This document shows positions 1-64,000 of a stretch of 64,000 nt of DNA, piece after piece. The stretch lies in contig CAMPDV010000065.1 in assembly GCA_946699065.1 (NCBI GenBank), positions 62,001-126,000 of the forward strand, in the 5' to 3' direction. This DNA is from Loxodes magnus (Eukaryota; Ciliophora; Karyorelictea; Loxodida; Loxodidae). Every line of letters starts with the position of its first letter. Position 1 is the stretch's first letter. A program made the translations under genes and the position numbers. The notes below the pieces were generated by a model. It saw only the letters and a list, made by a program, of their open reading frames with translations, made no database searches and was not told the origin of the DNA.

Positions 1-489
1 ACTGAAATAGAATTTTAAGTAGATTAAAATAGTTCGACTGAATTAGACTTTTAAGTAAATTAAAATAAGTTTGACTGAAATAGAATTTACAGTAAATTAA
101 AATAAGTTTGACTGAAATAGAATTTTAAGTAAATTAAAATAAGATTGACTGAAATAGAATTTTAAGTAAATTAAAATTAGTTTGACTGAAATAGAATTTT
201 AAGTAAATTAAAATAAGTTTGACTGAAATAGAATTTACAGTAAATTAAAATAAGTTTGACTGAAATAGAATTTTAAGTAAATTAAAATACCTTTGACTGA
301 AATAGAATAATACGTAAATTAAAATAAGATTGACTTAAATAGAATTTTAAGTAAATAAAAATAAGTTTGACTGAAATAGAATTTTAAGTAGATTAAAATT
401 AGTTTGACAGAAATAGAATTTTAAGTAAATTAAAATAAGTTTGACTGAAATAGAATTTTAAGTAAATTAAAATTTGTTTGACTGAAATA

Positions 490-765
490 GAATTTTAAGT
501 AAATTAAGATCAGTTTGACTGAAATAGAATTTTAAGTAAATTAAAATAAGTATGACAGAATTAGAATTTTACGTAAATTAAAATAAGTTTGACTGAAATA
601 GAATTTTAAATAAATTAAGATCAGTTTGACTGAAATAGAATTTAAAGTAAATTAAAATAAGTTTGACTGAAATAGAATTTTAAATAAATTAAGATCAGTT
701 TGACTGAAATAGATCTTTAAATAAATTAAAATAAGTTTGACTGAAATAGAATTTTAAGTAAATTA
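490..765 (+). repeat. Short duplicated block, copy 1 (offset 884 bp)
   Basis: A run of units with the order gtatgacagaattag/ttttacg, ttttaaataaattaagatcag, tttaaag, ttttaaat, then atagatcttt recurs at 1,374-1,649. The tatgac marker lies at 551 here and 1,435 there. The offset of 884 equals 24 units less four bases, which fits several 36-bp units between the copies. Confidence 0.75.
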
Positions 766-1189
766 AAATAAGAGTGATGAAATAGACTTTTAAGTAAATT
801 AAAATTAGTTTGACTGAAATAGAATTTTAAGTAAATTAAAATAAGAGTGATGAAATAGACTTTTAAGTAAATTAAAATCAGTTTGACTGAAATAGAATTT
901 TAAGAAAATTAAAATAAGTTTGACTGAAATAGAATTTTAAGTAAATTAAAATCAGTTTGACTGAAATAGATCTTTAAATAAATTAAAATAAGAGTGATGA
1001 AATAGACTTTTAAGTAAATTAAAATAAGTTTGACTGAAATAGAATTTTAAGTAGATTAAAATAAGTTTGACTGAAATAGAATTTTAAGTAAATTAAAATA
1101 CGTATAAATGAAAAAGAATTTTAAGTAAATTAAGATCACTTATACTGAAATAGAATTTTAAGTAAATTAAATAAAGTTTGACTGAAATA

Positions 1190-1425
1190 GAATTTTAAGT
1201 AAATTAAAATAAGTATGACAGAATTAGCATTTTACGTAAATTAAAATAAGATTGACTGAAATAGAATTTTAAGTAAATTAAAATTAGTTTGACTGAAATA
1301 GAATTTAAAGTAAATTAAAATAAGTTTGACTGAAATATAATTTTAAATAAATTAAAATCAGTGTGATGAAATAGAATTTTAAGTAAATTAAGATCAGTTT
1401 GACTGAAATAGAATTTTAAGTAAAT
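1190..1425 (+). repeat. Duplicated block, copy 1 (offset 924-962 bp)
   Basis: The ordered units gtatgacagaattagcatttt, aagattg, attag, tttaaag, tataattttaaat and gtgtgatg recur at 2,114-2,387. The marker tatgacagaattagc is at 1,214 here and 2,138 there. The second copy has one extra unit (gagtgactg), so the offset grows from 924 to 962 bp within the block. Confidence 0.75.
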
Positions 1426-1649
1426 TAAAATAAGTATGACAGAATTAGAATTTTACGTAAATTAAAATAAGTTTGACTGAAATAGAATTTTAAATAAATT
1501 AAGATCAGTTTGACTGAAATAGAATTTAAAGTAAATTAAAATAAGTTTGACTGAAATAGAATTTTAAATAAATTAAGATCAGTTTGACTGAAATAGATCT
1601 TTAAATAAATAAAAATAAGTTTGACTGAAATAGAATTTTTAGTAAATTA
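1374..1649 (+). repeat. Short duplicated block, copy 2 (offset 884 bp)
   Basis: This is the second copy of the block at 490-765, with the same ordered variants and the same BglII-bearing unit near its end (1,595 against 711). One base change is visible late in the block (aaataaataaaaat for aaataaattaaaat). The sequence after the BglII unit then differs. Confidence 0.75.
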
Positions 1650-2113
1650 AAATTAGTTTGACTGAAATAGAATTTTAAGTAAATTAAAATTAGTTTGACT
1701 GAAATGGAATTTTAAGTAAATTAAAATAAGAGTGACTGAAATAGAATTTTAAGTAAATTAAAATCAGTTTGACTGAAATAGAATTTTAAGTAAATTAAAA
1801 TAAGTTTGACTGAAATAGAATTTTAAGTAAATTAAAATAAGTTTGACTGAAATAGATCTTTAAATAAATTAAAATAAGTTTGACTGAAATAGAATTTTAA
1901 GTAAATTAAAATAAGTTTGACTGAAATAGAATTTTAAGTAAATTAAAGTAAGTATGACATAATTAGAATTTTACGTAAATTAAAATAAGTTTGACTGAAA
2001 TAGACTTTTAAGTAAATTAAAATAAGTTTGACTGAAATAGAATTTTAAGAAAATTAAAATAAGTTTGACTGAAATAGAATTTTAAGTAAATTAAAATAAG
2101 TTTGACTGAAATA

Positions 2114-2387
2114 GAATTTTAAGTAAATTAAAATAAGTATGACAGAATTAGCATTTTACGTAAATTAAAATAAGAGTGACTGAAATAGAATTTTAAGTAA
2201 ATTAAAATAAGATTGACTGAAATAGAATTTTAAGTAAATTAAAATTAGTTTGACTGAAATAGAATTTAAAGTAAATTAAAATAAGTTTGACTGAAATATA
2301 ATTTTAAATAAATTAAAATCAGTGTGATGAAATAGAATTTTAAGTAAATTAAGATCAGTTTGACTGAAATAGAATTTTAAGTAAATT
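2114..2387 (+). repeat. Duplicated block, copy 2, one extra monomer
   Basis: This matches 1,190-1,425 but carries one more unit with the gagtgactg junction just after the gtatgacagaattagc unit. Gain or loss of a single monomer between otherwise collinear copies is the expected result of slippage or unequal exchange. Confidence 0.75.
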
Positions 2388-3128
2388 AAGATCAGTTTGA
2401 CTGAAATAGAATTTTAAGTAAATTAAAATCAGTTTGACTGAAATAGAATTTTAAGTAAATTAAGATCAGTTTGACTGAAATAGAATTTTAAGTAAATTAA
2501 AATCAGTGTGAATGAAATGGAATTTTAAGTAAATTAAAATAAGAGTGACTGAAATAGAATTTTAAGTAGATTAAAATAGTTTGACTGAATTAGACTTTTA
2601 AGTAAATTAAAATAAGAGTGACTGAAATAGAATTTTAAGAAAATTAAAATAAGTTTGACTGAAATAGAATTTTAAGTAAATTAAAATAAGTTTGACTGAA
2701 ATAGAATTTTAAGTAAATTAAGATCAGTTTGACTGAAATAGAATTTTAAGTAAATTAAAATAAGTATGACAGAATTAGAATTTAAAGTAAATTAAAATAA
2801 GTTTGACTGAAATAGAATTTTAAGAAAATTAAAATAAGTTTGACTGAAATAGAATTTTAAGTAAATTAAGATCAGTTTGACTGAAATAGAATTTTAAGTA
2901 AATTAAAATAAGTTTGACTGAAATAGAATTTTAAATAAATTAAAATCAGTGTGATGAAATAGAATTTTAAGTAAATTAAGATCAGTTTGACTGAAATAGA
3001 ATTTTAAGTAAATTAAGATCAGTTTGACTGAAATAGAATTTTAAGTAAATTAAAATCAGTTTGACTGAAATAGAATAATACGTAAATTAAAATAAGTTTG
3101 ACTGAAATAGAATTTTAAGTAAATTAAA

Positions 3129-3850
3129 ATAAGATTGACTGAAATAGAATTTTAAGTAAATTAAAATTAGTTTGACTGAAATAGAATTTAAAGTAAATTA
3201 AAATAAGTTTGACTGAAATATAATTTTAAATAAATTAAAATCAGTTTGACTGAAAAAGAATTTTAAGTAAATTAAGATCAGTTTGACTGAAATAGAATTT
3301 TAAGTAAATTAAAATAAGATTGACTGAAATAGAATTTTAAGTAAATTAAAATTAGTTTGACTGAAATAGAATTTAAAGTAAATTAAAATAAGTTTGACTG
3401 AAATATAATTTTAAATAAATTAAAATAAGTTTGACTGAAATATAATTTTAAATAAATTAAAATCAGTGTGATGAAATAGAATTTTAAGTAAATTAAGATC
3501 AGTTTGACTGAAATAGAATTTTAAGTAAATTAAGATCAGTTTGACTGAAATAGAATTTTAAGTAAATAAAAATAAGTTTGACTGAAATAGAATTTTAAGT
3601 AAATTAAAATCAGTTTGACTGAAATAGAATTTTAAGTAAATTAAGATCAGTTTGACTGAAATAGAATAATACGTAAATTAAAATAAGTTTGACTGAAATA
3701 GAATTTTAAGTAAATTAAAATAAGATTGACTGAAATAGAATTTTAAGTAAATTAAAATTAGTTTGACTGAAATAGAATTTTAAGTAAATTAAAATAAGTT
3801 TGACTGAAATATAATTTTAAATAAATTAAAATCAGTTTGACTGAAATATA
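3129..3850 (+). repeat. Cluster of aagattg / attag / tttaaag / tataatttt blocks
   Basis: The same four-unit series seen at 1,250 and 2,210 appears three times in close succession, with its aagattg junction at about 3,131, 3,316 and 3,722. The first two are 185 bp (five units) apart. In the third copy the tttaaag unit has reverted to ttttaag. Confidence 0.7.
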
Positions 3851-4460
3851 ATTTTAAGTAAATTAAAATAAATTTGACTGAAATAGAATTTTAAGTAAAT
3901 TAAAATCAGTTTGACTGAAATAGAATTTTAAGTAAATTAAGATCAGTTTGACTGAAATAGAATTTTAAGTAAATTAAGATCAGTTTGACTGAAATAGAAT
4001 TTTAAGTAAATAAAAATCAGTTTGACTGAAATAGAATTTTAAGTAAATTAAGATCAGTTTGACTGAAATAGAATTTTAAGTAAATTAAGATCAGTTTGAC
4101 TGAAATAGAATTTTAAGTAAATTAAGATCAGTTTGACTAAAAAAGAATTTTAAGTAAATTAAGATCAGTTTGACTGAAAAAGAATTTTAAGTAAATTAAG
4201 ATCAGTATGACAGAATTAGAATTTTACGTAAATTAAAATAAGTTTGACTGAAATAGAATTTTAAGTAAATTAAGATCAGTTTGACTGAAATAGAATTTTA
4301 AGTAAATTAAGATCAGTTTGACTGAAAAAGAATTTTAAGTAAATTAAAATAAGTATGACTGAAATAAAATTTTAAGTAGATTAAAATAGTTTGACTGAAT
4401 TAGAATTTTAAGTAAATTAAAATAAGTTTGACTGAAATAGAATTTTAAGTAAATTAAAAT

Positions 4461-4690
4461 TAGTTTGATGAAAAAGAATTTTACGTAAATTAAAATAAGT
4501 TTGACTGAAATAGAATTTTAAATAAATTAAAATAAGTTTGACTGAAATAGAATTTTAAGTAAATTAAAATTAGTTTGATGAAAAAGAATTTTACGTAAAT
4601 TAAAATAAGTTTGACTGAAATAGAATTTTAAATAAATTAAAATCAGTGTGATGAAATAGAATTTTAAGTAAATTAAGATCAGTTTGACTG
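4461..4690 (+). repeat. 110-bp three-monomer tandem repeat, two copies
   Basis: The unit tagtttgatgaaaaag/ttttacg and the two that follow occur at 4,461 and again at 4,571. The period is 110 bp because the gatgaaaaag unit is only 36 bp. A related copy lies at 4,865. Confidence 0.75.
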
Positions 4691-6660
4691 AAAAAGAATT
4701 TTAAATAAATTAAAATCAGTTTGACTTAAATAGAATTTTAAGTAAATTAAAATCAGTTTGACTGAAATAGAATAATACGTAAATTAAAATAAGTTTGACT
4801 GAAATAGAATTTTAAGTAAATTAAAATAAGTTTGACTGAAATAGAATTTTAAGTAAATTAAAATTAGTTTGATGAAAAAGAATTTTACGTAAATTAAAAT
4901 AAGTTTGACTGAAATAGAATTTTAAGTAAATTAAGATCAGTTTGACTGAAATAGAATTTTAAATAAATTAAAATAAGATTGACTGAAATAGAATTTTAAG
5001 TAAATTAAAATCAGTTTGACTGAAATATAATTTTAAGTAAATTAAAATAAATTTGAATGAAAAAGAATTTTAAGTAAATTAAAATAAATTTGACTGAAAT
5101 AGAATTTCAAGTAAATTAAAATAAGATTGACTGAAATAGAATTTTAAGTAAATTAAAATCCGTATGAATGAAAAAGAATTTTACGTAAATTAAAATAAGT
5201 TTGACTGAAATAGAATTTTAAGTAAATTAAGATCAGTTTGACTGAAATAGAATTTTAAGTAAATTAAAATCAGTGTGATGAAATAGAATTTTAAGTAAAT
5301 TAAAATAAGAGTGACTGAAATAGAATTTTACGTAAATTAAAATAAGATTGACTGAAATAGAATTTTAAGTAAATTAAAATAAGTATGACAGAATAAGCAT
5401 TTTACGTAAATTAAAATAAGTTTGACTGAAATAGAATTTTAAATAAATTAAAATCAGTGTGATGAAATAGAATTTTAAGTAAATTAAGATCAGTTTGACT
5501 GAAATAGAATTTTAAGTAAATTAAGATCAGTTTGACTGAAATAGAATTTTAAGTAAATTAAAATCAGTTTGACTGAAATAGAATTTTAATTAAATTAAAA
5601 TCAGTTTGACTGAAATAGAATTTACAGTAAATTAAAATCAGTTTGACTGAAATAGAATTTTAAGTAAATTAAGATCAGTTTGACTGAAATAGAATTTTAA
5701 GTAAATTAAAATAAGTTTGACTGAAATAGATCTTTAAATAAATTAAAATAAGTTTGACTGAAATAGAATTTTAAGTAAATTAAGATCAGTATGACAGAAT
5801 TAGAATTTTACGTAAATTAAAATAAGTTTGACTGAAATAGAATTTTAAGTAAATTAAGATCAGTTTGACTGAAATAGAATTTTAAGTAAATTAAGATCAG
5901 TTTGACTGAATTAGAATAATACGTAAATTAAAATAAGTTTGACTGAAATAGAATTTTAAGTAAATTAAAATACGTATGAATGAAAAAGAATTTAAAGTAA
6001 ATTAAAATAAGTTTGACTGAAATAGAATTTTAAGTAAATTAAAATAAGTATGACATAATTAGAATTTTACGTAAATTAAAATATGTTTGACTGAAATAGA
6101 ATTTTAAGTAAATTAAAATTAGTTTGACCGAAATAGAATTTTAATAAATTAAAATAAGTTTGACTGAAATAGAATTTAAAATAAATTAAAATCAGTGTGA
6201 TGAAATAGAATTTTAAGTAAATTAAAATAAGTTTGACAGAAATAGAATTTTAAGTAAATTAAGATCAGTTTGACTGAAAAAGAATTTTAAATAAATTAAA
6301 ATCAGTTTGACTGAAATAGAATTTTAAGTAAATTAAAATAGTTTGACTGAATTAGAATTTTAAGTAAATTAAAATAAGTTTGACTGAAATAGAATTTTAA
6401 GTAAATTAAAATTAGTTTGATGAAAAAGAATTTTACGTAAATTAAAATAAGTTTGACTGAAATAGAATTTTAAGTAAATTAAAATCAGTATGACAGAATT
6501 AGAATTTAAAGTAAATTAAAATCAGTTTGACTGAAATAGAATTTTAAGTAAATTAAGATCAGTTTGACTGAAATAGAATTTTAAGTAAATTAAAATAAGT
6601 TTGACTGAAATACAATTTTAAGTAAATTAAAATCAGTTTGACTGAAATAGAATTTAAAGT

Positions 6661-6992
6661 AAATAAAGATCAGTTTGACTGAATTAGAATTTTACGTAAA
6701 TTAAAATAAGTTTGACTGAAATAGAATTTTAAGTAAATTAAAATAAGTTTGACTGAAATAGAATTTAAAGTAAATTAAAATTAGTTTGATGAAAAAGAAT
6801 TTTACGTAAATTAAAATCAGTTTGACTGAAATAGAATTTTAAGTAAATTAAAATCAGTATGACAGAATTAGAATTTAAAGTAAATTAAGATCAGTTTGAC
6901 TGAAATAGAATTTTAAGTAAATTAAGATCAGTTTGACTGAAATAGATCTTTAAGTAAATTAAAATAAGTTTGACTGAAATAGAATTTAAAGT
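6661..6992 (+). repeat. 332-bp nine-monomer higher-order repeat, copy 1
   Basis: Nine units (one of 36 bp) start at the variant aaataaagatcagtttg. They run through actgaattag/ttttacg, tttaaag, attagtttgatgaaaaag, cagtatgacagaattag and atagatcttt, and end with a tttaaag unit. The same nine units follow directly at 6,993. Pieces of this block are also scattered between 9,800 and 11,350. Confidence 0.85.
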
Positions 6993-7317
6993 AAATAAAG
7001 ATCAGTTTGACTGAATTAGAATTTTACGTAAATTAAAATAAGTTTGACTGAAATAGAATTTTAAGTAAATTAAAATAAGTTTGACTGAAATAGAATTTAA
7101 AGTAAATTAAAATTAGTTTGATGAAAAAGAATTTTAAGTAAATTAAAATCAGTTTGACTGAAATAGAATTTTAAGTAAATTAAAATCAGTATGACAGAAT
7201 TAGAATTTAAAGTAAATTAAGATCAGTTTGACTGAAATAGAATTTTAAGTAAATTAAGATCAGTTTGACTGAAATAGATCTTTAAGTAAATTAAAATAAG
7301 TTTGACTGAAATAGAAT
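6993..7317 (+). repeat. 332-bp nine-monomer higher-order repeat, copy 2
   Basis: This is the direct tandem copy of 6,661-6,992. BglII-bearing units are 332 bp apart (6,944 and 7,276). The only clear difference I noted is ttttaag in place of ttttacg in the gatgaaaaag unit. The match ends in the unit after the BglII unit. Confidence 0.85.
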
Positions 7318-7369
7318 TTTAAGTAAATTAAAATAAGTTTGACTGAAATACAATTTTAAGTAAATTAAA

Positions 7370-9785
7370 ATCAGTTTGACTGAAATAGAATTTTAAGTAA
7401 ATTAAGATCAGTTTGACTGAAATAGAATTTTAAGTAAATTAAATAAGTTTGACAGAAATAGAATTTTAAGTAAATTAAGATCAGTTTGACTGAAAAAGAA
7501 TTTTAAGTAAATTAAATAAAGTTTTACTGAAATAGAATTTTAAGTAAATTAAAATCAGTTTGACTGAAATAGAATTTTAAGTAGATTAAAATAAGTTTGA
7601 CTGAAATACAATTTTAAGTAAATTAAAATAAGTTTGACTGAAATACAATTTAAAGTAAATTAAGATCAGTTTGACTGAAATAGAATTTTAAGTAAATTAA
7701 AATAAGTTTGACTGAAATAGAATTTTAAGTAAATTAAAATAAGTTTGACTGAAATAAAATTTTTAGTAGATTAAAATAGTTTGACTGAATTAGAATTTTA
7801 AGTAAATTAAAATAAGTTTGACTGAAATAGAATTTTAAGTAAATTAAGATCAGTTTGACTGAAATAGAATTTTAAGTAAATTAAAATCAGTTTGACTGAA
7901 ATAGAATTTTAAGTAAATTAAGATCAGTTTGACTGAAATAGAATTTTAAGTAAATTAAAATCAGTGTGATGAAATAGAATTTTAAGTAAATTAAGATCAG
8001 TTTGACTGAAATAGAATTTTAAGTAAATTAAGATCAGTTTGACTGAAATAGAATTTTAAGTAAATTAAAATCAGTTTGACTGAAATAGAATTTTAAGTAA
8101 ATTAAGATCAGTTTGACTGAAATAGAATTTTAAGTAAATTAAAATAAGTTTGACTGAAATAGAATTTTAAGTAAATTAAAATACCTTTGACTGAAATAGA
8201 ATAATACGTAAATTAAAATAAGATTGACTTAAATAGAATTTTAAGTAAATAAAAATAAGTTTGACAGAAATAGAATTTTAAGTAAATTAAGATCAGTATG
8301 ACAGAATTAGAATTTTACGTAAATTAAAATAAGTTTGACTGAAATAGAATTTACAGTAAATTAAAATCAGTTTGACTGAAATAGAATTTTAAGTAAATTA
8401 AAATACCTTTGACTGAAATAGAATAATACGTAAATTAAAATAAGATTGACTTAAATAGAATTTTAAGTAAATAAAAATAAGTTTGACTGAAATATAATTT
8501 TAAGTAAATTAAAATAAATTTGACTGAAATAGAATTTTAAGTAAATTAAGATCAGTTTGACTGAAATAGAATTTAAAGTAAATTAAGATCAGTTTGACTG
8601 AAATAGAATAATACGTAAATTAAAATAAGTTTGACTGAAATAGAATTTTAAGTAAATTAAAATACGTATGAATGAAAAAGAATTTAAAGTAAATTAAAAT
8701 AAGTTTGACTGAAATAGAATTTTAAGTAAATTAAAATAAGTATGACATAATTAGAATTTTACGTAAATTAAAATAAGTTTGACTGAAATAGAATTTTAAG
8801 TAAATTAAGATCAGTTTGACTGAAATAGAATTTAAAGTAAATTAAGATCAGTTTGACTGAAATAGAATAATACGTAAATTAAAATAAGTTTGACTGAAAT
8901 AGAATTTTAAGTAAATTAAAATAAGTTTGACTGAAATAGAATTTTAAGTAAATTAAAATCAGTTTGACTGAAATAGAATTTTAAGTAAATTAAAATAAGT
9001 TTGACTGAAATAGAATTTTAAGTAAATTAAGATCAGTTTGACTGAAATAGAATTTTACGTAAATTAAAATAAGTTTGACTGAAATATAATTTTAAGTAAA
9101 TAAAATACGTATGACAGAATTAGAATTTAAAGTAAATTAAGATCAGTTTGACTGAAATAGAATTTAAAGTAAATTAAAATAAGTTTGACTGAAATAGAAT
9201 TTTAAGTAAATTAAAATAAGTTTGACTGAAATAGAATTTAAAGTAAATTAAAATAAGTTTGACTGAAATAGAATTTTAAATAAATTAAAATCAGTGTGAT
9301 GAAATAGAATTTTAAGTAAATTAAAATCAGTATGACAGAATTAGAATTTTACGTAAATTAAAATAAGAGTGACAGAAATAGAATTTTAAGTAAATTAAGA
9401 TCAGTTTGACAGAAATAGAATTTTAAGTAAATTAAGATCAGTTTGACTGAAATAGAATTTTAAGTAAATTAAAATAAGTTTGACTGAAATACAATTTTAA
9501 GTAAATTAAAATCAGTTTGACTGAAATAGAATTTTAAGTAAATTAAGATCAGTTTGACTGAAATGGAATTTTAAGTAAATTAAGATCAGTTTGACTGAAT
9601 TAGAATTTTAAGTAAATTAAAATAAGTTTGACTGAAATAGAATTTTAAGTAAATTAAATAAAGTTTGACTGAAATAGAATTTTAAGTAAATTAAGATCAG
9701 TTTGACTGAAATAGAATTTACAGTAAATTAAGATCAGTTTGACTGAAATAGAATTTTAAGTAAATTAAAATAAGTTTGACTGAAA
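7370..9785 (+). repeat. 2.4-kb duplicated block, copy 1 (offset 4,167-4,168 bp)
   Basis: A long ordered series of variants recurs at 11,538-13,952. Shared markers include taaataagtttgacag, gttttactg, atacaatttt, aaattttta, two atacctttg/ataatacg pairs, gtatgacataattag and atggaatttt. Marker spacing is 4,168 bp near the start (7,583 and 11,751) and 4,167 bp later (8,184 and 12,351; 9,561 and 13,728). A few units differ near 7,700 and 7,900. The block ends where copy 1 goes on with consensus junctions and copy 2 with a gtgtgaatgaaattg unit. Confidence 0.88.
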
Positions 9786-11537
9786 TAGAATTTTAAGTAA
9801 ATTAAAATAAGTTTGACTGAAATAGAATTTAAAGTAAATTAAAATTAGTTTGATGAAAAAGAATTTTACGTAAATTAAAATAAGTTTGACTGAAATAGAA
9901 TTTTAAGTAAATTAAAATCAGTATGACAGAATTAGAATTTAAAGTAAATTAAGATCAGTTTGACTGAAATAGAATTTTAAGTAAATTAAGATCAGTTTGA
10001 CTGAAATAGATCTTTAAATAAATTAAAATAAGTTTGACTGAAATAGAATTTTAAGTAAATTAAAATAAGTTTGACTGAAATACAATTTTAAGTAAATTAA
10101 AATCAGTTTGACTGAAATAGAATTTTAAGTAAATTAAGATCAGTTTGACTGAAATAGAATTTTAAGTAAATTAAATAAGTTTGACAGAAATAGAATTTTA
10201 AGTAAATTAAGATCAGTTTGACTGAAAAAGAATTTTAAGTAAATTAAATAAAGTTTTACTGAAATAGAATTTTAAGTAAATTAAAATCAGTTTGACTGAA
10301 ATAGAATTTAAAGTAAATAAAGATCAGTTTGACTGAATTAGAATTTTACGTAAATTAAAATAAGTTTGACTGAAATAGAATTTTAAGTAAATTAAAATAA
10401 GTTTGACTGAAATAGAATTTAAAGTAAATTAAAATTAGTTTGATGAAAAAGAATTTTACGTAAATTAAAATAAGTTTGACTGAAATAGAATTTTAAGTAA
10501 ATTAAGATCAGTTTGACTGAAATAGATCTTTAAATAAATTAAAATAAGTTTGACTGAAATAGAATTTAAAGTAAATTAAAATTAGTTTGATGAAAAAGAA
10601 TTTTACGTAAATTAAAATAAGTTTGACTGAAATAGAATTTTAAGTAAATTAAGATCAGTTTGACTGAAATAGATCTTTAAATAAATTAAAATAAGTTTGA
10701 CTGAAATAGAATTTTAAGTAAATTAAAATAAGTTTGACTGAAATAGAATTTAAAGTAAATTAAAATTAGTTTGATGAAAAAGAATTTTACGTAAATTAAA
10801 ATAAGTTTGACTGAAATAGAATTTTAAGTAAATTAAAATCAGTATGACAGAATTAGAATTTTAAGTAAATTAAAATCAGTGTGATGAAATAGAATTTTAA
10901 GTAAATTAAGATCAGTTTGACTGAAATAGAATTTTAAGTAAATTAAGATCAGTTTGACTGAAATAGAATTTTAAGTAAATTAAAATCAGTTTGACTGAAA
11001 TAGAATTTTAAGTAAATTAAGATCAGTTTGACTGAAATAGAATTTTAAGTAAATTAAGATCAGTTTGACTGAAATAGAATTTTAAGTAAATTAAAATAAG
11101 TTTGACTGAAATACAATTTTAAGTAAATTAAAATCAGTTTGACTGAAATAGAATTTAAAGTAAATAAAGATCAGTTTGACTGAATTAGAATTTTACGTAA
11201 ATTAAAATAAGTTTGACTGAAATAGAATTTTAAGTAAATTAAAATAAGTTTGACTGAAATAGAATTTAAAGTAAATTAAAATTAGTTTGATGAAAAAGAA
11301 TTTTACGTAAATTAAAATTAGTTTGATGAAAAAGAATTTTACGTAAATTAAAATTAGTTTGACTGAAATTGAATTTTAATAATTTTTGAATAAGTTTGAC
11401 TGAAATAGAATTTTAAGTAAATAAAAATCAGTATGACAGAATTAGAATTTTAATTAAATTAAAATAAGTTTGACTGAAATAGAATTTTAAGTAAATTAAA
11501 ATAAGAGTGACTGAAATAGAATTTTAAGTAAATTAAA
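9786..11537 (+). repeat. Linker rich in 332-bp-block fragments
   Basis: This stretch between the two 2.4-kb copies is built from pieces of the 6.66-kb block (tttaaag, attagtttgatgaaaaag/ttttacg, cagtatgacagaattag, atagatcttt). The pieces appear several times in changed order. BglII units are at 10,008, 10,524 and 10,671. It also holds a partial copy of the start of the 2.4-kb block. The last 250 bp resemble 18,320-18,536. Confidence 0.75.
10080..10293 (+). repeat. Partial third copy of the 2.4-kb block's start
   Basis: The series atacaatttt, cagtttg, gatcag, taaataagtttgacag, gactgaaaaag, aaataaagttttactg is the same as at about 7,345-7,560 and 11,515-11,730. It then switches into the 332-bp block (aaataaagatcag at 10,315). 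Such a junction marks a past recombination within the array. Confidence 0.75.
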
Positions 11538-13952
11538 ATCAGTTTGACTGAAATAGAATTTTAAGTAAATTAAGATCAGTTTGACTGAAATAGAATTTTA
11601 AGTAAATTAAATAAGTTTGACAGAAATAGAATTTTAAGTAAATTAAGATCAGTTTGACTGAAAAAGAATTTTAAGTAAATTAAATAAAGTTTTACTGAAA
11701 TAGAATTTTAAGTAAATTAAAATCAGTTTGACTGAAATAGAATTTTAAGTAGATTAAAATAAGTTTGACTGAAATACAATTTTAAGTAAATTAAAATAAG
11801 TTTGACTGAAATACAATTTAAAGTAAATTAAGATCAGTTTGACTGAAATAGAATTTTAAGTAAATTAAGATCAGTTTGACTGAAAAAGAATTTTAAGTAA
11901 ATTAAAATAAGTATGACTGAAATAAAATTTTTAGTAGATTAAAATAGTTTGACTGAATTAGAATTTTAAGTAAATTAAAATAAGTTTGACTGAAATAGAA
12001 TTTTAAGTAAATTAAGATCAGTTTGACTGAAATAGAATTTTAAGTAAATTAAATAAGTTTGACAGAAATAGAATTTTAAGTAAATTAAGATCAGTTTGAC
12101 TGAAATAGAATTTTAAGTAAATTAAAATCAGTGTGATGAAATAGAATTTTAAGTAAATTAAGATCAGTTTGACTGAAATAGAATTTTAAGTAAATTAAGA
12201 TCAGTTTGACTGAAATAGAATTTTAAGTAAATTAAAATCAGTTTGACTGAAATAGAATTTTAAGTAAATTAAGATCAGTTTGACTGAAATAGAATTTTAA
12301 GTAAATTAAAATAAGTTTGACTGAAATAGAATTTTAAGTAAATTAAAATACCTTTGACTGAAATAGAATAATACGTAAATTAAAATAAGATTGACTTAAA
12401 TAGAATTTTAAGTAAATAAAAATAAGTTTGACAGAAATAGAATTTTAAGTAAATTAAGATCAGTATGACAGAATTAGAATTTTACGTAAATTAAAATAAG
12501 TTTGACTGAAATAGAATTTACAGTAAATTAAAATCAGTTTGACTGAAATAGAATTTTAAGTAAATTAAAATACCTTTGACTGAAATAGAATAATACGTAA
12601 ATTAAAATAAGATTGACTTAAATAGAATTTTAAGTAAATAAAAATAAGTTTGACTGAAATATAATTTTAAGTAAATTAAAATAAATTTGACTGAAATAGA
12701 ATTTTAAGTAAATTAAGATCAGTTTGACTGAAATAGAATTTAAAGTAAATTAAGATCAGTTTGACTGAAATAGAATAATACGTAAATTAAAATAAGTTTG
12801 ACTGAAATAGAATTTTAAGTAAATTAAAATACGTATGAATGAAAAAGAATTTAAAGTAAATTAAAATAAGTTTGACTGAAATAGAATTTTAAGTAAATTA
12901 AAATAAGTATGACATAATTAGAATTTTACGTAAATTAAAATAAGTTTGACTGAAATAGAATTTTAAGTAAATTAAGATCAGTTTGACTGAAATAGAATTT
13001 AAAGTAAATTAAGATCAGTTTGACTGAAATAGAATAATACGTAAATTAAAATAAGTTTGACTGAAATAGAATTTTAAGTAAATTAAAATAAGTTTGACTG
13101 AAATAGAATTTTAAGTAAATTAAAATCAGTTTGACTGAAATAGAATTTTAAGTAAATTAAAATAAGTTTGACTGAAATAGAATTTTAAGTAAATTAAGAT
13201 CAGTTTGACTGAAATAGAATTTTACGTAAATTAAAATAAGTTTGACTGAAATATAATTTTAAGTAAATAAAATACGTATGACAGAATTAGAATTTAAAGT
13301 AAATTAAGATCAGTTTGACTGAAATAGAATTTTAAGTAAATTAAAATAAGTTTGACTGAAATAGAATTTTAAGTAAATTAAAATAAGTTTGACTGAAATA
13401 GAATTTAAAGTAAATTAAAATAAGTTTGACTGAAATAGAATTTTAAATAAATTAAAATCAGTGTGATGAAATAGAATTTTAAGTAAATTAAAATCAGTAT
13501 GACAGAATTAGAATTTTACGTAAATTAAAATAAGAGTGACAGAAATAGAATTTTAAGTAAATTAAGATCAGTTTGACAGAAATAGAATTTTAAGTAAATT
13601 AAGATCAGTTTGACTGAAATAGAATTTTAAGTAAATTAAAATAAGTTTGACTGAAATACAATTTTAAGTAAATTAAAATCAGTTTGACTGAAATAGAATT
13701 TTAAGTAAATTAAGATCAGTTTGACTGAAATGGAATTTTAAGTAAATTAAGATCAGTTTGACTGAATTAGAATTTTAAGTAAATTAAAATAAGTTTGACT
13801 GAAATAGAATTTTAAGTAAATTAAATAAAGTTTGACTGAAATAGAATTTTAAGTAAATTAAGATCAGTTTGACTGAAATAGAATTTACAGTAAATTAAGA
13901 TCAGTTTGACTGAAATAGAATTTTAAGTAAATTAAAATAAGTTTGACTGAAA
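11538..13952 (+). repeat. 2.4-kb duplicated block, copy 2
   Basis: This is collinear with 7,370-9,785. It contains both atacctttg/ataatacg pairs (12,351 and 12,572), the gtatgacataattag unit, the ttttaagtaaataaaatacg unit and the atggaatttt unit (13,728) in the same order. Small replacements of one to three units distinguish the copies, which suggests local conversion after duplication (inference). Confidence 0.88.
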
Positions 13953-14995
13953 TAGAATTTTAAATAAATTAAAATCAGTGTGAATGAAATTGAATTTTAA
14001 GTAAATTAAAATAAGTTTGACTGAAATAGAATTTTAAGTAAATTAAGATCAGTTTGACTGAAATAGAATTTTAAATAAATTAAGATCAGTTTGACTGAAA
14101 AAGAATTTTAAGTAAATTAAAATAAGTTTGACTGAAATAGAATTTAAAGTAAATTAAAATAAGTTTGACTGAAATAGAATTTTAAGTAAATTAAAATAAG
14201 TTTGACTGAAATAGAATTTTAAGTAAATTAAGATCAGTTTGACTGAAATAGAATTTTACGTAAATTAAGATCAGTTTGACTGAAATAGAATTTTAAGTAA
14301 ATTAAAATAAGTTTGACTGAAATAGAATTTTAAATAAATTAAAATAAGTTTGACTGAAATAGAATTTTAAGTAAATTAAAATTAGTTTGACTGAAATAGA
14401 ATTTAAAGTAAATTAAAATAAGTTTGACTGAAATAGAATTTTAAATAAATTAAAATCAGTGTGATGAAATAGAATTTTAAGTAAATTAAAATCAGTATGA
14501 CAGAATTAGAATTTTAAGTAAATTAAGATCAGTTTGACTGAAATAGAATTTTAAGTAAATTAAAATAAGTTTGACTGAAATAGAATTTTAAATAAATTAA
14601 AATCAGTGTGAATGAAATTGAATTTTAAGTAAATTAAAATAAGTTTGACTGAAATAGAATTTTAAGTAAATTAAAATAAGTTTGACTGAAATAGAATTTT
14701 AAGTAAATTAAGATCAGTTTGACTGAAATTGAATTTTAAGTAAATTAAAATAAGTTTGACTGAAATAGAATTTTAAGTAAATTAAATAAGTTTGACAGAA
14801 ATAGAATTTTAAGTAAATTAAGATCAGTTTGACTGAAAAAGAATTTTATGTAAATTAAAATAAGTATGACTGAAATAAAATTTTGAGTAGATTAAAATAG
14901 TTTGACTGAATTAGAATTTTAAGTAAATTAAAATAAGTTTGACTGAAATAGAATTTTAAGTAAATTAAAATCAGTTTGACTGAAATAGAATTTAC

Positions 14996-15357
14996 AGTAA
15001 ATTAAGATCAGTTTGACTGAAATAGAATTTTAAGTAAATTAAATTAAGTTTAACTGAAATAGAACTTTAAGTAAATTAAGATCAGTTTGACTGAAATAGA
15101 ATTTTAAGTAAATTAAAATAAGTTTGACTGAAATAGAATTTTAAATAAATTAAAATAAGATTGACTGAAATAGAATTTAAAGTAAATTAAAATCAGTATG
15201 ACAGAATTAGAATTTTAGGTAAATTAAAATCAGTTTGACTGAAATAGAATTTTAAGTAAATTAAGATCAGTTTGACTGAAATAGAATTTAAAGTAAATTA
15301 AAATAAGTTTGACTGAAATAGAATTTTAAATAAATTAAAATAAGTTTGACTGAAATA
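14996..15357 (+). repeat. 361-bp outlying copy of a region D segment
   Basis: The series aattaagtttaactg, gaactttaag, ttttaaat, aagattg, tttaaag, cagtatgacagaattag, ttttaggtaaatt recurs at 21,126-21,487 and 25,196-25,557. The rare taggtaaatt marker is at 15,211, 21,341 and 25,411; the first offset is 6,130 bp. It lies about 6 kb outside the main D block, so a fragment was moved or left behind. Confidence 0.85.
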
Positions 15358-15745
15358 GAATTTTAAGTAAATTAAAATAAGTTTGACTGAAATACAATTT
15401 TAAGTAAATTAAAATCAGTTTGACTGAAATAGAATTTTAAGTAAATTAAAATAAGTTTGACTGAAATAGAATTTTAAGTAAATTAAGATCAGTTTGACTG
15501 AAATAGAATTTTACGTAAATTAAAATAAGTTTGACTGAAATATAATTTTAAGTAAATAAAATACGTATGACAGAATTAGAATTTAAAGTAAATTAAGATC
15601 AGTTTGACTGAAATAGAATTTAAAGTAAATTAAGATCAGTTTGACTGAATTAGAATAATACGTAAATTAAAATAAGTTTGACTGAAATAGAATTTTAAGT
15701 AAATTAAAATAAGAGTGACTGAAATAAAATTTTAAGTAAATTAAA

Positions 15746-16530
15746 ATACGTATGAATGAAATATAATTTTAAGTAAATTAAAATAAATTTGACTGAAATA
15801 GAATTTTAAGTAAATTAAATAAGTTTGACTGAAATAGAATTTTACGTAAATTAAAATCAGTTTGACTGAAATAGAATTTTAAGTAAATTAAAATAAGAGT
15901 GACTGAAATAGAATTTTAAATAAATTAAATAAGATTGACTGAAATAGAATTTTACGTAAATTAAAATAAGTTTGACTGAAATAGAATTTTAAGTAAATTA
16001 AGATCAGTTTGACTGAAATAGAATTTTAAGTAAATTAAGATCAGTATGACAGAATTAGAATTTTACGTAAATTAAAATAAGTTTGACTGAAATACAATTT
16101 TAAGTAAATTAAGATCAGTTTGACTGAAAAAGAATTTTAAGTAAATTAAAATAAGTTTGACTGAAATACAATTTTAAGTAAATTAAAATAAGTTTGACTG
16201 AAATAGAATTTTAAGTAAATTAAAATACGTATGAATGAAATATAATTTTAAGTAAATTAAAATAAATTTGACTGAAATAGAATTTTAAGTAAATTAAATA
16301 AGTTTGACTGAAATAGAATTTTAAGTAAATTAAGATCAGTTTGACTGAAAAAGAATTTTAAGTAAATTAAAATAAGTTTGACTGAAATAGAATTTTAAGT
16401 AAATTAAAATAAGAGTGACTGAAATAGAATTTTAAGTAAATTAAAATACGTATGAATGAAATATAATTTTAAGTAAATTAAAATAAATTTGACTGAAATA
16501 GAATTTTAAGTAAATTAAATAAGTTTGACT
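15746..16530 (+). repeat. Three-copy series with cgtatgaatgaaatataatttt units
   Basis: The unit atacgtatgaatgaaatataatttt followed by aaatttgactg and a short taaataagtttg unit occurs at 15,746, 16,225 and 16,446. Spacings are 479 and 221 bp, or 13 and 6 units less one or two bases for the 36-bp taaataag units. Confidence 0.75.
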
Positions 16531-17614
16531 GAAATAGAATTTTAAGTAAATTAAAATCAGTTTGACTGAAATAGAATTTTAAGTAAATTAAAATAAGAGT
16601 GACTGAAATAGAATTTTGAGTAAATTAAAATCAGTTAGACTGAAATAGAATTTTAAGTAAATTAAAATCCGTATGAATGAAAAAGAATTTTAAGTAAATT
16701 AAAATAAGAGTGACTGAAATAGAATTTTAAGTAAATTAAAATAAGTTTGACTGAAATAGAATTTTGAGTAAATTAAAATCAGTTAGACTGAAATAGAATT
16801 TTAAGTAGATTAAAATAGTTTGACTGAAATAGAATTTTAAGTAAATTAAAATAAGATTGACTGAAATAGAATTTTAAGTAAATTTAAAAAAGTATGAATG
16901 AAATAGAATTTTAAGTAAATTAAAATCAGTTTGACTGAAATAGAATTTTAAGTAAATTAAGATCAGTTTGACTGAAATAGAATTTTAAGTAAATTAAGAT
17001 CAGTTTGACTGAAATAGAATTTTAAGTAGATTAAAATCAGTTTGACTGAAATAGAATTTTAAGTAAATTAAAATAAGATTGACTGAAATTGAATTTTAAG
17101 TAAATTTAAAAAAGTATGAATGAAATAGAATTTTAAGTAAATTAAAATAAGTTTGACTGAAATAGAATTTTAAGTAAATTAAGATCAGTTTGACTGAAAT
17201 AGAATTTTAAGTAAATTAAGATCAGTTTGACTGAAATAGAATTTTAAGTAAATTAAAATCAGTTTGACTGAAATAGAATTTTAAGTAAATTAAAATAAGT
17301 TTGACTGAAATAGAATTTTAAGTAAATTAAAATACCTTTGACTGAAATAGAAATTTAAGTAAATTAAATAAGTTTGACTGAAATAGAATTTTAAGTAAAT
17401 TAAAATCAGTTTGACTGAAATAGAATTTTAAGTAAATTAAAATAAGAGTGACTGAAATAGAATTTTAAGTAAATTAAATAAGATTGACTGAAATAGAATT
17501 TTAAGTAAATTAAAATCAGTTTGACTGAAATAGAATTTTAAGTAAATTAAATTAAGTTTGACTGAAATAGAATTTTAAGTAAATTAAAATTAGTTTGACT
17601 GAATTAGAATTTTA

Positions 17615-19385
17615 AGTAGATTAAAATTAGTTTGATGAAAAAGAATTTTACGTAAATTAAAATTAGTTTGACTGAAATTGAATTTTAATAATTTTTGAAT
17701 AAGTTTGACTGAAATAGAATTTAAAGCAAATTAAAATAAGTTTGACTGAAATAGAATTTTAAATAAATTAAAATTAGTTTGACCGAAATAGAATTTTAAG
17801 TAAGATAAAATCAGTATGACTAAAATAGAATTTTAAATAAATTAAGATCAGTTTGACTGAAATAGAATTTTAAGTAAATTAAAATAGTTTGACTGAAATA
17901 GAATTTTAAGTAAATTAAAATCAGTTTGACTGAAATAGAATTTTAAGTAAATTAAGATCAGTTTGACTGAAATAGAATTTTAAGTAAATTAAAATAAGTT
18001 TGACTGAAATAGAATTTTAAGTAAATTAAGATCAGTTTGACTGAAATAGAATTTTAAGTAAATTAAAATAAGTTTGACTGAAATACAATTTTAAGTAAAT
18101 TAAAATAGTTTGAATGAAATAGAATTTTAAGTAAATTAAAATAACTTTGACTGAAATATAATTTTAAGTAAATTAAATTAAGTTTGACTGAAATAGAATT
18201 TTAAGTAAATTAAAATAAGAGTGACTGAAATAGAATTTTAAGTAGATTAAGATCAGTTTGACTGAATTAGAATTTTAAGTAAATTAAAATAAGTATGACA
18301 GAATTAGAATTTTAAGTAGATTAAAATTAGTTTGATGAAAAAGAATTTTACGTAAATTAAAATTAGTTTGACTGAAATTGAATTTTAATAATTTTTGAAT
18401 AAGTTTGACTGAAATAGAATTTTAAGTAAATAAAAATCAGTATGACAGAATTAGAATTTTAATTAAATTAAAATAAGTTTGACTGAAATAGAATTTTAAG
18501 TAAATTAAAATAAGAGTGACTGAAATAGAATTTTAAGTAAATTAAAATAAGATTGACTGAAATAGAATTTTAAGTAAATTAAAATCCGTATGAATGAAAA
18601 AGAATTTTAAGTAAATTAAAATAAGTTTGACTGAAATAGAATTTTAAGTAAATTAAAATACGTATGAATGAAATAGAATTTTAAGTAAATTAAAATAAGT
18701 TTGACTGAAATAGAATTTTAAGTAAATTAAAATACGTATGAATGAAAAAGAATTTTAAGTAAATTAAAATAAGAGTGACTGAAATAGAATTTTAAGTAAA
18801 TTAAAATCAGTTTGACTGAAATAGAATTTTAAGTAAATTAAAATAAGTATGACAGAATTAGAATTTTAAGTAAATTAAAATAAGTTTGACTGAAATAGAA
18901 TTTTAAGTAAATTAAAATCAGTTTGACTGAAATAGAATTTTAAGTAAATTAAAATAAGAGTGACTGAAATAGAATTTTAAGTAAATTAAAATCAGTTTGA
19001 CTGAAATAGAATTTTAAGTAAATTAAAATAAGTTTGACTGAAATAGAATTTTAAGTAAATTAAAATAAGAGTGACTGAAATAGAATTTTAAGTAAATTAA
19101 GATCAGTATGACAGAATTAGAATTTTACGTAAATTAAAATAAGTTTGACTGAAATAGAATTTTAAGTAAATTAAAATCAGTTTGACTGAAATTGAATTTT
19201 AAGTAAATTAAATTAAGTTTGACTGAAATAGAATTTTAAGTAAATTAAGATCAGTTTGACTGAAATAGAATTTTAAGTAAATTTATATTTGTTTGATTGA
19301 AATAGAATTTTAAGTAAATTAAAATTAGTTTGACTGAAATTGAATTTTAATAATTTTTGAATAAGTTTGACTGAAATAGAATTTT
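17615..19385 (+). repeat. Stretch with degenerate aatttttgaat monomers
   Basis: A diverged unit in which the right half reads ttttaataatttttgaataag occurs at about 17,690, 18,390 and 19,352, and also at 11,391. The last two here are 962 bp apart. It is always preceded by an attagtttgactgaaattg unit, usually after gatgaaaaag/ttttacg. The block at 18,320-18,536 matches 11,281-11,525 unit for unit. The shared context shows that the odd unit arose once and was copied. Confidence 0.8.
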
Positions 19386-21125
19386 AAGTAAATTAAAATC
19401 AGTTTGACTGAAATAGAATTTAAAGTAAATTAAGATCAGTTTGACTGAAATAGAATTTTAAGTAGATTAAAATTAGTTTGACTGAAATAGAATTTTAAAT
19501 AAATTAAAATTAGTTTGACCGAAATAGAATTTTAAATAAATTAAAATCAGTATGACTGAAATAGAAATTTAATTAAATTTAAATCAGTATGACAGAATTA
19601 GAATTTTAAGTAAATTAAAATAAGTATGACAGAATTAGAATTTTAAGTAAGATAAAATACGTATGAATGAAAAAGAATTTTAAGTAAATTAAAATCAGTT
19701 TGACTGAAATAGAATTTTAAGTAAATTAAAATAAGATTGACTGAAATAGAATTTTAAGTAAATTAAAATCAGTTTGACTGAAATAGAATTTTAAGTAAAT
19801 TAAAATAAGTTTGACTGAAATAGAATTTTAAGTAAATTAAGATCAGTTTGACTGAAATAGAATTTTAAGTAGATTAAAATCAGTTTGACTGAAATAGAAT
19901 TTTAAATAAATTAAAATTAGTTTGACCGAAATAGAATTTTAAGTAAATTAAAATAAGATTGACTGAAATAGAATTTTAAGTAAATTAAAATAAGATTGAC
20001 TGAAATAGAATTTTAAGTAAATTAAGATCAGTTTGACTGAAATAGAATTTTAAGTAAATTAAAATAAGTTTGACTGAAATAGAATTTTAAGAAAATTAAA
20101 ATAAGTTTGACTGAAATAGAATTTTAAGTAAATTAAAATAAGAGTGACTGAAATAGAATTTAAAGTAAATTAAGATCAGTTTGACTAAACTAGAATTTTA
20201 AGTAGATTAAAATCAGTTTGACTGAAATAGAATTTTAAGTAAATTAAGATCAGTTTGACTGAAATAGAATTTTAAGTAAATTAAAATAAGTTTGACTGAA
20301 ATAGAATTTTAAATAAATTAAAATAAGTTTGACTGAAATAGAATTTTAAGTAAATTAAAATCAGTTTGACTGAAATAGAATTTTAAATAAATTAAAATAA
20401 GTATGACAGAATTAGAATTTTAAGTAAGATAAAATCAGTATGACTGAAACAGAATTTTAAATAAATAAAGATCAGTTTGACTGAAATAGAATTTTAAGTA
20501 AATTAAAATCCGTATGAATGAAATAGAATTTTAAGTAAATTAAAATCAGTTTGACTGAAATAGAATTTTAAGTAAATTAAATTTAGTTTGACTAAAATAG
20601 AATTTTAAGTAAATTAAAATAAGAGTGACTGAAATAGAATTTTAAGTAAATTAAGATCAGTTTGACTAAACTAGAATTTTAAGTAAATTAAAATCAGTTT
20701 GACTGAAATAGAATTTTAAGTAAATTAAAATAAGATTGACTGAAATAGAATTTTAAGTAAATTAAAATCCGTATGAATGAAAAAGAATTTTAAGTAAATT
20801 AAAATAAGTTTGACTGAAATAGAATTTTAAGTAAATTAAAATCAGTTTGACTGAAATAGAATTTTAAGTAAATTAAAATAAAAGTGACTGAAATAGAATT
20901 TAAAGTAAATTAAGATCAGTTTGACTAAACTAGAATTTTAAGTAGATTAAAATCAGTTTGACTGAAATAGAATTTTAAGTAAATTAAAATCAGTTTGACT
21001 GAAATAGAATTTTAAGTAAATTAAAATCAGTTTGACTGAAATAGAATTTTAAGTAAATTAAAATAACTTTGACTGAAATAGAATTTTAAGTAAATTAAAA
21101 TCAGTTTGACTGAAATAGAATTTTA

Positions 21126-21487
21126 AGTAAATTAAGATCAGTTTGACTGAAATAGAATTTTAAGTAAATTAAATTAAGTTTAACTGAAATAGAACTTTAA
21201 GTAAATTAAGATCAGTTTGACTGAAATAGAATTTTAAGTAAATTAAAATAAGTTTGACTGAAATAGAATTTTAAATAAATTAAAATAAGATTGACTGAAA
21301 TAGAATTTAAAGTAAATTAAAATCAGTATGACAGAATTAGAATTTTAGGTAAATTAAAATCAGTTTGACTGAAATAGAATTTTAAGTAAATTAAGATCAG
21401 TTTGACTGAAATAGAATTTAAAGTAAATTAAAATAAGTTTGACTGAAATAGAATTTTAAATAAATTAAAATAAGTTTGACTGAAATA
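21126..21487 (+). repeat. 361-bp segment shared with 14,996-15,357
   Basis: This carries the taactgaaatagaacttt and ttttaggtaa units also found in the outlier at about 15 kb and again at 25,196-25,557 in copy 2 of region D. Past 21,487 the three contexts part: region D goes on with tttaaag and the outlier with ttttaag. Confidence 0.85.
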
Positions 21488-21884
21488 GAATTTAAAGTAA
21501 ATTAAAATCAGTATGAATGAAAAAGAATTTTAAGTAAATTAAAATCAGTTTGACTGAAATAGAATTTTAAGTAAATTAAAATCAGTTTGACTGAAATAGA
21601 ATTTTAAGTAAATTAAAATAACTTTGACTGAAATAGAATTTTAAGTAAATTAAAATCAGTTTGACTGAAATAGAATTTTAAGTAAATTAAGATCAGTTTG
21701 ACTGAAATAGAATTTTAAGTAAATTAAAATAAGTTTGACTGAAATAGAATTTTAAGTAAATTAAGATCAGTTTGACTGAAATAGAATTTTAAGTAAATTA
21801 AAATCAGTTTGACTGAAATAGAATTTTAAGTAAATTAAAATAAGAGTGACTGAAATAGAATTTTAAGTAAATTAAAATAAGATT

Positions 21885-23025
21885 GACTGAAATAGAATTT
21901 TAAGTAAATTAAGATCAGTTTGACTGAAATAGAATTTTAAGTAAGTTAAAATAAGTGTGACTGAAATAGAAATTTAAGTAAATTAAAATAAGTTTGAATG
22001 AAATAGAATTTTAAGTAAATTAAAATAAGTTTGACTGAAATAGAATTTTAAGTAAATTAAAATCAGTTTGACTGGAATAGAATTTTAAGTAAATTAAAAT
22101 CAGTTTGACTGAAATAGAATTTTAAGTAAATTAAAATAAAAGTGACTGAAATAGAATTTAAAGTAAATTAAGATCAGTTTGACTAAACTAGAATTTTAAG
22201 TAGATTAAAATCAGTTTGACTGAAATAGAATTTTAAGTAAATTAAGATCAGTTTGACTGAAATAGAATTTTAAGTAAATTAAAATAAGTTTGACTGAAAT
22301 AGAATTTTAAATAAATTAAAATAAGATTGACTGAAATAGAATTTAAAGTAAATTAAAATCAGTATGACAGAATTAGAATTTTAGGTAAATTAAAATCAGT
22401 TTGACTGAAATAGAATTTTAAGTAAATTAAGATCAGTTTGACTGAAATAGAATTTAAAGTAAATTAAAATAAGTTTGACTGAAATAGAATTTTAAGTAAA
22501 TTAAAATAAGTTTGACTGAAATAGAATTTAAAGTAAATTAAAATCAGTATGAATGAAAAAGAATTTTAAGTAAATTAAAATCAGTTTGACTGAAATAGAA
22601 TTTTAAGTAAATTAAAATCAGTTTGACTGAAATAGAATTTTAAGTAAATTAAAATAACTTTGACTGAAATAGAATTTTAAGTAAATTAAAATAAGTTTGA
22701 CTGAAATAGAATTTTAAGTAAATTAAAATAAGAGTGACTGAAATAGAATTTTAAGTAAATTAAGATCAGTTTGACTGAAATAGAATTTTAAGTAAATTAA
22801 AATAAGTTTGACTGAAATAGAATTTTAAATAAATTAAAATAAGTTTGACTGAAATAGAATTTTAAGTAAATTAAAATCAGTTTGACTGAAATAGAATTTT
22901 AAGTAAATTAAAATAAGAGTGACTGAAATAGAATTTTAAGTAAATTAAAATCAGTTTGACTGAAATAGAATTTTAAGTAAATTAAAATAAGTTTGACTGA
23001 AATAGAATTTTAAGTAAATTAAAAT
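21885..23025 (+). repeat. 1.14-kb sub-block D-i
   Basis: This starts at the gatcag unit before ttttaagtaagttaaaataagtgtg (21,941). It runs through ggaatag, aaagtgactg/tttaaag, actaaactag, taggtaa and taactttg units. The same series follows 1,591 bp (43 units) downstream. Four copies exist in region D. Confidence 0.88.
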
Positions 23026-23475
23026 AAGAGTGACTGAAATAGAATTTTAAGTAAATTAAAATAAGATTGACTGAAATAGAATTTTAAGTAAATTAAAATC
23101 CGTATGAATGAAAAAGAATTTAGAGTAAATTAAAATCAGTTTGACTGAAATAGAATTTTAAGTAAATTAAAATAAGTTTGACTGAAATAGAATTTTAAGT
23201 AAATTAAAATACGTATGAATGAAAAAGAATTTTAAGTAAATTAAAATCAGTTTGACTGAAATAGAATTTTAAGTAAATTAAAATAACTTTGACTGAAATA
23301 GAATTTTAAGTAAATTAAAATCAGTTTGACTGAAATAGAATTTTAAGTAAATTAAGATCAGTTTGACTGAAATAGAATTTTAAGTAAATTAAAATAAGTT
23401 TGACTGAAATAGAATTTTAAGTAAATTAAGATCAGTTTGACTGAAATAGAATTTTAAGTAAATTAAAATCAGTTT

Positions 23476-24616
23476 GACTGAAATAGAATTTTAAGTAAAT
23501 TAAGATCAGTTTGACTGAAATAGAATTTTAAGTAAGTTAAAATAAGTGTGACTGAAATAGAAATTTAAGTAAATTAAAATAAGTTTGAATGAAATAGAAT
23601 TTTAAGTAAATTAAAATCAGTTTGACTGAAATAGAATTTTAAGTAAATTAAAATCAGTTTGACTGGAATAGAATTTTAAGTAAATTAAAATCAGTTTGAC
23701 TGAAATAGAATTTTAAGTAAATTAAAATAAAAGTGACTGAAATAGAATTTAAAGTAAATTAAGATCAGTTTGACTAAACTAGAATTTTAAGTAGATTAAA
23801 ATCAGTTTGACTGAAATAGAATTTTAAGTAAATTAAGATCAGTTTGACTGAAATAGAATTTTAAGTAAATTAAAATAAGTTTGACTGAAATAGAATTTTA
23901 AATAAATTAAAATAAGATTGACTGAAATAGAATTTAAAGTAAATTAAAATCAGTATGACAGAATTAGAATTTTAGGTAAATTAAAATCAGTTTGACTGAA
24001 ATAGAATTTTAAGTAAATTAAGATCAGTTTGACTGAAATAGAATTTAAAGTAAATTAAAATAAGTTTGACTGAAATAGAATTTTAAGTAAATTAAAATAA
24101 CTTTGACTGAAATAGAATTTTAAGTAAATTAAAATCAGTATGAATGAAAAAGAATTTTAAGTAAATTAAAATCAGTTTGACTGAAATAGAATTTTAAGTA
24201 AATTAAAATCAGTTTGACTGAAATAGAATTTTAAGTAAATTAAAATAACTTTGACTGAAATAGAATTTTAAGTAAATTAAAATAAGTTTGACTGAAATAG
24301 AATTTTAAGTAAATTAAAATAAGAGTGACTGAAATAGAATTTTAAGTAAATTAAGATCAGTTTGACTGAAATAGAATTTTAAGTAAATTAAAATAAGTTT
24401 GACTGAAATAGAATTTTAAATAAATTAAAATAAGTTTGACTGAAATAGAATTTTAAGTAAATTAAAATCAGTTTGACTGAAATAGAATTTTAAGTAAATT
24501 AAAATAAGAGTGACTGAAATAGAATTTTAAGTAAATTAAAATCAGTTTGACTGAAATAGAATTTTAAGTAAATTAAAATAAGTTTGACTGAAATAGAATT
24601 TTAAGTAAATTAAAAT
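23476..24616 (+). repeat. 1.14-kb sub-block D-ii
   Basis: This repeats 21,885-23,025 at an offset of 1,591 bp (gtaagtt at 23,532, actaaactag at 23,773, taggtaa at 23,968). Small differences include aataactttg in place of aataagtttg near 24,100. The match ends at 24,616, where a ccgtatgaatg unit follows. Confidence 0.88.
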
Positions 24617-24741
24617 CCGTATGAATGAAAAAGAATTTTAAGTAAATTAAAATAAGTTTGACTGAAATAGAATTTTAAGTAAATTAAAATCAGTTTGACT
24701 GAAATAGAATTTTAAGTAAATTAAAATAAGAGTGACTGAAA
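24617..24741 (+). repeat. 125-bp spacer between the two region D copies
   Basis: Between the copies lie about three and a half ordinary satellite units, beginning with ccgtatgaatgaaaaag. They are not part of the match between copy 1 and copy 2. The copies therefore abut except for this short piece. Confidence 0.8.
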
Positions 24742-25880
24742 TAGAATTTTAAGTAAATTAAAATCAGTTTGACTGAAATAGAATTTTAAGTAAATTAAAA
24801 TAAGATTGACTGAAATAGAATTTTAAGTAAATTAAAATCCGTATGAATGAAAAAGAATTTTAAGTAAATTAAAATAAGTTTGACTGAAATAGAATTTTAA
24901 GTAAATTAAAATCAGTTTGACTGAAATAGAATTTTAAGTAAATTAAAATAAAAGTGACTGAAATAGAATTTAAAGTAAATTAAGATCAGTTTGACTAAAC
25001 TAGAATTTTAAGTAGATTAAAATCAGTTTGACTGAAATAGAATTTTAAGTAAATTAAAATCAGTTTGACTGAAATAGAATTTTAAGTAAATTAAAATCAG
25101 TTTGACTGAAATAGAATTTTAAGTAAATTAAAATAACTTTGACTGAAATAGAATTTTAAGTAAATTAAAATCAGTTTGACTGAAATAGAATTTTAAGTAA
25201 ATTAAGATCAGTTTGACTGAAATAGAATTTTAAGTAAATTAAATTAAGTTTAACTGAAATAGAACTTTAAGTAAATTAAGATCAGTTTGACTGAAATAGA
25301 ATTTTAAGTAAATTAAAATAAGTTTGACTGAAATAGAATTTTAAATAAATTAAAATAAGATTGACTGAAATAGAATTTAAAGTAAATTAAAATCAGTATG
25401 ACAGAATTAGAATTTTAGGTAAATTAAAATCAGTTTGACTGAAATAGAATTTTAAGTAAATTAAGATCAGTTTGACTGAAATAGAATTTAAAGTAAATTA
25501 AAATAAGTTTGACTGAAATAGAATTTTAAATAAATTAAAATAAGTTTGACTGAAATAGAATTTAAAGTAAATTAAAATCAGTATGAATGAAAAAGAATTT
25601 TAAGTAAATTAAAATCAGTTTGACTGAAATAGAATTTTAAGTAAATTAAAATCAGTTTGACTGAAATAGAATTTTAAGTAAATTAAAATAACTTTGACTG
25701 AAATAGAATTTTAAGTAAATTAAAATCAGTTTGACTGAAATAGAATTTTAAGTAAATTAAGATCAGTTTGACTGAAATAGAATTTTAAGTAAATTAAAAT
25801 AAGTTTGACTGAAATAGAATTTTAAGTAAATTAAGATCAGTTTGACTGAAATAGAATTTTAAGTAAATTAAAATCAGTTT

Positions 25881-27021
25881 GACTGAAATAGAATTTTAAG
25901 TAAATTAAGATCAGTTTGACTGAAATAGAATTTTAAGTAAGTTAAAATAAGTGTGACTGAAATAGAAATTTAAGTAAATTAAAATAAGTTTGAATGAAAT
26001 AGAATTTTAAGTAAATTAAAATAAGTTTGACTGAAATAGAATTTTAAGTAAATTAAAATCAGTTTGACTGGAATAGAATTTTAAGTAAATTAAAATCAGT
26101 TTGACTGAAATAGAATTTTAAGTAAATTAAAATAAAAGTGACTGAAATAGAATTTAAAGTAAATTAAGATCAGTTTGACTAAACTAGAATTTTAAGTAGA
26201 TTAAAATCAGTTTGACTGAAATAGAATTTTAAGTAAATTAAGATCAGTTTGACTGAAATAGAATTTTAAGTAAATTAAAATAAGTTTGACTGAAATAGAA
26301 TTTTAAATAAATTAAAATAAGATTGACTGAAATAGAATTTAAAGTAAATTAAAATCAGTATGACAGAATTAGAATTTTAGGTAAATTAAAATCAGTTTGA
26401 CTGAAATAGAATTTTAAGTAAATTAAGATCAGTTTGACTGAAATAGAATTTAAAGTAAATTAAAATAAGTTTGACTGAAATAGAATTTTAAGTAAATTAA
26501 AATAAGTTTGACTGAAATAGAATTTAAAGTAAATTAAAATCAGTATGAATGAAAAAGAATTTTAAGTAAATTAAAATCAGTTTGACTGAAATAGAATTTT
26601 AAGTAAATTAAAATCAGTTTGACTGAAATAGAATTTTAAGTAAATTAAAATAACTTTGACTGAAATAGAATTTTAAGTAAATTAAAATAAGTTTGACTGA
26701 AATAGAATTTTAAGTAAATTAAAATAAGAGTGACTGAAATAGAATTTTAAGTAAATTAAGATCAGTTTGACTGAAATAGAATTTTAAGTAAATTAAAATA
26801 AGTTTGACTGAAATAGAATTTTAAATAAATTAAAATAAGTTTGACTGAAATAGAATTTTAAGTAAATTAAAATCAGTTTGACTGAAATAGAATTTTAAGT
26901 AAATTAAAATAAGAGTGACTGAAATAGAATTTTAAGTAAATTAAAATCAGTTTGACTGAAATAGAATTTTAAGTAAATTAAAATAAGTTTGACTGAAATA
27001 GAATTTTAAGTAAATTAAAAT
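25881..27021 (+). repeat. 1.14-kb sub-block D-iii
   Basis: This is the counterpart of D-i at +3,996 bp, with gtaagtt at 25,937, actaaactag at 26,178 and taggtaa at 26,373. It is 1,591 bp from D-iv. Confidence 0.88.
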
Positions 27022-27471
27022 AAGAGTGACTGAAATAGAATTTTAAGTAAATTAAAATAAGTTTGACTGAAATAGAATTTTAAGTAAATTAAAATCCGTA
27101 TGAATGAAAAAGAATTTAGAGTAAATTAAAATCAGTTTGACTGAAATAGAATTTTAAGTAAATTAAAATAAGTTTGACTGAAATAGAATTTTAAGTAAAT
27201 TAAAATACGTATGAATGAAAAAGAATTTTAAGTAAATTAAAATCAGTTTGACTGAAATAGAATTTTAAGTAAATTAAAATAACTTTGACTGAAATAGAAT
27301 TTTAAGTAAATTAAAATCAGTTTGACTGAAATAGAATTTTAAGTAAATTAAGATCAGTTTGACTGAAATAGAATTTTAAGTAAATTAAAATAAGTTTGAC
27401 TGAAATAGAATTTTAAGTAAATTAAGATCAGTTTGACTGAAATAGAATTTTAAGTAAATTAAAATCAGTTT

Positions 27472-28612
27472 GACTGAAATAGAATTTTAAGTAAATTAAG
27501 ATCAGTTTGACTGAAATAGAATTTTAAGTAAGTTAAAATAAGTGTGACTGAAATAGAAATTTAAGTAAATTAAAATAAGTTTGAATGAAATAGAATTTTA
27601 AGTAAATTAAAATAAGTTTGACTGAAATAGAATTTTAAGTAAATTAAAATCAGTTTGACTGGAATAGAATTTTAAGTAAATTAAAATCAGTTTGACTGAA
27701 ATAGAATTTTAAGTAAATTAAAATAAAAGTGACTGAAATAGAATTTAAAGTAAATTAAGATCAGTTTGACTAAACTAGAATTTTAAGTAGATTAAAATCA
27801 GTTTGACTGAAATAGAATTTTAAGTAAATTAAGATCAGTTTGACTGAAATAGAATTTTAAGTAAATTAAAATAAGTTTGACTGAAATAGAATTTTAAATA
27901 AATTAAAATAAGATTGACTGAAATAGAATTTAAAGTAAATTAAAATCAGTATGACAGAATTAGAATTTTAGGTAAATTAAAATCAGTTTGACTGAAATAG
28001 AATTTTAAGTAAATTAAGATCAGTTTGACTGAAATAGAATTTAAAGTAAATTAAAATAAGTTTGACTGAAATAGAATTTTAAGTAAATTAAAATAAGTTT
28101 GACTGAAATAGAATTTAAAGTAAATTAAAATCAGTATGAATGAAAAAGAATTTTAAGTAAATTAAAATCAGTTTGACTGAAATAGAATTTTAAGTAAATT
28201 AAAATCAGTTTGACTGAAATAGAATTTTAAGTAAATTAAAATAACTTTGACTGAAATAGAATTTTAAGTAAATTAAAATAAGTTTGACTGAAATAGAATT
28301 TTAAGTAAATTAAAATAAGAGTGACTGAAATAGAATTTTAAGTAAATTAAGATCAGTTTGACTGAAATAGAATTTTAAGTAAATTAAAATAAGTTTGACT
28401 GAAATAGAATTTTAAATAAATTAAAATAAGTTTGACTGAAATAGAATTTTAAGTAAATTAAAATCAGTTTGACTGAAATAGAATTTTAAGTAAATTAAAA
28501 TAAGAGTGACTGAAATAGAATTTTAAGTAAATTAAAATCAGTTTGACTGAAATAGAATTTTAAGTAAATTAAAATAAGTTTGACTGAAATAGAATTTTAA
28601 GTAAATTAAAAT
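27472..28612 (+). repeat. 1.14-kb sub-block D-iv
   Basis: This is the counterpart of D-ii at +3,996 bp, with gtaagtt at 27,528, actaaactag at 27,769 and taggtaa at 27,964. Unlike D-ii it keeps the aataagtttg and tttaaag units near 28,100, so it resembles D-i and D-iii more closely at that point. That is a sign of conversion between sub-blocks. Confidence 0.88.
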
Positions 28613-30889
28613 AAGAGTGACTGAAATAGAATTTTAAGTAAATTAAAATAAGATTGACTGAAATAGAATTTTAAGTAAATTAAAATCCGTATGAATGAAA
28701 AAGAATTTAGAGTAAATTAAAATCAGTTTGACTGAAATAGAATTTTAAGTAAATTAAAATAAGTTTGACTGAAATAGAATTTTAAGTAAATTAAAATCAG
28801 TTTGACTGAAATAGAATTTTAAGTAAATTAAAATAAGTTTGACTGAAATAGAATTTTAAGTAAATTAAAATCAGTTTGACTGAAATAGAATTTTAAGTAA
28901 ATTAAAATCCGTATGAATGAAATAGAATTTTAAGTAAATTAAAATCAGTTTGACTGAAATAGAATTTTAAGTAAATTAAAATCAGTTTGACTGAAATAGA
29001 ATTTTAAGTAAATTAAAATAAGTTTGACTGAAATAGAATTTTAAGTAAATTAAAATAACTTTGACTGAAATATAATTTTAAGTAAATTAAATTAAGTTTG
29101 ACTGAAATAGAATTTTAAGTAAATTAAAATAAGTATGACAGAATTAGAATTTTAAGTAAGATAAAATCAGTTTGACTGAAATAGAATTTTAAGTAAATTA
29201 AAATAAGAGTGACTGAAATAGAATTTTAAGTAAATTAAAATCAGTTTGACTGAAATAGAATTTTAAGTAAATTAAAATAAGTTTGACTGAAATAGAATTT
29301 TAAGTAAATTAAAATCAGTTTGACTGAAATAGAATTTTAAGTAAATTAAAATTAGTTTGACTGAAATAGAATTTTAAGCAAATTAAGATCAGTTTGACTG
29401 AATTAGAATTTTAAGTAAATTAAAATAAGATTGACTGAAATAGAATTTTAAGTAAATTAAAATCCGTATGAATGAAAAAGAATTTTAAGTAAATTAAAAT
29501 CAGTTTGACTGAAATAGAATTTTAAGTAAATTAAAATAAGTTTGACTGAAATAGAATTTTAAGTAAATTAAAATACGTATGAATGAAAAAGAATTTTAAG
29601 TAAATTAAAATCAGTTTGACTGAAATAGAATTTTAAGTAAATTAAAATAAGTTTGACTGAAATAGAATTTTAAGTAAATTAAAATACGTATGAATGAAAA
29701 AGAATTTTAAGTAAATTAAAATAAGATTGACTGAAATAGAATTTTAAGTAAATTAAAATACGTATGAATGAAAAAGAATTTACAGTAAATTAAGATCAGT
29801 TTGACTGAAATAGAATTTTAAGTAAATTAAAATAAGTTTGACTGAAATAGAATTTTAAATAAATTAAAATCAGTGTGAATGAAATTGAATTTTAAGTAAA
29901 TTAAGATCAGTTTGACTGAAATAGAATTTAAAGTAAATTAAAATAAGTTTGACTGAAATATAATTTTAAGTAAATTAAAATCAGTTTGACTGAAATAGAA
30001 TTTTAAGTAAATTAAAATAAGAGTGACTGAAATAGAATTTTAAGTAAATTAAGATCAGTTTGACTAAACTAGAATTTTAAGTAGATTAAAATCAGTTTGA
30101 CTGAAATAGAATTTTAAGTAAATTAAGATCAGTTTGACTGAAATAGAATTTTAAGTAAATTAAAATAAGTTTGACTGAAATAGAATTTTAAGTAAATTAA
30201 AATACGTATGAATGAAAAAGAATTTAAAGTAAATTAAAATAAGTTTGACTGAAATAGAATTTTAAGTAAATTAAAATAAGTTTGACTGAAATAGAATTTT
30301 AAGTAAATTAAAATACGTATGAATGAAAAAGAATTTTAAGTAAATTAAGATCAGTTTGACTGAAATAGAATTTAAAGTAAATTAAAATACGTATGAATGA
30401 AAAAGAATTTTAAGTAAATTAAAATAAGATTGACTGAAATAGAATTTTAAGTAAATTAAAATACGTATGAATGAAAAAGAATTTAAAGTAAATTAAAATA
30501 AGTTTGACTGAAATAGAATTTTAAGTAAATTAAAATAACTTTGACTGAAATAGAATTTTAAGTAAATTAAAATCAGTTTGACTGAAATAGAATTTTAAGT
30601 AAATTAAGATCAGTTTGACTGAAATAGAATTTAAAGTAAATTAAAATAAGTTTGACTGAAATATAATTTTAAGTAAATTAAAATCAGTTTGACTGAAATA
30701 GAATTTTAAGTAAATTAAAATAAGAGTGACTGAAATAGAATTTTAAGTAAATTAAGATCAGTTTGACTAAACTAGAATTTTAAGTAGATTAAAATAAGTT
30801 TGACTGAAATAGAATTTTAAGTAAGATAAAATCAGTATGACTGAAACAGAATTTTAAATAAATTAAGATCAGTTTGACTGAAATAGAAT

Positions 30890-31190
30890 TTTAAGTAAAT
30901 TAAATAAAGTTTTACTGAAATAGAATTTTAAGTAAATTAAAATCAGTTTGACTGAAATAGAATTTTAAGTAAATTAAAATAAGTTTGACTGAAATAGAAT
31001 TTTAAGTAAATTAAAATAAGATTGACTGAAATAGAATTTTAAGTAAATTAAAATAAGATTGACTGAAATAGAATTTTAAGTAAATTAAAATCCGTATGAA
31101 TGAAAAAGAATTTTAAGTAAATTAAAATCAGTTTGACTGAAATAGAATTTTAAGTAAATTAAAATCAGTTTGACTGAAATAGAATTTTAA
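30890..31190 (+). repeat. 0.3-kb duplicated block, copy 1 (offset 1,073 bp)
   Basis: The series aaataaagttttactg, cagtttg, aagtttg, aagattg, aagattg, then a cgtatgaatg or agtatgaatg unit recurs 29 units downstream at 31,963. The taaataaag marker lies at 30,901 and 31,974. Confidence 0.75.
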
Positions 31191-31962
31191 GTAAATTAAA
31201 ATCAGTTTGACTGAAATAGAATTTTAAGTAAATTAAAATAACTTTGACTGAAATAGAATTTTAAGTAGATTAAAATCAGTTTGACTGAAATAGAATTTTA
31301 AGTAAATTAAGATCAGTTTGACTGAAATAGAATTTTAAGTAAATTAAAATAAGTTTGACTGAAATAGAATTTTAAGTAAATTAAAATACGTATGAATGAA
31401 AAAGAATTTTAAGTAAATTAAGATCAGTTTGACTGAAATAGAATTTAAAGTAAATTAAAATAAGTTTGACTGAAATAGAATTTTAAGTAAATTAAGATCA
31501 GTTTGACTGAAATAGAATTTAAAGTAAATTAAAATCAGTTTGACTGAAATAGAATTTTAAGTAAATTAAAATAAGAGTGACTGAAATAGAATTTTAAGTA
31601 AATTAAGATCAGTTTGACTAAACTAGAATTTTAAGTAGATTAAAATCAGTTTGACTGAAATAGAATTTTAAGTAAATTAAGATCAGTTTGACTGAAATAG
31701 AATTTTAAGTAAATTAAAATAAGTTTGACTGAAATAGAATTTTAAGTAAATTAAAATCAGTTTGACTGAAATAGAATTTTAAGTAAATTAAAATAAGAGT
31801 GACTGAAATAGAATTTTAAGTAAATTAAAATCAGTTTGACTGAAATAGAATTTTAAGTAAATTAAGATCAGTTTGACTGAAATAGAATTTAAAGTAAATT
31901 AAAATAAGTTTGACTGAAATAGAATTTTAAATAAATTAAAATAAGAGTGACTGAAATAGAAT

Positions 31963-32263
31963 TTTAAGTAAATTAAATAAAGTTTTACTGAAATAGAATT
32001 TTAAGTAAATTAAAATCAGTTTGACTGAAATAGAATTTTAAGTAAATTAAAATAAGTTTGACTGAAATAGAATTTTAAGTAAATTAAAATAAGATTGACT
32101 GAAATAGAATTTTAAGTAAATTAAAATAAGATTGACTGAAATAGAATTTTAAGTAAATTAAAATCAGTATGAATGAAAAAGAATTTTAAGTAAATTAAAA
32201 TCAGTTTGACTGAAATAGAATTTTAAGTAAATTAAAATCAGTTTGACTGAAATAGAATTTTAA
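31963..32263 (+). repeat. 0.3-kb duplicated block, copy 2
   Basis: This is the second copy of 30,890-31,190. The last shared unit reads cagtatgaatgaaaaag here and ccgtatgaatgaaaaag in copy 1, after which the order differs. Confidence 0.75.
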
Positions 32264-35200
32264 GTAAATTAAAATAAGTTTGACTGAAATAGAATTTTAA
32301 GTAAATTAAAATACGTATGAATGAAAAAGAATTTTAAGTAAATTAAAATAAGATTGACTGAAATAGAATTTTAAGTAAATTAAAATACGTATGAATGAAA
32401 AAGAATTTAAAGTAAATTAAAATAAGTTTGACTGAAATAGAATTTTAAGTAAATTAAAATAACTTTGACTGAAATAGAATTTTAAGTAAATTAAAATACG
32501 TATGAATGAAAAAGAATTTTAAGTAAATTAAGATCAGTTTGACTGAAATAGAATTTAAAGTAAATTAAAATAAGTTTGACTGAAATATAATTTTAAGTAA
32601 ATTAAAATCAGTTTGACTGAAATAGAATTTTAAGTAAATTAAAATAAGAGTGACTGAAATAGAATTTTAAGTAAATTAAGATCAGTTTGACTAAACTAGA
32701 ATTTTAAGTAGATTAAAATCAGTTTGACTGAAATAGAATTTTAAGTAAATTAAGATCAGTTTGACTGAAATAGAATTTTAAGTAAATTAAAATAAGTTTG
32801 ACTGAAATAGAATTTTAAGTAAATTAAAATAACTTTGACTGAAATAGAATTTTAAGTAAATTAAAATCAGTTTGACTGAAATAGAATTTTAAGTAAATTA
32901 AGATCAGTTTGACTGAAATAGAATTTTAAGTAAATTAAAATAAGATTGACTGAAATAGAATTTTAAGTAAATTAAAATACGTATGAATGAAAAAGAATTT
33001 AAAGTAAATTAAAATAAGTTTGACTGAAATAGAATTTTAAGTAAATTAAAATCCGTATGAATGAAAGAGAATTTTAAGTAAATTAAAATCAGTTTGACTG
33101 AAATAGAATTTTAAGTAAATTAAGATCAGTTTGACTGAAATAGAATTTAAAGTAAATTAAAATAAGTTTGACTGAAATATAATTTTAAGTAAATTAAAAT
33201 CAGTTTGACTGAAATAGAATTTTAAGTAAATTAAAATAAGAGTGACTGAAATAGAATTTTAAGTAAATTAAGATCAGTTTGACTAAACTAGAATTTTAAG
33301 TAGATTAAAATAAGTTTGACTGAAATAGAATTTTAAGTAAATTAAGATCAGTTTGACTGAAATAGAATTTTAAGTAAATTAAAATAAGTTTGACTGAAAT
33401 AGAATTTTAAATAAATTAAAATAAGTTTGACTGAAATAGAATTTTAAGTAAATTAAAATAAGAGTGACTGAAATAGAATTTTAAGTAAATTAAAATAAGT
33501 TTGACTGAAATAGAATTTTAAGTAAATTAAAATCCGTATGAATGAAAAAGAATTTTAAGTAAATTAAAATCAGTTTGACTGAAATAGAATTTTAAGTAAA
33601 TTAAAATAAGTTTGACTGAAATAGAATTTTAAGTAAATTTAAATACGTATGAATGAAAAAGAATTTTAAGTAAATTAAAATCAGTTTGACTAAACTAGAA
33701 TTTTAAGTAGATTAAAATAAGTTTGACTGAAATAGAATTTTAAGTAAATTAAAATCAGTTTGACTGAAATAGAATTTTAAGTAAATTAAAATAAGTTTGA
33801 CTGAAATAGAATTTTAAGTAAATTAAATAAAGTTTTACTGAAATAGAATTTTAAGTAAATTAAAATCAGTTTGACTGAAATATAATTTTAAGTAAATTAA
33901 ATTAAGTTTAACTGAAATAGAATTTTAAGTAAATTAAAATAAGAGTGACTGAAATAGAATTTTAAGTAAATTAAAATAAGATTGACTGAAATAGAATTTT
34001 AAGTAAATTAAAATCCGTATGAATGAAAAAGAATTTTAAGTAAATTAAAATAAGTTTGACTGAAATAGAATTTTAAGTAAATTAAAATAAGTTTGACTGA
34101 AATAGAATTTTAAGTAAATTAAAATCAGTATGAATGAAAAAGAATTTTAAGTAAATTAAAATCAGTATGAATGAAAAAGAATTTTAAGTAAATTAAAATC
34201 AGTTTGACTGAAATAGAATTTTAAGTAAATTAAAATAAGATTGACTGAAATAGAATTTTAAGTAAATTAAAATCCGTATGAATGAAAAAGAATTTTAAGT
34301 AAATTAAAATCAGTTTGACTGAAATAGAATTTTAAGTAAATTAAAATAAGTTTGACTGAAATAGAATTTTAAGTAAATTAAAATACGTATGAATGAAAAA
34401 GAATTTTAAGTAAATTCAAATCAGTTTGACTGAAATAGAATTTTAAGTAAATTAAAATCAGTTTGACTGAAATAGAATTTTAAGTAAATTAAGATCAGTT
34501 TGACTGAAATAGAATTTTAAATAAATAAAAATCAGTTTGACTGAAATAGAATTTTAAGTAAATTAAAATCCGTATGAATGAAACAGAATTTTAAGTAAAT
34601 TAAAATCAGTTTGACTGAAATAGAATTTTAAGTAAATTAAAATAAGTTTGACTGAAATAGAATTTTAAGTAAATTAAAATACGTATGAATGAAAAAGAAT
34701 TTAAAGTAAATTAAAATAAAATTGACTGAAATAGAATTTTAAGTAAATTAAAATAAGAGTGACTGAAATAGAATTTTAAGTAGATTAAGATCAGTTTGAC
34801 TGAATTAGAATTTTAAGTAAATTAAAATAAGTTTGACTGAAATAGAATTTTAAGTAAATTAAAATACGTATGAATGAAAAAGAATTTTAAGTAAATTAAA
34901 ATCAGTTTGACTGAATTAGAATTTTAAGTAAATTAAAATAAGTATGACTGAAATAGAATTTTAAGTAAATTAAAATAAGTTTGACTGAAATGGAATTTTA
35001 AGTAAATAAAGATCAGTTTGACTGAAATAGAATTTTAAGTAAATTAAAATCAGTTTGACTGAAATAGAATTTTAAGTAAATTAAAATAAATTGACTGAAA
35101 TAGAAATTTAAGTAAATTTTAAAAAGTATGACTGAAATAGAATTTTAAATAAATAAAGATCAGTTTGACTGAAATAGAATTTTAAGTAAATTAAAATAAG

Positions 35201-35457
35201 TTTGACTGAAATAGAATTTTAAGTAAATTAAAATACGTATGAATGAAAAAGAATTTTAAGTAAATTAAAATCAGTTTGACTGAAATAGAATTTTAAGTAA
35301 ATTAAGATCAGTTTGACTGAAATAGAATTTTAAGTAAATTAAAATAAGTTTGACTGAAATAGAATTTTAAGTAAATTAAAATACGTATGAATGAAAAAGA
35401 ATTTAAAGTAAATTAAAATAAGTTTGACTGAAATAGAATTTTAAGTAAATTAAAATA

Positions 35458-35716
35458 ACTTTGACTGAAATAGAATTTTAAGTAAATTAAAATCAGTTTG
35501 ACTGAAATAGAACTTTAAGTAAATTAAGATCAGTTTGACTGAAATAGAATTTTAAGTAAATTAAAATCAGTTTGACTGAAATAGAATTTTAAGTAAATTA
35601 AGATCAGTTTGACTGAAATAGAATTTTAAGTAAATTAAAATAAGTTTGACTGAAATGGAATTTTAAGTAAATAAAGATCAGTTTGACTGAAATAGAATTT
35701 TAAGTAAATTAAAATA
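35458..35716 (+). repeat. 259-bp seven-monomer tandem repeat, unit 1
   Basis: Seven units run from actttgactg through gaactttaag to atggaattttaagtaaataaagatcag. They are repeated directly at 35,717-35,970 (gaacttt at 35,510 and 35,769; atgg at 35,655 and 35,914). The pair was copied with the whole block into 38,710-39,222. Confidence 0.82.
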
Positions 35717-35970
35717 ACTTTGACTGAAATAGAATTTTAAGTAAATTAAAATAAGTTTGACTGAAATAGAACTTTAAGTAAATTAAGATCAGTTTGACTG
35801 AAATAGAATTTTAAGTAAATTAAAATCAGTTTGACTGAAATAGAATTTTAAGTAAATTAAGATCAGTTTGACTGAAATAGAATTTTAAGTAAATTAAAAT
35901 AAGTTTGACTGAAATGGAATTTTAAGTAAATAAAGATCAGTTTGACTGAAATAGAATTTTAAGTAAATTA
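35717..35970 (+). repeat. 259-bp seven-monomer tandem repeat, unit 2
   Basis: This is the second unit of the pair. One unit differs at the junction (aagtttg for cagtttg before gaacttt), and the end passes into a cgtatgaatg unit. The same differences appear in the copy at 39 kb, so the 259-bp duplication is older than the 3.25-kb one. Confidence 0.82.
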
Positions 35971-38900
35971 AAATACGTATGAATGAAAAAGAATTTTAAG
36001 TAAATTAAAATAAATTGACTGAAATAGAAATTTAAGTAAATTTTAAAAAGTATGACTGAAATAGAATTTTAAATAAATAAAGATCAGTTTGACTGAAATA
36101 GAATTTTAAGTAAATTAAAATAAGTTTGACTGAAATAGAATTTAAAGTAAATTAAGATCAGTTTGACTGAAATAGAATTTTAAGTAAATTAAAATACCTT
36201 TGACTGAAATAGAATAATACGTAAATTAAAATAAGATTGACTTAAATAGAATTTTAAGTAAATAAAAATAAGTTTGACAGAAATAGAATTTTAAGTAAAT
36301 TAAAATCAGTTTGACTGAAATAGAAATTTAATTAAATTTAAATCAGTATGACAGAATTAGAATTTTAAGTAAATTAAAATAAGATTGACTGAAATAGAAT
36401 TTTAAGTAAATTAAAATCAGTTTGACTGAAATAGAATTTTAAGTAAATTAAAATCAGTATGACAGAATTAGAATTTAAAGTATATTAAAATAAGTATGAC
36501 AGAATCAGAATTTTAAGTAAATTAAAATCAGTTTGACTGAAATAGAATTTTAAGTAAATTAAAATCAGTTTGACTGAAATTGAATTTTAAGTAAATTAAA
36601 ATACGTATGAATGAAAAAGAATTTTAAGTAAATTAAAATCAGTTTGACTGAAATAGAATTTTAAGTAAATTAAGATCAGTTTGACTGAAATAGAATTTTA
36701 AGTAAATTAAAATAAGATTGACTGAAATAGAATTTTAAGTAAATTAAAATTAGTTTGACTGAAATAGAATTTTAAGTAAATTAAAATAAGTTTGACTGAA
36801 ATAGAATTTTAAGTAAATTAAAATCAGTTTGACTGAAATAGAATTTTAAGTAAATTAAAATAAGTTTGACTGAAATAGAATTTTAAGTAAATTAAAATAC
36901 GTATGAATGAAAAAGAATTTTAAGTAAATTAAAATAAGATTGACTGAAATAGAATTTTAAGTAAATTAAGATCAGTTTGACTGAAATAGAATTTTAAGTA
37001 AATTAAAATAAGTTTGACTGAAATAGAATTTTAAGTAAATTAAAATACGTATGAATGAAAAAGAATTTAAAGTAAATTAAAATAAGTTTGACTGAAATAG
37101 AATTTTAAGTAAATTAAAATAACTTTGACTGAAATAGAATTTTAAGTAAATTAAAATAAGTTTGACTGAAATAGAATTTTAAGTAAATTAAGATCAGTTT
37201 GACTGAAATAGAATTTTAAGTAAATTAAAATAAGTTTGACTGAAATAGAATTTTAAGTAAATTAAAATAAGAGTGACTGAAATAGAATTTTAAGTAAATT
37301 AAAATAAGTTTGACTGAAATAGAATTTTAAGTAAATTAAAATAAGTTTGACTGAAATAGAATTTTAAGTAAATTAAAATAAGTATGACAGAATTAGAATT
37401 TTAAGTAAATTAAAATCAGTTTAAAAGAAATAGAATTTTAATTGATTAAAATAAGTTTGACTGAAATATAATTTTAAGTAAATTAAAATAAGTTTGACTG
37501 AAATAGAATTTACAGTAAAATAAATTAGAGTGACTGAAATAGAATTTTAAGTAAATTAAAATCCGTATGAATGAAAGAGAATTTTAAGTAAATTAAAATC
37601 AGTTTGACTGAAATAGAATTTTAAGTAAATTAAAATCAGTTTGACTGAAATAGAATTTTAAGTAAATTAAGATCAGTTTGACTGAAATAGAATTTTAAGT
37701 AAATTAAAATCAGTTTTACTGAAATAGAATTTTAAGTAGATTAAATAAAGTTTGACTGAAATAGAATTTTAAATAAATAAAAATCAGTTTGACTGAAATA
37801 GAATTTTAAGTAAATTAAAATCCGTATGAATGAAACAGAATTTTAAGTAAATTAAAATCAGTTTGACTGAAATAGAATTTTAAGTAAATTAAAATAAGTT
37901 TGACTGAAATAGAATTTTAAGTAAATTAAAATACGTATGAATGAAAAAGAATTTAAAGTAAATTAAAATAAAATTGACTGAAATAGAATTTTAAGTAAAT
38001 TAAAATAAGTATGACAGAATTAGAATTTTAAGTAGATTAAGATCAGTTTGACTGAATTAGAATTTTAAGTAAATTAAAATAAGTTTGACTGAAATAGAAT
38101 TTTAAGTAAATTAAAATACGTATGAATGAAAAAGAATTTTAAGTAAATTAAAATCAGTTTGACTGAATTAGAATTTTAAGTAAATTAAAATAAGTATGAC
38201 TGAAATAGAATTTTAAGTAAATTAAAATAAGTTTGACTGAAATGGAATTTTAAGTAAATAAAGATCAGTTTGACTGAAATAGAATTTTAAGTAAATTAAA
38301 ATCAGTTTGACTGAAATAGAATTTTAAGTAAATTAAAATAAATTGACTGAAATAGAAATTTAAGTAAATTTTAAAAAGTATGACTGAAATAGAATTTTAA
38401 ATAAATAAAGATCAGTTTGACTGAAATAGAATTTTAAGTAAATTAAAATAAGTTTGACTGAAATAGAATTTTAAGTAAATTAAAATACGTATGAATGAAA
38501 AAGAATTTTAAGTAAATTAAAATCAGTTTGACTGAAATAGAATTTTAAGTAAATTAAGATCAGTTTGACTGAAATAGAATTTTAAGTAAATTAAAATAAG
38601 TTTGACTGAAATAGAATTTTAAGTAAATTAAAATACGTATGAATGAAAAAGAATTTAAAGTAAATTAAAATAAGTTTGACTGATATAGAATTTTAAGTAA
38701 ATTAAAATAACTTTGACTGAAATAGAATTTTAAGTAAATTAAAATCAGTTTGACTGAAATAGAACTTTAAGTAAATTAAGATCAGTTTGACTGAAATAGA
38801 ATTTTAAGTAAATTAAAATCAGTTTGACTGAAATAGAATTTTAAGTAAATTAAGATCAGTTTGACTGAAATAGAATTTTAAGTAAATTAAAATAAGTTTG

Positions 38901-39706
38901 ACTGAAATGGAATTTTAAGTAAATAAAGATCAGTTTGACTGAAATAGAATTTTAAGTAAATTAAAATAACTTTGACTGAAATAGAATTTTAAGTAAATTA
39001 AAATAAGTTTGACTGAAATAGAACTTTAAGTAAATTAAGATCAGTTTGACTGAAATAGAATTTTAAGTAAATTAAAATCAGTTTGACTGAAATAGAATTT
39101 TAAGTAAATTAAGATCAGTTTGACTGAAATAGAATTTTAAGTAAATTAAAATAAGTTTGACTGAAATGGAATTTTAAGTAAATAAAGATCAGTTTGACTG
39201 AAATAGAATTTTAAGTAAATTAAAATACGTATGAATGAAAAAGAATTTTAAGTAAATTAAAATAAATTGACTGAAATAGAAATTTAAGTAAATTTTAAAA
39301 AGTATGACTGAAATAGAATTTTAAATAAATAAAGATCAGTTTGACTGAAATAGAATTTTAAGTAAATTAAAATAAGTTTGACTGAAATAGAATTTAAAGT
39401 AAATTAAGATCAGTTTGACTGAAATAGAATTTTAAGTAAATTAAAATACCTTTGACTGAAATAGAATAATACGTAAATTAAAATAAGATTGACTTAAATA
39501 GAATTTTAAGTAAATAAAAATAAGTTTGACAGAAATAGAATTTTAAGTAAATTAAAATCAGTTTGACTGAAATAGAAATTTAATTAAATTTAAATCAGTA
39601 TGACAGAATTAGAATTTTAAGTAAATTAAAATAAGATTGACTGAAATAGAATTTTAAGTAAATTAAAATCAGTTTGACTGAAATAGAATTTTAAGTAAAT
39701 TAAAAT

Positions 39707-39891
39707 CAGTATGACAGAATTAGAATTTAAAGTATATTAAAATAAGTATGACAGAATCAGAATTTTAAGTAAATTAAAATCAGTTTGACTGAAATAGAAT
39801 TTTAAGTAAATTAAAATCAGTTTGACTGAAATAGAATTTTAAGTAAATTAAAATACGTATGAATGAAAAAGAATTTTAAGTAAATTAAAAT
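39707..39891 (+). repeat. 185-bp five-monomer duplication, unit 1
   Basis: Five units run from cagtatgacagaattag/tttaaagtatatt through gtatgacagaatcag and two cagtttg units to a cgtatgaatgaaaaag unit. Copy 1 of region F has this series once (tatatt at 36,481); here it is repeated at once. Confidence 0.9.
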
Positions 39892-40076
39892 CAGTATGAC
39901 AGAATTAGAATTTAAAGTATATTAAAATAAGTATGACAGAATCAGAATTTTAAGTAAATTAAAATCAGTTTGACTGAAATAGAATTTTAAGTAAATTAAA
40001 ATCAGTTTGACTGAAATAGAATTTTAAGTAAATTAAAATACGTATGAATGAAAAAGAATTTTAAGTAAATTAAAAT
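39892..40076 (+). repeat. 185-bp five-monomer duplication, unit 2
   Basis: This is an exact-looking second unit (tatatt at 39,918 against 39,733). It is found only in copy 2 of region F, so it arose after the 3.25-kb duplication or was lost from copy 1. 185 bp is five monomers and close to a typical nucleosome repeat length, which may be chance. Confidence 0.9.
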
Positions 40077-42574
40077 CAGTTTGACTGAAATAGAATTTTA
40101 AGTAAATTAAGATCAGTTTGACTGAAATAGAATTTTAAGTAAATTAAAATAAGATTGACTGAAATAGAATTTTAAGTAAATTAAAATTAGTTTGACTGAA
40201 ATAGAATTTTAAGTAAATTAAAATAAGTTTGACTGAAATAGAATTTTAAGTAAATTAAAATCAGTTTGACTGAAATAGAATTTTAAGTAAATTAAGATCA
40301 GTTTGACTGAAATAGAATTTTAAGTAAATTAAAATACGTATGAATGAAAAAGAATTTTAAGTAAATTAAAATAAGATTGACTGAAATAGAATTTTAAGTA
40401 AATTAAGATCAGTTTGACTGAAATAGAATTTTAAGTAAATTAAAATAAGTTTGACTGAAATAGAATTTTAAGTAAATTAAAATACGTATGAATGAAAAAG
40501 AATTTAAAGTAAATTAAAATAAGTTTGACTGAAATAGAATTTTAAGTAAATTAAAATAACTTTGACTGAAATAGAATTTTAAGTAAATTAAAATAAGTTT
40601 GACTGAAATAGAATTTTAAGTAAATTAAGATCAGTTTGACTGAAATAGAATTTTAAGTAAATTAAAATAAGTTTGACTGAAATAGAATTTTAAGTAAATT
40701 AAAATAAGAGTGACTGAAATAGAATTTTAAGTAAATTAAAATAAGTTTGACTGAAATAGAATTTTAAGTAAATTAAAATAAGTTTGACTGAAATAGAATT
40801 TTAAGTAAATTAAAATAAGTATGACAGAATTAGAATTTTAAGTAAATTAAAATCAGTTTAAAAGAAATAGAATTTTAATTGATTAAAATAAGTTTGACTG
40901 AAATATAATTTTAAGTAAATTAAAATAAGTTTGACTGAAATAGAATTTACAGTAAAATAAATTAGAGTGACTGAAATAGAATTTTAAGTAAATTAAAATC
41001 CGTATGAATGAAAGAGAATTTTAAGTAAATTAAAATCAGTTTGACTGAAATAGAATTTTAAGTAAATTAAAATCAGTTTGACTGAAATAGAATTTTAAGT
41101 AAATTAAGATCAGTTTGACTGAAATAGAATTTTAAGTAAATTAAAATCAGTTTTACTGAAATAGAATTTTAAGTAGATTAAATAAAGTTTGACTGAAATA
41201 GAATTTTAAGTAAATTAAAATACGTATGACTGAAAAAGAATTTTAAGTAAATTAAAATCAGTTTGAAAGAAATAGAATTTTAATTAGATTAAATTAAGTT
41301 TGACTGAAATAGAATTTTACGTAAATTAAAATAAGTATGACTGAAATAGAATTTAAAGTAAATTAAGATCAGTTTGACTGAAATAGAATTTTAAGTAAAT
41401 TAAAATTAGTTTGACTGAAATAGAATTTACAGTAAATTAAAATAAGTTTGACTGAAATAGAATTTTAAGTAAATTAAAATACCTTTGACTGAAATAGAAT
41501 AATACGTAAATTAAAATAAGATTGACTTAAATAGAATTTTAAGTAAATAAAAATAAGTTTGACAGAAATAGAATTTTAAGTAGATTAAAATTAGTTTGAC
41601 TGAATTAGAATTTTAAGTAAATTAAAATAAGTTTGACTGAAATAGAATTTTAAGTAAATTAAGATCAGTTTGACTGAAATAGAATTTTAAGTAAATTAAA
41701 ATCCGTATGAATGAAAAAGAATTTTAAGTAAATTAAAATCAGTTTGACTGAAATAGATCTTTAAATAAATTAAAATAAGTTTGACTGAAATAGAATTTTA
41801 AGTAAATTAAAATAAGAGTGATGAAATAGACTTTTAAGTAAATTAAGATCACTTTGACTGAAATAGAATTTTAATTAAATTAAATAAAGTTTGACTGAAA
41901 TAGAATTTTAAGTAAATTAAAATAAGAGTGACTGAAATAGAATTTTAAGTAGATTAAAATTAGTTTGACTGAATTAGAATTTTAAGTAAATTAAAATAAG
42001 TATGACTGAAATAGAATTTTAAGTAAATTAAGATCAGTTTGACTGAAATAGAATTTTAAGTAAATTGAAATACGTATGAATGAATTAGAATTTTACGTAA
42101 ATTAAAATAAGTTTGACTGAAATAGAATTTTAAGTAAATTAAAATAAGTTTGACTGAAATAGAATTTTAAGTAAATTAAAATAAGTTTGACTGAAATAGA
42201 ATTTTAAATAAATTAAAATCAGTGTGATGAAATAGAATTTTAAGTAAATTAAAATAAGTTTGACTGAAATAGAATTTTAAGTAAATTAAAATCAGTGTGA
42301 ATGAAATGGAATTTTAAGTAAATTAAAATAACTTTGACTGAAATAGAATTTTAAGTAGATTAAAATAGTTTGACTGAATTAGACTTTTAAGTAAATTAAA
42401 ATAAGTTTGACTGAAATAGAATTTTAAGAAAATTAAAATAAGTTTGACTGAAATAGAATTTTAAGTAAATTAAAATAAGTTTGACTGAAATAGAATTTTA
42501 AATAAATTAAAATCAGTGTGATGAAATAGAATTTTAAGTAAATTAAGATCAGTTTGACTGAAATAGAATTTTAA

Positions 42575-42905
42575 GTAAATTAAAATACGTATGACTGAAA
42601 AAGAATTTTAAGTAAATTAAAATCAGTTTGAAAGAAATAGAATTTTAATTAGATTAAATTAAGTTTGACTGAAATAGAATTTTACGTAAATTAAAATAAG
42701 TTTGACTGAAATAGAATTTTAAGTAAATTAAAATAACTTTGACTGAAATAGAATTTTAAGTAAATTAAAATCAGCTTGACTGAAATAGAATTTACAGTAA
42801 ATTAAAATAAGTTTGACTGAAATAGAATTTTAAGTAAATTAAAATACCTTTGACTGAAATAGAATAATACGTAAATTAAAATAAGATTGACTTAAATAGA
42901 ATTTT
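42575..42905 (+). repeat. 0.33-kb block, 740 bp from its next copy
   Basis: The series cgtatgactgaaaaag, gtttgaaagaaatag/ttttaattagatt, ttttacg, through cagcttg/ttacag, atacctttg and ataatacg recurs exactly 20 units downstream (atgactg 42,591/43,331; cagcttg 42,772/43,512). Two units in the middle differ. Confidence 0.8.
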
Positions 42906-43292
42906 AAGTAAATTAAAATAAGTTTGACTGAAATAGAATTTTAAGTAAATTAAAATAAGTTTGACTGAAATAGAAATTTAAGTAAATTAAAATAAGTTTG
43001 ACTGAAATAGAATTTTAAGTAGATTAAAATTTGTTTGACTGAAATAGAATTTTAAGTAAATTAAAATAAGTTTGACTGAAATAGAATTTTAAGTAAATTA
43101 AAATCAGTTTGACTGAAATAGAATTTTAAGTAAATTAAAATAAGATTGACTGAAATAGAATTTTAAGTAAATTAAAATAAGAGTGACTGAAATAGAATTT
43201 TACGTAAATTAAAATAAGTTTGACTGAAATAGAATTTTAAGTAAATTAAGATCAGTTTTACTGAAATAGAATTTTAAGTAGATTAAATAAAG

Positions 43293-44531
43293 TTTGACTG
43301 AAATAGAATTTTAAGTAAATTAAAATACGTATGACTGAAAAAGAATTTTAAGTAAATTAAAATCAGTTTGAAAGAAATAGAATTTTAATTAGATTAAATT
43401 AAGTTTGACTGAAATAGAATTTTACGTAAATTAAAATAAGTTTGACTGAAATAGAATTTAAAGTAAATTAAGATCAGTTTGACTGAAATAGAATTTTAAG
43501 TAAATTAAAATCAGCTTGACTGAAATAGAATTTACAGTAAATTAAAATAAGTTTGACTGAAATAGAATTTTAAGTAAATTAAAATACCTTTGACTGAAAT
43601 AGAATAATACGTAAATTAAAATAAGATTGACTTAAATAGAATTTTAAGTAAATAAAAATAAGTTTGACAGAAATAGAATTTTAAGTAAATTAAAATTAGT
43701 TTGACTGAATTAGAATTTTAAGTAAATTAAAATCAGTTTGACAGAATTAGAATTTTACGTAAATTAAGATCAGTTTGACTGAAATAGAATTTTAAGTAAA
43801 TTAAAATCCGTATGAATGAAAAAGAATTTTAAGTAAATTAAAATCAGTTTGACTGAAATAGATCTTTAAATAAATTAAAATAAGTTTGACTGAAATAGAA
43901 TTTTAAGTAAATTAAAATAAGAGTGATGAAATAGACTTTTAAGTAAATTAAGATCACTTTGACTGAAATAGAATTTTAATTAAATTAAATAAAGTTTGAC
44001 TGAAATAGAATTTTAAGTAAATTAAGATCACTTTGACTGAAATAGAATTTTAAGTAAATTAAATAAAGTTTGACTGAAATAGAATTTTAAGTAAATTAAA
44101 ATAAGAGTGACTGAAATAGAATTTTAAGTAGATTAAGATCAGTTTGACTGAATTAGAATTTTAAGTAAATTGAAATACGTATGAATGAATTAGAATTTTA
44201 CGTAAATTAAAATAAGTTTGACTGAAATAGAATTTTAAGTAAATTAAAATAAGTTTGACTGAAATAGAATTTTAAGTAAATTAAAATAAGTTTGACTGAA
44301 ATAGAATTTTAAATAAATTAAAATCAGTGTGATGAAATAGAATTTTAAGTAAATTAAAATATGTTTGACTGAAATAGAATTTTAAGTAAATTAAAATCAG
44401 TGTGAATGAAATGGAATTTTAAGTAAATTAAAATAAGAGTGACCGAAATAGAATTTAAAGTAGATTAAAATAGTTTGACTGAATTAGACTTTTACGTAAA
44501 TTAAAATAAGTTTGACTGAAATAGAATTTTA
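43293..44531 (+). repeat. 1.24-kb block R, copy 1
   Basis: This matches 46,912-48,150 at an offset of 3,619 bp throughout (atgactg 43,331/46,950; cagcttg 43,511/47,130; BglII 43,860/47,479; gaccg 44,441/48,060). I noted three small differences: cagtttgacag for atgtttgacag, tgaaatacg for taaaatacg, and atgtttg for aagtttg. It carries ataatacg, gatcactttg, gtgtgaatgaaatgg and gaattagacttttacg units. Confidence 0.88.
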
Positions 44532-45920
44532 AGAAAATTAAAATAAGTTTGACTGAAATAGAATTTTAAGTAAATTAAAATAAGTTTGACTGAAATAGAA
44601 TTTTAAATAAATTAAAATCAGTGTGATGAAATAGAATTTTAAGTAAATTAAGATCAGTTTGACTGAAATAGAATTTTAAGTAAATTAAAATACGTATGAC
44701 TGAAAAAGAATTTTAAGTAAATTAAAATAAGTTTGACTGAAATAGAATTTTAAGTAAATTAAAATTAGTTTGATGAAAAAGAATTTTACGTAAATTAAAA
44801 TAAGTTTGACTGAAATAGAATTTAAAGTAAATAAAGATCAGTTTGACTGAAATAGAATTTTAAGTAAATTAAAATCAGCTTGACTGAAATAGAATTTACA
44901 GTAAATTAAAATAAGTTTGACTGAAATAGAATTTTAAGTAAATTAAAATACCTTTGACTGAAATAGAATTTTAAGTAAATTAAAATAAGTTTGACTGAAA
45001 TAGAATTTTAAGTAAATTAAAATAAGTTTGACTGAAATAGAATTTTAAGTAAATTAAAATAAGTTTGACTGAAATAGAATTTAAAGTAAATTAAAATAAG
45101 TTTGACTGAAATAGAATTTTAAGTAGATTAAAATTTGTTTGACTGAAATAGAATTTTAAGTAAATTAAAATCAGTTTGACTGAAATAGAATTTTAAGTAA
45201 ATTAAAATAAGATTGACTGAAATAGAATTTTAAGTAAATTAAAATCAGTTTGACTGAAATAGAATTTAAAGTAAATTAAGAACAGTTTGACTGAAATAGA
45301 ATTTTAAGTAGATTAAAATAAGTTTGACTGAAATAGAATTTTAAGTAAATTAAAATACGTATGAATGAAAAAGAATTTTAAGTAAATTAAAATAAGATTG
45401 ACTGAAATAGAATTTTAAGTAAATTAAAATACGTATGAATGAAAAAGAATTTAAAGTAAATTAAGATCAGTTTGACTGAACTAGAATTTTAAGTAGATTA
45501 AAATTAGTTTGACTGAAATAGAATTTTAAGTAAATTAAAATAAGATTGACTGAAATAGAATTTTAGTAAATTAAAATAAGATTGACTGAAATAGAAATTT
45601 AAGTAAATTTAAAAAAGTATGAATGAAATAGAATTTTAAGTAAATAAAAATCAGTATGACAGAATTAGAATTTTAAGTAAATTAAAATAAGTTTGACTGA
45701 AATAGAATTTTAAGTAAATTAAAATAAGAGTGACTGAAATAGAATTTTAAGTAAATTAAAATAAGTTTGACTGAACTAGAATTTTAAGTAGATTAAAATT
45801 AGTTTGACTGAAATAGACTTTTAAGTAAATTAAAATAAGTATGACAGAATTAGAATTTTAAGTAAATTAAAATCAGTTTAAAAGAAATAGAATTTTAATT
45901 AGATTAAAATAAGTTTGACT

Positions 45921-46479
45921 GAAATATAATTTTAAGTAAATTAAAATAAGTTTGACTGAAATAGAATTTACAGTAAATTAAAATAAGAGTGACAGAATTA
46001 GAATTTTAAGTAAATTAAAATCCGTATGAATGAAAGAGAATTTTAAGTAAATTAAAATCAGTTTGACTGAAATAGAATTTTAAGTAAATTAAAATCAGTT
46101 TGACTGAAATAGAATTTTAAGTAAATTAAGATCAGTTTGACTGAAATAGAATTTTAAGTAAATTAAGATCAGTTTTACTGAAATAGAATTTTAAGTAGAT
46201 TAAATAAAGTTTGACTGAAATAGAATTTTAAGTAAATTAAAATACGTATGACTGAAAAAGAATTTTAAGTAAATTAAGATCAGTTTTACTGAAATAGAAT
46301 TTTAAGTAGATTAAATAAAGTTTGACTGAAATAGAATTTTAAGTAAATTAAAATACGTATGACTGAAAAAGAATTTTAAGTAAATTAAAATCAGTTTGAC
46401 TGAAATAGAATTTTAAGTAAATTAAGATCAGTTTGACTGAAATAGAATTTTAAGTAAATTAAGATCAGTTTTACTGAAA
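45921..46479 (+). repeat. 0.56-kb block, copy 1 (offset 2,917 bp)
   Basis: The series tataatttt, ttacag, gagtgacagaattag, ccgtatgaatgaaagag, cagtttg, gatcag, then the 111-bp pairs of cagttttactg units recurs at 48,838-49,396 (gacag 45,991/48,908; cagttttactg 46,170/49,087 and 46,281/49,198). A gactgaaaaagtatttt unit ends the match. Confidence 0.83.
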
Positions 46480-46911
46480 AAGTATTTTAAGTAAATTAAA
46501 ATCAGTGTGACTGAAATAGAATTTTAAATAAATTAAAATCATTGTGATGAAATACAATTTTAAGTAAATTAAAATCAGTATGACTGAAATAGAATTTTAA
46601 GTAAATTAAAATAAATGTGACTGAAATTGAATTTTAAGTAAATTAAAATAAATGTGACTGAAATAGAATTTTAAGTAAATTAAAATAAGTATGAATGAAA
46701 AAGAATTTTAAGTAAATTAAAATAAGAGTGACTGAAATAGAATTTTAAGTAAATTAAAATAAGATTGACTGAAATAGAATTTTAAGTAAATTAAAATAAG
46801 AGTGACTGAAATAGAATTTTACGTAAATTAAAATAAGTTTGACTGAAATAGAATTTTAAGTAAATTAAGATCAGTTTGACTGAATTAGAATTTTAAGTAA
46901 ATTAAAATAAG

Positions 46912-48150
46912 ATTGACTGAAATAGAATTTTAAGTAAATTAAAATACGTATGACTGAAAAAGAATTTTAAGTAAATTAAAATCAGTTTGAAAGAAATAGA
47001 ATTTTAATTAGATTAAATTAAGTTTGACTGAAATAGAATTTTACGTAAATTAAAATAAGTTTGACTGAAATAGAATTTAAAGTAAATTAAGATCAGTTTG
47101 ACTGAAATAGAATTTTAAGTAAATTAAAATCAGCTTGACTGAAATAGAATTTACAGTAAATTAAAATAAGTTTGACTGAAATAGAATTTTAAGTAAATTA
47201 AAATACCTTTGACTGAAATAGAATAATACGTAAATTAAAATAAGATTGACTTAAATAGAATTTTAAGTAAATAAAAATAAGTTTGACAGAAATAGAATTT
47301 TAAGTAAATTAAAATTAGTTTGACTGAATTAGAATTTTAAGTAAATTAAAATATGTTTGACAGAATTAGAATTTTACGTAAATTAAGATCAGTTTGACTG
47401 AAATAGAATTTTAAGTAAATTAAAATCCGTATGAATGAAAAAGAATTTTAAGTAAATTAAAATCAGTTTGACTGAAATAGATCTTTAAATAAATTAAAAT
47501 AAGTTTGACTGAAATAGAATTTTAAGTAAATTAAAATAAGAGTGATGAAATAGACTTTTAAGTAAATTAAGATCACTTTGACTGAAATAGAATTTTAATT
47601 AAATTAAATAAAGTTTGACTGAAATAGAATTTTAAGTAAATTAAGATCACTTTGACTGAAATAGAATTTTAAGTAAATTAAATAAAGTTTGACTGAAATA
47701 GAATTTTAAGTAAATTAAAATAAGAGTGACTGAAATAGAATTTTAAGTAGATTAAGATCAGTTTGACTGAATTAGAATTTTAAGTAAATTAAAATACGTA
47801 TGAATGAATTAGAATTTTACGTAAATTAAAATAAGTTTGACTGAAATAGAATTTTAAGTAAATTAAAATAAGTTTGACTGAAATAGAATTTTAAGTAAAT
47901 TAAAATAAGTTTGACTGAAATAGAATTTTAAATAAATTAAAATCAGTGTGATGAAATAGAATTTTAAGTAAATTAAAATAAGTTTGACTGAAATAGAATT
48001 TTAAGTAAATTAAAATCAGTGTGAATGAAATGGAATTTTAAGTAAATTAAAATAAGAGTGACCGAAATAGAATTTAAAGTAGATTAAAATAGTTTGACTG
48101 AATTAGACTTTTACGTAAATTAAAATAAGTTTGACTGAAATAGAATTTTA
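46912..48150 (+). repeat. 1.24-kb block R, copy 2
   Basis: This is collinear with 43,293-44,531. Its right three quarters also match 50,350-51,292 at 3,103 bp (atgtttgacag 47,351/50,454; BglII 47,479/50,582). Where the three copies differ, copies 2 and 3 agree with each other against copy 1. Confidence 0.88.
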
Positions 48151-48837
48151 AATAAATTAAAATCAGTGTGATGAAATAGAATTTTAAGTAAATTAAAATA
48201 CGTATGAATGAAAAAGAATTTTAAGTAAATTAAAATCAGTGTGATGAAATAGAATTTTAAGTAAATTAAAATAAGTTTGACTGAAATAGAATTTAAAGTA
48301 AATTAAAATCAGTTTGACTGAAATAGAATTTTAAGTAAATTAAGATCAGTTTGACTGAAATAGAATTTTAAGTAAATTAAAATAAGTTTGACTGAAATAG
48401 AATTTTAAGTAAATTAAAATAAGTTTGACTGAAATAGAATTTTAAGTAAATTAAAATCAGTTTGACTGAAATAGAATTTTAAGTAAATTAAAATAAGTTT
48501 GACTGAAATAGAATTTTAAGTAAATTAAAATAAGTTTGACTGAAATAGAATTTTAAGTAAATTAAAATAAGTTTGACTGAAATAGAATTTTAAGTAAATT
48601 AAAATAAGTTTGACTGAAATAGAATTTAAAGTAAATTAAAATAAGTTTGACTGAAATAGAATTTTAAGTAGATTAAAATTTGTTTGACTGAAATAGAATT
48701 TTAAGTAAATTAAAATCAGTTTGACTGAAATAGAATTTTAAGTAAATTAAAATAAGATTGACTGAAATAGAATTTTAAGTAAATTAAAATCAGTTTGACT
48801 GAAATAGAATTTAAAGTAAATTAAGAACAGTTTGACT

Positions 48838-49396
48838 GAAATATAATTTTAAGTAAATTAAAATAAGTTTGACTGAAATAGAATTTACAGTAAATTAAAA
48901 TAAGAGTGACAGAATTAGAATTTTAAGTAAATTAAAATCCGTATGAATGAAAGAGAATTTTAAGTAAATTAAAATCAGTTTGACTGAAATAGAATTTTAA
49001 GTAAATTAAAATCAGTTTGACTGAAATAGAATTTTAAGTAAATTAAGATCAGTTTGACTGAAATAGAATTTTAAGTAAATTAAGATCAGTTTTACTGAAA
49101 TAGAATTTTAAGTAGATTAAATAAAGTTTGACTGAAATAGAATTTTAAGTAAATTAAAATACGTATGACTGAAAAAGAATTTTAAGTAAATTAAGATCAG
49201 TTTTACTGAAATAGAATTTTAAGTAGATTAAATAAAGTTTGACTGAAATAGAATTTTAAGTAAATTAAAATACGTATGACTGAAAAAGAATTTTAAGTAA
49301 ATTAAAATCAGTTTGACTGAAATAGAATTTTAAGTAAATTAAGATCAGTTTGACTGAAATAGAATTTTAAGTAAATTAAGATCAGTTTTACTGAAA
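48838..49396 (+). repeat. 0.56-kb block, copy 2
   Basis: This is the second copy of 45,921-46,479. It continues into the 296-bp tandem repeats, which copy 1 lacks. The cagttttactg three-unit pair (111-bp spacing) is present in both. Confidence 0.83.
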
Positions 49397-49678
49397 TAGA
49401 ATTTTAAGTAGATTAAATAAAGTTTGACTGAAATAGAATTTTAAGTAAATTAAAATACGTATGACTGAAAAAGAATTTTAAGTAAATTAAAATCAGTTTG
49501 AAAGAAATAGTATTTTAATTAGATTAAATTAAGTTTGACTGAAATATAATTTAAAGTAAATTAAAATCAGTATGACAGAATTAGAATTTTAAGTAAATTA
49601 AAATAAGTATGAATGAAAAAGAATATTACGTAAATTAAAATAAGTTTGACTGAAATAGAATTTTAAGTAAATTAAGAT
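49383..49678 (+). repeat. 296-bp eight-monomer higher-order repeat, unit 1
   Basis: Eight units: cagttttactg, aaataaag, acgtatgactgaaaaag, cagtttgaaagaaatagtatttt, attagattaaattaag, a tataatttaaag unit, cagtatgacagaattag, and a gaatattacg or ttttacg unit. The cagttttactg starts are at 49,383, 49,679 and 49,975, so the period is exactly 296 bp. Confidence 0.88.
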
Positions 49679-49974
49679 CAGTTTTACTGAAATAGAATTT
49701 TAAGTAGATTAAATAAAGTTTGACTGAAATAGAATTTTAAGTAAATTAAAATACGTATGACTGAAAAAGAATTTTAAGTAAATTAAAATCAGTTTGAAAG
49801 AAATAGTATTTTAATTAGATTAAATTAAGTTTGACTGAAATATAATTTAAAGTAAATTAAAATCAGTATGACAGAATTAGAATTTTAAGTAAATTAAAAT
49901 AAGTTTGACTGAAATAGAATTTTACGTAAATTAAAATAAGTTTGACTGAAATAGAATTTTAAGTAAATTAAGAT
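49679..49974 (+). repeat. 296-bp eight-monomer higher-order repeat, unit 2
   Basis: This is the second unit, with the same tagtatttt and tataatttaaag variants as unit 1. Its penultimate unit reads aagtttgactg/ttttacg where unit 1 reads aagtatgaatgaaaaag/tattacg. Confidence 0.88.
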
Positions 49975-50130
49975 CAGTTTTACTGAAATAGAATTTTAAG
50001 TAGATTAAATAAAGTTTGACTGAAATAGAATTTTAAGTAAATTAAAATACGTATGACTGAAAAAGAATTTTAAGTAAATTAAAATCAGTTTGAAAGAAAT
50101 AGAATTTTAATTAGATTAAATTAAGTTTGA
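49975..50130 (+). repeat. 296-bp higher-order repeat, partial unit 3
   Basis: The first four units match, but gaaagaaatagaatttt replaces gaaagaaatagtatttt. The block then leaves the series into tttaaag/gatcag and consensus units, so the third unit is a recombinant with the ordinary gtttgaaag series. Confidence 0.8.
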
Positions 50131-50234
50131 CTGAAATAGAATTTTACGTAAATTAAAATAAGTTTGACTGAAATAGAATTTAAAGTAAATTAAGATCAGT
50201 TTGACTGAAATAGAATTTTAAGTAAATTAAAATA

Positions 50235-50345
50235 AGTTTGACTGAAATAGAATTTTAAGTAAATTAAAATAAGTTTGACTGAAATAGAATTTTAAGTAAA
50301 TTAAAATAAGTTTGACTGAAATAGAATTTTAAGTAAATTAAAATA
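50235..50345 (+). repeat. Three consecutive consensus monomers (reference units)
   Basis: These three units match the consensus at every position and are a convenient reference for scoring variants elsewhere. Similar perfect runs occur at 48,496-48,606 and in several other places. Each unit contains the inverted repeat ATTTTAA, spacer gtaaa, TTAAAAT. Each also has two TTAA sites (MseI) and two AATT sites, and no GATC or CpG. Confidence 0.9.
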
Positions 50346-50349
50346 AGTT

Positions 50350-51292
50350 TGACTGAAATAGAATTTTAAGTAAATAAAAATAAGTTTGACAGAAATAGAA
50401 TTTTAAGTAAATTAAAATTAGTTTGACTGAATTAGAATTTTAAGTAAATTAAAATATGTTTGACAGAATTAGAATTTTACGTAAATTAAGATCAGTTTGA
50501 CTGAAATAGAATTTTAAGTAAATTAAAATCCGTATGAATGAAAAAGAATTTTAAGTAAATTAAAATCAGTTTGACTGAAATAGATCTTTAAATAAATTAA
50601 AATAAGTTTGACTGAAATAGAATTTTAAGTAAATTAAAATAAGAGTGATGAAATAGACTTTTAAGTAAATTAAGATCACTTTGACTGAAATAGAATTTTA
50701 ATTAAATTAAATAAAGTTTGACTGAAATAGAATTTTAAGTAAATTAAGATCACTTTGACTGAAATAGAATTTTAAGTAAATTAAATAAAGTTTGACTGAA
50801 ATAGAATTTTAAGTAAATTAAAATAAGAGTGACTGAAATAGAATTTTAAGTAGATTAAGATCAGTTTGACTGAATTAGAATTTTAAGTAAATTAAAATAC
50901 GTATGAATGAATTAGAATTTTACGTAAATTAAAATAAGTTTGACTGAAATAGAATTTTAAGTAAATTAAAATAAGTTTGACTGAAATAGAATTTTAAGTA
51001 AATTAAAATAAGTTTGACTGAAATAGAATTTTAAATAAATTAAAATCAGTGTGATGAAATAGAATTTTAAGTAAATTAAAATAAGTTTGACTGAAATAGA
51101 ATTTTAAGTAAATTAAAATCAGTGTGAATGAAATGGAATTTTAAGTAAATTAAAATAAGAGTGACCGAAATAGAATTTAAAGTAGATTAAAATAGTTTGA
51201 CTGAATTAGACTTTTACGTAAATTAAAATAAGTTTGACTGAAATAGAATTTTAAATAAATTAAAATCAGTGTGATGAAATAGAATTTTAAGT
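50350..51292 (+). repeat. Block R, copy 3 (left part missing)
   Basis: This starts at the ttttaagtaaataaaaataagtttgacag unit and follows block R to the gtgtgatg units. The part with cagcttg, atacctttg and ataatacg units is replaced by plain consensus units. It overlaps the start of the 2,296-bp block at 51,136. Confidence 0.82.
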
Positions 51293-53431
51293 AAATTAAA
51301 ATAAGTTTGACTGAAATAGAATTTTAAATAAATTAAAATCAGTGTGATGAAATAGAATTTTAAGTAAATTAAGATCAGTTTGACTGAAATAGAATTTTAA
51401 GTAAATTAAAATACGTATGACTGAAAAAGAATTTTAAGTAAATTAAAATCAGTTTGAAAGAAATAGAATTTTAATTAGATTAAATTAAGTTTGACTGAAA
51501 TAGAATTTTACGTAAATTAAAATAAGTTTGACTGAAATAGAATTTAAAGTAAATAAAGATCAGTTTGACTGAAATAGAATTTTAAGTAAATTAAAATACC
51601 TTTGACTGAAATAGAATTTTAAGTAAATTAAAATAAGTTTGACTGAAATAGAATTTTAAGTAAATTAAAATAAGTTTGACTGAAATAGAATTTTAAGTAA
51701 ATTAAAATAAGTTTGACTGAAATAGAATTTAAAGTAAATTAAAATAAGTTTGACTGAAATAGAATTTTAAGTAGATTAAAATTTGTTTGACTGAAATAGA
51801 ATTTTAAGTAAATTAAAATCAGTTTGACTGAAATAGAATTTTAAGTAAATTAAAATAAGATTGACTGAAATAGAATTTTAAGTAAATTAAAATCAGTTTG
51901 ACTGAAATAGAATTTAAAGTAAATTAAGAACAGTTTGACTGAAATAGAATTTTAAGTAGATTAAAATAAGTTTGACTGAAATAGAATTTTAAGTAAATTA
52001 AAATACGTATGAATGAAAAAGAATTTTAAGTAAATTAAGATCACTTTGACTGAAATAGAATTTTAAGTAAATTAAATAAAGTTTGACTGAAATAGAATTT
52101 TAAGTAAATTAAAATAAGAGTGACTGAAATAGAATTTTAAGTAGATTAAGATCAGTTTGACTGAATTAGAATTTTAAGTAAATTAAAATAAGTATGACTG
52201 AAATAGAATTTAAAGTAAATTAAGATCAGTTTGACTGAAATAGAATTTTAAGTAAATTAAAATAAGTATGACAGAATTAGAATTTTAAGTAAATTAAGAT
52301 CAGTTCGACTGAAATAGAATTTTAAGTAAATTAAAATAAGTTTGACTGAAATAGAATTTTAAGTAAATTAAAATCAGTGTGAATGAAATGGAATTTTAAG
52401 TAAATTAAAATAAGAGTGACCGAAATAGAATTTAAAGTAGATTAAAATAGTTTGACTGAATTAGACTTTTAAGTAAATTAAAATAAGTTTGACTGAAATA
52501 GAATTTTAAGAAAATTAAAATAAGTTTGACTGAAATAGAATTTTAAGTAAATTAAAATAAGTTTGACTGAAATAGAATTTTAAATAAATTAAAATCAGTG
52601 TGATGAAATAGAATTTTAAGTAAATTAAGATCAGTTTGACTGAAATAGAATTTTAAGTAAATTAAAATACGTATGACTGAAAAAGAATTTTAAGTAAATT
52701 AAAATCAGTTTGAAAGAAATAGAATTTTAATTAGATTAAATTAAGTTTGACTGAAATAGAATTTTACGTAAATTAAAATAAGTTTGACTGAAATAGAATT
52801 TAAAGTAAATAAAGATCAGTTTGACTGAAATAGAATTTTAAGTAAATTAAAATCAGCTTGACTGAAATAGAATTTACAGTAAATTAAAATAAGTTTGACT
52901 GAAATAGAATTTTAAGTAAATTAAAATACCTTTGACTGAAATAGAATTTTAAGTAAATTAAAATAAGTTTGACTGAAATAGAATTTTAAGTAAATTAAAA
53001 TAAGTTTGACTGAAATAGAATTTTAAGTAAATTAAAATAAGTTTGACTGAAATAGAATTTAAAGTAAATTAAAATAAGTTTGACTGAAATAGAATTTTAA
53101 GTAGATTAAAATTTGTTTGACTGAAATAGAATTTTAAGTAAATTAAAATCAGTTTGACTGAAATAGAATTTTACGTAAATTAAAATAAGTTTGACTGAAA
53201 TAGAATTTTAAGTAAATTAAGATCAGTTTTACTGAAATAGAATTTTAAGTAGATTAAATAAAGTTTGACTGAAATAGAATTTTAAGTAAATTAAAATACG
53301 TATGACTGAAAAAGAATTTTAAGTAAATTAAAATCAGTTTGAAAGAAATAGAATTTTAATTAGATTAAATTAAGTTTGACTGAAATAGAATTTTACGTAA
53401 ATTAAAATAAGTTTGACTGAAATAGAATTTA
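51136..53431 (+). repeat. 2,296-bp block, copy 1 (offset 8,973 bp)
   Basis: This recurs at 60,109-62,404 with one constant offset of 8,973 bp at every marker tried: gtgaccg 51,161/60,134; acctttg 51,598/60,571; gaacag 51,929/60,902; cagttcg 52,301/61,274; cagcttg 52,853/61,826; cagttttactg 53,224/62,197. No substitution or indel was noticed in the units compared by eye. The edges are a g/a difference on the left and c/a on the right. Confidence 0.92.
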
Positions 53432-53849
53432 CAGTAGATTAAAATAGTTTGACTGAATTAGACTTTTACGTAAATTAAGATCAGTTTGACTGAAATAGAA
53501 TTTTAAGAAAATTAAAATAAGTTTGACTGAAATAGAATTTTAAGTAAATTAAAATAAGTTTGACTGAAATAGAATTTTAAATAAATTAAAATCAGTGTGA
53601 TGAAATAGAATTTTAAGTAAATTAAGATCAGTTTGACTGAAATAGAATTTTAAGTAAATTAAAATACGTATGACTGAAAAAGAATTTTAAGTAAATTAAA
53701 ATCAGTTTGAAAGAAATAGAATTTTAATTAGATTAAATTAAGTTTGACTGAAATAGAATTTTACGTAAATTAAAATAAGTTTGACTGAAATAGAATTTAA
53801 AGTAAATAAAGATCAGTTTGACTGAAATAGAATTTTAAGTAAATTAAAA

Positions 53850-54975
53850 TCAGCTTGACTGAAATAGAATTTACAGTAAATTAAAATAAGTTTGACTGAA
53901 ATAGAATTTTAAGTAAATTAAAATACCTTTGACTGAAATAGAATTTTAAGTAAATTAAAATAAGTTTGACTGAAATAGAATTTTAAGTAAATTAAAATAA
54001 GTTTGACTGAAATAGAATTTTAAGTAAATTAAAATAAGTTTGACTGAAATAGAATTTAAAGTAAATTAAAATAAGTTTGACTGAAATAGAATTTTAAGTA
54101 GATTAAAATTTGTTTGACTGAAATAGAATTTTAATTAGATTAAATTAAGTTTGACTGAAATAGAATTTTACGTAAATTAAAATAAGTTTGACTGAAATAG
54201 AATTTAAAGTAAATAAAGATCAGTTTGACTGAAATAGAATTTTAAGTAAATTAAAATCAGCTTGACTGAAATAGAATTTACAGTAAATTAAAATAAGTTT
54301 GACTGAAATAGAATTTTAAGTAAATTAAAATACCTTTGACTGAAATAGAATTTTAAGTAAATTAAAATCAGTTTGACTGAAATAGAATTTTAAGTAGATT
54401 AAAATAAGTTTGACTGAAATAGAATTTTAAGTAAATTAAAATACGTATGAATGAAAAAGAATTTTAAGTAAATTAAGATCACTTTGACTGAAATAGAATT
54501 TTAAGTAAATTAAATAAAGTTTGACTGAAATAGAATTTTAAGTAAATTAAAATCAGCTTGACTGAAATAGAATTTACAGTAAATTAAAATAAGTTTGACT
54601 GAAATAGAATTTTAAGTAAATTAAAATACCTTTGACTGAAATAGAATTTTAAGTAAATTAAAATAAGTTTGACTGAAATAGAATTTAAAGTAAATTAAAA
54701 TAAGTTTGACTGAAATAGAATTTTAAGTAAATTAAAATAAGTTTGACTGAAATAGAATTTAAAGTAAATTAAAATAAGTTTGACTGAAATAGAATTTTAC
54801 GTAAATTAAAATAAGTTTGACTGAAATAGAATTTAAAGTAAATAAAGATCAGTTTGACTGAAATAGAATTTTAAGTAAATTAAAATCAGCTTGACTGAAA
54901 TAGAATTTAAAGTAAATTAAAATAAGTTTGACTGAAATAGAATTTTAAGTAAATTAAAATACCTTTGACTGAAAT
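53850..54975 (+). repeat. Four closely spaced cagcttg / ttacag / acctttg series
   Basis: The three-unit series cagcttgactg/ttacag, aagtttg, atacctttg occurs at 53,850, 54,257, 54,553 and 54,896, at spacings of 407, 296 and 343 bp. The last copy has tttaaag in place of ttacag. The pieces between are fragments of the 2,296-bp block in changed order. Confidence 0.8.
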
Positions 54976-57264
54976 AGAATTTTAAGTAAATTAAAATCAG
55001 TTTGACTGAAATAGAATTTTAAGTAGATTAAAATAAGTTTGACTGAAATAGAATTTTAAGTAAATTAAAATACGTATGAATGAAAAAGAATTTTAAGTAA
55101 ATTAAGATCACTTTGACTGAAATAGAATTTTAAGTAAATTAAATAAAGTTTGACTGAAATAGAATTTTAAGTAAATTAAAATAAGAGTGACTGAAATAGA
55201 ATTTTAAGTAGATTAAGATCAGTTTGACTGAATTAGAATTTTAAGTAAATTAAGATCAGTATGACTGAAATAGAATTTAAAGTAAATTAAGATCAGTTTG
55301 ACTGAAATAGAATTTTAAGTAAATTAAAATAAGTATGACAGAATTAGAATTTTAAGTAAATTAAGATCAGTTCGACTGAAATAGAATTTTAAGTAAATTA
55401 AAATAAGTTTGACAGAATTAGAATTTTAAGTAAGATAAAATCAGTATGACTGAAACAGAATTTTAAATAAATAAAGATCAGTTTGACTGAAATAGAATTT
55501 TAAGTAAATTTAAATCCGTATGAATGAAAAAGAATTTTAAGTAAATTAAAATCAGTTTGACTGAAATAGAATTTTAAGTAAATTAAAATAAGTTTGACTG
55601 AAATAGAATTTTAAGTAAATTAAAATAAGTTTGACTGAAATAGTATTTTAAGTAAATTAAGATCAGTTTGACTGAAATAGAATTTTAAGTAAATTAAAAT
55701 AAGTTTGACTGAAATAGTATTTTAAGTAAATTAAGATCAGTTTGACTGAAATAGAATTTTAAGTAAATTAAAATACGTATGAATGAAAAAGAATTTTAAG
55801 TAAATTAAAATCAGTTTGACTGAAATAGAATTTTAAGTAAATTAAGATCAGTTTGACTGAAATAGAATTTTAAGTAGATTAAAATTTGTTTGACTGAAAT
55901 AGAATTTTAAGTAAATTAAAATAAGTTTGACTGAAATAGAATTTTAAGTAAATTAAGATCAGTTTGACTGAAATAGAATTTTAAGTAAATTAAAATAAGT
56001 TTGACTGAAATAGAATTTTAAGTAAATTAAAATAAGTTTGACTGAAATAGAATTTAAAGTAAATTAAGATCAGTTTGACTGAAATAGAATTTTAAGTAGA
56101 TTAAAATTTGTTTGACTGAAATAGAATTTTAAGTAAATTAAAATCAGTTTGACTGAAATAGAATTTTAAGTAAATTAAAATAAGATTGACTGAAATAGAA
56201 TTTTAAGTAAATTAAGGTCAGTTTGACTGAAAAAGAATTTTAAGTAAATTAAAATAAGTATGACTGAAATAAAATTTTAAGTAGATTAAAATTGTTTGAC
56301 TGAATTAGAATTTTAAGTAGATTAAAATAGTTTGACTGAATTAGAATTTTAAGTAAATTAAAATAAGTTTGACTGAAATAGAATTTTAAGTAAATTAAAA
56401 TAAGAGTGACTGAAATAGAATTTTACGTAAATTAAAATAAGTTTGACTGAAATATAATTTTAAGTAAATTAAAATCAGTATGACAGAATTAGAATTTAAA
56501 GTAAATTAAGATCAGTTTGACTGAAATAAAATTTAAAGTAAATTAAGATCAGTTTGACTGAAATAGAATTTTAAGTAAATTAAAATAAGTTTGACTGAAA
56601 TAGAATTTAAAGTAAATTAAGATCAGTTTGACTGAAATAGAATTTAAAGTAAATTAAGATCAGTTTGACTGAAATATAATTTTAAGTAAATTAAAATCCG
56701 TATGAATGAAAAAGAATTTTAAGTAAATTAAATAAGTTTGACTGAAATAGTATTTTAAGTAAATTAAGATCAGTTTGACTGAAATAAAATTTTAAGTAAA
56801 TTAAGATCAGTTTGACTGAAATAGAATTTTAAGTAAATTAAAATAAGTTTGACTGAAATAGAATTTTAAGTAAATTAAAATAAGTTTGACTGAAATAGAA
56901 TTTTAAGTAAATTAAAATAAGTTTGACTGAAATAGAATTTAAAGTAAATTAAGATCAGTTTGACTGAAATAGAATTTTAAGTAAATTAAAATACGTATGA
57001 ATGAAAAAGAATTTTAAGTAAATTAAGATCACTTTGACTGAAATAGAATTTTAAGTAAATTAAATAAAGTTTGACTGAAATAGAATTTTAAGTAAATTAA
57101 AATAAGAGTGACTGAAATAGAATTTTAAGTAAATTAAGATCAGTTTGACTGAAATAGAATTTTAAGTAAATTAAAATAAGTTTGACTGAAATAGAATTTT
57201 AATTAGATTAAATTAAGTTTGACTGAAATAGAATTTTAAGTAAATTAAAATAAGTATGACAGAA

Positions 57265-58680
57265 TTAGAATTTTAAGTAAGATAAAATGAGTATGACTGA
57301 AACAGAATTTTAAATAAATAAAGATCAGTTTGACTGAAATAGAATTTTAAGTAAATTTAAATCCGTATGAATGAAAAAGAATTTTAAGTAAATTTAATTA
57401 CGTATGAATGAAAAAGAATTTTAAGTAAATTAAGATCAGTTTGACTGAAATAGAATTTTAAGTAAATTAAGATCAGTTTGACTGAAATAGAATTTTAAAT
57501 AAATTAAAATAAGTTTGACTGAAATAGAATTTTAATTAGATTAAATTAAGTTTGACTGAAATAGAATTTTAAGTAAATTAAAATAAGTATGACAGAATTA
57601 GAATTTTAAGTAAGATAAAATCAGTATGACTGAAACAGAATTTTAAATAAATAAAGATCAGTTTGACTGAAATAGAATTTTAAGTAAATTTAAATCCGTA
57701 TGAATGAAAAAGAATTTTAAGTAAATTAAAATCAGTTTGACTGAAATAGAATTTTAAGTAAATTAAAATAAGTTTGACTGAAATAGAATTTTAAGTAGAT
57801 TAAAATTTGTTTGACTGAAATAGAATTTTAAGTAAATTAAAATCAGTTTGACTGAAATAGAATTTTAAGTAAATTAAAATAAGATTGACTGAAATAGAAT
57901 TTTAAGTAAATTAAAATCAGTTTGACTGAAATAGAATTTTAAATAAATTAAAATAAGTTTGACTGAAATAGAATTTTAATTAGATTAAATTAAGTTTGAC
58001 TGAAATAGAATTTTAAGTAAATTAAAATAAGTATGACAGAATTAGAATTTTAAGTAAGATAAAATCAGTATGACTGAAACAGAATTTTAAATAAATAAAG
58101 ATCAGTTTGACTGAAATAGAATTTTAAGTAAATTTAAATCCGTATGAATGAAAAAGAATTTTAAGTAAATTAAAATAAGTTTGACTGAAATAGAATTTAA
58201 AGTAAATTAAAATAAGTTTGACTGAAATAGAATTTTAAGTAGATTAAAATTTGTTTGACTGAAATAGAATTTTAAGTAAATTAAAATCAGTTTGACTGAA
58301 ATAGAATTTTAAGTAAATTAAAATAAGATTGACTGAAATAGAATTTTAAGTAAATTAAAATCAGTTTGACTGAAATAGAATTTAAAGTAAATTAAGAACA
58401 GTTTTACTGAAATAGAATTTTAAGTAGATTAAAATAAGTTTGAGTGAAATAGAATTTTAAGTAAATTAAAATACGTATGAATGAAATAGAATTTAAAGTA
58501 AATTAAGATCACTTTGACTGAAATAGAATTTTAAGTAAATTAAATAAAGTTTGACTGAAATAGAATTTTAAGTAAATTAAAATAAGAGTGACTGAAATAG
58601 AATTTTAAGTAAGATAAAATCAGTATGACTGAAACAGAATTTTAAATAAATAAAGATCAGTTTGACTGAAATAGAATTTT
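57265..58680 (+). repeat. Growing ladder of gtaagat / gaaacag repeats
   Basis: The series gtaagataaaatcagtatg, gactgaaacag/ttttaaataaataaagatcag, then ttttaagtaaatttaaatccg occurs at aacag positions 57,301, 57,634, 58,078 and 58,633. Spacings are 333, 444 and 555 bp, or 9, 12 and 15 units. An earlier copy is at 55,454. Shared units flank each repeat, and three further units are added at each step. Confidence 0.85.
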
Positions 58681-58948
58681 AAGTAAATTTAAATCCGTAT
58701 GAATGAAAAAGAATTTTAAGTAAATTAAAATCAGTTTGACTGAAATAGAATTTTAAGTAAATTAAAATAAGTTTGACTGAAATAGAATTTTAAGTAGATT
58801 AAAATTTGTTTGACTGAAATAGAATTTTAAGTAAATTAAAATCAGTTTGACTGAAATAGAATTTTAAGTAAATTAAAATAAGATTGACTGAAATAGAATT
58901 TTAAGTAAATTAAAATCAGTTTGACTGAAATAGAATTTTAAGTAAATT

Positions 58949-59219
58949 AAGATCAGTTTGACTGAAATAGAATTTTAAGTAAATTAAAATAAGTTTGACT
59001 GAAATAGAATTTTAAGTAAATTAAAATAAGTTTGACAGAAATAGAATTTTAAGTAAATTAAGGTCAGTTTGACTGAAAAAGAATTTTAAGTAAATTAAAA
59101 TAAGTATGACTGAAATAAAATTTTAAGCAGATTAAAATTGTTTGACTGAATTAGAATTTTAAGTAGATTAAAATAGTTTGACTGAATTAGAATTTTAAGT
59201 AAATTAAAATAAGAGTGAC
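58949..59219 (+). repeat. 0.27-kb block, copy 1 (offset 919 bp)
   Basis: The series gatcag, aagtttg, aagtttgacag, aaggtcag, gactgaaaaag, gtatgactgaaataaaatttt/aagcagatt, aattgtttg, gtagattaaaatag recurs at 59,868-60,138. The gcag marker lies at 59,127 and 60,046. Partial copies are at 56,215 and 59,752. Confidence 0.78.
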
Positions 59220-59867
59220 TGAAATAGAATTTTAAGTAAATTAAAATAAGATTGACTGAAATAGAATTTTAAGTAAATTAAAATAAGTTTGACTGAAATA
59301 GAATTTTAAGTAAATTAAAATAAGTTTGACAGAAATAGAATTTTAAATAAATTAAAATCAGTGTGATGAAATAGAATTTTAAGTAAATTAAAATAAGTTT
59401 GACTGAAATAGAATTTTAAATAAATTAAAATCAGTGTGATGAAATAGAATTTTAAGTAAATTAAGATCAGTTTGACTGAAATAGAATTTTAAGTAAATTA
59501 AAATACGTATGACTGAAAAAGAATTTTAATTAGATTAAATTAAGTTTGACTGAAATAGAATTTTACGTAAATTAAAATAAGTTTGACTGAAATAGAATTT
59601 AAAGTAAATAAAGATCAGTTTGACTGAAATAGAATTTTAAGTAAATTAAAATACCTTTGACTGAAATAGAATTTTAAGTAAATTAAAATAAGTTTGACTG
59701 AAAAAGAATTTTAAGTAAATTAAAATAAGTATGACTGAAATAAAATTTTAAGCAGATTAAAATTGTTTGACTGAATTAGAATTTTAAGTAGATTAAAATA
59801 GTTTGACTGAATTAGAATTTTAAGTAAATTAAAATAAGAGTGACTGAAATAGAATTTTAAGTAAATT

Positions 59868-60138
59868 AAGATCAGTTTGACTGAAATAGAATTTTAAGTA
59901 AATTAAAATAAGTTTGACTGAAATAGAATTTTAAGTAAATTAAAATAAGTTTGACAGAAATAGAATTTTAAGTAAATTAAGGTCAGTTTGACTGAAAAAG
60001 AATTTTAAGTAAATTAAAATAAGTATGACTGAAATAAAATTTTAAGCAGATTAAAATTGTTTGACTGAATTAGAATTTTAAGTAGATTAAAATAGTTTGA
60101 CTGAATTAGAATTTTAAGTAAATTAAAATAAGAGTGAC
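59868..60138 (+). repeat. 0.27-kb block, copy 2
   Basis: This is the second copy of 58,949-59,219. It runs straight into the second 2,296-bp block at a gagtgaccg unit, where copy 1 has gagtgactg. Confidence 0.78.
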
Positions 60139-62404
60139 CGAAATAGAATTTAAAGTAGATTAAAATAGTTTGACTGAATTAGACTTTTACGTAAATTAAA
60201 ATAAGTTTGACTGAAATAGAATTTTAAATAAATTAAAATCAGTGTGATGAAATAGAATTTTAAGTAAATTAAAATAAGTTTGACTGAAATAGAATTTTAA
60301 ATAAATTAAAATCAGTGTGATGAAATAGAATTTTAAGTAAATTAAGATCAGTTTGACTGAAATAGAATTTTAAGTAAATTAAAATACGTATGACTGAAAA
60401 AGAATTTTAAGTAAATTAAAATCAGTTTGAAAGAAATAGAATTTTAATTAGATTAAATTAAGTTTGACTGAAATAGAATTTTACGTAAATTAAAATAAGT
60501 TTGACTGAAATAGAATTTAAAGTAAATAAAGATCAGTTTGACTGAAATAGAATTTTAAGTAAATTAAAATACCTTTGACTGAAATAGAATTTTAAGTAAA
60601 TTAAAATAAGTTTGACTGAAATAGAATTTTAAGTAAATTAAAATAAGTTTGACTGAAATAGAATTTTAAGTAAATTAAAATAAGTTTGACTGAAATAGAA
60701 TTTAAAGTAAATTAAAATAAGTTTGACTGAAATAGAATTTTAAGTAGATTAAAATTTGTTTGACTGAAATAGAATTTTAAGTAAATTAAAATCAGTTTGA
60801 CTGAAATAGAATTTTAAGTAAATTAAAATAAGATTGACTGAAATAGAATTTTAAGTAAATTAAAATCAGTTTGACTGAAATAGAATTTAAAGTAAATTAA
60901 GAACAGTTTGACTGAAATAGAATTTTAAGTAGATTAAAATAAGTTTGACTGAAATAGAATTTTAAGTAAATTAAAATACGTATGAATGAAAAAGAATTTT
61001 AAGTAAATTAAGATCACTTTGACTGAAATAGAATTTTAAGTAAATTAAATAAAGTTTGACTGAAATAGAATTTTAAGTAAATTAAAATAAGAGTGACTGA
61101 AATAGAATTTTAAGTAGATTAAGATCAGTTTGACTGAATTAGAATTTTAAGTAAATTAAAATAAGTATGACTGAAATAGAATTTAAAGTAAATTAAGATC
61201 AGTTTGACTGAAATAGAATTTTAAGTAAATTAAAATAAGTATGACAGAATTAGAATTTTAAGTAAATTAAGATCAGTTCGACTGAAATAGAATTTTAAGT
61301 AAATTAAAATAAGTTTGACTGAAATAGAATTTTAAGTAAATTAAAATCAGTGTGAATGAAATGGAATTTTAAGTAAATTAAAATAAGAGTGACCGAAATA
61401 GAATTTAAAGTAGATTAAAATAGTTTGACTGAATTAGACTTTTAAGTAAATTAAAATAAGTTTGACTGAAATAGAATTTTAAGAAAATTAAAATAAGTTT
61501 GACTGAAATAGAATTTTAAGTAAATTAAAATAAGTTTGACTGAAATAGAATTTTAAATAAATTAAAATCAGTGTGATGAAATAGAATTTTAAGTAAATTA
61601 AGATCAGTTTGACTGAAATAGAATTTTAAGTAAATTAAAATACGTATGACTGAAAAAGAATTTTAAGTAAATTAAAATCAGTTTGAAAGAAATAGAATTT
61701 TAATTAGATTAAATTAAGTTTGACTGAAATAGAATTTTACGTAAATTAAAATAAGTTTGACTGAAATAGAATTTAAAGTAAATAAAGATCAGTTTGACTG
61801 AAATAGAATTTTAAGTAAATTAAAATCAGCTTGACTGAAATAGAATTTACAGTAAATTAAAATAAGTTTGACTGAAATAGAATTTTAAGTAAATTAAAAT
61901 ACCTTTGACTGAAATAGAATTTTAAGTAAATTAAAATAAGTTTGACTGAAATAGAATTTTAAGTAAATTAAAATAAGTTTGACTGAAATAGAATTTTAAG
62001 TAAATTAAAATAAGTTTGACTGAAATAGAATTTAAAGTAAATTAAAATAAGTTTGACTGAAATAGAATTTTAAGTAGATTAAAATTTGTTTGACTGAAAT
62101 AGAATTTTAAGTAAATTAAAATCAGTTTGACTGAAATAGAATTTTACGTAAATTAAAATAAGTTTGACTGAAATAGAATTTTAAGTAAATTAAGATCAGT
62201 TTTACTGAAATAGAATTTTAAGTAGATTAAATAAAGTTTGACTGAAATAGAATTTTAAGTAAATTAAAATACGTATGACTGAAAAAGAATTTTAAGTAAA
62301 TTAAAATCAGTTTGAAAGAAATAGAATTTTAATTAGATTAAATTAAGTTTGACTGAAATAGAATTTTACGTAAATTAAAATAAGTTTGACTGAAATAGAA
62401 TTTA
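60109..62404 (+). repeat. 2,296-bp block, copy 2
   Basis: This is collinear with and apparently identical to 51,136-53,431. Its flanks differ on both sides: on the left an aagcagatt series instead of the end of block R, on the right block R copy 4. The block was therefore copied into a different setting and is not part of one longer tandem repeat. Confidence 0.92.
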
Positions 62405-63018
62405 AAGTAAATTAAGATCAGTTTGACTGAAATAGAATTTTAAGTAAATTAAAATCAGCTTGACTGAAATAGAATTTACAGTAAATTAAAATAAGTTTGA
62501 CTGAAATAGAATTTTAAGTAAATAAAAAACCTTTGACTGAAATAGAATAATACGTAAATTAAAATAAGATTGACTTAAATAGAATTTTAAGTAAATAAAA
62601 ATAAGTTTGACAGAAATAGAATTTTAAGTAAATTAAAATTAGTTTGACTGAATTAGAATTTTAAGTAAATTAAAATATGTTTGACAGAATTAGAATTTTA
62701 CGTAAATTAAGATCAGTTTGACTGAAATAGAATTTTAAGTAAATTAAAATCCGTATGAATGAAAAAGAATTTTAAGTAAATTAAAATCAGTTTGACTGAA
62801 ATAGATCTTTAAATAAATTAAAATAAGTTTGACTGAAATAGAATTTTAAGTAAATTAAAATAAGAGTGATGAAATAGACTTTTAAGTAAATTAAGATCAC
62901 TTTGACTGAAATAGAATTTTAATTAAATTAAATAAAGTTTGACTGAAATAGAATTTTAAGTAAATTAAGATCACTTTGACTGAAATAGAATTTTAAGTAA
63001 ATTAAATAAAGTTTGACT
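62134..63018 (+). repeat. Block R, copy 4
   Basis: This matches 43,190-44,075 at an offset of 18,944 bp, falling to 18,943 after a one-base loss in the aataaaaaacctttg unit near 62,525. BglII is at 62,803. It joins the end of the 2,296-bp block on its left. On its right, after the second gatcactttg unit, it changes to a gactgaaaaag unit. Confidence 0.82.
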
Positions 63019-64000
63019 GAAAAAGAATTTTAAGTAAATTAAAATCAGTTTGAAAGAAATAGAATTTTAATTAGATTAAATTAAGTTTGACTGAAATAGA
63101 ATTTTAAGTAAATTAAAATACGTATGAATGAATTAGAATTTTACGTAAATTAAAATAAGTTTGACTGAAATAGAATTTTAAGTAAATTAAAATAAGTTTG
63201 ACTGAAATAGAATTTTAAGTAAATTAAAATAAGTTTGACTGAAATAGAATTTTAAATAAATTAAAATCAGTGTGATGAAATAGAATTTTAAGTAAATTAA
63301 AATAAGTTTGACTGAAATAAAATTTTAAGTAGATTAAAATAGTTTGACTGAATTAGAATTTTAAGTAAATTAAAATAAGAGTGACCGAAATAGAATTTAA
63401 AGTAGATTAAAATAGTTTGACTGAATTAGACTTTTACGTAAATTAAAATAAGTTTGACTGAAATAGAATTTTAAATAAATTAAAATCAGTGTGATGAAAT
63501 AGAATTTTAAGTAAATTAAAATAAGTTTGACTGAAATAGAATTTTAAATAAATTAAAATCAGTGTGATGAAATAGAATTTTAAGTAAATTAAGATCAGTT
63601 TGACTGAAATAGAATTTTAAGTAAATTAAAATACGTATGACTGAAAAAGAATTTTAAGTAAATTAAAATCAGTTTGAAAGAAATAGAATTTTAATTAGAT
63701 TAAATTAAGTTTGACTGAAATAGAATTTTACGTAAATTAAAATAAGTTTGACTGAAATAGAATTTAAAGTAAATAAAGATCAGTTTGACTGAAATAGAAT
63801 TTTAAGTAAATTAAAATCAGCTTGACTGAAATAGAATTTACAGTAAATTAAAATAAGTTTGACTGAAATAGAATTTTAAGTAAATTAAAATACCTTTGAC
63901 TGAAATAGAATTTTAAGTAAATTAAAATAAGTTTGACTGAAATAGAATTTTAAGTAAATTAAAATAAGTTTGACTGAAATAGAATTTTAAGTAAATTAAA
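63019..64000 (+). repeat. Terminal mosaic, third partial copy of the 51/60-kb block start
   Basis: After a gactgaaaaag and a gtttgaaag unit, the sequence follows block R (cgtatgaatgaattag/ttttacg). From the gtgaccg unit at 63,381 it then follows the start of the 2,296-bp block (3,247 bp from 60,134) to about 63,800. There it changes to the cagcttg/ttacag and acctttg series. It is cut by the window end, so the mosaic continues. Confidence 0.8.

Follow-up and report, generated by a model that had tools for sequence, protein, structure and literature searches.

The 37-bp array and its unit

The window analyzed here is the 64,000-base stretch C65:62001-126000, where C65 is contig CAMPDV010000065.1 of the Loxodes magnus assembly (705,730,643 bases in total). 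It is occupied throughout by the interior of a satellite array with a 37-bp unit. The array and the block copies within it that are discussed below are as follows, in window coordinates.

1..64000, + strand: interior of the 37-bp satellite array, consensus ACTGAAATAGAATTTTAAGTAAATTAAAATAAGTTTG, 1733 monomers in a single direction
7711..9819, + strand: 57-monomer block, 99.6% identical to ~11879-13987 at an offset of 113 monomers (ends set as 57 x 37)
21849..24586, + strand: 74-monomer block, 99.8% identical to ~25845-28582 at an offset of 108 monomers (ends set as 74 x 37)
34503..36648, + strand: 58-monomer block, 99.7% identical to ~37755-39900 at an offset of 88 monomers (ends set as 58 x 37)
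51136..53431, + strand: 2,296-bp exact block, copy 1, identical to 60109-62404 at an offset of 8,973 bp, or 243 monomers
60109..62404, + strand: 2,296-bp exact block, copy 2, letter-identical to 51136-53431

The main TRF row spans positions 1-64000, with period 37, 1732.8 copies, 89% matches and 0% indels. Wrap-around alignment to the consensus divides the window into 1733 monomers, 1731 of them complete (1620 of 37 bp and 111 of 36 bp), with a mean identity to the consensus of 94.2% and a minimum of 81.1%. Exact consensus 10-mers are never separated by more than 46 bases. The reverse strand of the window contains two such 10-mers, against 26 on the same strand of one shuffle, which had 125 on its forward strand. 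The preliminary description held that all 64 kb consist of one head-to-tail 37-bp unit uninterrupted by insertion or inversion. TRF, monomer alignment and 10-mers all bear this out, and the claim is even understated, the array reaching far past the window. Within this span TRF also lists two weaker rows, of 17 and 21 bp. A 17-bp sub-repeat as the origin of the unit was rejected; the best self-shift matches 19 of 37 positions, which was equalled in 43% of 5,000 shuffles.

The absence of genes from the window, claimed earlier, also held in the searches made. Rfam at gathering score and ARAGORN each returned no match in the window, and the longest open run with standard stops is 60 codons. With TGA as the sole stop the longest run is 62 codons on the + strand and 429 on the − strand, where there are 56 runs of at least 200 codons. 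These long runs arise because the complement of the 37-bp unit contains no TGA. The longest has no Pfam match, and we reject them as genes in the Loxodes code. The locus is thus a satellite, in which a non-coding unit is repeated head to tail over a long distance.

The unit occurs in 281 variants in the window, and 845 types are found among the insertion-free members of 7,439 monomers. The 214 singleton changes are spread unevenly over the positions of the unit (chi-square P 1.2e-8), with changes ~2-3 times as frequent at G and C positions as at A and T. Some sequence constraint on the unit is therefore possible, although we claim no binding site, and common variants may recombine, a caveat to such a reading.

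A 44-base pattern of the unit gave no match in viral and GTDB contigs, a collection distinct from satellite libraries and possibly excluding the genome of the window itself. In the available main text of the Loxodes genome paper neither 'satellite' nor '37 bp' occurs (PMC11441545). The suggestion that this is an undescribed family therefore stands in so far as the unit has no name there, but the bulk tandem repeats of the assembly have already been published. It is an unnamed, yet ordinary, kind of repetitive DNA. A second 37-bp satellite lies on contig C2100 (624 and 895 word matches). It agrees with the window unit at 26 of 37 positions, where the 99th percentile of shuffled sequences is 24 and the 99.9th is 26. 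As one of 14 satellites sampled, its possible kinship with the window unit is only a lead.

Turnover within the array

Neighboring monomers in the window are 0.900 identical, compared with 0.904 in shuffled order, and neighbor identity falls below the shuffled value in 53 of 68 chunks of the array sequence read. Block pairs were scored as at least 15 monomers at 99% identity or more, testing offsets of 1-1499 monomers. The 194 kb of C65:62-256 kb contain 88 such pairs at offsets of 10-513 monomers, none at four or fewer, and near-identical multi-unit blocks cover 56% of the monomers there. In the window, same-order runs of at least 10 monomers recur over 43% of the length, against 0% in one shuffle. 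This is the pattern of concerted evolution. The longest exact repeats are 2.4 kb in C65:62-256 kb and 4.2 kb in C65:16.8-60 kb. All repeats were scored by the exact-repeat and monomer methods; a megablast comparison of the window against itself at word size 200 yielded no rows.

Since neighbors are no closer than in shuffled order, yet 56% of monomers lie in near-identical blocks, turnover of the array evidently proceeds by block-wise exchange and not by slippage of single units. The 2,296-bp pair is, to judge from its letters, a recent block duplication. The purity of the array had been called typical of actively homogenized heterochromatin or centromeres. Homogenization is upheld for copies shared in multi-unit blocks, but not between neighbors. 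The window has no common higher-order period, the lags being unequal (43, 108, 113, 243 and others).

The unit of alpha-satellite is ~171 bp, against 37 bp here. The higher-order arrays of primate alpha-satellite resemble this one in their amplification of multi-unit blocks, with blocks closer to one another than neighbors are (PMC8122249). They differ in that the 37-bp array has no fixed higher-order period.

Extent and edges of the block

On C65 the array begins abruptly at base ~16,847 and continues to the contig end at 1,006,901. Over these ~990 kb we read 271,154 of 990,055 bases (27%) and sampled the remainder. The stretches read contiguously are 16.8-60 kb, 62-256 kb and 985-995 kb, and 15 of 15 further spot samples between 300 kb and the end of C65 fell in array. 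The orientation is single wherever it was read. The array thus greatly exceeds the 64 kb originally noted.

Among the best matches listed, array sequence was located on eight contigs; arrays lacking the exact 23-mer would escape the search. The holdings of the eight sum to ~2.92 Mb, and 2.98-3.00 Mb is expected genome-wide from 37,827 exact 23-mers at 12.6-12.7 per kb; this agreement depends on the right edge on C107, which is placed from a constant offset to C53. For − strand matches ~5,640 were predicted and 6,607 found. If the paired contigs are haplotypes, each haplotype may hold ~1.5 Mb. On four of the eight contigs every point sampled fell in array, and no flank was seen. The length of the array and the order of its copies are claims about the assembly, and rest on the assembled sequence.

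The left edge is present on C65 and C135. The right edge is present on C53, where it is again abrupt (~350,775), and, as placed from the offset, on C107. Among the best matches listed, the eight contigs contain one left flank and one right flank, consistent with the single homogeneous block of the preliminary description as opposed to many dispersed short loci. A paralogue of the left flank lies on C53 (93% identical), and continues into other DNA at the point corresponding to the array edge on C65. To the right of the C53 edge there is a 261-base match to the left flank (98%), and 45-base samples at C53:352,001 and 353,001 match it colinearly with 0 and 1 differences. Between the right edge and this segment, at C53:351,001, a further sample fails to match the left flank. 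The DNA on the right of the array thus repeats the left flank, and the array is therefore interstitial, apparently as one block in the genome.

The flanks on C65 and C135 are nearly identical; two queries each gave a printed identity of 100%, with the first scoring slightly lower in bits on C135. Their array content differs nonetheless, through either allelic turnover or assembly error. More distant relatives of the flank (69-78%) occur on C149, C71 and C115. Where the left flank meets the array, GAATTTT is common to the satellite and the C53 paralogue, and C65 itself has AAATTTT. This microhomology is only a hint, as it might be a chance word in AT-rich DNA.

A flanking gene encodes an Abhydrolase_2 domain (E 1e-39) and is open throughout only if TAA and TAG are read as Q and TGA as W; all three occur in frame inside the domain. 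This one gene conforms to the karyorelict code (TAA/TAG = Gln, TGA = Trp or stop), in agreement with the table 27 code reported for Loxodes (PMC11441545).

Nature of the block

The published MAC assembly of L. magnus is 706 Mbp, with 231 Mbp of tandem repeats, and the MIC has 359 Mbp of repeats (Seah et al. 2024, PMC11441545). Size, genetic code and repeat richness agree with the assembly used here, and the 37-bp array very probably belongs to that bulk fraction, of which the family makes up ~1.3%. In the available main text these repeats are assigned to no unit, family or locus. The introduction of the same paper describes ciliates as largely removing repeats from the somatic genome, and Loxodes is reported there to lack extensive DNA elimination. 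The 37-bp satellite is found in the somatic genome presumably because L. magnus eliminates little DNA.

In our view the array is probably a passive chromosomal satellite block kept by turnover, ~1 Mb on one contig and ~3 Mb summed, and likely silent heterochromatin. Out-of-register sister-chromatid exchange or break-induced repair would maintain it passively, copying multi-unit blocks, with insertions purged by the turnover. It would reach the somatic nucleus only since Loxodes keeps germline repeats. There it would most likely be silent heterochromatin of the H3K9me3 type with no coded product, extrapolating from the nucleus as a whole, which carries that mark (PMC11441545).

It is unlikely that the array is a centromere carried over from one micronuclear chromosome to the somatic nucleus, or the heterochromatin beside such a centromere. 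Such a role would fit an apparently single, large interstitial block that is homogeneous and in one orientation over ~990 kb of one contig. Other support comes from the block-wise amplification reported for alpha-satellite (PMC8122249), from the large (5.0-10.3 Mb), repeat-rich centromeric regions of Tetrahymena (PMC5182062), and from the three groups of Loxodes H3 homologues, among which a different variant is suggested for micronuclei (PMC11441545). However, the array seems confined to one locus, where a shared centromeric satellite would be expected on every chromosome. A better candidate is a satellite of 80-92-bp units that is far more abundant (a 32-mer with 129,503 and 116,786 exact matches), and the 37-bp array lacks the fixed period of a regular higher-order repeat. 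Higher-order repeats are not a feature of every centromere, and some satellites are chromosome-specific. Words beginning 'centromer' are absent from the available main text of the genome paper (PMC11441545). A centromeric role for the 37-bp unit is possible but not favored. It is a long shot that the chromosomes of L. magnus have megabase satellites private to each, with this block serving one chromosome as its centromere and retained whole in the somatic nucleus.

We consider it quite improbable that an assembly artefact accounts for most of the observed length and arrangement, through looping or over-extension of a short real array. The genome authors put the MIC/MAC size difference down to misassembled low-complexity repeats (PMC11441545), and the array content of two contigs differs despite their near-identical flanks. 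Yet the variants are many (281 in the window, 845 among the larger set of monomers), and the longest exact repeats are only 2.4 and 4.2 kb. Typical HiFi reads are longer than this, so they can place the array copies. A terminal satellite capping a chromosome end is highly improbable: Loxodes telomeres and telomerase 'have eluded our detection' (PMC11441545) and the G-rich strand of C65 points to the contig end, but there is other DNA at both edges, with the opposite junction on C53 and the shared flank segment contradicting a telomere-like position, and contig ends inside the array are points where assembly stopped.

In Paramecium 35% of the tandem repeats of the assembly are likewise kept somatically, ascribed to WD40, TPR and other repeats, but 65% are germline-limited, of 1.4 Mb in the assembly (PMC5405496). 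The Tetrahymena germline assembly has 2.9 Mb of tandem repeats (PMC5182062). By contrast, this single Loxodes array is ~1 Mb, and in a somatic assembly. What sets it apart is that a ~1 Mb satellite array survives in a somatic genome, that the assembly includes both of its chromosomal edges, and that its history of block duplication can be read; in other respects it is an ordinary satellite. If the private centromere reading were true, a somatic ciliate assembly would let a centromere be read with both flanks. The array is a defined target, with one FISH probe and two flanks, for locating the centromeres and chromosome ends of Loxodes.

Composition and extent of the array

The preliminary description took the window to be 37-bp satellite throughout, in a single direction and with no other element, and our analysis confirms this. 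The assembly that contains it comprises 705,730,643 bases in 7,843 contigs. The main row of the TRF output is a 37-bp array spanning window bases 1-64000. Alignment to the cyclic consensus gave 1733 monomers. Of the 1731 complete ones, 1620 measure 37 bp and 111 measure 36 bp. The mean identity is 94.2%, the minimum 81.1%, and there are 281 variants. The spacing between consensus 10-mers in the window never exceeds 46 bases, and there are two reverse-strand consensus words vs 26 in a shuffle. The window has no tRNA, and no Rfam match at the gathering score.

If TGA is the sole stop codon (TAA and TAG being sense), the − strand of the window has 56 open runs of at least 200 codons, the longest being:

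Window 59986-61272, − strand: TGA-free run of 429 codons

No Pfam match was obtained for this run, and we found no sequence sign of a product encoded by the array. The long − strand runs are probably a by-product of the 37-bp unit in this genetic code.

Contig C65, of which the window occupies positions 62001-126000, has 1,006,901 bases. Its first ~16.85 kb are non-satellite, ~25% GC and contain genes, and the array begins abruptly at ~16,847. Three contiguous stretches were read (16.8-60 kb, 62-256 kb and 985-995 kb), all of them array on the + strand, and all 15 further samples from 300 kb to the contig end were array. The edit distance per base of these samples was 0.034-0.075, whereas the wrong strand gave 0.377-0.399 and a shuffle 0.395. 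Thus ~990 kb of C65 appears to be satellite, 27% of the array having been read and the rest sampled.

Genome-wide, an exact 23-mer of the unit gave 31,220 + 6,607 matches, and its reversed control none. Given a density of 12.6-12.7 matches per kb in the array, this corresponds to ~3.0 Mb. Eight contigs of the assembly together account for ~2.92 Mb. Those with the array on the + strand should contain ~31,250 forward matches (31,220 found), and those on the − strand ~5,640 (6,607 found).

Contigs carrying the 37-bp array
C65: ~990 kb of apparent array
C135: ~116 kb array; flank printed as 100% identical to the C65 flank (1,531- and 1,501-base queries)
C53: ~351 kb array
C107: ~756 kb array; 10 of 10 samples array over 1-740 kb, end inferred from a constant offset to C53
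C339: 331 kb, array at every sampled point
C410: 275 kb, array at every sampled point
C1951: 82 kb, array at every sampled point
C5813: 21 kb, array at every sampled point

For the last four contigs all 19 sampled points were array: their edit distances were 0-0.16, and 45-base flank pieces gave 0.29 or more.

Flanks and number of loci

Only one left flank (C65 and C135) and one right flank (C53 and C107) were seen among the array contigs. The left flank (C65:1-16846) contains two genes, both less than 12 kb from where the satellite starts:

C65 ~5.1-5.8 kb, + strand: Abhydrolase_2 gene
C65 6.8-7.6 kb, − strand: Abhydrolase_3 gene

The Abhydrolase_2 domain (E 1e-39) is readable only with TAA/TAG = Gln and TGA = Trp, which fits the karyorelict code reported in the text of PMC11441545. 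The same text gives L. magnus assemblies of 706 Mbp for the somatic macronucleus (MAC) and 848 Mbp for the germline micronucleus (MIC).

The right edge of the array lies at ~350,775 of C53. The sample at C53:351,001 did not match the left flank, and those at 352,001 and 353,001 match it at colinear positions, differing from it at 0 and 1 of the 45 bases, respectively. The left flank also recurs, at 93% identity, at C53:373.8-375.3 kb and C107:779.3-780.9 kb. The C53 copy runs beyond the point of the C65 junction into other DNA that we found nowhere but on C53 and C107. Most simply, we read this as a single interstitial block flanked by a directly repeated local segment. C65/C135 and C53/C107 may be haplotypes or may be alternative paths of the assembly. 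The first array units already differ between C65 and C135. Two 1.5-kb pieces of C135 were compared with the part of C65 that was read, and in neither case was any of the eight best matches above 94%.

Turnover of the units

Adjacent monomers in the window are 0.900 identical vs 0.904 in shuffled order, and in 53 of 68 chunks across all the array stretches read neighbors are less alike than shuffled monomers. In the 62-256 kb stretch of C65 we found 88 block pairs, with at least 15 monomers per block and at least 99% identity; together the blocks include 56% of the monomers there. Their offsets are 10-513 monomers (median 90), with none of four or fewer. The repeated blocks have no common period in the window. 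Among the parts read, variants are fewest in the array adjoining the left edge (C65 16.8-45 kb), with 25, 25 and 35 among 221, 270 and 271 monomers, and exact repeats near this edge reach 4.2 kb.

Turnover of the array would proceed through kilobase blocks, by out-of-register exchange or by break-induced copying. The block anatomy fits such a process, and from this anatomy we infer the pathway; single-unit slippage does not fit.

Other repeats and the state of the array

Satellite DNA is a known kind of sequence, and the bulk repeat content of the L. magnus genome is already published (PMC11441545). We found no mention in the main text of that paper of the unit, the single two-edged block or its block-wise history, and no other paper pointing to them by title or start of abstract. 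Tandem arrays occur at 14 of 20 sampled contig starts, in line with the 231 Mbp of low-complexity repeats given in the text of PMC11441545.

All 12 AT-rich sampled arrays are skewed, with G exceeding C, or C exceeding G, at least 2.3-fold on a given strand. The window is likewise skewed (G 8,968 vs C 2,715), and satellites with such strand asymmetry may be widespread in this genome. C2100 and C1932 carry another, minor 37-bp satellite (1,519 matches to its 23-mer), which agrees with the window unit at 26 of 37 positions and is possibly a distant relative. C600:1-800 and C3300:1-800 contain 123-bp tandem repeats of 44% GC, which read as WD40 in a single frame when stops are taken as residues (six stretches, E 5e-72, and seven, E 2e-61, respectively). 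Coding WD40 arrays may be amplified; Paramecium tandem repeats likewise include WD40, according to the text of PMC5405496. C5505 and C5958 each have two COX1 copies in opposing orientation, in DNA of 56% GC vs ~25% in nuclear flank, and the gene has additional sequence between profile positions 100 and 105. These contigs could represent either a mitochondrial genome that has inverted copies or an assembly palindrome.

It is possible that the array is the centromere of one chromosome. A single-locus family gives little support to that role, however, and an 80-92-bp satellite is far more abundant (246,289 exact matches to one 32-base word). A telomeric role is contradicted because both edges of the array have been found, against a terminal position. 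According to the text of PMC11441545 the somatic nucleus retains repeats and bears H3K9me3. Judged from the nucleus as a whole, silent heterochromatin would therefore be the likeliest state of the array.
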